Assembly: GCA_017477435.1 (NCBI GenBank)
Contig: JAFUVV010000011.1
Span: 1 to 44,203 of the forward strand
DNA length: 44,203 nt
Origin: Prevotella sp.
GTDB taxonomy: Bacteria > Bacteroidota > Bacteroidia > Bacteroidales > Bacteroidaceae
Direction: 5' to 3'
The notes under the pieces are model-generated. The model was not told the origin of the DNA. It searched no databases and saw only the letters and a program-made list of their open reading frames with translations. A program made the translations under genes and the position numbers. Shown piece by piece: positions 1 through 44,203 of this stretch (within the stretch, counting starts at the first letter, position 1; every line of letters starts with the position of its first letter).

Positions 1-1
1 G

Positions 2-235
2 GGGCTGATACCCGAGGCTGTTCGTGAGTTGCAACATCGAGCCTTTGAGGTCCTGGGAATGCAGAAAATGTGGGCTGGTTACTTCGATGGCAACGAGAAG
101 TCAAAACGTGTGCAAGAAAAATGCGGTTTTAAGTATATGTTAACGAAATGCAACGTGTCATCACAATTGGTTGGTGAGTTGCGGACGGAACACATTACTT
201 GCCTAACAAAGATGGAATGGTTAACAAGTAAGTAA
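2..235 (+). CDS. GNAT family N-acetyltransferase, C-terminal part (5' truncated by window edge)
   Basis: The reading frame is open from base 2 to a TAA at 235 and gives 77 residues. It begins with GLIPEAVRELQHRAFEVLG and continues through a GYFDGNEKSKRVQEKCGF segment. The N-terminal part of that block resembles the acetyl-CoA-binding helix of GNAT enzymes, and the 'N..S..V..K.GF' pattern is the usual C-terminal GNAT signature. The acceptor substrate cannot be told from this fragment; RimJ/RimL-like protein or small-molecule acetyltransferases have this kind of tail. The start codon and N-terminal half lie outside the window. A hairpin followed by T-rich sequence at 273-321 would end its transcript. 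Confidence 0.8.
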   Translation, partial: GLIPEAVRELQHRAFEVLGMQKMWAGYFDGNEKSKRVQEKCGFKYMLTKCNVSSQLVGELRTEHITCLTKMEWLTSK

Positions 236-272
236 ATTCCAATTTATCGAATAGCTATCTATTCCCCATGTG

Positions 273-321
273 CGTTCCGCTCGTCGGCCTTCCGTAGGTT
301 GCGGGCGGAACGTTTGTTTTT
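273..321 (+). terminator. Probable rho-independent terminator of the GNAT gene
   Basis: CGTTCCGC (273-280) pairs with GCGGAACG (305-312), and a T-rich tract (tttgttttt) follows. It lies 38 nt after the stop codon of the acetyltransferase. Confidence 0.6.
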
Positions 322-390
322 GCTGCCAGGCTTTGGCTGTCGGCTTGTCAAACCATGGCTGTGAAGGTGGCCGGTTTCATGTGCTGTAGT

Positions 391-500
391 ATCAAAGCCG
401 GATAGTGTTGCTATCAAAACCAGACAGTGTTGCTATCAAAGCCAGACAGTGTTGCTATCAAAGCCAGATAGTGGAGCTATCAAGCACAGATAGTTCCGCA
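391..500 (+). repeat. Tandem array of five 22-bp units (CTATC/GATAG hairpin family)
   Basis: Five consecutive units of exactly 22 bp lie at 391-412, 413-434, 435-456, 457-478 and 479-500. Each contains ATCAAAGCC or a close variant followed by GATAG or GACAG. Across unit boundaries CTATC and GATAG form a short stem around a 7-nt loop (AAAGCCA), most cleanly in units 4 and 5. Unit length, loop length and the AAAGCC loop core match the GTAC-type arrays elsewhere in the window, but the stem sequence differs. The remainder of the 236-639 spacer has the GNAT terminator and no convincing gene. Confidence 0.85.
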
Positions 501-639
501 GAAGAAAAAAAATGCTCTCACAGGTGCGTTTTTCTATGAAAAGAGTAGGGCGCCTTCAGAATAAATTCTTATATTTGCAATCGCGTTTTAAGTAATCATT
601 TTTATAGAGTAAAAGTTAGTCTATTATATAAAAAACACG

Positions 640-3600
640 ATGAATATCTGCAAGATTGATTGTTTCCTTCCCTGCCTCGACGGCTCCTCGCTGCGGCCGA
701 TGATTGCCCAGCTTGAGTGCAGCGTGGTGGTGGGCAAGGTGTGCCTGCTTGTGGCAGATGGCCACGCCGCCGGTGATTTAGGCGCTGGGCATGAGACGAT
801 TGTTGCTGCCGACATCTGCTCGTCGGACACCCTCCGCACGATAGCCGCCCATGCACGTGCTCCCTACGTGCTGCTGAGCACAAAGGCGCAGCCCGTCAGG
901 ATGGGCTATAAGGCCTTGGAGCGCATGGTCAGAGTGGCCGACGAAACAGCGGCGGCGATGCTCTACAGCGACCGAATGACCGAGAGCGAGGGCACCGTGA
1001 GCCGCCATCCGGTGATCGACTATCAGACGGGCTCCATTCGCGACGACTTCGACTTCGGACAAATCCTGCTCCTACGCACGTCGCTGCTGAAGCAATATGT
1101 GCAGACAGCCGCACAGGCCAGTTATTCCTTTGCCGCGCTCTACGACCTACGGCTCTTCCTCAGCCGCCAGGGTAGGGTGGTCCATCTGAACGAATACCTC
1201 TACACGGAGCAGGAGATGGACACGCGGAAAAGCGGTGAGAAGCAGTTCGACTACGTGAATCCCCGCAACCGAGAGGTGCAGATAGAGATGGAGCAGGCTG
1301 CCACAGCCCACATAGCAGCAATAGGTGCATCGGTTAATACAATGACCTACGGCCGCATGGACTTCCGCGAGCAGCAGTTTGACGTTGAGGCGACGGTGGT
1401 AATACCAGTCTATAATCGTGCGAAGACTATTGCCGATGCAGTAAATTCTGCTCTTTCGCAGAAGACCGACTTCAACTTCAACGTCATCGTGGTGGACAAT
1501 CATTCCACCGATGGCACAACAGATATCCTCGCCCAGATAGCCTCCGAGCACCCCGGCCAGCTTGTACATCTCGTGCCCGAACGTACCGACCTCGGCATTG
1601 GCGGGTGCTGGAATCTCGCGGTGAACGATGCCCGGTGCGGACGATTTGCCGTGCAGCTCGACTCCGACGACCTATACAGCTCGCCTCAGACATTGCAGAG
1701 AGTGGTGGATGAGTTCTATCGTCAGGACGCTGCAATGATTATCGGTTCGTATCGCATGTGCGACTTCGATCTGAATACCCTTCCGCCAGGACTTATTGAT
1801 CATCGTGAGTGGACAGAGGAAAACGGCCCTAACAATGCGTTGCGCATAAACGGGCTTGGCGCTCCGCGGGCTTTCTTCACTCCGATTGTACGCCAGTTAC
1901 AGTTCCCGAACACGAGCTATGGCGAAGACTATGCCATGGGCCTCGCCGTGAGCCGACGATGGAGGATAGGGCGGATATACGACGAACTCTACCTCTGTCG
2001 GCGTTGGTCGGGCAACAGCGACGCCGCGCTGAGCGTGGAGCGGGTGAATGCCAACAATCTCTATAAAGACCAGATCCGCACCGTGGAAATCGAGGCACGC
2101 ATAGCCCGCTACAAGGCTGCCGGCACCGCCGACGGCGACGATTCGCTCGACCGCTTCTTCGTGCAACAGCTCGAGACGTGGGGCGACGCACGGACACGCT
2201 ATCGCCAGCTGACCAATATCAGACAGAAGACCATGCCCGACGGCGATTTCATGCTTAAAGCACAGTGGAACCCCGCGAGGATAGTGTCTACCGGAGCTCG
2301 CGTAGATAAGAGCGCTATCGACCACCGTCCGTGTTTTCTCTGTGCCAAAAACCGCCCCGAGTGCCAGATAGCAATGCCTGTAGGCGAGAGCATGTCGCTG
2401 CTCGTCAATCCGTTCCCCATTCTGCCCATGCATTTTACGTTGCCCGACAATCGTCACATTCCGCAGTCGATAGCCGATTGCTATGGTATGATATTCGATC
2501 TTGTTGAGCAATTCAGTGGAATTCTTGTGTTCTACAACGGTCCTAAGTGCGGTGCTTCAGCACCAGATCATCTTCATCTTCAGGCAGGAAAGGGACTCCG
2601 CTTGCCATTACAGGACGACTGGGCACGGCTGAGTACCGACCTTGACGTTATTGTTGAGACATCGAAGGGCGATACATTGTCGCTTCTGAAAGACTATATA
2701 TACAAGGCATTCATCATACGTAGCCGGACGAAGAAAGGCGACACCGAACTCTTCCGGAGGCTATATCGCGCACTGCCTGCCGACAATCCAGAGCCGATGA
2801 TGAACATTCTCAGCTGGATGGAGGACGGCGAACACGTCACAGTAGTCATCGCCCGACGCAAGCATCGTCCCGACTGCTACTTCGCCCAAGGCGAGGAACA
2901 GATGATCGTCAGCCCCGGCTCCATCGACATGGGAGGCCTCGTCATCACCCCCCGGGAGGACGACTTCAACCGTATCACCGCCGAAAAGGCAGCACAGATA
3001 TTGCAGGAGGTGAGTGCCACGGACGAAGAAATAGAAAAGATCATCGCCAAGATAAAGCGCAGCAACGAGTCGCAGGCCGCTGCGGCTACAGAGAAAGACG
3101 AGCCCGAAGTGAAGGTAGGCATAGTGAGTGCCCAGCGCATCGCGTTCCGTCTGAACGCCCCCTACCTTGCCAAAGGCGAGATTATCGAAGGCAGTCAGAC
3201 CGTAGAGTTCAGCGAGGGAGGCATCCTGTGGCGCGGGGCACAGTATCGCGAACTGACCTTCCAGCCGCAGTCGGACAATGCCACGTTCACACTCTCCGAT
3301 GTCATCATCGGACTCAATTTCCACTGGCAGCGCCACGAAGAACAAACCTTTGAAGGCACGCTACGCCTTGTCGTCGAAGAAGATAAAATCTGCGCCATCA
3401 ACCAGTTGCCCGTCGAGAACTACCTTCGCAGCGTCATCTCCAGCGAAATGAGCGCCACCTCGTCGGTCGAACTGCTCAAGGCACATGCCGTAATATCGCG
3501 CAGCTGGCTGCTCGCACAACTGAAGAAGACCAAGTCGCCATCGGCATCGTCGGGCGATAGTTTCTTCTCTTTCATCAAAAAAGAGGGCGAACTCATCCGC

Positions 3601-4344
3601 TGGTACGACCGTGCCGACCATACAATATTCGATGTCTGCGCCGACGACCACTGCCAGCGCTACCAGGGAGTGACCAAGGCTACTGAGCCGCGCGTGGCTG
3701 CTGCCGTGGAGTCGACACGCGGGCAGATACTCACCTACGGCGGAGAGATATGCGATGCACGCTTCTCCAAGTGCTGCGGCGGACACACAGAGGAATTCCA
3801 ATACTGCTGGGAAGACACGCCGAAGCCATATCTCGTCTCCGTCGACTGCCCCTACTGCAACACCCACGACAAGACAGTCATCCGACAGATACTCAACGAC
3901 TACGACCGTGAGACCCCCGACTTCTTCGACTGGACGGAAGAGTACACCGCCGAAGAACTATCGCGCCTCGTGGCTGAGAAGCTGAAAGTCAACCTCGGCC
4001 GCATCGTAGCTCTCGAGCCACTCGAGCGTGGCAAGAGCGGTCGCATATGCCGGCTTCTCATCCGAGGCACTGGTGGCGACGTGCCACAGTTCGTTGTCGA
4101 CAAGGAATTGGAGATACGTCGCGTGCTCAGTCCCACCCACCTGAAGAGCAGCAACTTCACCGTCGAGACCGTCACGGGCCCTGACGGACAGCCCAGCAGC
4201 TTTGTCCTTCACGGCCGTGGATGGGGACATGGCGTCGGCTTATGCCAGATAGGCGCCGCCGTGATGGGGCAGGAGGGACACTCATATGAAGACATACTCC
4301 TTCACTACTATAAGAACGCACAAATAAAGAAAGCCTACAAATGA
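640..4344 (+). CDS. Glycosyltransferase family 2 / DUF4922 (HIT-like) / SpoIID-LytB fusion protein
   Basis: This 1234-residue protein has three recognisable modules. A GT-A family 2 glycosyltransferase lies at about residues 250-500, with [11 protein letters not shown] near 254 and the DSDD metal/nucleotide motif near 341. A DUF4922 module at about 540-750 carries CFLCAKNR and an HLHLQ motif near 644, the histidine pattern of HIT-fold nucleotidyl transferases/phosphorylases. A SpoIID/LytB module fills about 850-1230, with [13 protein letters not shown] and a C-terminal [15 protein letters not shown] motif typical of the family that cleaves or stimulates cleavage of peptidoglycan. The first 240 residues look like a weaker second glycosyltransferase-like region. 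No signal peptide is evident, which is odd for a SpoIID domain. The stop overlaps the next start by 4 bp (ATGA), so translation is probably coupled to the AmpG-like permease and a joint role in cell-wall turnover is inferred. Confidence 0.85.
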
Positions 4345-5630
4345 TTCGCACAAAATCCCCCTGGGCGTGGGTACCATCGCTCTACTTTGCCGAAGGACTG
4401 CCCTATGTGGCAGTAATGACTGTCTCGCTCATCCTCTACAAGCAACTCGGGCTGAGCAATACCGAAATAACATTCTACACCTCGTGGCTCTACCTGCCGT
4501 GGGTGATAAAACCCCTCTGGAGCCCGTTTGTCGACCTTGTGAAGACCAAGCGCTGGTGGATCCTGTCGATGCAGCTGCTCATAGGCGCGGCATTCGGCGG
4601 CGTGGCATTCACCATCCCCACCGAGTTCTGGCTGCAAGGCACGTTGTTCTTCTTCTGGGTGATGGCCTTCTCCAGCGCCACCCACGACATTGCCGCCGAC
4701 GGGTTCTATATGTTGGGCCTCGATCAGCACTCACAAGCCTGGTTCGTAGGTATCCGTTCCACGTTCTATCGCCTTGCCACAATCTTCGGGCAAGGCATCC
4801 TCGTCATGATAGCCGGCAACCTGCAAGTGGTGTTCCGCAACAGCATAAAATACTCGTGGAGCCTGCTTTTCTATGGTGTGGCGGGCATCTTCATCGCCTT
4901 CTGGCTGTGGCATAGCTTCATTCTCCCGCGGCCAGACGACGACGCTCCGCGCAAGGATTTGAACGTCAGGACAATATGGCGCGAGTTCGGAGAAACTATC
5001 AAGACCTTCTTCCAGAAGGAGCAAGTCATGGTCGGACTTCTTTTCATGCTCTTCTACCGCATGCCCGAAGGCCTTCTCTCGAAGATTTCCTCCCTCTTCC
5101 TCATCGATGCGGCCCACAATGGCGGTATGGGCCTCTCGCCCCAGGAGTATGGTCTCGTGTCGGGAACGGTGGGTATAATCGGGCTCACCCTTGGCGGTAT
5201 CCTCGGCGGCATGGCTGCCGGACGCGACGGACTGAAGCGCTGGCTGTGGCCGATGGTCGTGGCCATCACCCTGCCCGACATCGTCTACGTCTACCTCAGC
5301 TATGCCCTGCAGTCGAGCCTCCTCGTGGTCAACGTATGCGTCTTCATCGAACAGTTTGGCTACGGCTTCGGCTTCACAGCCTATATGCTCTACCTTATTT
5401 ATTATAGCCAGGGAGCCTACAAGACCAGCCACTATGCCCTCTGCACCGCGTTCATGGCCCTTTCGATGATGATCCCGGGTCTCTTTGCTGGAGCACTGCA
5501 GGAGGCAGTGGGCTATCGCACGTTCTTCGTCGTCGTCATGCTGTTCTGCTCGGTCACTTACGTCGTCACGGCGTTCCTGCATATCGACCCCGAATTCGGT
5601 AAGAAGCAGCCCGATGAGCAGCCCGAGTAG
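4341..5630 (+). CDS. MFS transporter, AmpG-like muropeptide permease
   Basis: The 429-residue protein is strongly hydrophobic with about 12 membrane segments. It begins [27 protein letters not shown]-like, followed by [17 protein letters not shown]; this EGLPY... and KPLW.P..D arrangement is characteristic of AmpG-type major facilitator permeases, which bring anhydro-muropeptides into the cytoplasm for recycling. Its start overlaps the upstream SpoIID fusion gene by 4 bp, so the two are very likely one operon, and a SpoIID-type partner fits the recycling function. The length matches AmpG-like proteins in Bacteroidetes. The exact substrate is inferred. A four-unit 22-bp repeat array starts 14 nt after its stop. 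Confidence 0.82.
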
Positions 5631-5644
5631 AATGCCCTGCCGGC

Positions 5645-5730
5645 AGTACACGGCCTTTCTACTCAGAGTATATGGCTTTTGTACTCCCAGTACATGGGCT
5701 TTGTACTCAGATTACATGAACCTTGTACTC
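5645..5730. repeat. Four-unit 22-bp palindromic array, copy A
   Basis: Units are 5645-5664 (2 nt short at its left edge), 5665-5686, 5687-5708 and 5709-5730. Each unit has the form AGTACA, 7-nt loop, TGTACT with a short linker. Unit 3 is the cleanest (loop TGGGCTT); units 1, 2 and 4 carry one or two stem changes. It sits between convergent genes, 14 nt beyond the ampG-like stop. Confidence 0.92.
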
Positions 5731-5752
5731 TAGGCTGTAGATGATAATAAAG

Positions 5753-5789
5753 AGAGAGGGGATGTCGCTTATTGCGGCATCCCCTCTCT
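5753..5789 (-). terminator. Hairpin terminator between convergent ampG-like and aguB genes
   Basis: AGAGAGGGGATG and CATCCCCTCTCT form a long GC-rich stem around a short loop. On the minus strand it lies just after the aguB stop and is followed by CTTTATTATC, so it most likely ends the aguA-aguB transcript. Confidence 0.75.
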
Positions 5790-5807
5790 GTTGTGCGGGT
5801 TGGAGTG

Positions 5808-6701
5808 CTATTCTTCTTCGTCGATGAAGCGTTGCAGTATGCCTTCGTAGGCGTCGATGCGCCTGTCGCGAAGGAACGGCCACCATCGTCTGACGTTCTC
5901 TGAGCGTTGCATGTCGATGTCGACGACGGTGGTGGCTTCGCTGTCGGTGGGTGCCTCGTAGATGAGTTCTCCTTGCGGTCCCGCTACGAAGCTTGTGCCC
6001 CAGAACTGTATTCCCTGTGTCTGTCCCGACGGGTCGGGCTCATGGCCTACGCGGTTTACGGCGACGACGGGCAGGCCGTTTGCCACTGCATGTCCACGTT
6101 GCACCGTCTGCCACGCCATGCGTTGCCGCTCTTGCTCTTCAGGCGAGTCGCTCGACTCGTATCCTATGGCGGTGGGGTAGATAAGCATGTCGGCACCTTT
6201 CAATGCCATCATCCGTGCTGCCTCGGGATACCACTGGTCCCAACATACGAGAACACCGAGCATACCCACGCTGGTTTTTATCGGACTGAAGCCCAAATCG
6301 CCGGGTGTGAAGTAGAACTTCTCGTAGTAGGCAGGGTCGTCAGGTATGTGCATCTTGCGGTATCGTCCAGCGATGGTGCCGTCGCTGTCGATGACGACGG
6401 CGGTGTTGTGATATAGTCCTGCTGTGCGCCGCTCGAAAAGTGACGTCACAATGACCACCCCATGCTCGCGTGCCAGCTGCGAAAAGAATTCGGTAGACGG
6501 CCCGGGGATGGGCTCGGCAAGATTGAAGCCTGCGACGTTCTCTTCCTGACAGAAGTAGAGTGTGTTGTGCAGTTCCTGCAGTACGACGAGCTGTGCGCCC
6601 TGTGCTGCGAGCTGCTGGATTTTCTCTTTCAGACGCTGACGGTTGTCGACGGCGTCGGCGGTGTTATGCTGTTGTATGATTCCGAGTTTCATATTTATCA
6701 T
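5808..6701 (-). CDS. aguB: N-carbamoylputrescine amidase
   Basis: A 297-residue carbon-nitrogen hydrolase (nitrilase superfamily). The catalytic triad is visible: Glu43 in LQELHNTLYF, Lys116 in YRKMHIPDDP and Cys153 in LVCWDQWYPEAAR. The motif spacing and the DDPAYYEKFYFTPGD segment are typical of AguB, which hydrolyses N-carbamoylputrescine to putrescine, CO2 and ammonia in the cytoplasm. The agmatine deiminase gene lies directly upstream on the same strand and supplies its substrate, so the pair completes putrescine synthesis from agmatine. The start could be Met1 (6701) or Met4 (6692); neither has a clear ribosome-binding site. The 82-bp gap to aguA holds two related hairpins. Confidence 0.93.
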   Translation of the reverse strand: MINMKLGIIQQHNTADAVDNRQRLKEKIQQLAAQGAQLVVLQELHNTLYFCQEENVAGFNLAEPIPGPSTEFFSQLAREHGVVIVTSLFERRTAGLYHNTAVVIDSDGTIAGRYRKMHIPDDPAYYEKFYFTPGDLGFSPIKTSVGMLGVLVCWDQWYPEAARMMALKGADMLIYPTAIGYESSDSPEEQERQRMAWQTVQRGHAVANGLPVVAVNRVGHEPDPSGQTQGIQFWGTSFVAGPQGELIYEAPTDSEATTVVDIDMQRSENVRRWWPFLRDRRIDAYEGILQRFIDEEE

Positions 6702-6705
6702 TTTC

Positions 6706-6791
6706 TTTTAGCATGCGGGTGAGACGCCCGCGTTCCCAGTTCTTTTTATTTTAGTATTCGGATGAGATATCCGTGTTCTCAGTTTACATTT
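6706..6791. repeat. Two-copy 43-bp hairpin repeat between aguA and aguB
   Basis: Unit 1 (6706-6748) contains GCGGG TGAGACG CCCGC followed by GTTCCCAGTT. Unit 2 (6749-6791) contains CGGAT GAGAT ATCCG followed by GTTCTCAGTT. Both start with TTTTAG and keep the stem by compensating base changes (GCGGG/CCCGC versus CGGAT/ATCCG). Unit 2 overlaps the aguA stop codon (6784-6786). Confidence 0.75.
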
Positions 6792-7839
6792 TTTCATTTC
6801 CCTCGGGTTTGGCTATCTGCATTGTCATGCAGTGGATGGAGCCGTGCTGGCGTATTATGACGCTGGCGTCGATGCCGATGATCTTGAGGTCGGGGAATGC
6901 TTTTCCGATTGCCTTCATTGCCTCGCTGTCGTGGTCGGGCTGGCCATATGTTGGCACGATTACTGCCTGATTGATGATGAGGAAGTTGGCATAGGTTGCT
7001 GGTAGCCGTTCGCCGTCGTAGTATATCGGCCGTGGCGAGGGTAGGGGTATGAGGCGGTATGGCGTGCCGTCGGCGGTGCGCAGGGCTTTCAGCTCGTCGG
7101 CGAGGGCGAGGAAGTCATCGTACTGCTCGTCGTCGGGTGTGGTGGTGACGTAGAGGAGCGTGTTGTCGGGGGCTAGCCGCACGGTGGTGTCGATGTGTCC
7201 GTCGGTGTCGTCGCCGATGGGATTGCCGTGATGCAGCCACACGATGCGCTCCATGCCGAGCCGGCGTTTCAGTTCGGCTTCTATCTGTGCCTGCGACAGC
7301 GGTTGATTGCGGTGAGGAGCGAGGAGGCACTGGGCGGTGGTGAAGAGCGTGCGTTGGCCGTCAGTCTCTATCGATCCTCCCTCGAGCACGAAGTCGTCGT
7401 CGGTCTCCAGTTGCCCGCTGAATGCCCCTTGGGCGAAGAGAGTGCGGGTGATGAGATTGTCGGCATCGGCGGCAAACTTCTCTCCCCACCCGTTGAAACG
7501 GAAGTCGAGCAGTCGCAGGGAGCCGCAGGCGGTGTCGACGAGCGTAATAGGTCCGTGGTCGCGGGCCCATGTGTCGTCGGTATGGACATGGTAGATGCTC
7601 ACTCTGCCGGCATCGATGTGGCTCAGCTGCCGGGCGACGTCGTCGGGCTGCTGTGCGGCGATGATCACGTTCTCATATTGCGTTATCGCCTCCACCAGCT
7701 CGACACAGGTGGTCTGAATGGCGTCGAGATACGGCTTCCAGTCGGTTCCTGGGTGCGGCCATGTGAGCATCACCGCCTCCTGTGGCTCCCACTCGGCAGG
7801 CATGCGAAACGTTCTACCCTTTGCATCGTGATTGTTCAT
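6784..7839 (-). CDS. aguA: Agmatine deiminase
   Basis: A 351-residue guanidino-modifying enzyme of the peptidylarginine deiminase superfamily. It starts with RMPAEWEPQEAVMLTWPH and contains ARDHGP, EGGSIETDG, GHIDTTVRL and a C-terminal GSIHCMT with the nucleophile Cys337, all hallmarks of agmatine deiminase (agmatine + water to N-carbamoylputrescine + ammonia). aguB follows on the same strand. The promoter (TTTG at 7872-7875, 19 nt, TACTTTTG at 7852-7845, minus strand) leaves only 5 nt between the -7 box and the ATG, so the mRNA may be leaderless or nearly so; Met13 (7803) is an alternative start but would cut the conserved N-terminal edge. Confidence 0.94.
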   Translation of the reverse strand: MNNHDAKGRTFRMPAEWEPQEAVMLTWPHPGTDWKPYLDAIQTTCVELVEAITQYENVIIAAQQPDDVARQLSHIDAGRVSIYHVHTDDTWARDHGPITLVDTACGSLRLLDFRFNGWGEKFAADADNLITRTLFAQGAFSGQLETDDDFVLEGGSIETDGQRTLFTTAQCLLAPHRNQPLSQAQIEAELKRRLGMERIVWLHHGNPIGDDTDGHIDTTVRLAPDNTLLYVTTTPDDEQYDDFLALADELKALRTADGTPYRLIPLPSPRPIYYDGERLPATYANFLIINQAVIVPTYGQPDHDSEAMKAIGKAFPDLKIIGIDASVIIRQHGSIHCMTMQIAKPEGNEKM

Positions 7840-7844
7840 ACGGA

Positions 7845-7875
7845 CAAAAGTAAGGAAATCTGCAGAGAATACAAA
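7845..7875 (-). promoter_or_regulatory. Bacteroidetes-type promoter of aguA
   Basis: On the minus strand a TTTG -33 element (7875-7872) is followed by 19 nt and TACTTTTG (7852-7845). The -7 box ends 5 nt before the aguA ATG. Confidence 0.7.
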
Positions 7876-7921
7876 AAGGGGAAGGTTTTTTTAGGAATTA
7901 TTATAAAAAAACGTGTAAATA

Positions 7922-7955
7922 TTTGTGTCGGTATGAGAAGAAAATGCTATTTTTG
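7922..7955 (+). promoter_or_regulatory. Bacteroidetes-type promoter of the PreA-like gene
   Basis: TTTG (7922-7925) and TATTTTTG (7948-7955) with a 22-nt spacer, slightly longer than usual, divergent from the aguA promoter. The expected leader is about 37 nt. Confidence 0.6.
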
Positions 7956-7996
7956 CGAAGAAAAATTTTTTATTACCGTAAAATACAGAAATTACA

Positions 7997-9460
7997 ATGA
8001 CTAAACGAATCCACGTTGAAGAAGAGGCTTCGCGCTGTCTGCTTTGTGTAGATGCCCCATGCAGCCAAGTATGCATTTCCGGCGACCCTGCACGCGCCAT
8101 CCGCGCCATCCGCTTTGGTAATAAATCGCTTGCTGGGCAGTGGCTTGCCGACTGCACCGACGCCGATCTGGAGAAGGCAGAAGAAGCATGTATCCACTAC
8201 GATCAGCCTATCCGTATCCGTGAACTGGCACATGCACTGGAACCTGTAAACTCTGCAGTTGCCGACAAGCAGCCGAGCCTTGCGATAGACTTCTGCGGGT
8301 TCCGCTGCGAGAATCCATTCTTCCTTGCTTCCTCATCAATCTGCACCAACTACGAGATGGTTGCCCGCGCCCTTGAGGAAGGTTGGGCAGGAGTATACTA
8401 TAAGACAATCTGCCTTCAGGAGATTCGCGAGGTGTCGCCGCGATTCGATGCCTTGCACATCGATGGGAAAGGCGATTTCTATGGTTTCCGCAACATGGAG
8501 CAGCTATCTGAGAATCCTGCCGAGGTTGATTTCGACATCTTGCGCCGTCTGAAGGAGCGCTATCCTTCGAAGATGATTATAGCCTCTATCATGGGACAGA
8601 CAGAGGAAGAGTGGATCGAACTGGCTAAGATGGCTGAGCAGGCAGGTGTCGATGCTGTAGAACTGAATTTCTCCTGTCCGCAGATGAGGCTCACGGGAAT
8701 GGGCAGTGATGTAGGTCAAAATACCGAGCTCGTAACATTCTACACCGCTTATGTGAAGCGCAGTGTGAAGATTCCTGTTATCCCAAAGATGACACCCAAC
8801 ATCACTCACATCACTCATCCTGCCAGCGGTGCCTACTATGCTGGTGCCGATGCCGTGTCGGCAATAAACACCATAAAGTCGATAACGATGGACGACCGTT
8901 CGTCGGTGTCGTCGAAGAAGGTGGTATCGGGTTATTCGGGACGCGCCATCAAGCCTATTGCACTGCGACAGATCTATGAATTGGCTTGCAACAAGCTGAC
9001 TAAGAATCTTTCGAAGAGTGGTATCGGCGGCATAGAAACCTGGCGTGATGCGCTAGAGTTCATACAGTTGGGATGCAGCAATGTGCAGGTATGTACGGCG
9101 GTGATGCAATACGGCTATCGCATCATCGACGATCTCATCCTCGGCATGCAGCACTACATGGCTGAGCGTGGCATTACCGATATCGCTGATTTGGTTGGTG
9201 AGCAGTTGCCCAATTTCACTGATCCTTCCGACCTTGACCGTGAGACAATCGTCTATCCTCGCATCGACCGCGACCTCTGTATCGGTTGCGGGCGCTGCTA
9301 TCTGTCGTGCCGCGACGGTGGCCACCAGGCCATCACGTTCGATGCCGACACGCGACAGCCGCACATAGTGGGCACGCGGTGCGTGGGATGCCATCTGTGC
9401 AGGCTCGTATGCCCGTCGGGAGCAATAGGACTGGCAAAGAGGGTCGGCAAAAAAGCATAA
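7997..9460 (+). CDS. preA: PreA-like NAD-dependent dihydropyrimidine dehydrogenase with extra N-terminal Fe-S module
   Basis: The protein has 487 residues. Residues 14-26 hold CLLCVDAPCSQVC, the cysteine pattern of the N-terminal iron-sulfur domain normally found in the PreT subunit or at the front of eukaryotic DPD. Residues of about 95-400 form a dihydroorotate-dehydrogenase-like FMN barrel with ELNFSCPQM, GMGSDVGQ and GIGGIETWRDALEF. The C-terminus has two 4Fe-4S ferredoxin motifs (CIGCGRCYLSC and CVGCHLCRLVC). PreA reduces uracil or thymine using electrons from PreT and NADH. No PreT flavin subunit is in the window, so the electron donor here is unknown. Typical PreA lacks the first 80 residues, making this a partial PreT-PreA fusion. 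A pyrimidine-related substrate is likely but inferred. Confidence 0.82.
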   Translation: MTKRIHVEEEASRCLLCVDAPCSQVCISGDPARAIRAIRFGNKSLAGQWLADCTDADLEKAEEACIHYDQPIRIRELAHALEPVNSAVADKQPSLAIDFCGFRCENPFFLASSSICTNYEMVARALEEGWAGVYYKTICLQEIREVSPRFDALHIDGKGDFYGFRNMEQLSENPAEVDFDILRRLKERYPSKMIIASIMGQTEEEWIELAKMAEQAGVDAVELNFSCPQMRLTGMGSDVGQNTELVTFYTAYVKRSVKIPVIPKMTPNITHITHPASGAYYAGADAVSAINTIKSITMDDRSSVSSKKVVSGYSGRAIKPIALRQIYELACNKLTKNLSKSGIGGIETWRDALEFIQLGCSNVQVCTAVMQYGYRIIDDLILGMQHYMAERGITDIADLVGEQLPNFTDPSDLDRETIVYPRIDRDLCIGCGRCYLSCRDGGHQAITFDADTRQPHIVGTRCVGCHLCRLVCPSGAIGLAKRVGKKA

Positions 9461-9631
9461 GGCGAATGTCATTTCCATGTGTGACGCGAAAAGCGTAGTG
9501 GGAATCGCAGAAATCAGGATAAATGATTTCACGGTTGGAAAAACTCTGTCGTTTGAATACTTTTTATAGACGTTTTCGTCGTTATTCGGATATTTTATAT
9601 AAATTTGCATCATATTGTGTCAGTTAATCAA

Positions 9632-10363
9632 ATGACTATGTGTAAGACAACGATAAAAACAGCCCTTTTGCCAGCATTGTGCTGTCTGCTGATGTTTGGT
9701 AGTTGTCACGACGACCGCTCGGAATTCGTAGTGCTGAGTGAAGCCGTGCCCGATGCTATCCTGGAGATACGCTACTACGGAACATACAACTTCGTCGGCG
9801 AGCGCATCGACGGCTATGAGGAGCCCACGGCAATGCTCACACGCCGCGCCGCCGACAGCCTACGAAAGGTGAGCGACGACGTGAAGGCGATGGGGTACCG
9901 GCTGAAAATCTACGACGCCTACCGGCCGCAGAAGGCTGTGGACAGCTTTGTACGCTGGGCGGCCGACGTGCCCGACACGGCAATGAAGCAATACTTCTAT
10001 CCAAATCTCGACAAGGCAGTGCTCTTCGATCAAGAGTATATCATGGCAAAAAGCGGTCACACCCGAGGATCCACCATCGACCTGACACTCTTCGACATGC
10101 ACACTGAGAAGGAAGTTGACATGGGCGGGACGTTCGACTGGTTTGGCCCAGAGAGCCATCCCGACTTCGGAGGCAACCCCGACACCGGCGAATACATACC
10201 CACGGAGGGTATCACGGCAGAGCAGTTTGCCAACCGAATGATACTCCGTCGGGCGATGATGCGGCGGGGATTCAAACCATTGTCGACAGAGTGGTGGCAC
10301 TTCACCCTCGAAGACGAACCGTTCGAAGACAAGTATTTCGATTTCAACGTGAAGCAAAAATAA
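9632..10363 (+). CDS. D-alanyl-D-alanine dipeptidase (VanX/DdpX family M15D), lipoprotein
   Basis: The 243-residue protein has a lipoprotein signal (KTTIKTALLPALCCLLMFGSC) and the M15D zinc-site motifs: YDAYRPQ (substrate-binding Arg), SGHTRGSTIDLTLFD (zinc His and Asp) and TEWWHFTL (catalytic Glu plus zinc His). The family cleaves D-Ala-D-Ala. A periplasmic, outer-membrane-anchored form would act on released wall dipeptide, fitting recycling rather than vancomycin resistance; no van ligase or dehydrogenase is nearby. ATG at 9632 is chosen; ATG at 9638 is equally possible, and an upstream in-frame TTG at 9605 falls inside a probable -7 box (TAAATTTG, 9600-9607), which argues against it. The DUF4468 gene follows after 32 nt. 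Confidence 0.9.
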   Translation: MTMCKTTIKTALLPALCCLLMFGSCHDDRSEFVVLSEAVPDAILEIRYYGTYNFVGERIDGYEEPTAMLTRRAADSLRKVSDDVKAMGYRLKIYDAYRPQKAVDSFVRWAADVPDTAMKQYFYPNLDKAVLFDQEYIMAKSGHTRGSTIDLTLFDMHTEKEVDMGGTFDWFGPESHPDFGGNPDTGEYIPTEGITAEQFANRMILRRAMMRRGFKPLSTEWWHFTLEDEPFEDKYFDFNVKQK

Positions 10364-10395
10364 GTCAGTAAATATCGAAAACAAATTATTAGGTT

Positions 10396-11130
10396 ATGAG
10401 AATAACAAAAACAATCCTTATTGCCATACTGCTCATTCTCTGTGGTGCAGCGACAGTGAACGCCCAGGTAATGAAGTCTGTCGACCTGGAAAAATACGCC
10501 AAGCAGCGCTACGGCGACCGCTGGCTCGATGCTGCAGCCGTGATAGCAAAGGATATGAAATTCGACAAAAACGAATCGCTCAGCTATCAGGAAGTGATCG
10601 AAGCCCCAGGAAAGACAAAGCAGCAGCTATATGTAGCGCTCAATTACTGGGCAACGGCAACGTTTAAAGACAATCAAGCCATCACACTCAACGACAAGGA
10701 CGACGGATGCATAATCATCTCGTCGACAATACGCAACATCGCTGAGCATACTGGAACGCTTAACAAATACTCTGTGAGCATCACTCCGGTGATACGCATC
10801 GATATCAAAGACGGCAAGGTGAGAGTCACCTATACCGTGCAGAACTACGACGTGCTGGCCGATATCAGCGGCGGATGGCTCAGCTTCCCCGATAAGGACG
10901 ACAAGACCTACGGCGACTCGAAGCGCAAGAAAGACGATAAGACCAACGCCAATCTCTACGACGAGCAGTGGGAAATATCGAAGCACTATCCGTTTGTGGA
11001 GAAAGATGCCCAGAAACGAACGTGTGCCAAAGCCCTCGTGATGACCCATGCCTACTCGAATGCCATCATCGACAAAGTGGAAGAGGCAGTGAAAAACGGG
11101 CTCATAGGCAACGAGGACGACGACTGGTGA
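10396..11130 (+). CDS. DUF4468 domain-containing exported protein
   Basis: This 244-residue protein begins with a clear signal peptide (MRITKTILIAILLILCGAATVNAQ). The following region, with FDKNESLSYQEVIEAPGKTK, YVALNYWATATF, DDGCIIISSTI and a RIDIKDGKVRVTYTVQNYD strand pattern, matches DUF4468, a Bacteroidetes family with a TBP-like fold. No catalytic motif is visible and the function is unknown. It lies 32 nt after the dipeptidase gene on the same strand and may be cotranscribed. The C-terminus ends in an acidic tail (GNEDDDW). Confidence 0.8.
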   Translation: MRITKTILIAILLILCGAATVNAQVMKSVDLEKYAKQRYGDRWLDAAAVIAKDMKFDKNESLSYQEVIEAPGKTKQQLYVALNYWATATFKDNQAITLNDKDDGCIIISSTIRNIAEHTGTLNKYSVSITPVIRIDIKDGKVRVTYTVQNYDVLADISGGWLSFPDKDDKTYGDSKRKKDDKTNANLYDEQWEISKHYPFVEKDAQKRTCAKALVMTHAYSNAIIDKVEEAVKNGLIGNEDDDW

Positions 11131-11250
11131 TGGTATTAAAAATGAGGAGATTCGCCTTATACTTCGACCGGTGACCGTTGGTTGTCGGAAATAATGAGAC
11201 CCACCGACCTAAGGAAGATGTCAGAGAAAGAATACTCTCCTCGCATTCAA

Positions 11251-11287
11251 ATCATAATTATCCATTATCAATTATCCACTGACAATT
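11251..11287. repeat. AT-rich leader repeat (ATTATCCATTATCAATTATCC type), copy 1
   Basis: This run of overlapping AATTATCCATTAT-type units lies directly before the GTG start of the ABC-like gene. A second copy with nearly the same sequence precedes the zinc-ribbon gene at 14857-14897. Confidence 0.6.
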
Positions 11288-11292
11288 AAAAA

Positions 11293-11895
11293 GTGCTCGC
11301 ACTGAAGAACATCCGCAGCCTCGGTACAGGCTATCGTCTGCCGCGCCCGCTGACCCTCTACGTGAAAGAAGGACAGTTGGCCAGTCTCACCGTGGACAAC
11401 GCCGGCATGTTCCTTGCAGCCATATTGGCGCGAATGCCTGCCGACGGATATATCAGCATCGACAGCGAACGCATCACCCCCAGCACCATCCATGTGATGA
11501 AGTCGTGTATGGGATATCTGCCCGAGCAACTGCCGAGCGAGAAAATGACGGTAGACGAGCTGGTTGACATGTTCTTCGGTAGCGAGGCTGGCATCGACGA
11601 CTATTCGCGGAGCATGCTCACCCGAGAGTGGACAAGTCTCGGAGTAGACAGAGCTGTGGGCGACAAATTGCTCAGCGACTTAGACGATGCGGAGCTGCGA
11701 AAAGTATGCCTCGCGATGATTGGCGTGGCGAGAAGGAAAGTGATACTCGTCGATAATCCCACGAAAGATATGGACTACGACGACCGCAGCCGGGTGGCAG
11801 AGTATCTCCGGCAGTTAGCTTCCGACGACAGACTCGTGGTTGCCGCAACGACAGACGAACTGATCATAGGAAAATCAGACGTTGTACTGAGATAA
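11293..11895 (+). CDS. Degenerate ABC-transporter ATPase-like protein lacking Walker A (partner of FetB-like permease)
   Basis: The 200-residue protein follows the layout of a small ABC ATPase, but its key motifs are lost. The segment LASLTVDNAGMFLAAILARM occupies the Walker A position without G-x4-GK[ST]. LSDLDDAELRKVCLAMIG stands where LSGGE...A.ARA should be, and VILVDNPTKDMD replaces the Walker B 'LLLDEPT..LD', so the catalytic Glu has become Asn. The switch His region reads AATTDEL. ATP hydrolysis therefore looks impossible, although the fold is probably kept. The GTG start at 11293 is the only plausible one. The FetB/UPF0014 permease gene follows 109 nt downstream, matching the FetA-FetB order of the iron-export transporter in Escherichia coli. 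Confidence 0.75.
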   Translation: MLALKNIRSLGTGYRLPRPLTLYVKEGQLASLTVDNAGMFLAAILARMPADGYISIDSERITPSTIHVMKSCMGYLPEQLPSEKMTVDELVDMFFGSEAGIDDYSRSMLTREWTSLGVDRAVGDKLLSDLDDAELRKVCLAMIGVARRKVILVDNPTKDMDYDDRSRVAEYLRQLASDDRLVVAATTDELIIGKSDVVLR

Positions 11896-12004
11896 ATTGA
11901 AAATTGAACCCAGCGGTCACTGTCCGAGGATAAAGTCCGAGGGGGAAAGTAAAGTTAACTCTACACTTTACACTCTATGCTCTACACTTAAAACGACATA
12001 AAGG

Positions 12005-12811
12005 ATGATGAATATCTCTATTGGCGGAATGATAATGGGATTTGTGCTCCTTATCATCCCTTTGTATATCTATTTCAAATACTCCATCGACTGGATGCGG
12101 CAAGCGCTGACAGCCTTCGCCCGCATGGTGCTCATGCTCCTGACGACGGCCGTTTTCCTGTTCTACGTGACAAGATGGGACAGTCTCTTCGTCGACATCC
12201 TCTGGCTCGTGCTCATCTCGGCACTCTCGTCGCTCGTAGCATGCCATCGTGCCAGGCTCAGCACCGAACGCATGTTCCTCCCCGTGATGGCAGGAGTGAC
12301 AGTAGCCGCCGTGGTCGTGGGAGCTTGGACAATAATAGCCATAGCGGGAGCAAGCGGACTGACAGACACCCGTATGATCATCCCCGTGGGCGGACTGCTC
12401 GTCGGGATGATGGTAGAAAGCAACGCCGCAGCACTCAGCGAATATTACGGCGGACTGCGTCACCACGGCGAGCTATACCAACTCCTCATGGGTAATGGCG
12501 CCCGACGCGACGAAGCACTCAACTATTTCGTGCGACGTGCAATGCAGACAGGATCGGCAGAAGGAATCCGACGCATGGCAACGGTGATCATTTCCACCAC
12601 ACCAGTGGTGATGTATACAATGATAATGTGCGGTACAGATGCCTTCAGCGCAGTCATCGTTGAGATGATCATCATCATTGCATCGCTCGCAGCAGTCATG
12701 CTATCGCTCGTCATCACCCTCTACATTGCGCGCCGATACATGCTCGACGATTATTCACGACTTAAAAACGACATACGCAACGACAATCTCGAAGAAGATG
12801 AAATACGCTAA
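12005..12811 (+). CDS. fetB: UPF0014/FetB-family ABC transporter permease
   Basis: A 268-residue membrane protein with about seven hydrophobic segments. MIIPVGGLLVGMMVESNAAALSEYY and the ATVIISTTPVVMYTMIMCG region match the UPF0014 (YbbM/FetB) family, whose characterised member exports iron with its ATPase FetA. Start at 12005 (MMN) or 12008. The upstream gene is the degenerate ATPase-like protein, so energy coupling is uncertain. Its 3' end overlaps the nuclease gene by 14 bp. The spacer before it (11896-12004) has a run of TCTACACTTTACACT-like short repeats but no SD sequence. Confidence 0.82.
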   Translation: MMNISIGGMIMGFVLLIIPLYIYFKYSIDWMRQALTAFARMVLMLLTTAVFLFYVTRWDSLFVDILWLVLISALSSLVACHRARLSTERMFLPVMAGVTVAAVVVGAWTIIAIAGASGLTDTRMIIPVGGLLVGMMVESNAAALSEYYGGLRHHGELYQLLMGNGARRDEALNYFVRRAMQTGSAEGIRRMATVIISTTPVVMYTMIMCGTDAFSAVIVEMIIIIASLAAVMLSLVITLYIARRYMLDDYSRLKNDIRNDNLEEDEIR

Positions 12812-13595
12812 ACAATTCCTTGCCGCAGCCATCCTGCTGCTGGCCCTATCGTGTGGAAAAAACAATAAGACTGCCATCGCCGACGACGAAATAGCATCAG
12901 CGTTCGTCGACGTGAAGACCAAAGGCTGGCTCGAGATACCCGTCGACGACGACGGCGACGAAGGGCAGATACTCCGCAGGAAAGGCTACACCGTCTCCTA
13001 TAACCGCAAGACCAAGCAGCCCAACTGGGTGGCATGGCGACTGACAAAGCAACACACCTACGGCGACAACCGCCGCGACTTCATGCAGTTTGAGGAAGAC
13101 CCCGACGTGGGGCGTCCGCGCGCCACCGACGACGACTACTTCCGCTCAGGCTACGACCGCGGCCACATGTGCCCGTCGGGCGACAACAAGTGGGACGCAG
13201 AAGCACAGCGACAGTCGTTCCTCTTTACGAACATCTGTCCGCAAAACCACTACCTCAACAAAGAAGAGTGGAACGACCTCGAGATACAATGCCGCCGGTG
13301 GGCACGTCGCTACGGGCAAGTCTACATCGCCTGCGGCCCGCTCTTCGAAGGGAACGACATAAAGAAGATCGGAAAGAACAAGGTCCACGTCCCCACAGGA
13401 TTCTTCAAAGTCGTGCTCGCCAATTCAGGGAAAGCCAAAGCCATCGGCTACATCTTCGACAACCGACGCCAGAGCAACCCCCGCGTGTGCACCGTCGATG
13501 AGATAGAGCAACTCACCGGCCTCGACTTCTTCTCGCCCCTCGACGACAAAATAGAGGAAAAAGTAGAAGCCACCGCCGACATAAGCCAGTGGTAG
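12798..13595 (+). CDS. DNA/RNA non-specific endonuclease, lipoprotein
   Basis: The 265-residue protein has a lipoprotein signal (LLALSC, Cys19) and the NUC1 (Serratia nuclease, beta-beta-alpha-metal) active site DRGHMCPSGD with His123. It is followed by FTNICPQNHYLNKEEWNDLE, which holds the metal-binding Asn. The family cuts single- and double-stranded DNA and RNA; the lipoprotein anchor places it outside the cytoplasm, suggesting nutrient scavenging or DNA turnover. ATG at 12798 is chosen because it gives the signal peptide directly; it overlaps the permease gene by 14 bp, so the two are translationally linked. Confidence 0.92.
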   Translation: MKYAKQFLAAAILLLALSCGKNNKTAIADDEIASAFVDVKTKGWLEIPVDDDGDEGQILRRKGYTVSYNRKTKQPNWVAWRLTKQHTYGDNRRDFMQFEEDPDVGRPRATDDDYFRSGYDRGHMCPSGDNKWDAEAQRQSFLFTNICPQNHYLNKEEWNDLEIQCRRWARRYGQVYIACGPLFEGNDIKKIGKNKVHVPTGFFKVVLANSGKAKAIGYIFDNRRQSNPRVCTVDEIEQLTGLDFFSPLDDKIEEKVEATADISQW

Positions 13596-13654
13596 CACTC
13601 CGCCTGCCTGCCCCTGTCATATAGGTTGCCGGCCTTGCCGACATCATCTTATGT

Positions 13655-13742
13655 CAGTACATGGGCTTTACACTGCGAGTACAAAGCCCATGTACTAGCA
13701 GTACAAAAGCCATGTACTCGGAGTACAAAGCCCATGTACTGG
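13655..13742. repeat. Four-unit 22-bp palindromic array, copy B
   Basis: Units lie at 13655-13676, 13677-13698, 13699-13720 and 13721-13742. Unit 1 carries the loop TGGGCTT and the other three carry its reverse complement type (AAGCCCA/AAGCCA). Units 1 and 2 can therefore also pair with each other into one long hairpin. Confidence 0.95.
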
Positions 13743-13981
13743 CGAAGAGAACTCCCCATAGGGAAGGCAGACAGGTGTGACGGGCTGATTTGGCGATGTG
13801 CGTTCCGGTGTATATCAGACTGATATATAGAGGGAAAAAAGCTTCATTTCCCAAAAGAAACTTCTTTCCTCGCTCGCGGTCAGTGGGGGATCTTCATTTT
13901 TATTTACTATCTTTTCCTCTCCTCTGGTGTGAAGAAGTTAGGCTTCACCTCGGAATAAAAAATAAAAACTTCGTTATTTAT

Positions 13982-14012
13982 TTTGTTCTTCGCTCGGTTT
14001 GCACTAACTTTG
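13982..14012 (+). promoter_or_regulatory. Bacteroidetes-type promoter of the Nif3-like gene
   Basis: TTTG (13982-13985), a 19-nt spacer and TAACTTTG (14005-14012) match the consensus well. The expected leader before the GTG at 14037 is about 20 nt, supporting that start. Confidence 0.8.
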
Positions 14013-14036
14013 CAGGCGTAAACTCATTATCAGAGC

Positions 14037-14822
14037 GTGAAAATAAAGGAAGTGATCGACGCCCTTGAACGATTCGCGCCTCTGCCTTTGCAGGAAGACT
14101 TCGATAATGCCGGCCTGCAAGTTGGACTGACAGAGGCGGATATGTCAGGGGCTTTATTGTGTCTCGACGTGACGGAGGCTGTCGTCGACGAGGCCGTTCG
14201 GCTGGGCTGCAACATGATCGTGGCTCACCATCCGTTGATATTCCACCACCTTGCCCGCGTGACCGGCGCTACCTACGTGGAGCGCTGCGTCGTGAAGGCG
14301 ATTCGCGCGGGGGTGACAATCGTGGCGATGCACACGAATCTGGACAACGCCCGCGGAGGGGTGAACTTCAAGATTGCGGAGAAGATGGGGCTCGAGGATG
14401 TCGACTTCTTCGTGCGCAAGGAGGGCATGCCGGCAGAGTGTGGCTCGGGAGTGATGGGGACTTTCAGCAAGCCGATGTGCTCCTGCGAGTTCTTCGAGAT
14501 GCTGAAACTGAGGTTCGGTGCCGAATGCGTGATGGCCAACGAGCCGTTGGAGCGTCATATCCGGCGAGTGGCAATCTGCGGCGGGGCAGGGGCTTTCCTG
14601 CTCGACGATGCCGTGAGAGCGGGGGCCGACGCGTTCGTGACGGGAGAGATGCACTATCACGAGTTCTTCGGGCACGAGCAGCAGATACAGATAGCCGTGA
14701 TAGGGCACTACGAGAGTGAGCAGTTCACGAGCGAAGTGCTGCGCGACATCATCGTGCACGAATTCCCCGAGGCGAAGTGCTTCATTTCTCGCACGTACAC
14801 AAATCCAATCCGCTACGTGTAG
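14037..14822 (+). CDS. Nif3-like dinuclear metal centre protein (YbgI/YqfO family)
   Basis: A 261-residue protein with the metal-binding motifs of the Nif3 family: IVAHHPLIFHH, HTNLDNARGGVNFKIAEKMGL and a C-terminal GHYESEQF. It lacks the PII-like middle insertion of the longer Bacillus YqfO form, like E. coli YbgI. Members form hexamers with a dimetal site; they have been linked to GTP cyclohydrolase-like or stress roles, but the physiological reaction is unsettled. The start is GTG at 14037, positioned about 20 nt after a strong promoter. The zinc-ribbon coiled-coil gene that follows is its usual neighbour. Confidence 0.9.
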   Translation: MKIKEVIDALERFAPLPLQEDFDNAGLQVGLTEADMSGALLCLDVTEAVVDEAVRLGCNMIVAHHPLIFHHLARVTGATYVERCVVKAIRAGVTIVAMHTNLDNARGGVNFKIAEKMGLEDVDFFVRKEGMPAECGSGVMGTFSKPMCSCEFFEMLKLRFGAECVMANEPLERHIRRVAICGGAGAFLLDDAVRAGADAFVTGEMHYHEFFGHEQQIQIAVIGHYESEQFTSEVLRDIIVHEFPEAKCFISRTYTNPIRYV

Positions 14823-14856
14823 AAAACACGGCTGAAGCCCATCCCCACAGAGTCAT

Positions 14857-14897
14857 ATCATAATTATCCATTATAAATTATCCATTATCAATTATAC
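14857..14897. repeat. AT-rich leader repeat, copy 2
   Basis: Overlapping AATTATCCATTAT-type units, nearly identical to those at 11251-11287, sit just before the ATG of the zinc-ribbon gene. Confidence 0.6.
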
Positions 14898-14901
14898 AAC
14901 T

Positions 14902-15741
14902 ATGGCAACTAAGAAAGATCAGACCGAGATGTCGGTAGAAGAGAGACTGAGGACTCTCTATCAGCTTCAGACCACTCTCTCGAGTGTAGACGAGAAGAAG
15001 GCACTGCGCGGTGAGCTCCCCCTTGAGGTACAGGACCTTGAGGATGAGATTGAGGGTCTCACGACACGTATGGACAACATCACAGCCGAGATTGCCGACT
15101 TTGAGAGTGCAATATCGCAGAAGAAAGGCGAGATTGCCCAGGCACAGGCAAGCGTGGAGCGCTACAACGCTCAGCTCAACGACGTGAAGAACAATCGAGA
15201 GTATGACACTCTGACCAAAGAGATTGAGTATCAGAACCTGGAGATAGAACTCTGTCAGAAGAAGATACGCGAGGCTCAGGCACGCGTTGAGGACAAGAAG
15301 GCTGAGAAAGAGACCACGAAGGCAAACATCGACGACAAGCGCATCATCCTCGAAGAGAAGAAGAACGAGCTCGACGAAATCATGCAGGAGACACGCGAAG
15401 AGGAAGACAAGCTCAGAGAGCATGCCAAGGAATTGGAAGCCCTCATCGAGCCGCGCCTGCTGCAGAGCTTCAAGCGCATACGCAAGAGCGTGAGAAACGG
15501 ACTCGGAGTAGTCTACGTGCAGCGCGATGCCTGCGGTGGATGCTTCAACAAGATTCCGCCACAGCGACAGCTTGACATCAAGATGCACAAGAAGATCATC
15601 GTATGCGAATATTGCGGACGCATCATGATCGATCCCGAACTGGCTGGCGTACAGACAGAGGCTCCCGTCGTAGAGGAAAAGCCAAAGCGCAAGCGCACCG
15701 TCCGCAAGACAAAGAAAGCCGAGGAGCCCGAGGCTGAATAA
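14902..15741 (+). CDS. C4-type zinc-ribbon coiled-coil protein (zf-RING_7/DUF164)
   Basis: The 279-residue protein consists of a long coiled coil (about residues 10-195, rich in E, K, Q and A heptads). A C-terminal zinc ribbon follows with CGGCFNKIPPQRQ and CEYCGRI, giving two CxxC pairs. It ends in a lysine/proline-rich tail (KPKRKRTVRKTKK). The family is thought to bind nucleic acid, but its role is not established. It lies 79 nt after the Nif3 gene, its common neighbour. A strong terminator follows at 15769. Confidence 0.88.
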   Translation: MATKKDQTEMSVEERLRTLYQLQTTLSSVDEKKALRGELPLEVQDLEDEIEGLTTRMDNITAEIADFESAISQKKGEIAQAQASVERYNAQLNDVKNNREYDTLTKEIEYQNLEIELCQKKIREAQARVEDKKAEKETTKANIDDKRIILEEKKNELDEIMQETREEEDKLREHAKELEALIEPRLLQSFKRIRKSVRNGLGVVYVQRDACGGCFNKIPPQRQLDIKMHKKIIVCEYCGRIMIDPELAGVQTEAPVVEEKPKRKRTVRKTKKAEEPEAE

Positions 15742-15768
15742 GAAACTGAATAGAACTGCAAAGAGACG

Positions 15769-15850
15769 AGTTCTCCAGACTTACTTTTCGAGGCTGCGTT
15801 CGATTGTGAGCAGTGTAACGCGAAAGTGAGTCTGGAGAACTTGTTTTTTT
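15769..15850 (+). terminator. Long-stem rho-independent terminator after the zinc-ribbon gene
   Basis: AGTTCTCCAGACT (15769-15781) pairs perfectly with AGTCTGGAGAACT (15829-15841), extended inward by ACTTTTCG/CGAAAGT, with an apical loop of roughly 30 nt. A TTGTTTTTTT tract follows immediately. Confidence 0.85.
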
Positions 15851-15934
15851 GATGGCTTGTCAATTGTTTGCTCGGGCTATGCTTGATCTTTCGGTTGTGA
15901 CGTTAATTTGTTAATTTGTCAACCTGTTAATCTG

Positions 15935-16750
15935 TCACAGTCCCCGGGCTTTGAAGATGAGGTCTTTGGCAGCGTTGATCTCTTGGAATTTCTTTTCCGC
16001 TGCCTTGCGCACATCGTCGCCGAGAGTGGCCACACGGTCGGGATGATGCTTTAGCGCCAGGCGGCGGTAGGCTGCCTTCACCTCGTCGTCGGTGGCCGAT
16101 GGCGAGATCTCGAGCACCTTGTAGGCGGCTTCGAGGTTGGTGCTGCCGGTGCGCAGGTTGAGCATCGAGTCGACTTCTGCCGTCGACAGTCCAAGTTGCT
16201 GGGCTACCTCGTAGAGTGCTTTGATTTCTTCAGGGGCTACGACACTGTCGGCCTGGGCAATGGCTGCAAGGAAGCTGAGCAGCTGGAGACGGGTGGCATA
16301 GTTGGTCTGGAAGCGGATCTGCTGGCACGACTGCATGACGCTGTTGCGGAATGAGCTGGCGCCGACCTGTCTCTGGTGCTCGATGAGCTTGGTGAGTATC
16401 TCGTTGCCTTCCTTTTCGGCGTTTGCGCCGAAGTTTGTTCTCAGGAACTGCCGTGCCACTTCCATCTCGGAGTGCATAGCGCGGCCGTCGGCGTTGATGA
16501 TGTACGACGTGAGGACAAGGAGCGAGAATCGGAATGAGTTGCGCATGCCTTCTTCTTCGCGTTGCTGGCTTTCATATCGTCGTTGCCAGTTGTCGCTGGT
16601 GTCGAAGGTGCGTGGCCTGTTGGTGCCGGGTGTGTTTACGGCGTCGATCATTGCGTCGAACACGTTTCCCAGTATGATTCCTGCTATGGCGCCGAGTGGT
16701 CCGGCTGTCATAAATCCGAGGAATCCTCCTATCCATTTTCCTATTGCCAT
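15935..16750 (-). CDS. TerB-DnaJ (DjlA-like) co-chaperone
   Basis: The 271-residue protein starts with a glycine-rich hydrophobic segment (GKWIGGFLGFMTAGPLGAIAGIILGNVFDAMI), possibly a membrane anchor. A TerB-like all-helical domain follows (about 65-190, SLLVLTSYIINADGRAMHSEMEVARQFL) and then a C-terminal J-domain with the HPD motif (LALKHHPDRVA). This order is that of DjlA-type proteins, which stimulate DnaK ATPase. The J-domain ends at the C-terminus. It stands alone on the minus strand. A tandem GTTAATTTGTTAATTTGTCAA repeat lies just beyond its stop codon. Confidence 0.85.
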   Translation of the reverse strand: MAIGKWIGGFLGFMTAGPLGAIAGIILGNVFDAMIDAVNTPGTNRPRTFDTSDNWQRRYESQQREEEGMRNSFRFSLLVLTSYIINADGRAMHSEMEVARQFLRTNFGANAEKEGNEILTKLIEHQRQVGASSFRNSVMQSCQQIRFQTNYATRLQLLSFLAAIAQADSVVAPEEIKALYEVAQQLGLSTAEVDSMLNLRTGSTNLEAAYKVLEISPSATDDEVKAAYRRLALKHHPDRVATLGDDVRKAAEKKFQEINAAKDLIFKARGL

Positions 16751-16776
16751 ATCGTCGTCGGTGTTTGTTTTCTATC

Positions 16777-16813
16777 AAGAGAGCATGCTGTCTTTTCGAC
16801 GGCATGCTCTCTT
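16777..16813 (-). terminator. Hairpin terminator between the DUF4965 and DnaJ-like genes
   Basis: AAGAGAGCATGC and GCATGCTCTCTT form a 12-bp stem, extended by TGTC/GACG, around a short loop. It lies just after the stop of the minus-strand DUF4965 gene. The stronger T-run is on the plus strand, so it could work in both directions. Confidence 0.6.
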
Positions 16814-16837
16814 TTTGCCTGTTTTGCAGATGGTGGT

Positions 16838-19561
16838 TTATCTGACTACTACTTTCTTTGTGCTGCCGTCGTTGTAGCGTATGATATTTACACCTTTTTC
16901 CGGTTGTGCGAGTTTCTGTCCGTTCAGGTTGTAGCGTGCTGCTGGTGTGTCGGCGGTGGTGTTTGTCTGCGGGCCGGCGATGCCTGTCTCTTTGTTGATG
17001 AGGTCTTGGAATTTGTCCATCATGACTTTCATCCAATGTCCTCCTACTACGGAGCGTGCGCGGAATCCCTGCAGGTTGCCGTTTGTGGTCCAATACCAGT
17101 CACTGATTGGTACTCGCGAGGCTGTGTTGTTGACGTAGCTGTAGACGAGGTTTGCGAAGCGTGCGAATGTCGATTTGTTGTCTGCCAGTGATGCGGCCCA
17201 GACGAGCCAGTCGCTCTTGGTGTAGTCTTTTCGGCTGTCGAGTGGTACGCCGTATTTTTTCAGCATGGTGAGGTAGTAGGCTACTTCTCGTGTGTATACT
17301 TCGTCGGAGAAGAGTTTTGTCTGCCACATCTTGTCCCATACGAGGTTGTACTTGAGGCTCCATGTATTGTCGTTTCCGTCGAATGTGAGGCGGTAGTGTG
17401 AGTCGTCGGCTGCGACGGAGTTCTTTTCCCATGTTGCTGCCATTTCCTTGGCTTTTGCCATGTATTTCTCGTAGACGTCGTCGAGTCCCATTTTCTTTGC
17501 TATGATTGCGTATCCTGCTACTCCCATGATGGCTTTTACTGAGAGGTTGACGTTGTGTGCGAGGTGTCCTGCGAAGTCGTCGGTGCAGAGCTGGTTTTCG
17601 GGGTCTTGTCCGTTGTCTGCGAGGTAGTTGGCCCATGTTGTGAGTGTTTTCCAGAATCTCTCGGCGTAGCTTGCGTCTTTGTCGAGCATGACGAGGTTTG
17701 CTGTGATGATGACGAGGTTGCCTGATTCTTCTATGGGCATGTTTCCTTCGAATCCTCCTTGTGCGTTAGGGAATCGGATGGAGTAGTGCTGGTTGTTGGC
17801 GATGGGGTAGTGTCCGAGGTCGTGGTTTGCGAAGTTGAATCCCCATCTGTTGCTTTCGCAGTATTTGAATACGCTTGTGACCATTGCTCGTGCCAGGTCG
17901 TGGTTGTAGATGTAGAAGAGTGGCAGTGATGGGTATGTGACGTCGACGGTGTTTATGAATCCGCCTGAGTCGTTTTCTCTTGAGAAGAACATGAGGTCGC
18001 CGTCGTTGTCTTCAAAGAGTTTGTGTGCTGCTATTGTCTGCCGGTAGGATGCTGAGAGTAGTTCTGCATATCGTTGGTTGGCTGCTTGTAGTGCGTCGTC
18101 GTAGATGCGCTGGTCGAGTTGTCGGCAGCGTGTCATGATGTCGTCGTAGTTGTCGGCCATTTCCTGGAATGCTTCGAATATGGTTTTGCCGTTGCGTGCC
18201 CAGTAGCCTTTGTATGTCTTGTCGAGGAAGACGATGTCGTTGACTTCGTCGTATCCGATCATCATGAAGCTTGCGGCTGATGTTGTTTTTCCGAAGTCGT
18301 GGAGGTATGCCATCTCGGGTGCTTCGGCCATGTTTGGTGATAAGGTGGATTTTGCCGGTTCGGGCAGTGTGCCTTGTGAGCTGAAGGTCTGCTCGAGGAT
18401 TTGTGGGTTTTCGAGGCTGATGGTGCCGTTGAAGTCGGGCAGATAGAGTCGTCCCCAGTCGATGCAGTCGTAGGATCCTGTTTCGTGTGGGATGGTCTTT
18501 CCCGATGATGCTTGTATGTATTTGTATCCTTGTTCGGCGGATAGGTGTATGGTTCTGGTTGCTGTGTTGTCGTTGGCCACGGTGAGTTTTGCCGATGTGG
18601 CGATGTAGAGTTGCACGTCGTGCTCTGCTCCGTCGTTTGATCTGACTTGGTAGGAGATGTAGTTGATGGGTGTTGAGAGCAGGTCGAGGTCGTCGATGAG
18701 CATTGGTGCTGTGAAGACGAGGTCGAGGTCGACGGGTCCGCAGGTGAGTGTGTAGTAGGTGTTTGTGGCCATTACGTCGACTGATTTCTGTTCTGCTGTG
18801 AGCAGTCCTTCGATGGGCTGGTAGGTGTTTTCGTATATTCCGAAGTCGATGTATGCTCCTCCTGTTGTGTTATGGCAGTGTGCGGCTACGATGTTGTCGC
18901 CTTCTTTGAGCGATGCTTTTGCTTCTTCGGTGAGTGGTGCTATTTCGCCTTGCAGCCATGTCTCGCCTGTCTGTACGACGCGATGTCCGTTGATATATAG
19001 TTCGAAGACGTCGTCGTGGGAGTATTTCACGTAGAGGTCTTTCTTTATGTCGTCGGCGGTGAGCGTCATTGTGCGGCGTACGTAGACGTCGGTGTTGTCT
19101 CCGCTCCATTCGGTTTTTACGTTAGGATATTCTTTCGATACTCCTATTGCGCCTTGTTTTGTCTGCCATGCGCTGTCGTCGAAGTCGGGCTGTGCCCATG
19201 CTGTGCCGCTCTGCTTGGTGAAACTGACGGGTGCTGTCCATGCTTCGGTGTCGGCCATTGGGAGGATGGCTTGGTTGAGGATATACTGGCGCTCGGCGCC
19301 CATGAAGCGGTAGGTCTTCCCGTCTACGCGCAGCATGCCGCGTATGGGTTTCTGCCTGTCGCGGGAGTACCAGTAGCTGATGTCGCCGTCGGTCAGTTTG
19401 TCGTACGACGACCAGAAGGATACGTAGGGGTCGTTTACGAAGATGGGCACCGACGGGAGACGCAGGTTCGTGGCTTTGTAGGGGGCAAAATACTCTGCCT
19501 TTTGTGCGTTGGCCGTTGCTGCGAGTGCAAGGGCTGCAATCCATGTGAGGATTCTTCTCAT
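16838..19561 (-). CDS. Large secreted DUF4965/DUF1793-family glycosidase-like protein (glutaminase A-like annotation)
   Basis: The 907-residue protein has a signal peptide (MRRILTWIAALALAATANA). It then has DUF4964 (YFAPYKATNLRLPSVPIFVNDPYVSFWSS), DUF5127 (about 255-450, VDLDLVFTAPMLIDDLDLLS), DUF4965 and a DUF1793-like (alpha/alpha)6 region (GGFEGNMPIEESGNLVIITANL). Between residues of about 110 and 245 an extra jelly-roll, like those of beta-galactosidases (WAQPDFDDSAWQTKQG, VYVRRTMTL, ELYINGHRV), interrupts the DUF4964 part and makes it longer than usual relatives. The C-terminus (YNLNGQKLAQPEKGVNIIRYNDG...KKVVVR) resembles type IX secretion sorting tails. Such proteins are called glutaminase by database inheritance; a carbohydrate substrate seems likelier. 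Promoter at 19652-19681. Confidence 0.8.
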   Translation of the reverse strand: MRRILTWIAALALAATANAQKAEYFAPYKATNLRLPSVPIFVNDPYVSFWSSYDKLTDGDISYWYSRDRQKPIRGMLRVDGKTYRFMGAERQYILNQAILPMADTEAWTAPVSFTKQSGTAWAQPDFDDSAWQTKQGAIGVSKEYPNVKTEWSGDNTDVYVRRTMTLTADDIKKDLYVKYSHDDVFELYINGHRVVQTGETWLQGEIAPLTEEAKASLKEGDNIVAAHCHNTTGGAYIDFGIYENTYQPIEGLLTAEQKSVDVMATNTYYTLTCGPVDLDLVFTAPMLIDDLDLLSTPINYISYQVRSNDGAEHDVQLYIATSAKLTVANDNTATRTIHLSAEQGYKYIQASSGKTIPHETGSYDCIDWGRLYLPDFNGTISLENPQILEQTFSSQGTLPEPAKSTLSPNMAEAPEMAYLHDFGKTTSAASFMMIGYDEVNDIVFLDKTYKGYWARNGKTIFEAFQEMADNYDDIMTRCRQLDQRIYDDALQAANQRYAELLSASYRQTIAAHKLFEDNDGDLMFFSRENDSGGFINTVDVTYPSLPLFYIYNHDLARAMVTSVFKYCESNRWGFNFANHDLGHYPIANNQHYSIRFPNAQGGFEGNMPIEESGNLVIITANLVMLDKDASYAERFWKTLTTWANYLADNGQDPENQLCTDDFAGHLAHNVNLSVKAIMGVAGYAIIAKKMGLDDVYEKYMAKAKEMAATWEKNSVAADDSHYRLTFDGNDNTWSLKYNLVWDKMWQTKLFSDEVYTREVAYYLTMLKKYGVPLDSRKDYTKSDWLVWAASLADNKSTFARFANLVYSYVNNTASRVPISDWYWTTNGNLQGFRARSVVGGHWMKVMMDKFQDLINKETGIAGPQTNTTADTPAARYNLNGQKLAQPEKGVNIIRYNDGSTKKVVVR

Positions 19562-19651
19562 AATTTCAGGTTTTGATGTTTATTCTGTTATAGTTTCCGT
19601 GATAATGCGCTGTAGGTTCCGATTGTTTGGTCCTGCTGGCGGAACCGGTGG

Positions 19652-19681
19652 CAAAGTTACTATTTTTTACGCATAGTGCAA
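19652..19681 (-). promoter_or_regulatory. Bacteroidetes-type promoter of the DUF4965 gene
   Basis: On the minus strand, TTG (19681-19679), 19 nt and TAACTTTG (19659-19652). The expected 5' leader is about 85 nt. Confidence 0.7.
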
Positions 19682-19770
19682 GCGTTTTTCATGTGAAAAA
19701 GCAGTTTTTACACATTATTATAATTTACGTGCGTGTAATATATGGGGTTTTCTGCCGTGGTGACAGGCTT

Positions 19771-19858
19771 CAGTACATGGGCTTTGTACTCGGAGTACAA
19801 GGGCTTTGTACTTGGAGTACATGAATGTTGTACTCGCCGTACATGGGCTTTGTACTGC
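19771..19858. repeat. Four-unit 22-bp palindromic array, copy C
   Basis: Units lie at 19771-19792, 19793-19814, 19815-19836 and 19837-19858. Loops are TGGGCTT, AGGGCTT, TGAATGT and TGGGCTT. It ends 3 nt from the stop of the minus-strand HsdR-N gene. The rest of the 19562-19861 gap holds the DUF4965 promoter. Confidence 0.95.
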
Positions 19859-19861
19859 CGG

Positions 19862-20326
19862 CTAAAGGTCGGGGAGCTCGATCTGATCGTATGTGGGGAT
19901 TTCGGCGATTGGCTCAAGTTGTCCGGTGGAGTAGTTTGCCCGGCTGCAGAAGTGTTCCATTCCGTTGCTGACGACGAGGTAGTCGACGTGGAGCAGCAGG
20001 TTGTATGTCGCGATCTGGGCGAAGACGTCGGGGGTGATGGCGATGTTGGGAGCCTTGTATTCCACAATCATCCTCGGTCGCATCTCTCGGCTGTAGAGCA
20101 CGGTGTCGGCGCGCAGATGCTTGCTACCGACGGCGAGTTGCACCTCGTTGGCAAGCAGCGGGGCAGGGTAGCCAAGGTGGTTGATGAGGTAGTTGACGAA
20201 GTGCTGGCGCACCCATTCCTCTGGCGTGAGGGCAACGTAGCGGCGGCGAAGAGGGTCGAAAATCTTCATCCTCTCACGCGTGCCAGACAGTCTTATTTCG
20301 AAGGGTGGTAGGTTTAATCGAATCAT
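19862..20326 (-). CDS. Type I restriction enzyme R N-terminal-like (HSDR_N) protein
   Basis: A 154-residue protein that covers only the HSDR_N nuclease-like domain. LRADTVLYSREMRPRMIVEYKAPNI matches the PD-(D/E)xK core (D...ExK, here with VEYK). No helicase part follows, and no HsdM or HsdS is nearby, so this is not a restriction system but the stand-alone form widespread in Bacteroidetes next to holA. The role is unknown. Start at 20326 (MIRLNLPPFEI) is preferred because relatives begin with this LNLPP segment; in-frame Mets at 20347 and 20374 would add residues that look non-conserved. Confidence 0.8.
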   Translation of the reverse strand: MIRLNLPPFEIRLSGTRERMKIFDPLRRRYVALTPEEWVRQHFVNYLINHLGYPAPLLANEVQLAVGSKHLRADTVLYSREMRPRMIVEYKAPNIAITPDVFAQIATYNLLLHVDYLVVSNGMEHFCSRANYSTGQLEPIAEIPTYDQIELPDL

Positions 20327-20733
20327 TTTTGTAGTTTTTGCAGGCATATCGAAGATTTTTTTCGTACTGCCCAAGTAGACTTCTTTGTCTCAGTATGGCA
20401 TAAAAGAGACTATGCCATTTTGCCCGGCTCTCCTTTTTTCGCAACATTTCCATCTTTGCGGAACAAGAACCGCAGGTCACCGTTTCAAGCTAAGCGAAGA
20501 ATGGAAGGCGATGTTTCCTTTCGCTCGGCATATTTGGAGCCCCGTGATAAGTGGCGAACGTAAGGCAGGGATATAAAAATAAATAATTATTCTTTTGTTC
20601 TGCCTTTGTTTTTTTCGTAACTTTGTCGGTGTTATTTTCCACTTTAGTGCACCAGGCCGTGTTACTCTATCATGCCGGCAATGTGCCGTTTTGGGGACAA
20701 AAATAGTAAAAAGCAGTTATTTTCAAGCATAAA
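20327..20733. other. Divergent intergenic region between HSDR_N gene and holA
   Basis: It contains a perfect inverted repeat ATGGCATA (20395-20402) and TATGCCAT (20411-20418), followed by TTTT, and the holA promoter. The leader of holA is about 100 nt long. No convincing gene is seen. Confidence 0.5.
20594..20625 (+). promoter_or_regulatory. Bacteroidetes-type promoter of holA
   Basis: TTTG (20594-20597), a 20-nt spacer and TAACTTTG (20618-20625). The transcript would start near 20630 and carry about 100 nt of leader before the ATG at 20734. Confidence 0.7.
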
Positions 20734-21762
20734 ATGGCAGAAAAAACAAATCTTTCGACCTACGAATCAATAATGAGGAGCCTGAAAGCGCGCCAGTTCG
20801 TTCCTGTCTACCTGCTGATGGGCGATGAAAGCTATTTCGTCGACCGCATCTCAGACTATGTGGCTGATAACGTCCTGGGCGAAGATGAACGCGATTTCAA
20901 CCAAAATGTTGTCTTCGGAGCCGATGTGACAGCCTCGCAACTTGCCGATATGTGCAAAGGATATCCAATGATGTCGGAATACAGAGTGGTGATAGTCAAG
21001 GAGTTCCAGAATATGAAAAACCTCGAGCCACTCGAAAAATATCTGGAAAAACCCGTGCCGACAACCATCCTCGTGCTGTGCTACAAAAACGGACGCATGG
21101 ACATGAGAAAGCGCATTGTGTCGCTCGCATCAGCACACGGGGTAGTGTTTGAAAGTACAAAAAAAAGAGAAAATGAGCTGCCAGGATTCATTTCCACCTA
21201 CATTCAGTCGCACGGTGCTACCATCGAGAACAAAGCCGCGTTCATGATAGCCGAGCACGTAGGCGCCGACATAAGCAGAATCATATCAGAGTGCGACAAA
21301 CTCCTGATATCACTTACAGAAAATGACAAGAGAGTCACTCCCGAACTCGTCGAAGAGAAAATAGGCATGAGTAAGGAGTTTAATGCCTTCGAACTCCGTC
21401 GGGCCATTGTGGAACACAACGTCTATAAGGCAAACCTGATTGTTAAATATTTTAACAAAAACGACAAGGCAGGAAACATCTTTTCCGTCATCCCATTACT
21501 CTTCAATTTCTTCCAAAACCTGATGATCGCACACTACAGTCCAAACAAAAACAACGAGGCAGCACTCGCCCGCGATCTGGACATGAGGACAGGGTGGGGG
21601 GCACGGGAGTATATCACAGCAATGAGATATTACACCGCTACGAAAACGATGCAGATAATTTCAAAACTCCGCCAAATCGACGAAAAAGGAAAAGGATTGG
21701 GAAACTCAAACACGAGCAAAGAGCAACTCCTATCCGAATTGATATTTTTCATCTTGCACTGA
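20734..21762 (+). CDS. holA: DNA polymerase III subunit delta
   Basis: The 342-residue protein has the usual length and features of the clamp-loader delta subunit. There is an N-terminal AAA-like region beginning VPVYLLMGDESYFVDRISDYV, then FNQNVVFGADVTASQLADMCKGYPMMSEYRVVIVKEF, a middle lid domain (IIENKAAFMIAEHVGADISRIISECDKL) and a helical C-terminal collar domain (KLRQIDEKGKG). Delta opens the beta clamp during loading and does not hydrolyse ATP. It is divergent from the HSDR_N gene. The 947-bp region after its stop has no gene. Confidence 0.93.
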   Translation: MAEKTNLSTYESIMRSLKARQFVPVYLLMGDESYFVDRISDYVADNVLGEDERDFNQNVVFGADVTASQLADMCKGYPMMSEYRVVIVKEFQNMKNLEPLEKYLEKPVPTTILVLCYKNGRMDMRKRIVSLASAHGVVFESTKKRENELPGFISTYIQSHGATIENKAAFMIAEHVGADISRIISECDKLLISLTENDKRVTPELVEEKIGMSKEFNAFELRRAIVEHNVYKANLIVKYFNKNDKAGNIFSVIPLLFNFFQNLMIAHYSPNKNNEAALARDLDMRTGWGAREYITAMRYYTATKTMQIISKLRQIDEKGKGLGNSNTSKEQLLSELIFFILH

Positions 21763-22709
21763 TTTTTTTCGAAAAAAAGCACTTGAATACCCCCAAAAAG
21801 CCATCTGGAAATCTACAAAAAAATGCAAGTAAAACAGCGATAAAATACTCGGAAAGCCCCTAAAAACTACCAGTAAAATCCCCCAATAGACCCCATTTAC
21901 CTGCAAAAATACCCACAAAAAGCTCCATTTTTAGCCCCAAACTGCAACCTTGCCCCGTTTTTCTAGGGCTTTTTCTTCTATTTTTGACTTTTTTCCGAAC
22001 AAGAAAAATCGACCGCAAACGCCCATGTGTAGGGCATTTCTTTAAAAATGAGTGCCCCTGAAACTAAAATATTTGCAATCTTTCCTAAATCTCCTCGAAA
22101 ATCCTCAAAAATCAGTCAAAAACTGCGAAAAAACGCCCTTCTGATTTAGCTTTCACACCTCTTAACGTTTACTATGCTCGTATTTACAAAACAAAACACA
22201 AATCAAATCCACATTTATTTAACCAGAAGCAGTTTAAAAACATGGATATTTCATTATCACAAACCACATTTACAAACTGCAATATTTGCAGTTGTAACAG
22301 TAAATACATATTTATACAATATGCAAGTATGTATGTTTATGACATAGAAATCAGTAAGTTACGATTGAATATTAAAGGAATAACCCATGAAAATCGGCTT
22401 TTTAGCGTCAAAAATGTGTCTTTTTGGCTTTATTCAAGCGTTTTTTCAAATGTAAATCTTTAGTACTTAGATGTTTAAGGGATATTCTTTAAATTCAATT
22501 ACGCCTGCGATTTGCTTTCGCAAATCAACAAGTTTGAATTTACTATCATCGGTTTATGATTTTAAAGTTACATCTTTAAATCACCACAAAAACAAACATA
22601 AATTATTAGATATAAAATTTTTCTCCTTTGCTTTTGTATTCTGAATTTTTTGTTTTACCTTTGTAAAATCAAAGAAAAATCGAATTTTTGTGTCATTTTT
22701 GGCTTAGTT
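21763..22709. other. Long non-coding AT-rich region with phased A-tracts and hairpins
   Basis: No supported gene lies in these 947 bp. From about 21795 to 21925 short A-tracts recur every 10-11 bp (centres near 21810, 21820, 21832, 21843, 21854, 21864, 21875), with a second group near 22099-22130; this predicts curved DNA. Further on there is a perfect dyad AACTGCAA TAT TTGCAGTT (22275-22293). A nested stem follows at 22490-22542 (TAAATTCAA/TTGAATTTA outside GATTTGC/GCAAATC), then a GATTTTAAAG/CTTTAAATC hairpin at 22558-22582. An open frame at 22242-22463 looks non-coding. Confidence 0.6.
22633..22663 (+). promoter_or_regulatory. Bacteroidetes-type promoter of the XRE regulator
   Basis: TTTG (22633-22636), a 19-nt spacer and TACCTTTG (22656-22663). 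The transcript start is expected near 22669, which rules out the upstream in-frame start at 22650. Confidence 0.75.
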
Positions 22710-23180
22710 ATGATGAAAGAAAGAATAAAACAACTCATGCAGAGTCAGCACATGACTCAGCAAAGCTTCGCAGATTTTCTTGGAGTGTCACCGGCAGCTC
22801 TCAGTAGCTTGTTCAGTGGTAGGTCCAACCCTACCCTAAATTATGTTGACGCGATAAAGCGGAAATTGCCGACCATAAATCTTGATTGGCTCATGTATGG
22901 TGAAGGAGAAATGTTCAAGGGTGAGAATACAGTCGATGGTGAAAAAGCTGATGATGCTGTTCAGATTCCCGGTTCTTCCCAGCCAGGATTTTTTGACTCG
23001 CTTCCTTCGATGCCTCAGCAGCATGAAGGCATGGGCTCCCGGCGCCAGGATCAGCGTCTTTCTTCGAGAATTGAGGATATTGATTTGGTTAAAAAAATTA
23101 ACAAACCGCAGCGGTCAATAACGGAGATCAGGATCTTCTTCGACGACCAGACATTCGAGTCGTTTGTCCCGAAGAAGTAG
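22710..23180 (+). CDS. XRE-family helix-turn-helix transcriptional regulator
   Basis: The 156-residue protein carries an N-terminal HTH of the Cro/CI type (about residues 2-60: IKQLMQSQHMTQQSFADFLGVSPAALSSLFSGRSNPTLNYVDAI) ending in the LDWLMYGEGEMF segment common in phage-like regulators of Bacteroidetes. The rest is low-complexity and polar, with a short C-terminal region (ITEIRIFFDDQTFESFVPKK) of unknown role. Start at 22710 or 22713 (two adjacent ATGs). The target is unknown; the long non-coding region upstream, with dyads, could hold its operators. A 66-bp tandem repeat begins 4 nt after the stop. Confidence 0.85.
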   Translation: MMKERIKQLMQSQHMTQQSFADFLGVSPAALSSLFSGRSNPTLNYVDAIKRKLPTINLDWLMYGEGEMFKGENTVDGEKADDAVQIPGSSQPGFFDSLPSMPQQHEGMGSRRQDQRLSSRIEDIDLVKKINKPQRSITEIRIFFDDQTFESFVPKK

Positions 23181-23184
23181 CTGG

Positions 23185-23360
23185 TGAAACTGTTCTTTTT
23201 TTGCGCCGTATATCTTATGCGTAGTCGCATGCGCTTTCTCTGCTTTCGGGTGAAATAGTTCTTTTTTTGCGCCGTATATCTTATGCGTAGTCGCATGCGG
23301 TCTCTCTGCTTTCGGGTGAAACTGTTCTGTTTTTGCGCTGCGTATCTTATCTGCGGCTAA
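23185..23360. repeat. 66-bp tandem repeat, two full copies and a partial third
   Basis: Copies start at 23185, 23251 and 23317 with GTGAAA..GTTCT. Each full copy contains a TTTTTTTGCGCCGTATATC segment and the small hairpin ATGCG TAGT CGCAT. The first two are almost identical; the third is diverged and breaks off near 23360. The remainder of the 23181-23561 gap has a CGTCTGC/GCAGACG hairpin (23378-23402) and the pyrK promoter. Confidence 0.88.
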
Positions 23361-23530
23361 GAATTTTTCTCATTTCCGTCTGCTTTTTCATGCTGCAGAC
23401 GTGTAAATTTGCTTTTTGTTGCGTTCTTATTTGTATTGATTCCGATCATTTGATTATATAAAACGCGGTGATTTTGTGTTTTTCTGAACTATTTGTTCGA
23501 GTAAAAGCATGGAGTTACCGTCTTTTTTTG

Positions 23531-23538
23531 TATTTTTG
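23531..23538 (+). promoter_or_regulatory. -7 element of the pyrK-pyrD promoter
   Basis: TATTTTTG at 23531-23538. No good TTTG is seen at -33. The predicted transcript start near 23543 lies just after an in-frame ATG at 23541, which supports the downstream ATG at 23562 as the pyrK start. Confidence 0.55.
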
Positions 23539-23561
23539 CGATGTATATTGTCCGTTATGAC

Positions 23562-24338
23562 ATGAAAAAAACAGTAGAAAACCTGACTGTCGTAGAGAAC
23601 AGGCGGCTCACGGCTCATCATTTTCTTCTCCGTCTGACATCGTCGTCGCCTCTTCCCGAGATGATTCCAGGGCAGTTTGTTGAGGTTTTGGCAGATGATT
23701 CTCCGTCGACATTCCTTCGCCGTCCTATTTCCATCAACTATTTCGATGTCGAGCGCAATGAAATGTGGCTGCTTGTTGCTGCTGTCGGTGATGGTACTCG
23801 TGCTATTGCCGGGAAGCGTGAGGGCGACGTTTTGAACTGTGTCTTTCCTCTTGGAAATGGTTTCACGACGGCATTACCGGCTGATAGTCACGTCCTTCTG
23901 GTGGGCGGTGGCGTGGGTGTTGCTCCGCTATTGTTCCTTGGGCGTCGTCTTTCTAAAGACGGTGTGTCGCCGACGTTTCTACTCGGAGCCCGCACGGAGG
24001 GCGATCTCCTTGAGAGAGAGCTGTTTGAGCAGATTGGCCGAACGTATGTCACTACCGAAGACGGTTCTGCTGGAGAGTGTGGCTTCGTGACAAATCACTC
24101 ACTTCTTGCATGTGAAAAATTCGATATTGTCTTCACTTGTGGCCCTGTCCCGATGATGAAGGCTGTTGCCTCTTACGCGCGTAATAATAATATAAGGTGT
24201 GAGGTTTCGCTTGAAAACATGATGGCCTGTGGACTCGGTGCGTGCCTGTGCTGTGTAGAAAAGACGGTCGATGGTAATCTCTGCGTGTGCAAGGACGGGC
24301 CGGTGTTCGACATAGATAGACTTTTGTGGAATAAATAA
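23562..24338 (+). CDS. pyrK: Dihydroorotate dehydrogenase B, electron transfer subunit
   Basis: The 258-residue protein is an FAD/2Fe-2S oxidoreductase. It has a ferredoxin-reductase FAD region ([10 protein letters not shown]), an NAD-binding segment ([21 protein letters not shown]) and a C-terminal cysteine cluster CGLGACLCC...CVC that binds 2Fe-2S. PyrK passes electrons from PyrD's FMN to NAD+ in the class 1B enzyme of pyrimidine synthesis. It is followed 10 nt later by pyrD, confirming the assignment. Met at 23562 is taken as the start; the ATG at 23541 would lie at or before the transcript start. Confidence 0.95.
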
Positions 24339-24348
24339 CTCGTTGATT

Positions 24349-25257
24349 ATGGCTGATTTAAGTGTTGATATAGCAGGTCTTCGTCTTCCGAATCCTGTGC
24401 TGACAGCTTCTGGCACGTTTGGCTATGGAATTGAATTTTCCGATTTTGTTGACCTCAGTCAGATTGGTGGAATCATTGTCAAGGGTACTACGCTCCACCC
24501 TCGCGAGGGTAACGACTATCCACGTATGGCCGAGACTGCGCAAGGCATGCTCAACTGTGTCGGGCTGCAGAATAAAGGTGTGGATTATTTTTGCAAGCAT
24601 ATTTATCCCGAACTCTCGAAGTATGATGGTCGCTTTATTGTAAATGTGAGTGGTTCTACAGTTGAAGATTATGCCGAGTGTGCTTCTCGTATCGATGCTC
24701 TCGACAATATTCCGGCTATCGAGCTGAATATATCCTGTCCCAATGTCCGTCATGGTGGAATGGCTTTTGGAGTCACTGTGGAAGGTGCTGTCAGTGTGGT
24801 GAGTGCTGTTCGCAAGTGCTACCACAAAACGCTCATTGTGAAGCTGTCGCCCAATGTGACCGACGTTGCTGAGATTGCGCGTGCCGCCGAGGCTTCTGGG
24901 GCCGATGCCGTGTCGCTCATCAATACCATCATGGGTATGTCTATCGATATTGAGCGCCGACGTTCGCGGCTCAGTATAGGCACGGGAGGGCTTAGCGGTC
25001 CTGCCGTCAAACCCGTTGCCGTGCGCATGGTGTGGCAGGTTGCGCGGGCAGTGAAGATTCCTGTCATCGGGCTCGGAGGAATAATGAACGCTGCCGATGC
25101 AATAGAATTTTTCATGGCAGGAGCGTCGGCCATTGAGATCGGCACGGCCAATTTCATCGAGCCTCAGGTGACGATAAAGGTGCGCGACGGTATCGACAAG
25201 TGGCTCGACGACCATGGCTGTCGCTCGCTGAAGGATATAGTTGGAGTGGCGGGATGA
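24349..25257 (+). CDS. pyrD: Dihydroorotate dehydrogenase B, catalytic subunit
   Basis: A 302-residue FMN barrel of class 1[25 protein letters not shown], the active-site segment ELNISCPNV with the base Cys, [10 protein letters not shown] and [30 protein letters not shown] are all typical. It oxidises dihydroorotate to orotate and works with PyrK. The ATG at 24349 fits relatives (MADLSV...); an upstream in-frame TTG at 24343 is not needed. Repeat array D begins 11 nt after the stop. Confidence 0.96.
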
Positions 25258-25268
25258 TGGTCCGGCTT

Positions 25269-25356
25269 CAGTACATGGGCCTTGTACTTCGAGTACAAAG
25301 GCTTTGTACTCCGAGTACATGAACTTTGTATCGCCAGTACAAGGTTCATGTATTTT
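25269..25356. repeat. Four-unit 22-bp palindromic array, copy D
   Basis: Units lie at 25269-25290, 25291-25312, 25313-25334 and 25335-25356. The last unit is the most diverged. It follows the pyrD stop by 11 nt. Confidence 0.93.
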
Positions 25357-25448
25357 CTTCTGTTGTTCTCCAAGGCACAGCATCCGGAATGATGTGAGCC
25401 TGTCAAGGCTGTAAAGATGCGTGTTTATTTGTCTGTATAGGGAAAAAT

Positions 25449-25476
25449 TTGAGGGCTACCGATCGGTAGCCCTCAA
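25449..25476 (-). terminator. Perfect 28-bp palindromic terminator downstream of aroC
   Basis: TTGAGGGCTACCGA is followed directly by its exact reverse complement. On the minus strand AAATTTTTCC follows, so it ends the slyD-aroC side; it could also stop transcripts from pyrD. Confidence 0.8.
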
Positions 25477-25611
25477 CCAACACAAAAACTAAACTAGACT
25501 TAACTAAGCAATGAGGCGTTTTCACAAACCCCTTATTACCGAATGCAAAAGTATATAAAAAATTTTGTTTCTATTCTCTCTTTTACGTTTTTAACACATG
25601 TAAAATGCATT

Positions 25612-26691
25612 TTATTCCATTTTTTTCGACTTATTTAGCAAAAAATGGTCTAAAATGACGATTGCGGCCATCGATTCCACTATAGGCACAGCTCTTGGAA
25701 CCACACACGGGTCGTGACGTCCTTTGCCTTTTATCGTAGTGCTTCTTCCCTCGCGGTCGACGGTCTCCTGTTCTTTCATGATTGTTGCCACGGGTTTGAA
25801 GGCCACCCTGAAATATATGTCCTCGCCGTTGGATATTCCGCCTTGTATTCCTCCGCTGTGATTAGTCCGTGTGCGTATTGTGCCGTTTTCCGAGCAGAAG
25901 ATGTCGTTGCTCTCGCTGCCTTTCCTCGTCGCGGCATCGAATCCTTCGCCATACTCAAACCCTTTTGCCGCGTTTATGCTCATCATTGCAGCAGCCAGAT
26001 CTGCACTGAGTTTTCCGAACTCGGGTTCTCCCAGTCCGGCCGGACAGCCTGTTATTACGGCTGTGACCACTCCTCCCACCGAGTCGCCCTCTTCTCTCAT
26101 CCGAGCTATCAGCAGTTCCATTTCTGCGGCAGTTTTTCCATCCGGGCAACGCACGGGATTGCTCTCTCTCAGGCTGATATTGTAGTCGTTGTAGTCACCC
26201 GAGAGTTTTATGTCGCCTATTTGCGACGTAAAAGCCTGGATATCAATTCCAACGCTTTGTAAAGCAAGCTTTGCGAATGCCCCTGCTACTACTCTGCTTA
26301 TCGTTATTCGCGCCGAGGAGCGCCCCCCGCCTCTATAGTCTCTCACTCCATACTTTTGCTGGTAGGTGAAGTCGGCGTGCGATGGGCGCAGCTTGTCGGC
26401 CATTTCTGTGTAGTCCTGCGAGCGTTGGTTCTCGTTCTTTACGATAAAACCGATTGGCGTGCCAGTGGTTTTACCCTCAAACACTCCGCTGAGCAGTTCC
26501 ACTTTGTCGCTCTCGTTGCGTTGCGTGGTCAGTCGGTTTTGTCCTGGCCGGCGTCGGTTCAGTTCGCTCTGGATGAATTCCATGTCGACCGCGACTCCTG
26601 CAGGCATGCCGTCTATCACACCTCCGATGGCCTCGCCGTGGCTCTCGCCGAAGGTCGTAAGCCTGAATAGTGTTCCGATTGTGTTGCTCAT
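25612..26691 (-). CDS. aroC: Chorismate synthase
   Basis: The 359-residue protein has all the family blocks: [72 protein letters not shown] and the C-terminal [18 protein letters not shown]. It converts EPSP to chorismate with reduced FMN, the last common step of aromatic amino acid synthesis. No other aro gene is in the window. It lies 146 nt after slyD on the same strand. Confidence 0.97.
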
Positions 26692-26837
26692 ATAAATCCG
26701 ATTGTATTAAGTCGTGTGGCTGCAGCCTTTCTGTTCAGGGGCGGATTTGTGCGTCGGGTGTAGGTGTTGCCCCGTTTGACTTCTTTTATGCAGTGCGTAT
26801 TCGGAATTGGTTTTATGCGTCAGATTTCTGTTGCAGG

Positions 26838-27437
26838 TCATTTTCCGTGGCAGCATCCGTGACCTTTTCCTCCGCCTTTCTTGCAGCATCTGCCGTCATT
26901 TTTGTTGCAGTCTTTCCCGTTGTCACCGCATCCTCCGCAGCATCCGTCGTCGTCGATGTCGTTGATAAATTTCTCTATCTCTTCGTTAGTTGCAATTCTG
27001 CTTTCCACCACGGAGCCTATGAAGTTGAGCGTTTTCCCTGCGAGAGGGTGGTTAAAATCGAGTCTTACCTTGTCGTCGCTGATGTTGTCGACCCTTGCCC
27101 TGTACACCTGTCCGTCTTCATCCCGCATTGGTATGATGGCGTCGAGATATATGTTTTTCGAGTCGAACTTGCCGTCGATGCAGAACAGTTCGCGGTCCAG
27201 TTCGAAGATATTGTCTTCGTTGATCATGCCGTATGCCTGTTCCGGTTGCAGCACGAAGTCAAACTTTTCGCCTTTCTCCAGTGGCAGGATGTTTTTTTCA
27301 AACTCGCCGAGAGTCAGTCCGAAGCCACTTATGAACACGAATGGGTTCTCAATGGTTGCCTCTTCGATGGGCATCAGCCGTTCGTCTTCTATGCTGCAGA
27401 GCTTATAGGCCACGGCAATGTACTTGTTTTCTGTCAT
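26838..27437 (-). CDS. slyD: FKBP-type peptidyl-prolyl isomerase, SlyD-like
   Basis: A 199-residue SlyD-like protein. The FKBP part (IAVAYKLCSI...LPLEKGEKFDFVLQPEQAYGMINEDNI) is interrupted by the insert-in-flap domain (FELDRELFCIDGKF...DVRARVDNI-like). It then continues with VRLDFNHPLAGKTLNFIGSV. The C-terminal tail is rich in Cys, His, Gly and Lys (CCGGCGDNG...CC...GHGCCHGK) and should bind nickel, zinc or other metals. Start at 27437 is chosen because the -7 box (27467-27474) leaves a short leader there; in-frame Mets at 27455 and 27518 are less likely. Confidence 0.9.
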   Translation of the reverse strand: MTENKYIAVAYKLCSIEDERLMPIEEATIENPFVFISGFGLTLGEFEKNILPLEKGEKFDFVLQPEQAYGMINEDNIFELDRELFCIDGKFDSKNIYLDAIIPMRDEDGQVYRARVDNISDDKVRLDFNHPLAGKTLNFIGSVVESRIATNEEIEKFINDIDDDGCCGGCGDNGKDCNKNDGRCCKKGGGKGHGCCHGK

Positions 27438-27466
27438 ATTATTGTCTGTTGTCATTGTACTTTGTG

Positions 27467-27474
27467 CAAAAGTA
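27467..27474 (-). promoter_or_regulatory. -7 element of the slyD promoter
   Basis: TACTTTTG on the minus strand at 27474-27467. No clear TTTG is seen 19-20 nt further upstream. Confidence 0.5.
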
Positions 27475-27525
27475 CTAAAAAATACGTCTCGGTTAAATTC
27501 TTTGGCTGTTTTTTTCACAAAAATG

Positions 27526-27555
27526 TTTGTATTTTGCTATTTATCATTATCTTTG
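27526..27555 (+). promoter_or_regulatory. Bacteroidetes-type promoter of the subtilase gene
   Basis: TTTG (27526-27529), an 18-nt spacer and TATCTTTG (27548-27555). Only 5 nt separate the -7 box from the ATG, pointing to a leaderless or almost leaderless mRNA. Confidence 0.7.
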
Positions 27556-27560
27556 CCGCA

Positions 27561-29756
27561 ATGAAACAGTTCAGAGTGCTTCTTGCCGTTCTACTTCTGT
27601 CGTTGTTCCAGCCTTCAGTTTTTGCTGCCGACAGAAAGCTCTCGCCCTATGTGCGTCAGGCTGTCCGTATGTCGTCGCGTGTCCGCTCTGCCAAGTCGGC
27701 TGTGCCTCGTCGCCGGCAAGAGCTCTGTGCCTTCGTGAAGACCGCTTCCGGCGGTGCTGATGTATTCTCCGAATATGCCCTGAAGCCCCTTGCAGAGTTT
27801 GGAGATATATCTATTGTGAGCCTTCCTGTTGCTTTGATTCCCCGTCTTTCGGCCGACGACCGCGTCCTGCGCATCGAGGCCAGCCGTTCGGCCCACGTTC
27901 TTCTCGACACTGTCGGCATCCAGATAAATGCCCTTCCCGCCTATGCGGGCACTGATCTGCCGCAGGCATTCACCGGCGAGGGCGTCGTCATGGGAATCCA
28001 GGATGTGGGGTTCGACCTGACGCATCCCAATTTCTTCTCCTCCTCTGGCGACGAATACCGCATAAAAGCCTTTTGGGATCAGCTGTCAACCGACACCATC
28101 GGCAGCAGTCTCTATGTCGGTGCCGACTATGAGGGCGACTCCGAGCTGCTTACATACGCCCGTTCCCGCGACAACCATCTCATCACTCACGGCACCCACA
28201 CCCTCGGTATTGCAGCGGGCAGCGGTGCAGGCACGCCCTACCGGGGCATTGCTCCCGACGCCGACATATGCTTGGTGAACAACGCAGTGACCACCGACGT
28301 CGTGCTCATCGACAGTCTCGACCTTTATAAATATACGTCGGCAACCGACGCACTCGGATTCAAATATATCTTCGACTATGCCGACCGTGTTGGCAAGCCC
28401 TGTGTGATCTCGTTCAGTGAAGGGTCGCATCAGGATTTCCGCGGCGACGATCAGCTCTATTTTGAGACCCTCTCGCGGCTTGCAGGTCCCGGTCGTATAA
28501 TCGTATCGTCGGCCGGCAACAACGGCTACTACACCACCTATATCGAGAAGCCCGCCGGCGATGCCACAGCCGGCACATTCCTGCGCAACTACGACGAGAA
28601 CTACGTGTTCACCACGCTCCGTTCGTCGGGGCCGTTCACCCTGCGCATCACCTCCTACGGCGACACTCCCGAGGCCTTCTCCATCACCACCGACGAGCTT
28701 TGCCTCCAGCCCGACTCCAACCTTATCGACACCATCACGCTTGCCTCACGCCGTTATCCTGTCGACATCTACTGCTACCGTTCGTGTTATAATCCCGACG
28801 ACATCATCGTGGAGTTCTATGCCGAAGACGAGGGCAAGTTTGCTGCTTCCCAGCCGTTCAGCATCGAGGCTGTCGGTGCAGAGGCGCGAGTGGAGTTTTT
28901 CAACATCTACGGTCGTTTCACCACCAACGCCCGCAATCCTGAGCTCACCGACGGTGAATGCACCCACAGCATCAACTCCCCCTCGGCTTGCGAGGATGTT
29001 ATCTGCGTGGGAAGTACCACCTATCGCACCGGCTTCGTCAACTATCGCGACGAGTATGTCGACCAGAACTGGGACACCGGCGGCCGTCGCGGCCGTTTCT
29101 CTTCCGTCGGTCCCACCCATCAGGGCCTTGTGAAGCCCGACGTGCTTGCCCCCGGGGCAAACGTCATCTCGTCGATGAGCAGCTATTTCATTGAAGCCGC
29201 AACCGATGCAGGCAAGCTCCGCTTCCTTGTCGAGACGATGGAGCGCGGCGGTCGCGTCTACGGATGGGAAGCGCAGTCAGGCACGTCGATGTCGTCGCCG
29301 GCAGTGGGTGGAGCCATCGCCCTGTGGCTACAGGCACGTCCCACTCTCACCCGCGACGAGATCATCGACGTCTTCGCCCACACCTGCCGCCGCACCTCCG
29401 ACACCGACGTCTGGCCCAACAACACCGACGGCTGGGGCGAGATCGACGTCTATCGTGGCCTGCTCTACATCCTTGGCATCGACGCCATCGACGGCATCTC
29501 CCTCTCGCAGCCCGAGAAAGCACGCTTCCGTGTGACGGGCGAAGGGAATCTCGTGATCCTTTCCGACCTTGCCCGCGACAACGATTTCACGTTGTCGGTC
29601 TATTCCGTCGGCGGCCAGAAGCTCCTCACCACCCACGTCGGTCGCGGCCACGACAACCCCGAAGTCAGCCTTGCCAGCCTTCCACGAGGCCTCTACGTGG
29701 TACAGATCGGCAGCAGCGACCCCCGCTTGTCGGGGTCGACCATCATCCGCCGCTGA
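27561..29756 (+). CDS. Secreted S8 (subtilisin-like) serine peptidase
   Basis: The 731-residue protein begins with a signal peptide (MKQFRVLLAVLLLSLFQPSVFA). The catalytic triad is Asp148 (GIQDVGFDLTHP), His210 (THGTHTLGIAAG) and Ser576 (GTSMSSPAVGGAIALWLQ). A long insertion between His and Ser (about 300-480) carries a jelly-roll-like stretch with no recognised name. The C-terminus (FTLSVYSVGGQKLLTT...SLASLPRGLYVVQIGS) resembles a type IX secretion sorting domain, so cell-surface or extracellular delivery is inferred. An in-frame extension upstream of 27561 overlaps the antisense slyD gene and is not coding. Confidence 0.92.
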   Translation: MKQFRVLLAVLLLSLFQPSVFAADRKLSPYVRQAVRMSSRVRSAKSAVPRRRQELCAFVKTASGGADVFSEYALKPLAEFGDISIVSLPVALIPRLSADDRVLRIEASRSAHVLLDTVGIQINALPAYAGTDLPQAFTGEGVVMGIQDVGFDLTHPNFFSSSGDEYRIKAFWDQLSTDTIGSSLYVGADYEGDSELLTYARSRDNHLITHGTHTLGIAAGSGAGTPYRGIAPDADICLVNNAVTTDVVLIDSLDLYKYTSATDALGFKYIFDYADRVGKPCVISFSEGSHQDFRGDDQLYFETLSRLAGPGRIIVSSAGNNGYYTTYIEKPAGDATAGTFLRNYDENYVFTTLRSSGPFTLRITSYGDTPEAFSITTDELCLQPDSNLIDTITLASRRYPVDIYCYRSCYNPDDIIVEFYAEDEGKFAASQPFSIEAVGAEARVEFFNIYGRFTTNARNPELTDGECTHSINSPSACEDVICVGSTTYRTGFVNYRDEYVDQNWDTGGRRGRFSSVGPTHQGLVKPDVLAPGANVISSMSSYFIEAATDAGKLRFLVETMERGGRVYGWEAQSGTSMSSPAVGGAIALWLQARPTLTRDEIIDVFAHTCRRTSDTDVWPNNTDGWGEIDVYRGLLYILGIDAIDGISLSQPEKARFRVTGEGNLVILSDLARDNDFTLSVYSVGGQKLLTTHVGRGHDNPEVSLASLPRGLYVVQIGSSDPRLSGSTIIRR

Positions 29757-29771
29757 ACAGTTTCCCCCTTC

Positions 29772-29976
29772 TTTTAACCCGAATCGGTCATTAGACTTTA
29801 TGATAGAGTTGTACTTGTTTTAGGCAGATTAGCGGTTTTATCTTTTAAGGCGTAGCGGGCTACGTCGATAAGATAAAACCGGTAAGATGACAAAACAAGT
29901 GCAGCTATAGCATGAAGAGAGTCATTTCAAACTATAATATCCCTATCCTCGGTCTAATGACCGATTTGGGTTTAAA
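29772..29976. mobile_element. MITE-like long inverted-repeat element (about 205 bp)
   Basis: The two halves are imperfect reverse complements in three nested blocks. The outer arms are TTAACCCGAATCGGTC at the left and GACCGATTTGGGTTTAAA at the right. The middle arms are the TACTTGTTTT region and the AAAACAAGTGCAG region. The inner arms are GGTTTTATCTT and AAGATAAAACC around a GCGTAGC/CTACG tip. The right half (29897-29972) recurs at 41678-41757 with about one mismatch. No open frame of transposase length is inside. Confidence 0.7.
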
Positions 29977-30063
29977 CGTCAACGATAGCGAAGGACGAAG
30001 AAGAAAGAACGATAACGAAAGGACGAAAGCGTTAGCGAAGCCCTCTTCCGACTCTCTCGCCGG

Positions 30064-30151
30064 CAGTACAAAGCCTTTGTACTCCGAGTACACGAACCTT
30101 GTACTGCCAGTACATGGGCTTTGTACTTCGAGTACATGGGCCTTGTACTCT
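30064..30151. repeat. Four-unit 22-bp palindromic array, copy E
   Basis: Units lie at 30064-30085, 30086-30107, 30108-30129 and 30130-30151. Loops are AAGCCTT, CGAACCT, TGGGCTT and TGGGCCT. It lies between convergent genes. Confidence 0.95.
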
Positions 30152-30368
30152 TGCCGTAGCACCCGGAAGCCGTCGCATGTAAACTGTTGTGACACAATAA
30201 AAAACCCTACTTTTAGGTATTGCATGTTACTGATTTTCTGCTTAATTTTGCATCCAGAACAACAATTAGGTATTTTCCGCCGTCGACAAGAAGATTAGGT
30301 TCATTAAATTTCACATAGAATAGACTTATTCGCAGAAATTAGTATTTCATAATGTTTTTGTATAAAAA

Positions 30369-30394
30369 AAGGGCTGTCCGCGAGGATAGCCCTT
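30369..30394 (-). terminator. Rho-independent terminator of the GH39 gene
   Basis: AAGGGCTATCC and GGACAGCCCTT (minus strand) form an 11-bp stem, followed by TTTTTTTATA-type sequence. It is 53 nt after the GH39 stop. Confidence 0.8.
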
Positions 30395-30446
30395 ACTTTT
30401 TCTTTTCCCGGCGAGTGCTGCCGGGGCTGTCATCCGGTTGTAATCG

Positions 30447-31829
30447 TCACATCTCTATGGCTATGAAAGAGTTTGGCCATAGAGAGACGTCGATTGCTCC
30501 GTCGTTCACGTTGAGCGGTATCTCGGTGTATATGTGCGACTGGTCGGTCAGGTGTCCCACGGCTTTCTCGATCTGTCCTTCTGCGAGTCGCACGCGGTAG
30601 GTCTCCTTAGCGCACTGGTTGTCGTCTTCCGAATATCTGCAGAGGATGAGCATCAGCCGTCCGTCTTTGCCCCGTGCAGCGCTGACGTAGAGATCTTTGT
30701 AGTCCGTCTCTGCTTTCACCTGCTGCCCGTAGTCGAGCAATCGTTTCCATGCATAGAATGCATAGTAGGCCGGCCGTGGCGACAGGTCGTAGAGGTCGAA
30801 GAGCCCGTTGAATCCGGTACCGATGCGTGCGTCGTAATACATGAGTTTGTCCACGGGCTGGTCTTGGCACAGAATCATCGTTGCCAGCGTGAAGGCAGCA
30901 CCTTTTTCGGCGCTGATGGCCTTCAGGGAGTAGACGAAGTCTTTGTTCCATCCGCGCACATAGTTCCACTCGTTGAGTATCGACTCCTTCTCTCCGTATC
31001 CGTGGCGTTCCATGAGCTTTCTTATCCTTGCCGCTTTCTCCGAGATGATGTTTGGCTGTTTAGCATAGTAGTGCCAGGAGAAGAAATCGATGTCCACATT
31101 GTGCTGTTTCATGTATGCGAGGAATCGGTCTGCCCATTGCTCGTTGCTGGCTAATGCTGGGCCGCCAATCTTCAGGTTGGGGAAGCACTTGTTCAGGTGG
31201 TTGGCCGCCACTTCGAAGAACTCAAAGAACTGTTGCTCGGTGCCTCCCCAGCATCGTGGGTTTGTGTTCCATTCCCAGATGTCTAAGTCGGCCTCGTTCC
31301 ATATCTCCCAGTATTCTATCCCGAGTTTGAATCCATCGGCCCATCCCTCGTTGTAGTGGCGTATGATGTGCTCGCAGATGCGGGCCCACTTCTTGAAGTC
31401 TTTTGGGGGATAGATGCCATACTTCTTCTTGTTGTGTTCAATCTTCTGGCCGAGGCGGTAGAACACTTTCGTCCCTGTGCTCATGATATCCGCCAGATAC
31501 TTGTCGGTCAGTACGAAGTCGTAGGATTTTGGGTCGTCGACGTCTTTGTCGAAATCGGGGAAAATGGCAGTGATGTCGACGGTGTGCTCCCCTCCGTAGC
31601 CGGCGTAGAACGACGCGTCGTGAGTCCGTGCATAGGGGAACTGCGCCGCGGCGTATGCCGTGCTGTTGCCCGTCGTCTGGTCGCTGCCTTCAATCTTCGG
31701 GCCGTTGTTCACGCCGTTCATGGGCTTTATGGGTCCGACGACTTGCGATGGCGTCACCACCACGTCGGCATTGATGCAAAGCGAAAACGACAATGCAGCG
31801 GTGATAATAAACGATTTGATTGTTTTCAT
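30447..31829 (-). CDS. Glycoside hydrolase family 39-like enzyme (beta-xylosidase type), secreted
   Basis: The 460-residue protein has a signal peptide (MKTIKSFIITAALSFSLCINA) and a (beta/alpha)8 barrel of clan GH-A. The acid/base Glu179 lies in WEIWNEADLD and the nucleophile Glu287 in ESILNEWNYV, the spacing and sequence context of GH39 (beta-xylosidase, alpha-iduronidase relatives). DFFSWHYY and MYYDARIG further support the family. The likely substrate is a xylose- or uronic-acid-containing polysaccharide, but this is inferred. No SusC/D pair is adjacent. Its promoter region contains a perfect 16-bp inverted repeat. Confidence 0.85.
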   Translation of the reverse strand: MKTIKSFIITAALSFSLCINADVVVTPSQVVGPIKPMNGVNNGPKIEGSDQTTGNSTAYAAAQFPYARTHDASFYAGYGGEHTVDITAIFPDFDKDVDDPKSYDFVLTDKYLADIMSTGTKVFYRLGQKIEHNKKKYGIYPPKDFKKWARICEHIIRHYNEGWADGFKLGIEYWEIWNEADLDIWEWNTNPRCWGGTEQQFFEFFEVAANHLNKCFPNLKIGGPALASNEQWADRFLAYMKQHNVDIDFFSWHYYAKQPNIISEKAARIRKLMERHGYGEKESILNEWNYVRGWNKDFVYSLKAISAEKGAAFTLATMILCQDQPVDKLMYYDARIGTGFNGLFDLYDLSPRPAYYAFYAWKRLLDYGQQVKAETDYKDLYVSAARGKDGRLMLILCRYSEDDNQCAKETYRVRLAEGQIEKAVGHLTDQSHIYTEIPLNVNDGAIDVSLWPNSFIAIEM

Positions 31830-31866
31830 GACGTTATGGTTTTAGATTTATGATTGCGTAAAAAAC

Positions 31867-31903
31867 AACTTTGCACATTGGATTGCCTCCAATGTGCAAA
31901 GTT
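31867..31903 (-). promoter_or_regulatory. Perfect inverted repeat overlapping the GH39 promoter -7 box
   Basis: AACTTTGCACATTGGA (31867-31882) and TCCAATGTGCAAAGTT (31888-31903) are exact reverse complements with a 5-nt spacer. The minus-strand -7 box TAACTTTG (31904-31897) uses one arm, so the transcript would begin inside it and carry a CACATTGGA/TCCAATGTG hairpin at its 5' end. It could be an operator or an mRNA-stabilising stem. Confidence 0.75.
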
Positions 31904-31988
31904 AAAGCATTTGATTTAGAAACGAGAAAAAAATTCCCGGAAAATCGTCGGATGTGGCTAATACCATCCGGTTCGTTTCTTTCTGCTT

Positions 31989-32420
31989 CTATTCGTATCC
32001 CTCCTCCCACGCGTCGTACTGCGGTTTTCCTGCCATTCCGCTTTTCTTGCATGCGCTCTCTATCGTGGTGCGCTCGTCGGCAGTGAGCGGTCGGTCGCCG
32101 CGCTTCAGGGAGAAGTAGTTGGTCCGGCCCAGTGCTTTTTGCAGTTTCCGTGCTATCGGAGCGACGGCTGCGTGGGGCATGTTGTCGTAGATGTGGGTGA
32201 ATCCCCGCGGCTGCAGACGGGCCGTCGGCATGGCCAGATGGGGGCAGGCCTTCCCGCCGGCGCCGGTGAGGGAGGGGCTGATCGTAGTCACGTAGCGCCG
32301 GTCGGGGGAGAGATAGTCCCATGCCATGTGGCGGAAACATTTCTTCTTCATCCTGCATGCACTGTTGGTGCAGAGGGGTTCCTTCTTTGCAAATTCTCTC
32401 AGTAGGTCTTTGTCTTTCAT
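31989..32420 (-). CDS. DUF6078 family protein
   Basis: A 143-residue soluble protein. The N-terminal CTNSACRMKKKCFRH and KACPHLA cysteines suggest a small metal-binding region. It continues GFTHIYDNMPHAAVAPIARKL and LKRGDRPLTADERTTIESACKKSGM, matching DUF6078, a Bacteroidetes family with no known function. Its -7 box TATCTTTG lies at 32487-32480 on the minus strand, leaving about 55 nt of leader. The neighbouring genes give no functional hint. Confidence 0.75.
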   Translation of the reverse strand: MKDKDLLREFAKKEPLCTNSACRMKKKCFRHMAWDYLSPDRRYVTTISPSLTGAGGKACPHLAMPTARLQPRGFTHIYDNMPHAAVAPIARKLQKALGRTNYFSLKRGDRPLTADERTTIESACKKSGMAGKPQYDAWEEGYE

Positions 32421-32479
32421 AATTTATAAGATTAATGTGAAACAATATAGGTGTTATCCCGTTCTGTTCTTTTCGGATG

Positions 32480-32511
32480 CAAAGATAAGGCGAGTTTTCT
32501 GTCGCGGCAAG
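32480..32511 (-). promoter_or_regulatory. Promoter of the DUF6078 gene
   Basis: The minus strand reads CTTG (32511-32508), 20 nt, TATCTTTG (32487-32480). Confidence 0.6.
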
Positions 32512-32549
32512 CGAAGTCGAGTTTCGGTGCTAACCACCACTCTCTGCGC

Positions 32550-32637
32550 CAGTACATGGGCCTTGTACTCCGAGTACATGAACGTCCTACTCGCAGTACA
32601 TGACTCTTGTACTCCGAGTACAAAGCCCATGTACTCT
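32550..32637. repeat. Four-unit 22-bp palindromic array, copy F
   Basis: Units lie at 32550-32571, 32572-32593, 32594-32615 and 32616-32637. Unit 1 (loop TGGGCCT) and unit 4 (loop AAGCCCA) are complementary to each other. This is the only copy between divergent genes (DUF6078 and M48). The rest of the 32421-32791 gap has only the DUF6078 promoter and AT-rich sequence. Confidence 0.94.
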
Positions 32638-32791
32638 CGCCAAAGAAAAAAATAATCGGTCCTGAACGTAAAAACTGCCTTTGTTTTTTGGCCGTTCGGA
32701 TAATTTTTCCGTATTTTGTATGTCGGAAAGTGAAATAGGCTCTCTTCCGTTCGGAGATGGAATAAACACAACTTAAATAAAATAAAAACTT

Positions 32792-33694
32792 ATGAAACAC
32801 ATCAGAATTCTTTTCATTGCAGTTGCTGCTGCCATCATTGTTGGCTGCGGCACATCGCGCACAGTGCCCATCACGGGCCGCAAACAGAGTCTGCTCGTCA
32901 GCGACGAACAGGTGTTGAGCCTGAGCAATCAGGAGTATACAAAGTATATGCAGTCGGCCACCAAGTCGGCCGATGCAACCAGCACCGCCATGGTGCAGCG
33001 CGTGGGACAAAGGCTGGCAACGGCAGTACAGAACTATCTCACGGCCGCCGGAATGGCATCGGAACTCAGCCAGTACAGCTGGGAGTTTAACCTTGTGAAG
33101 GACAACAGCGTGAATGCCTTCTGCATGCCCGGCGGAAAGATCGTGGTCTACGAAGGCCTCCTGCCCGTCACCCAGGACGAGTCGTCGCTCGCCATAGTGC
33201 TCGGGCACGAGATAGCCCATGCCGTGGCAAAGCACTCGGCAGAGCAGATGTCGAAGCAGATAAAGCAGCAGTATGGCACGCAGATACTCGGCGGCGTGCT
33301 CAGTGCGGCTGGAGTGGGGCAGACAGGAGCATCGATAGCACAGATAATCGTGCAGAACGGACTGCAGTTCCGCAATCTCAAATACTCCCGCGACCACGAG
33401 ACGGAGGCCGACCACATGGGACTCATCTTCGCCGCCATGGCAGGCTACGACCCGCAGGTGGCAATCCCCTTCTGGCAGAGAATGGCAGCACAGAGCGGAA
33501 ACACCAACCAGAACGACATGTTCAGCGACCACCCATCCGATGCAAAGCGCATCGCTGCACTCCAGAAAATAATGCCCGAAGCACTACAGTACTACAACGC
33601 TGCAACGGGAAAGACCACTACAACCACCACTACAAAATCGACCCCTAAGACGACAAAGACCGTCTCGGTATCGAGTCTGACGAAGAAAAGATAA
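32792..33694 (+). CDS. M48 family metallopeptidase, lipoprotein
   Basis: The 300-residue protein has a lipoprotein signal (FIAVAAAIIVGCG, Cys19). The zinc site is HEIAH (His139, Glu140, His143), with the third ligand Glu205 in SRDHETEADHMG. The FCMPGGKIVVYEGLL motif before it is typical of YggG/LoiP-type periplasmic M48 peptidases, which degrade or process outer-membrane and misfolded proteins. The C-terminus is a low-complexity Thr/Lys tail (KTTTTTTTKSTPKTTKT). A strong hairpin follows 9 nt after the stop. Confidence 0.9.
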   Translation: MKHIRILFIAVAAAIIVGCGTSRTVPITGRKQSLLVSDEQVLSLSNQEYTKYMQSATKSADATSTAMVQRVGQRLATAVQNYLTAAGMASELSQYSWEFNLVKDNSVNAFCMPGGKIVVYEGLLPVTQDESSLAIVLGHEIAHAVAKHSAEQMSKQIKQQYGTQILGGVLSAAGVGQTGASIAQIIVQNGLQFRNLKYSRDHETEADHMGLIFAAMAGYDPQVAIPFWQRMAAQSGNTNQNDMFSDHPSDAKRIAALQKIMPEALQYYNAATGKTTTTTTTKSTPKTTKTVSVSSLTKKR

Positions 33695-33703
33695 CGATCC
33701 TAT

Positions 33704-33743
33704 CCTTCTCTGGCGTCAACACCGTCGTTGACGCCAGAGAAGG
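33704..33743 (+). terminator. Strong hairpin after the M48 peptidase gene
   Basis: CCTTCTCTGGCGTCAAC and GTTGACGCCAGAGAAGG form a perfect 17-bp stem around a 6-nt loop. The T-rich sequence (ATTTTGCATTTTTC) begins some 8 nt after the stem. Confidence 0.75.
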
Positions 33744-33785
33744 GGAATCATTTTGCATTTTTCATTATACATTTTACTTTATACT

Positions 33786-34238
33786 ATGATAGCATACATC
33801 TCGGCAAATCTTTGGCTCGCGTGGACGATAGTTGCCCTCGTGTGCCTCGTCCTCGAGCTTAGCTCAGGCGACTTCTACGTCACCTGCTTCGCCATAGGAG
33901 CAGCAGTGACTGCCATCGCAGCGCTCACGGGGATTCCCTTCTGGCTGCAAGTAATCATCTTCGCCATTGCATCCGTCGTAAGCATCTGGCTCATCCGCCC
34001 CGCACTGCTCAGGTGGCTGCACAAACCAAGCGAGGAACGGCTCTCCAATGCCGACGCTCTCATCGGACGCACAGGCGAAGTGGTGGAAGCAATACCCGCC
34101 AGCGGATACGGATGCGTGCGCATCGATGGCGACTACTGGAAGGCATGCACTGCCGATGCCACAGCAATAGGCGAAGGCATCAGGGTGAGAGTGGTAGAGC
34201 GAAACAGCATCATCATCACTGTGGAGAAGACCTCGTAG
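33786..34238 (+). CDS. NfeD-like membrane protein
   Basis: The 150-residue protein has three to four hydrophobic segments (residues 6-26, 29-48 and 51-70 approximately). A C-terminal soluble OB-fold-type domain follows (LIGRTGEVVEAIPASGYGCVRIDGDYWKA...GIRVRVVERNSIIITVEKT), the short NfeD1b form. NfeD proteins act with SPFH/stomatin-like proteins in membrane microdomains; the SPFH gene lies 949 nt downstream, separated by the four-helix-bundle gene. Met at 33786 is the natural start (MIAYISAN); an upstream TTG would add an unlikely extension. Confidence 0.9.
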   Translation: MIAYISANLWLAWTIVALVCLVLELSSGDFYVTCFAIGAAVTAIAALTGIPFWLQVIIFAIASVVSIWLIRPALLRWLHKPSEERLSNADALIGRTGEVVEAIPASGYGCVRIDGDYWKACTADATAIGEGIRVRVVERNSIIITVEKTS

Positions 34239-34250
34239 AACCCAAGAGCC

Positions 34251-34340
34251 ACTTAGGTCTTTCCTGGGACAACTTAGGTCTTCCTAGGCTCTCCTAGGTC
34301 TTCCTGGAACTTCCTAGAACCTCATAACCACTCCTAAAAA
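34251..34340. repeat. Left CCTAGG-type degenerate tandem repeat flanking the four-helix gene
   Basis: The sequence is a run of about 10-bp units of the type CTTCCTAGGT, starting ACTTAGGTCTTTCCTGGG and ending near ACTCCTAAAAAA. It aligns closely with the right-hand copy at 35005-35080. Confidence 0.8.
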
Positions 34341-34350
34341 AGCAGAAAGC

Positions 34351-35010
34351 ATGGAATATAGCACCAAAGGCAAGGTATTGAAAAAGCCTGTCGTATGGAA
34401 AAATCTCTTTATCTACCGCAAGAGCGACGCCATATATCAGTTGACTGTCGAGTTCTGCAAGCGATTTCTTCCAGCACATGGCGACCGTACCGTTGACCAG
34501 ATGGTGCAGGCAGCTCGATCTGGAAAGCAAAATATAGTGGAAGGTAGCGAGGACGGACAGACAAGTTCGGAGATGGAGATAAAACTCTTGAATGTAGCCA
34601 GAGGAAGTCTGCAAGAATTGCGTAGCGACTATTTTGACTACATCAATACTCACCATCTGAAGATATGGACGCAGGATAGTCCCCGGCAACAACGGCTGCG
34701 AGAATTCTGTCACTCTCACAACGACTTCAATGACTATGCACCTCTTATCGCAAAGATGAATGATGAAGAAATGGCAAATATGCTCTTAACCCTTTGTCAT
34801 CAAATGGATAAGATGATGACATCCTACATCGAGCAACTCGAGAAACGCTTCGTCAGAGAAGGTGGCATAAAAGAACGAATGTACTCTGCACGCACCGGAT
34901 ATCGACAAGAACAGGATGCCATCATAAAAAAACTGCAGGAGGAAAACAGCAGACTGATAGCAGAAAACGCAGAACTGAAAAGAAAATTGGAAGAACTTAC
35001 GGCAACTTAG
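34351..35010 (+). CDS. Four helix bundle (23S rRNA IVP/S23-like) suffix-domain protein
   Basis: A 219-residue protein. The motif QMVQAARSGKQNIVEGSEDGQTSSEMEIKLLNVARGSLQELRSDYFDY is the signature of four-helix-bundle proteins related to 23S rRNA intervening-sequence proteins and to the accessory protein Avd of diversity-generating retroelements. The remaining part extends through a second helical region to a leucine-zipper-like coiled coil (IIKKLQEENSRLIAENAELKRKLEEL). No reverse transcriptase or rRNA is in the window. The stop codon lies inside the right-hand flanking repeat. The gene sits between nfeD and the SPFH gene, which normally adjoin, so it looks inserted. The function is unknown; nucleic-acid binding is inferred from relatives. 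Confidence 0.88.
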   Translation: MEYSTKGKVLKKPVVWKNLFIYRKSDAIYQLTVEFCKRFLPAHGDRTVDQMVQAARSGKQNIVEGSEDGQTSSEMEIKLLNVARGSLQELRSDYFDYINTHHLKIWTQDSPRQQRLREFCHSHNDFNDYAPLIAKMNDEEMANMLLTLCHQMDKMMTSYIEQLEKRFVREGGIKERMYSARTGYRQEQDAIIKKLQEENSRLIAENAELKRKLEELTAT

Positions 35011-35080
35011 GCCTACCTGGGCTTTCTTAGGTCTTCCTAGGTTTTCCTAGGCCTTCCTAGAACTTCCCAGTTCCTCCTCG
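35005..35080. repeat. Right CCTAGG-type degenerate tandem repeat flanking the four-helix gene
   Basis: It starts ACTTAGGCCTACCTGGG, overlaps the stop codon of the four-helix gene (35008-35010), and continues with CTTCCTAGG-type units to about 35080. It is the same orientation as the left copy. Confidence 0.8.
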
Positions 35081-35129
35081 CCTTCAGTTTTTCTGGTCGC
35101 CTTCTTGCAGGATATTATAATACTTTTAT

Positions 35130-35137
35130 TATATTTG
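35130..35137 (+). promoter_or_regulatory. -7 element of the SPFH gene promoter
   Basis: TATATTTG at 35130-35137, with a weak CTTG 22 nt upstream. It lies just after the right flanking repeat, so the SPFH gene has its own promoter despite the inserted four-helix gene. Confidence 0.55.
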
Positions 35138-35187
35138 CAACTGAAATAAACTCAACAACCAAGAAATATCTAAAAAACAAAGTTAAT

Positions 35188-36147
35188 ATGGAAAATTTCG
35201 GACTATTTGCACTTATTGCCATCGTCTTGCTGGCAATCATCTTCGTGAAAATGGCTGTGGTGATCATACCACAGAGTGAGACACGCATCATTGAGCGACT
35301 CGGAAAATATTATGCCACATTGAAGCCAGGCATAAACGTAATCATTCCTTTCATCGACCGTGCTAAGGAGATGATCACCATGTCGCGCGGACGATATGTA
35401 TACAGTACCGCCATCGACCTGCGCGAACAGGTGTTCGACTTCGCACGCCAGAATGTGATTACGAAGGATAATATCCAGATGGAAATCAACGCCCTGCTGT
35501 ATTTCCAGATCATGGATCCGTTCAAGGCCGTGTATGAAATCAACAATCTCCCTAACGCCATCGAAAAGCTGACGCAGACCACACTGCGTAATATCATCGG
35601 CGAACTCGAGCTCGACCAGACGCTCACCTCGCGCGACACCATCAACACAAAGCTGCGTGCCGTGCTCGACGAGGCAACCGACAAGTGGGGAGTGAAAGTG
35701 AACCGCGTTGAGTTGCAGGACATCATCCCGCCGTCGAGCGTGCTCCAGGCAATGGAGAAACAGATGCAGGCAGAGCGTAACAAGCGCGCTACCATTCTCA
35801 CCAGCGAAGGACAGAAGCAGGCCGCAATACTGCAGTCGGAAGGCGAGAAGACATCTACCATCAACCGCGCCGAGGCTGCAAAGCAGCAGTCGATACTCAA
35901 TGCCGAAGGTGAAGCAACGGCCCGCATACGCAAGGCCGAGGCCGAGGCAAAGGCCATCGAACTGGTGACAGAAGCCGTGGGCAAGACAACAAATCCGGCT
36001 AACTACCTGCTTGCGCAGAAATACATCCAGATGATGGAGGAACTCGCCCACAACAATCAGACCAAGACCGTATACCTCCCCTTCGAGGCAACAAATGTGA
36101 TGGGGTCGCTCGCAGGCATAAAGGAACTTTTCAAGGAGAGCGAATAA
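35188..36147 (+). CDS. SPFH/band 7 (stomatin-like, QmcA-type) membrane protein
   Basis: The 319-residue protein has one N-terminal membrane segment (LFALIAIVLLAIIFVKMAVVIIPQ), an SPFH domain (ETRIIERLGKYYATLKPGINVIIPFIDRA ... ITKDNIQMEINALLYFQI ... GELELDQTLTSRDTINTKL). A coiled-coil region of alternating Glu/Ala/Lys (about 195-265) follows. It belongs to the paraslipin/QmcA group that oligomerises in membrane microdomains. Partner NfeD is encoded upstream, past the four-helix gene. The GH27 gene follows after 35 nt. Confidence 0.92.
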   Translation: MENFGLFALIAIVLLAIIFVKMAVVIIPQSETRIIERLGKYYATLKPGINVIIPFIDRAKEMITMSRGRYVYSTAIDLREQVFDFARQNVITKDNIQMEINALLYFQIMDPFKAVYEINNLPNAIEKLTQTTLRNIIGELELDQTLTSRDTINTKLRAVLDEATDKWGVKVNRVELQDIIPPSSVLQAMEKQMQAERNKRATILTSEGQKQAAILQSEGEKTSTINRAEAAKQQSILNAEGEATARIRKAEAEAKAIELVTEAVGKTTNPANYLLAQKYIQMMEELAHNNQTKTVYLPFEATNVMGSLAGIKELFKESE

Positions 36148-36182
36148 AGACCCTTCGTGAAGCCGGAAAGATAGTCTGTAGA

Positions 36183-37772
36183 ATGAGAAAAAAATTGATT
36201 ATCCTATTGAGTGCCATGGCGTCCAGCGTCATGGCATTCGATCCTCCTACCCTCGGATGGAGTTCGTGGAACACGTTTGCTCTGAACATCAGCGACAATG
36301 TCATCCGCAGTCAGGCCGATGCAATGATTTCAACAGGGCTGGCAAAGGCAGGATACAGAAACGTGAACATCGACGACGGCTATTGGAACGGGCGCGACGA
36401 GAGCGGAAGGGTGCGGCTCAACGACAAACTCTTCCCCTACGGCATGCGCTCGCTGACAGATTATATCCACAAGCTCGGACTGATTCCCGGCATCTACTCC
36501 GACGGCGGCGAGAACTCGTGCAGCTCCATATACAGCAAGGTGAAGGAAGGCATCGGCGTAGGTTTCTACGGTCACGAAGCTGAAGACTGCCGGCAGTTCT
36601 TCATAGACTGGAACTTCGATTTCATTAAGATCGACTACTGCAGCGGCATGCGCATGGGGCTAAAAGAGCAGGAGCAGTATGGCAAGATACGTCGCGAGAT
36701 GGATCGCTGTGCCAAGGAACGCGGCAGGAAGATAAAGTTCAACATGTGTCGCTGGGCATATCCCGGCACATGGGTGAGCGAAATAGCCGACTCGTGGCGA
36801 ACGACAGGCGATATCTACTGTGAATGGGAGTCGGTGAAGTATATCATCAAGCGCAATCTGTATCTTCAGGCATATACGGGCGGCGGCCACTACAACGACA
36901 TGGACATGCTCGAGATTGGACGCACGCTGACTCCTGCAGAGGAAACAACCCACATGATCTATTGGAGCATCTGCTCTTCGCCATTGCTCATAGGATGCGA
37001 CCTTACGAAGATACCCGAGTCTTCGCTGGCATTGTTGAAGAACAGGCATCTGCTTGCAATGAATCAGGATCGCCTCGGCATCGGTGCTCCGGTGGTGATG
37101 AAGAAGGGCGACGTCTATGTCGTGGCAAAGGATATGGAAAAGATCAACGGGAAGAAACGCGCATTTGCTGTCATCAATCTCAGTGATGAAGTCCAGAAGA
37201 TCGACATCGACGTCAGCATGTTAGGCATGCAGGGACCGGTATCCCTCTTCGATTGTCTTGAAGATAAGAAGCTTCCCAAGGCAAATGGAACTTTGCATTT
37301 CACCCTTCAGCCACATGCCTCGGCAGCGTTCTTCATCAAAGGTAAGCGCCTCGAACGCTCTGTGTATCAAGCCGAAGAGGCATGGTTGAAGATGTTCCAT
37401 GAGATGTGGAAAAACGAATATGCTCAGTATAATATGGCAGAGCAGGCAAGCCAGGGAGCATACGTCGGCTACCTCGGGAACAGTCCGGAGAACTATATGG
37501 AGTGGAGGAATGTCTTCAGTGAGCATGGTGGCGACTATATACTCACGCTGAGATATGCGTCGGAAGACAAGCGAGACTTGTCTGTGATGGTGAATGGAGG
37601 ACAGCAACTCACGCTTTATGGACTGAACAGCGGGTCGTTTACCGACAAATGGAAGACAACCACCGTCAGGGTGAAGTTGCGAAAAGGGCTGAACACTGTC
37701 AGACTATACAACAATGAAGGATGGGCTCCAAACGTTGACAATATGGAATTGAAGCCAATACAGGGAAGATAA
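36183..37772 (+). CDS. GH27 alpha-galactosidase with C-terminal CBM-like domain
   Basis: A 529-residue secreted enzyme with an N-terminal signal (MRKKLIILLSAMASSVMA). GWSSWNTFA, YRNVNIDDGYW, GIYSDGGENSC, FIKIDYCSG with nucleophile Asp151 and SWRTTGDIY with acid/base Asp210 match GH27. Residues of about 300-395 are the beta-sandwich after the barrel. The last 135 residues (QAEEAWLKMFHEMW...YILTLRYASEDKRDLSVMVNGG...NTVRLYNNEGWAPNVDNMEL) resemble a CBM35/CBM6-type carbohydrate-binding module. It probably removes alpha-galactose from dietary or host glycans. Confidence 0.92.
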   Translation: MRKKLIILLSAMASSVMAFDPPTLGWSSWNTFALNISDNVIRSQADAMISTGLAKAGYRNVNIDDGYWNGRDESGRVRLNDKLFPYGMRSLTDYIHKLGLIPGIYSDGGENSCSSIYSKVKEGIGVGFYGHEAEDCRQFFIDWNFDFIKIDYCSGMRMGLKEQEQYGKIRREMDRCAKERGRKIKFNMCRWAYPGTWVSEIADSWRTTGDIYCEWESVKYIIKRNLYLQAYTGGGHYNDMDMLEIGRTLTPAEETTHMIYWSICSSPLLIGCDLTKIPESSLALLKNRHLLAMNQDRLGIGAPVVMKKGDVYVVAKDMEKINGKKRAFAVINLSDEVQKIDIDVSMLGMQGPVSLFDCLEDKKLPKANGTLHFTLQPHASAAFFIKGKRLERSVYQAEEAWLKMFHEMWKNEYAQYNMAEQASQGAYVGYLGNSPENYMEWRNVFSEHGGDYILTLRYASEDKRDLSVMVNGGQQLTLYGLNSGSFTDKWKTTTVRVKLRKGLNTVRLYNNEGWAPNVDNMELKPIQGR

Positions 37773-37818
37773 CAAGAAGATAATAGTGAAGTAATATTCA
37801 TAAACAAATAGACAGAAA

Positions 37819-38928
37819 ATGCTGAACATATGTATTGTAGCAGGTGCACGGCCCAATTTCATCAAGGTCGCACCGATAGTGAGGGCTATTGGAAAGGCTC
37901 ACGACGAAGGTAAGGATATCAACTATGAACTTGTATATGCAGGACGAGAGGACGATATCACGCTCGAGTCGTCGCTTTTCGAAGACTTGCAGATAGACCG
38001 TCCTTCGGTATTCCTCGGCGTCAGCTGTACTAATCTAAACGAACTCACGGGGCAGGTGATGTCGGCTTTCGAACAATATCTTCAGACCAGAAAGACCGAC
38101 GTGGTGATTGTAGTCGACGACCTGGCATCGACCATGGCGGCGGCTATCGTCGCCAAGAAGCAAGGCCTTCTGCTCGCCCACCTCGTGGCAGGTACGCGGT
38201 CCTTCGACATCAACATGCCCAAGGAAATCAACCGTCTGGTCATCGATGGCTTGTCGGACCTTCTGTTCACAGCAGGTATGAGCAGCAACAGTACCGCCAC
38301 ACGCGAGGGAGCAGGGCAGGAGAAGATATTCATGGTGGGAAATATCCTGATGGATACGCTCAGATACAACTATGCCCGGCTGCAACGGCCAGCGATAATG
38401 GATGAATATGGCCTCGAGGACAAAGGTTATATCGTATTCACTTTGAATCGCAAGATGCTTATTGCCGACCGCGAGAATCTAAAGAAGATGCTTGTCAGCA
38501 TGATTGGTCATGCCGGTCGTACACCCATCGTGGCTCCGCTGCGTACACTTGCCGCCGATGCCGTGAAAGACGTTCTGGGCAGCCAGATGGGCTCTTTGGT
38601 GCTCGTAAGTCCCCTTAGTTACCTTGAATTCGGGTATCTCACGGCACATGCTAAGGGCATCGTGACCGATTCGGGGAATGTAGCAGAGGAGGCAACATTC
38701 AACAGTGTGCCATGCATAACACTCAATAGTTATACCGAACATATAGAGACTGTCAAGGTGGGATCGAATGTTCTTGTAGGCGAGAATGCCGAGTTGCTCG
38801 GTGAAGAGATAGATCGCATGGTGCGAGGCGAATGGAAGGAGAGCGCTCTGCCCGACCGTTGGGACGGGCGTACGTCGGAGCGTATCGTACAGATACTACT
38901 TGAAAAAAGCCGTGCAATGCGGTCGTGA
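37819..38928 (+). CDS. Non-hydrolysing UDP-GlcNAc 2-epimerase family protein (catalytic residues altered)
   Basis: The 369-residue protein has the GT-B fold of WecB-type epimerases: ICIVAGARPNFIKVAPIVRAI at the start, PKEINRLVIDGLSDLLFTAG, GNILMDTLR and VTDSGNVAEEATFNSVPCITL. WecB residues usually involved in catalysis are D95, E117, E131 and H213. Here Asp101 and Glu136 align with D95 and E131. The HVEAG motif reads HLVAG (Val123) and the GHRRE motif reads LNRKM (Asn210), so two of the four are missing. The family converts UDP-GlcNAc to UDP-ManNAc; activity here is doubtful. It lies in a run of same-strand genes with 9-46-nt gaps. Confidence 0.8.
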   Translation: MLNICIVAGARPNFIKVAPIVRAIGKAHDEGKDINYELVYAGREDDITLESSLFEDLQIDRPSVFLGVSCTNLNELTGQVMSAFEQYLQTRKTDVVIVVDDLASTMAAAIVAKKQGLLLAHLVAGTRSFDINMPKEINRLVIDGLSDLLFTAGMSSNSTATREGAGQEKIFMVGNILMDTLRYNYARLQRPAIMDEYGLEDKGYIVFTLNRKMLIADRENLKKMLVSMIGHAGRTPIVAPLRTLAADAVKDVLGSQMGSLVLVSPLSYLEFGYLTAHAKGIVTDSGNVAEEATFNSVPCITLNSYTEHIETVKVGSNVLVGENAELLGEEIDRMVRGEWKESALPDRWDGRTSERIVQILLEKSRAMRS

Positions 38929-38953
38929 GAAATAAGATAACAAGCGATAAGAA

Positions 38954-39715
38954 ATGAAACGTATAGTATTGATAACAGGTGCCACGAGTGGCATTGGCGA
39001 AGCATGCGCCCGCAAGTTTGCTTCTGCAGGGTATGATGTGATAATCACTGGTCGCAATGCTCAGCGGCTCAACGCCGTGAAGGGCGACTTGGTAGAAATG
39101 GGAGCGAAGGTGAAATCGCTCGTATTCGACGTGAGAGACAGGGAAAAAGCCAGAGAGGCGATAGAGTCGCTCGGACCAGACTGGAACAACATCGATGTCC
39201 TCATAAACAATGCCGGTCTTGCCCTGGGCCTTGACAAGGAGTTTGAACTCGATGCCGACGACTGGGACACGATGATCGACACCAACATAAAAGGTTTGCT
39301 CACGATGACGAAGCTCGTCGTTCCTTTGATGGTGGAGCGTGGACAAGGTCATGTGATCAACATCGGAAGCGTGGCTGGCGATACCGCATACGGCGGAGGC
39401 AGTGTGTATTGTGCCACAAAGGCAGCAGTGAAGACTCTCTCCGATGGGTTGCGCATTGATCTTGCCGACACGCCGATACGCGTGACAAACGTCAAGCCAG
39501 GATTGGTGGAAACGAATTTCAGTGTCACTCGCTTCCGTGGCGACGCCGAACGCGCGTCTGGTGTGTACAAAGGTGTGAAACCACTCATTGGCGACGACAT
39601 TGCCGACGTTGCGCTATATGCAGCCAGTGCGCCTTCACATGTCCAGATTGCCGAGGTGCTCGTGCTTGCCACACATCAGGCAAATGCCACTTTCATAAGC
39701 AGGGAAGAAGAATAA
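38954..39715 (+). CDS. Short-chain dehydrogenase/reductase (YdfG-like)
   Basis: A 253-residue classical SDR. TGATSGIGEACARKF binds the cofactor; NNAGLALG and the catalytic GSVAGDTAYGGGSVYCATKAA (Ser, Tyr and Lys) are intact. It is closest in pattern to the YdfG/3-hydroxy-acid (L-allo-threonine) dehydrogenase group; NADP preference is inferred from R in TGRNAQRL. Gap of 25 nt after the epimerase-like gene and 9 nt before copA, so cotranscribed. Confidence 0.9.
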   Translation: MKRIVLITGATSGIGEACARKFASAGYDVIITGRNAQRLNAVKGDLVEMGAKVKSLVFDVRDREKAREAIESLGPDWNNIDVLINNAGLALGLDKEFELDADDWDTMIDTNIKGLLTMTKLVVPLMVERGQGHVINIGSVAGDTAYGGGSVYCATKAAVKTLSDGLRIDLADTPIRVTNVKPGLVETNFSVTRFRGDAERASGVYKGVKPLIGDDIADVALYAASAPSHVQIAEVLVLATHQANATFISREEE

Positions 39716-39724
39716 GAGACAACT

Positions 39725-41644
39725 ATGAAGAAAACTATTCCGGTCGTTGGCATGGCATGCTCGGCATGCTCGGCAAATGTTGAGAGAAAACTCAGTTCGC
39801 TTGCCGGTGTTGCGTCGGCCGATGTGAATCTTGTCGGTCGTACGGCGACAGTCGATTTCGACCCTTCGGTGATAACGCCGGAGCAGATGAAGAAAGAGAT
39901 AAATGCCATTGGCTACGACCTCGTAGTCGACGACTCGCGTGCCGCAGAGCAGATTGTGGCACGCGAGTTTCTTTTGCTGCGTCGCCGCGTAATCCTGTCG
40001 TGGATATTTGCCCTCTTGGTGATGTCGATATCCATGCGATGGGTCGACGTCGGCGGTCACGATGCAGCCAATCAGTTGTCGCTCGTTATTGCTTTGGCGA
40101 ATATAATCGTCTGTGGTCGCAGTTTCTACGTCTCTGCCTTCCGTCAGCTGCGCCATGGCACTGCGGGCATGGACGTCCTCGTGATGCTATCCACGGCTAT
40201 AACATTCATTTTCAGTGCTTTCAATACATTCTTCGGTGATAGCTTCTGGGCATCTCGTGGGATGGAATGGCACACCTATTTCGATGCGTCGGTGATGATT
40301 ATCACCTTCGTTCTCACCGGTCGCCTGCTTGAAGAGAAGGCCAAGGACAGCACGGCTACGTCGATACGCGAACTGATGGGCATGCGGCCGAAGACAGCCC
40401 GGCTCGTCGTGGGAGGTGAGACGAACGAGGTGCCTATCTCCACCATCGAGGTCGGCGACGTAATCGAGGTCAGTGCGGGCGAAAAGATACCCGTCGACGG
40501 CAGCGTGACAGTTGCCGACAGTTTCATGACCAGCGGCACGGCCTACGTCGATGAAAGCATGATAACCGGCGAGCCTGCCCCTGTTGCCAAGACCGTGGGC
40601 GACAAGGTCCTTGCTGGCACGATACCTGCTCAGGGCCATCTCCGCATGCGTGCTGAGAAGGTTGGCGGCCAGACGATGCTCTCGCAGGTGATAGAGATGG
40701 TTGAGGCTGCTCAAAACTCCAAACCTCCCGTTCAGCGCCTCGTCGACCGCATGGCTGCGCGCTTCGTGCCTGCAGTGGCCGCCATCTCGCTCCTTACGTT
40801 CGTCTTGTGGCTCCTCGTGGGCGGAAAGGCGATGCTGCCGCAGGCTGTCATCTCAGCCGTGTCGGTGCTGGTCGTGGCCTGTCCGTGCGCAATGGGACTT
40901 GCCACACCCACTGCTCTGATGGTGGGCATAGGCAAGGCAGCGCAAAAGGGAGTGCTCATAAAAGACGCTGCTGCGTTGGAGCGTATGTGTAAGGTCGACG
41001 CCATCGTGGTCGACAAGACGGGCACGCTCACCATACCCAACCCCGCCATCGACTTCACCCGTGCCGACGACCTGCCCTTCGAAGAGCGCGAAAGTCTGAA
41101 GCCTGATGCCGCTGAGGCTATTTCGATGCTAAAAAATAAAGGCATCGAGGTCCATCTGATGAGCGGCGACAAGGCTGATGCCGTGGCTTTCTGGGCATCG
41201 AAGGCCGGCATCGACAGCTATCATGCCGGTGCCCTTCCGCAGACCAAGGAAGACCTCGTCAGACAGTTGCAAGCCAGCGGAAAGACGGTGGGCATGATTG
41301 GCGACGGAATAAACGATACTCAGGCTCTTGCTGCCAGCGACGTGAGCATGGCCATGGGCCGCGGTACCGACGTGGCTATCGATGCCGCACAAGTGACGCT
41401 CATGGGGCAGTCGCTCAGTGTCGTGCCCGAAGCTCTGCGACTCAGCCGCCGCACCGTGGCGATGATACATCAGAACCTCTTCTGGGCTTTTATATATAAT
41501 ATTGTATGCATCCCCCTCGCCGCAGGACTGCCATACCTCTTCGGTGTCCACTGGCAGATAACCCCCATGTGGGCATCGGCGCTCATGGCGTTGTCGAGTG
41601 TGAGCGTGGTGCTTAACTCCCTACGGCTGAAATACACTGATTAG
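39725..41644 (+). CDS. copA: CopA-type heavy-metal P-type ATPase lacking most of the nucleotide-binding (N) domain
   Basis: The 639-residue protein has an N-terminal HMA domain ([12 protein letters not shown], Cys12 and Cys15) and the transmembrane CPC motif at residues 386-388 ([17 protein letters not shown]). The actuator TGEP motif ([11 protein letters not shown]), phosphorylation Asp430 in DKTGTLT and GDGIND (Asp527) are present. TM7/TM8 signatures ([32 protein letters not shown]) indicate Cu+ transport. Only about 97 residues separate the DKTGT and GDGIND Asp, against roughly 190-200 in family members. [37 protein letters not shown] passes straight into the P-domain, and the N-domain with the SEHPLA His-Pro motif is absent. 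The frame is intact. No CopZ or CopY neighbour. Confidence 0.9.
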
Positions 41645-41677
41645 CAGATGCCTACATTTCCTTCATACATGGAAAAG

Positions 41678-41757
41678 AAGTGCAGCTATAGCATGAAGAG
41701 AGTCATTTCAAACTATAATATCCCTTTCCTCGGTCTAATGACCGATTTGGGTTAAAA
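41678..41757. mobile_element. Solo right half of the MITE-like element
   Basis: It matches 29897-29972 almost exactly (AAGTGCAGCTATAGCATGAA at the left end, ACCGATTTGGGTTAAAAC at the right) without the left arm. It lies 33 nt after the copA stop and just before the next gene. Confidence 0.8.
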
Positions 41758-41775
41758 CCCGCACATCTGAGATAT

Positions 41776-44019
41776 ATGTCAAGTCATAGAATTCTTCTGC
41801 TTGTGCTTGTATTGGCTACTATGTCCGCATCTTCTTTAGCCCAAAGCGCAGAAGAAATCCTCCGTCGGCAGACGATTTCGGTCTCTACACCCCCGCATCG
41901 CACCCCGTCGCACTGCTCCGTCGACGCCCTTCTCATGGGCAACGGATACACGGGCGTTGCTCTCTCGGGCGGTCACGAGCGGCTCGTCTTCCACATGGCG
42001 CGTAACGACTTCTGGCGTCTGCGCTCAGGGCACAGCGAGTCCTATCCGCTTGTGCTGGGCCGGCTGACCATCGAGCTGCCTTCGATGGCGGAAGCATCAT
42101 ATAGTGCCAGCCAAGACCTCTGGGATGCCACCACCACTATCCGCCTCGACAAGACGGCGGCGAGGGTGACATGTCAGACTTACGTCGCCGCCACCGACGA
42201 CGTCATGGTGCTGCGTCTGTCGTCTGAGGGCAATGAGGCTGTCGAGGGTCGTGTGGTGCTCAGCCTGCCCGATGAGGGCGATATTGAGGTTCGCAACGCC
42301 GAAGAGCGGCAGATGCCTGATGTGCGTCAGCAAGGACAGACGGCCGGAGGCATACGTTACATCGAGCGCGCCTTCGTCGACTCAGTCGACATCGCCACCC
42401 ATGCAGCCGTGGCCCTGCGACTGCCGAAGGGGAATGACGGCCGCTTCACCCTCGCTCCGGGCAAGACTCTGACGCTGGTGTGTGCCTTTTCGAGCAATTT
42501 CAAGTCCGCCGACTGCCTTGCCGACGCCATCGCTCGTGCAGCCTCGAGCAGTCCGCGACGACTCTTCAAGGCCCATTGCCGTTGGTGGCATCAGTATTGG
42601 GAACAGTCCTACGTAAGCATTCCCGACCCCACCGTCGAGCGCCAGTATTACCTCTCGCTCTACGGCATGGGCTCGTGCAGCCGCGACCTCCGCTTCCCTC
42701 CGCCGCTCTTCGGTACGTGGATTACCCGTGAGCGACCCGACTGGAGCGGCGACTATCACCTGAACTACAACCACATGGCGCCATACTATGCCCTCTATTC
42801 TGCCAACCGCATCGAGCAGGCCCGGCCATACTACGGACCCTTGCTCGACTTCATGGATCGCGGCCGCTACTATTCTCAGCAGGTCACGGGCATTGCCGAC
42901 GGCATCATGCTGCCCGTGGGCATCGGGCCGCTGGGCATCGAGACTACCCGCTGCACGCCCCAGTACCTGCGTTTCCATCCCGACTGGCTCAGCGGTGGCA
43001 ACGTCGAGAGCGAAGGACTCTTCTGGGGCCAGAAGAGCAATGCAGCCTATGCTGTCGCCAATCTCGCCATGCAGTTCTACCACACCTGGGACCTCCAGTT
43101 CGCCCGCGAAGTCTATCCCTTCGTGCGCAGTGTGGCCATCTTCTGGGAACATTACCTGAAGCGCGACGGTAAGCGATACATCATTCTCAACGACGCTATC
43201 CACGAGGGCACCGTCGGCACAATGAACCCCATCCTCTCGCTCGGACTCGTTCGCATGGTGATGACGCTGGCTCTCGACATGAGCGAGATGCTCGATTGCG
43301 ACGCCGATCGCCGCTCCGCGTGGCTCGACCGTCGCGACCATCTGGCAGACTATCCCACTCAGCAACGCGACGGACAGACCGTCTTCCGCTACACCGAACG
43401 AGGCACTGCGTGGTGGGCAGACAACACATTGGGCATACAGCACATCTATCCTGCTGGCCAGATAGGGCTTGAGAGCCCCGACTCTCTTCTCGCCGTTGCC
43501 CGCAACACCATCAGCGCCATGGGCCGATGGATGGACTTTAACGGCACCAACAGTTTCTATCCCGCCGCGGTGCGCGTGGGATATCCGGGCATTGAGATTC
43601 TTCGCCACCTCCACGAATATTCGCTCCACACCTATCCCAACGGCTTTCAGAAGGACAACCCCCACGGCACTGAGAACTGGAGCACCGTGCCAGGCACCGT
43701 CAATATGATGCTCTGCACGGGTCATCAAGACGTCGTGCGCCTATTCCATGTGTGGCCACGCTCCTGCGACGCCATGTTCCATCATATCCGTGTCGAGGGA
43801 GCCTTCGTCGTTTCGGCACGTCTGACCAAGGGCGTAGTGGCCGATGTCGTCATCCAGAGCGAGCAGGGACGTCCTCTCACACTCGAGAATCCCTGGCCGG
43901 GCTGCGAGGTGGAAGTTACGTGTGGCCGCGAACGCATCGTCCTGCATGGTGAGCGTCTTCACATGCCCACCCGCCGCGGGGCCACCTACCGGCTGCGCCC
44001 CATCGCGCTCCCATCGTGA
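41776..44019 (+). CDS. Secreted six-hairpin glycosidase-like protein (GH95/DUF5703-like)
   Basis: The 747-residue protein has a signal peptide (MSSHRILLLVLVLATMSASSLAQ). An N-terminal beta-sandwich contains LLMGNGYTGVALSGGHERLVFHMARNDFW, similar in pattern to GH95 and DUF5703 N-domains. The central (alpha/alpha)6 barrel has DWSGDYHLNYNHMAPYYALYSANR, WGQKSNAAYAVANLAMQFYHTWDLQFAREVYPF and EYSLHTYPNGFQ. GH95 members are alpha-L-fucosidases/galactosidases, but no diagnostic catalytic residues could be pinned down here, so the substrate is open. The solo repeat precedes it. An alternative is an uncharacterised GH65-like family. Confidence 0.65.
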   Translation: MSSHRILLLVLVLATMSASSLAQSAEEILRRQTISVSTPPHRTPSHCSVDALLMGNGYTGVALSGGHERLVFHMARNDFWRLRSGHSESYPLVLGRLTIELPSMAEASYSASQDLWDATTTIRLDKTAARVTCQTYVAATDDVMVLRLSSEGNEAVEGRVVLSLPDEGDIEVRNAEERQMPDVRQQGQTAGGIRYIERAFVDSVDIATHAAVALRLPKGNDGRFTLAPGKTLTLVCAFSSNFKSADCLADAIARAASSSPRRLFKAHCRWWHQYWEQSYVSIPDPTVERQYYLSLYGMGSCSRDLRFPPPLFGTWITRERPDWSGDYHLNYNHMAPYYALYSANRIEQARPYYGPLLDFMDRGRYYSQQVTGIADGIMLPVGIGPLGIETTRCTPQYLRFHPDWLSGGNVESEGLFWGQKSNAAYAVANLAMQFYHTWDLQFAREVYPFVRSVAIFWEHYLKRDGKRYIILNDAIHEGTVGTMNPILSLGLVRMVMTLALDMSEMLDCDADRRSAWLDRRDHLADYPTQQRDGQTVFRYTERGTAWWADNTLGIQHIYPAGQIGLESPDSLLAVARNTISAMGRWMDFNGTNSFYPAAVRVGYPGIEILRHLHEYSLHTYPNGFQKDNPHGTENWSTVPGTVNMMLCTGHQDVVRLFHVWPRSCDAMFHHIRVEGAFVVSARLTKGVVADVVIQSEQGRPLTLENPWPGCEVEVTCGRERIVLHGERLHMPTRRGATYRLRPIALPS

Positions 44020-44098
44020 GAGAAACACCGACAGCGTCGCATCCACGAAACTGATGTAAATATAACGTGAGTTCGACGTAAGAAAAGTGTTAAAAAAG

Positions 44099-44129
44099 TT
44101 GTGGGAATGGAATATTTTTAGTAACTTTA
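44099..44129 (+). promoter_or_regulatory. Promoter of the right-edge transposase-like gene
   Basis: TTG (44099-44101), a 20-nt spacer and TAACTTTA (44122-44129). The transcript should start near 44135. Confidence 0.6.
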
Positions 44130-44170
44130 TAGGTGATAATCAAAGAGTTACGAACAAATACCCATTCCCA
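44102..44170 (+). promoter_or_regulatory. Inverted repeat around the start codon of the right-edge gene
   Basis: TGGGAATGG (44102-44110) pairs with CCATTCCCA (44162-44170), directly adjoining the ATG at 44170/44171. A transcript from outside would fold and mask the start; one from the inner promoter lacks the left arm. Confidence 0.6.
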
Positions 44171-44203
44171 TGACGACTGCAAATTTAATAGAAATTTTCT
44201 GTA
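44171..44203 (+). CDS. Probable transposase, first codons only (3' truncated by window edge)
   Basis: Only eleven residues (MTTANLIEIFC) are inside the window. The start resembles Bacteroidetes IS982-type transposases, which often begin with a N-L-I-E-I-F-type segment, but so few residues leave the identity open. Upstream there is a plausible promoter and an inverted repeat masking the ATG, features typical of insertion-sequence ends. The left terminus would be near 44064-44080 (AACGTGAGTTCGACG) but is not proven. Confidence 0.35.

Follow-up and report, generated by a model that had tools for sequence, protein, structure and literature searches.

The window analysed here, a stretch of 44,203 nt, contains 25 matches to the pattern AGTACA-N7-TGTACT with no more than two mismatches, 24 of which fall into six groups of four at 22-bp steps, as compared to a mean of 0.83 matches in shuffled versions of the window, none of which (0 of 100) reaches 25. 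The units of these “class A” arrays are exact in 16 of 24 cases and carry one or two mismatches in the other eight. A seventh array, overlooked in the original prediction for this DNA, has different arms and is assigned to “class B”. With spans measured from arm to arm, the arrays are:

388..494, unstranded: class B array, 5 x 22 bp, arms RSTATC-N7-GATASY
5645..5729, unstranded: class A array, 4 x 22 bp, in a convergent gap, 14 nt past a stop codon
13656..13740, unstranded: class A array, 4 x 22 bp, between genes in the same direction
19772..19856, unstranded: class A array, 4 x 22 bp, adjoining the stop codon (19862) of a minus-strand gene
25270..25354, unstranded: class A array, 4 x 22 bp, in a convergent gap between genes which we take to be pyrD-like and aroC-like
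30065..30149, unstranded: class A array, 4 x 22 bp, in a convergent gap
32551..32635, unstranded: class A array, 4 x 22 bp, in the divergent gap between 31989-32420 (minus strand) and 32792-33694 (plus strand)

The original prediction described six intergenic arrays of four 22-bp units each, and this description is borne out, with the consensus AGTACA-N7-TGTACT-N3 and with all six arrays placed between genes by gene calling, although some overlap mechanical ORFs. The six sites had been located correctly, but five of the six starts were given one base early, and the first unit of the 5645 copy, which was thought to be 2 nt shorter, is a full 22 bp. As was claimed, a stop codon is no more than 15 nt away from three arrays: two start at 5645 and 25270, after stops at 5630 and 25257, and the third ends at 19856, before the minus-strand stop at 19862. 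The proposed density of one copy per 5-7 kb applies inside the window, but not over 785 kb, where class A arrays average one per 13.3 kb.

A search of the rest of the genome, proposed with the original prediction, found 505 adjacent unit pairs with no more than three mismatches, compared to 0 in the reversed control, in an assembly of 62 contigs which is 77.87% complete. The array counts cover 1.55 Mb of the 2.32-Mb genome, and here 115 of 117 multi-unit class A arrays (six single units being excluded) have four units, so that the fixed copy number noticed at unrelated loci in the window holds genome-wide. The program itself called 113 arrays as four-unit; two were added by hand as four, namely L077, which had been called as five through a chance unit with four mismatches, and L193, which had been called as two and has an extra base in its later units. 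The exceptions are one array of five units (L192) and one of two (L120). The pitch is 22 bp in 348 of 349 called intervals, the lone exception being a chance extension, and a 23-bp step occurs in one array that was not chained in the pitch count. Each unit consists of a 6-bp arm, an oriented 7-bp centre, a second 6-bp arm and a 3-bp spacer, and the arrays end, as judged from 78 oriented arrays, in a symmetric consensus YYGGCNGC ... GCNGCCRR of about 8 bp, which is short and degenerate and is without covariation between the two ends. The whole is a non-coding, dispersed, intergenic element of about 100 bp with well over 100 copies in this bacterium, a relative of rumen Prevotella.

The same genome also holds arrays with other arms and an identical 22-bp period, in subfamilies that each have their own unit number; class B arrays mostly have five or six units. 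A loosely defined group of 14 “other” arrays contains some weak members, and at least one member (L068:9960) is class B-like. Arms differ between species as well as between classes, and arrays are found in 46 of 398 genomes of the genus, the source genome included, with a patchy distribution and with some genomes having their own versions.

Nearly all of the arrays examined for placement (77 of 78) lie outside called genes. Among the 74 class A arrays with two called neighbours, 17 occupy divergent gaps, 17 convergent gaps and 40 same-direction gaps, with no clear preference for a gap class. Of 74 distances measured to a stop codon, 17 do not exceed 20 nt. Of the 40 arrays in same-direction gaps, 28 share the orientation of the genes (two-sided binomial approximately 0.02, computed by hand), a mild bias that would not be expected of a role played purely at the DNA level.

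When all arm classes are considered together, 3 of 101 neighbour distances are shorter than 2.5 kb, compared to 25.4 expected, and the avoidance persisted when the null model, which rests on home-made gene calls, was hardened twice, by permitting one array per gap and by matching gap lengths; under the gap-length-matched null, 3 of 82 distances are below 2.5 kb compared to 21.1 expected, the lowest of 2000 null values being 10. Distances from class B to class A arrays behave in the same way (1 of 22 below 2.5 kb, 8.8 expected). In fresh stretches, which provided nine distances, the exclusion held, but the mode predicted at 4-5 kb did not reappear: that bin received 1 of the 9 distances, and 5 fell at 6-7 kb. 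The zone of avoidance between arm classes extends over some 2.5-4 kb. Homologous recombination would not easily produce such avoidance across classes, which points to a role that the arrays share at the DNA level. Exclusion between arrays could also arise from mobility with target immunity.

Loop identity within an array is 0.569, compared to 0.573 for the null. Loops of the same array thus show no excess of resemblance, and the arrays are therefore not the product of local tandem expansion, in agreement with the original prediction. The position of a unit within the array matters, because loops at the same position in different arrays have an identity of 0.608, compared to 0.581 +- 0.0013 (maximum of 60, 0.585) when units are permuted and re-oriented; the idea that this specificity is a by-product of orienting the arrays was rejected, since re-orienting the unit-permuted data failed to reproduce it. 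Some arrays have nearly all four units in common, with identity of up to 0.95 at variable sites, and lie in unrelated flanks, a combination that points to copying as whole blocks. The arrays therefore look to have been copied as four-unit blocks in either orientation, which supports the suggestion that they were mobilised.

The arms behave differently from the loops. Class A arms are conserved at 96-99% per unit, and they deviate mostly on one side alone (both sides in 1 of 1872 pairs, a compensated case, compared to 1.1 expected), which favours reading of the sequence over pairing alone. All nine arrays compared with near-identical contigs of another assembly are common to both assemblies, and in the eight that entered the site counts (the ninth, L035, with three units, and gapped flank positions were left out) the arms have changed at 1 of 384 sites, compared to 13 of 296 sites in loops and spacers (p = 1.5e-4) and 44 of 777 sites in flanks 11-60 nt away (p = 3e-7). 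Judged from these sequence comparisons, the arms look to be selected in place, and together with the spacing of the arrays this supports the view that they are maintained. Variation of unit number between strains, which had been named as evidence against that view, occurs in one of the nine orthologues (L035, three units compared to four) and indicates that unit number is changeable; the other eight have the same four units.

The near-fixed unit number, the placement between genes and the rarity of neighbouring arrays within about 2.5 kb suggest a site that is used by the cell rather than mere junk. The explanation to which we assign about an even chance is that the arrays are a REP/MITE-like dispersed element kept as phased dyad sites for a putative dimeric DNA-binding protein, probably in the service of chromosome architecture. 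Each unit would be a two-fold site for such a dimer, four dimers about two helical turns apart would bind together, and the array, present once per several kb, would act on the chromosome by way of looping, topology or a nucleoid protein. Amplification would have proceeded alike from founders that had different arms and five or six units, and these appear to serve the same role. A bolder version, which we offer tentatively and consider unlikely as a whole, is that of a chromosome ruler: phased dyad arrays with interchangeable arms and one geometry (a 22-bp pitch and a class-specific unit number), at roughly one per several kb with an exclusion of 2.5-4 kb, would mark or anchor microdomains, and the arms and the putative binding protein would be replaced together between lineages, the geometry being retained.

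An ordinary minisatellite or assembly artefact might be suspected in a fragmented and incomplete assembly, since tandem arrays are prone to misassembly, but its probability is very small indeed, given nine orthologous arrays in another assembly, eight of them with the same four units, and loops that are not homogenised within arrays. Hairpins in 3' UTRs that end transcripts or stabilise mRNA would account for the folding of all six window arrays, which fold better as RNA than their shuffles (z -3.3 to -11.0) and in five of six cases, all but 25270, pair u1-u4 and u2-u3 in the minimum-energy fold; the proximity of some arrays to stop codons and the 28 of 40 orientation bias are likewise as such an RNA element would have them. 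We nevertheless consider it quite improbable, for arrays are as frequent in divergent as in convergent gaps (17 and 17 of 74), the flank consensus GCNGCCRR contains no T tract, no Rfam family scores above its gathering threshold in the window, and in arrays that were not oriented there is no pairing covariation, the loops of u1-u4 and those within units pairing less than permuted ones. Because of this deficit the long u1-u4/u2-u3 hairpin is not taken as selected, and the T-tract and gap results led to rejection of an intrinsic terminator, a GC-rich hairpin with a T tract after it at gene ends; a terminator scan of 13500-33000 listed 41 stems, three of which (25313, 25264, 19782) overlap arrays. 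If instead a DNA cruciform or hairpin were itself the functional form, the arms would need only to pair, a reading that is consistent with arms that vary among classes and species and with the covariation of class B positions 2 and 18 (0.768 compared to 0.577, z 5.8). It too is improbable: the deviations in class A arms fall almost without exception on one side, pairing at class B positions 1 and 19 is below that of permuted data (z -3.2), and the same symmetry would be expected of a site bound by a dimeric protein.

Among the rivals the strongest contender, possible though on balance unlikely, is a purely selfish MITE/REPIN-like element, in which a hypothetical transposase copies the block, target immunity spaces the copies and the arms are kept for the transposase alone. 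The near-identical units in unrelated flanks, the symmetric ends, the subfamilies with their own unit numbers and the patchy distribution (46 of 398 genomes) are all in its favour. The transposase search covered Y1_Tnp, and in the source genome three of four Y1 matches have an array within roughly 2 kb: one gene is 680 bp from a class A array (L072), another precedes a class B-like array by 44 nt (L083), and the third match is a domain of a large ORF, with a class A array about 2 kb away (L052). At approximately one array per 9.6 kb, three of four is not far from chance. Among Y1 homologues in other genomes an array lies beside 1 of 29 loci, compared to 9 of 130 control windows, and stricter thresholds, which missed the known case L083 and were later relaxed, gave 0 of 30 compared to 6 of 130. 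A RAYT/Y1 link is not accepted as a general rule, because elsewhere homologues of the L083 gene show no enrichment beside arrays; for the REP-associated transposase that the original prediction proposed to look for, no link beyond chance was found in this family. Nor was a target site duplication found (best z 3.2 among 2142 end/length combinations in 102 arrays); the spacers were rejected as target duplications because, by eye, the flanks do not match them. A selfish resident would have no need of arms conserved in copies that stayed put, all nine compared arrays are common to the near-identical contigs, and exclusion acts across arm classes too.

REP-type repeats have, to our knowledge, long been known without agreement on their role, and Porphyromonas gingivalis, the host of a comparable element, belongs to the same order as the present host. 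That element, the BrickBuilt MITE, has 19 copies with 1 to 22.8 repeats of 23 nt each, leader and tail segments and IS5-like ends, according to the sections of the report drawn on here (PMC4596501). It resembles the present arrays in its dispersed intergenic short tandem repeats, inverted-repeat ends and predicted stem loops, but its hallmark, a variable number of 23-nt direct repeats, is not found in arrays of about 100 bp and more than 100 copies that have four 22-bp dyad units in 115 of 117 cases and in which no leader or tail was seen (PMC4596501). PINSR of Prevotella intermedia, compared by description only and from part of its report, is likewise a lineage-specific intergenic repeat of high copy number (177 and 184 copies, with about three quarters of the sites common to two strains), but is 188 bp long and is reported there to be without terminal inverted repeats (PMC4755523).

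The 19-bp palindromic units at 22-bp pitch share one trait of REP sequences, that of a high-copy extragenic palindrome of 20-40 bp. Like REP, BIME and REPIN elements with RAYTs, for which supercoiling or protein-binding roles have been proposed, as characterised in the portions of the sources used, the arrays are numerous intergenic palindromes in either orientation and in small groups; unlike them, class A has a fixed head-to-tail set of four at 22 bp and no Y1 enrichment nearby in other genomes (PMC3733652, PMC12306157). No earlier description of such arrays was recognised in the literature searched, and the mutual avoidance among arrays of all arm classes is new. That the unit number is nearly fixed, that the arms are conserved where they lie and that arrays with unrelated arms avoid one another is an unusual combination of handles, and with a shared DNA-level role the question of whether such repeats structure the chromosome becomes a testable one. 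REP superfamilies carry a GTAG or CGTC tag at one end, according to the part of the source consulted (PMC3733652), and neither tag is present in the class A arm consensus AGTACA/TGTACT or in the flank consensus. Arms of the form TTGTAG, which contain GTAG, occur in some arrays of other species.

A search of the window with a 19-bp unit pattern allowing up to two mismatches found six groups of four units each (24 units) and one stray match, and none of 100 shuffles of the window attained this count. The original prediction of six arrays of four units with a 22-bp step was borne out in every group; five of its six array starts were quoted one base too early, and the shortening it described in the copy at 5645 was not found. 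These "class A" arrays consist of AGTACA-N7-TGTACT units separated by a 3-bp spacer. The list of six missed one array of "class B", in which the arms are RSTATC-N7-GATASY:

388-494: class B-type array, five units at 22-bp pitch, with arms other than those of class A

The source assembly (2.32 Mb in 62 contigs, 77.87% complete) contains 505 adjacent unit pairs, compared with 0 for the control. The proposed genome-wide count of four-unit arrays was made on 84 stretches totalling 1,551,772 bases, about two thirds of the genome, and gave four units in 115 of 117 multi-unit class A arrays, the other two having five and two units; the unit number was re-counted by hand in two of the 117, and six single units were also flagged. 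The pitch is 22 bp in 348 of 349 called intervals, the sole exception being a chance extension, and one array with a 23-bp step was left unchained. Period 22 dominates the intergenic tandem places (112 of 152), and other simple tandem repeats, ACGATGACGAA and AAAACTGAAAACTC, are frequent in intergenic gaps (for example at L081:2598 and L053:16798, in two of the stretches read).

Four units are the rule for class A in the source genome and not for the whole group, since class B arrays mostly have five or six units and the called unit numbers at GTACA-type loci of other genomes are mostly three to six. The unit number of the 30 class B arrays with at least three units is five in 15, six in 13, four in one and seven in one; some class B ends read GGCGGC by eye. 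A sequence-blind scan of the source genome yielded 14 further 22-bp palindromic arrays, some of them weak and at least one class B-like. Of 398 same-genus genomes, 46, the source among them, have neighbouring GTACA-core units (up to two mismatches), with 1 to 116 adjacent pairs per genome elsewhere versus 499 in the source, and counts of 1-2 are unsafe because four genomes match the control pattern; a stricter unit pattern matched in 0 of 59 relatives. When stretches of other same-genus genomes were scanned blind to sequence at nine periods, period 22 was matched three times each in G010 and G026, twice in G397 and once in G416, and period 21 twice in G026 and once in G003, while seven other genomes gave no match; the G416 match, one G026 match and one unit of a G397 match are doubtful by eye. 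Two arrays of UBA2739 (L028:616 and L041:3298) have 8 and 12 units (8 and 7 under a stricter rule), and their units are locally repeated.

The class A arms are 96-99% conserved per unit and the 3-bp spacer is variable; the 7-bp centre takes 122 distinct forms, the commonest being TGGGCTT (68 of 452) and its complement AAGCCCA (61), and GGC or GCC is present in 332 of 452. The arms look to be read as sequence and not only as a stem, since their deviations within the genome are almost all one-sided (47 left, 44 right and 1 double in 1872 pairs, with 1.1 doubles expected). The outer ends of the arrays carry a mirror-image degenerate consensus, YYGGCNGC and GCNGCCRR, and both orientations are used (43 of 78 flipped). 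Class A arrays seem to have arisen from an ancestor that had four units, rather than by local expansion, since loops are alike by unit position across arrays (identity 0.608, versus 0.581 +- 0.0013 with units permuted) and those within one array are no more alike than by chance, a result which upholds the original view that the arrays are not chance tandem expansions. This absence of likeness among the 7-bp centres contrasts with the three spacers within each class A array of the source genome, which are often identical on the same strand (44 of 234 pairs, 14.8 expected) and rarely so as reverse complements (2, 13.2 expected).

Conservation in place was evaluated using contigs filed under RUG12886, which are mostly 96-98% identical to the source genome over the compared stretches (outlying pieces have 86.6, 88.0 and 95.6% identity, and one 100%). 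That assembly holds only 35 adjacent unit pairs, from which we infer that it is a mixture, only part of it the source species. Across eight orthologous arrays, of which one is identical throughout and contributes uninformative sites, the changed sites number 1 of 384 in the arms, 6 of 224 in the loops and 7 of 72 in the spacers; in the flanks they number 3 of 160 within 10 nt and 44 of 777 at 11-60 nt (Fisher p 1.5e-4 when arms are compared with loops plus spacers, 3e-7 when they are compared with the outer flanks). The expectation that unit number is fixed between strains held for these eight arrays, with four units in both, and failed for a ninth, which has three in the RUG12886 contig.

Genes were called with a simple home-made codon model. 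The arrays are intergenic, as had been claimed: no called gene overlaps 77 of the 78 class A arrays, and the one that overlaps the remaining array is a weak 46-codon call. The gaps of the 74 with two called neighbours (40 same-direction, 17 convergent, 17 divergent) are close in type to the available gaps of at least 100 bp (220, 69 and 78), and arrays in same-direction gaps show a mild orientation bias, 28 of 40 being aligned with the genes. Over all classes, the 138 array-bearing gaps comprise 69 same-direction, 31 convergent and 38 divergent, the gaps with at least 80 bp left numbering 350, 97 and 102. Class A arrays approach stop codons to -5 (no more than 20 nt in 17 of 74); their minimum distance to a start codon is 30 nt.

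An unexpected result is that arrays avoid each other irrespective of their arms. In a set of 152 arrays (1,462,431 bases, 101 neighbour distances), three distances fall below 2.5 kb, compared with 25.4 expected from random one-per-gap placement (lowest 14 in 2000), and three of 82 compared with 21.1 (lowest 10 in 2000) when the weight of each gap reflects its observed tendency to carry an array; two arrays never share one of the 138 array-bearing gaps. The deficit below 2.5 kb is seen for A to A (1 of 46, 11.3 expected), B to the nearest A (1 of 22, 8.8 expected) and other arrays to A or B (1 of 11, 4.0 expected, P 0.04). The distances have a mode at 4-5 kb (24, 9.2 expected) and a coefficient of variation of 0.58, versus 0.85 in random placement. 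A prediction fixed before fresh sequence was read held for the exclusion in a small sample of 89 kb and nine distances, one beginning at an array of the first set: the shortest is 4,647 bp, five on one contig are 6.0-8.9 kb, and one of 26 kb encloses a single unit. The mode predicted at 4-5 kb failed there (1 of 9).

The arrays also bear signs of dispersal. Some pairs match almost completely throughout their four units, identity at variable sites reaching 0.95, and their flanks show no relation past the first few bases. Among 78 oriented arrays, mean nearest-neighbour identity is 0.760, versus 0.747 +- 0.004 with unit blocks shuffled, and eight have a neighbour at 0.85 or above, versus 2.2 in the null (maximum 6 in 50); the 19 at 0.80 or above lie inside the null (14.4, maximum 23). 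This indicates, from sequence likeness, some block copying of arrays. Target duplication was looked for at array ends and none was found. The array at 25270 is likely absent in some relatives, since the same pair of gene matches stands clearly closer together in G009, G012, G014, G017 and G018; the gap between them is equal in G020 and longer in G003 and G004, and comparison of gene-match positions in these eight relatives demonstrated no precise empty site. As to the linked REP-type transposase suggested originally, three of the four matches to the Y1 transposase family in the source genome are no further than about 2 kb from an array, which is not far from chance at about one array per 9.6 kb. 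Elsewhere no enrichment was seen: a homologue of one Y1 gene is present in 26 of 120 same-genus genomes, and outside the source genome an array lies beside 1 of 29 Y1 loci, versus 9 of 130 control windows. Near individual Y1 genes, a five-unit array of class B-like type, in part a hybrid with class A arms, starts 44 nt past the stop codon of an IS200-type gene (L083:1468-2100); another gene, in L072, has a class A array 680 bp away and, downstream at 10030-10520, CCGCGGG...CCCGCGG palindromes and CTCGAAGAGG repeats. A 1188-aa MmeI-type restriction-modification ORF with an in-frame REP-associated Y1 domain (residues ~603-716; L052:3371-6937) adjoins a class A array, has GCGGGC palindromes nearby, and has no counterpart at the corresponding position of the near-identical contig L018.

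The arms conserved in place, the strict length and the two-fold symmetry are consistent with a dimeric DNA-binding protein, and each array would then accommodate four dimers about two helical turns apart. The mutual exclusion across arm classes suggests that the arrays may act at the level of the chromosome, through topology, loops or a nucleoid protein; recombination between copies would fit exclusion between classes less well. The main rival is a selfish element with target immunity, because the ends of classes A and B are similar and could be recognised by one enzyme. The nearest known systems include BrickBuilt (PMC4596501), PINSR (PMC4755523) and REP/BIME (PMC3733652, PMC12306157), for which the available portions of the sources describe neither a fixed four-unit array nor mutual spacing. 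No earlier description of these arrays was recognised in the literature searched, whose coverage excludes most subscription papers.

Other repeats occur in the window. A 66-bp tandem repeat of 2.5 copies, three times the 22-bp pitch, lies at 23183-23350. A terminator-like minus-strand hairpin (25449-25507) has 12 pairs and a T tract, and a stretch overlapping its end is matched at 97% in two relatives. CCTAGG-type tandem palindromes of ~20-bp period (34254-34320 and 35006-35078) flank on both sides the gene at 34351-35010, whose product we take to resemble a four-helix-bundle protein, and similar repeats are present at L074:4383 and L107:8017.
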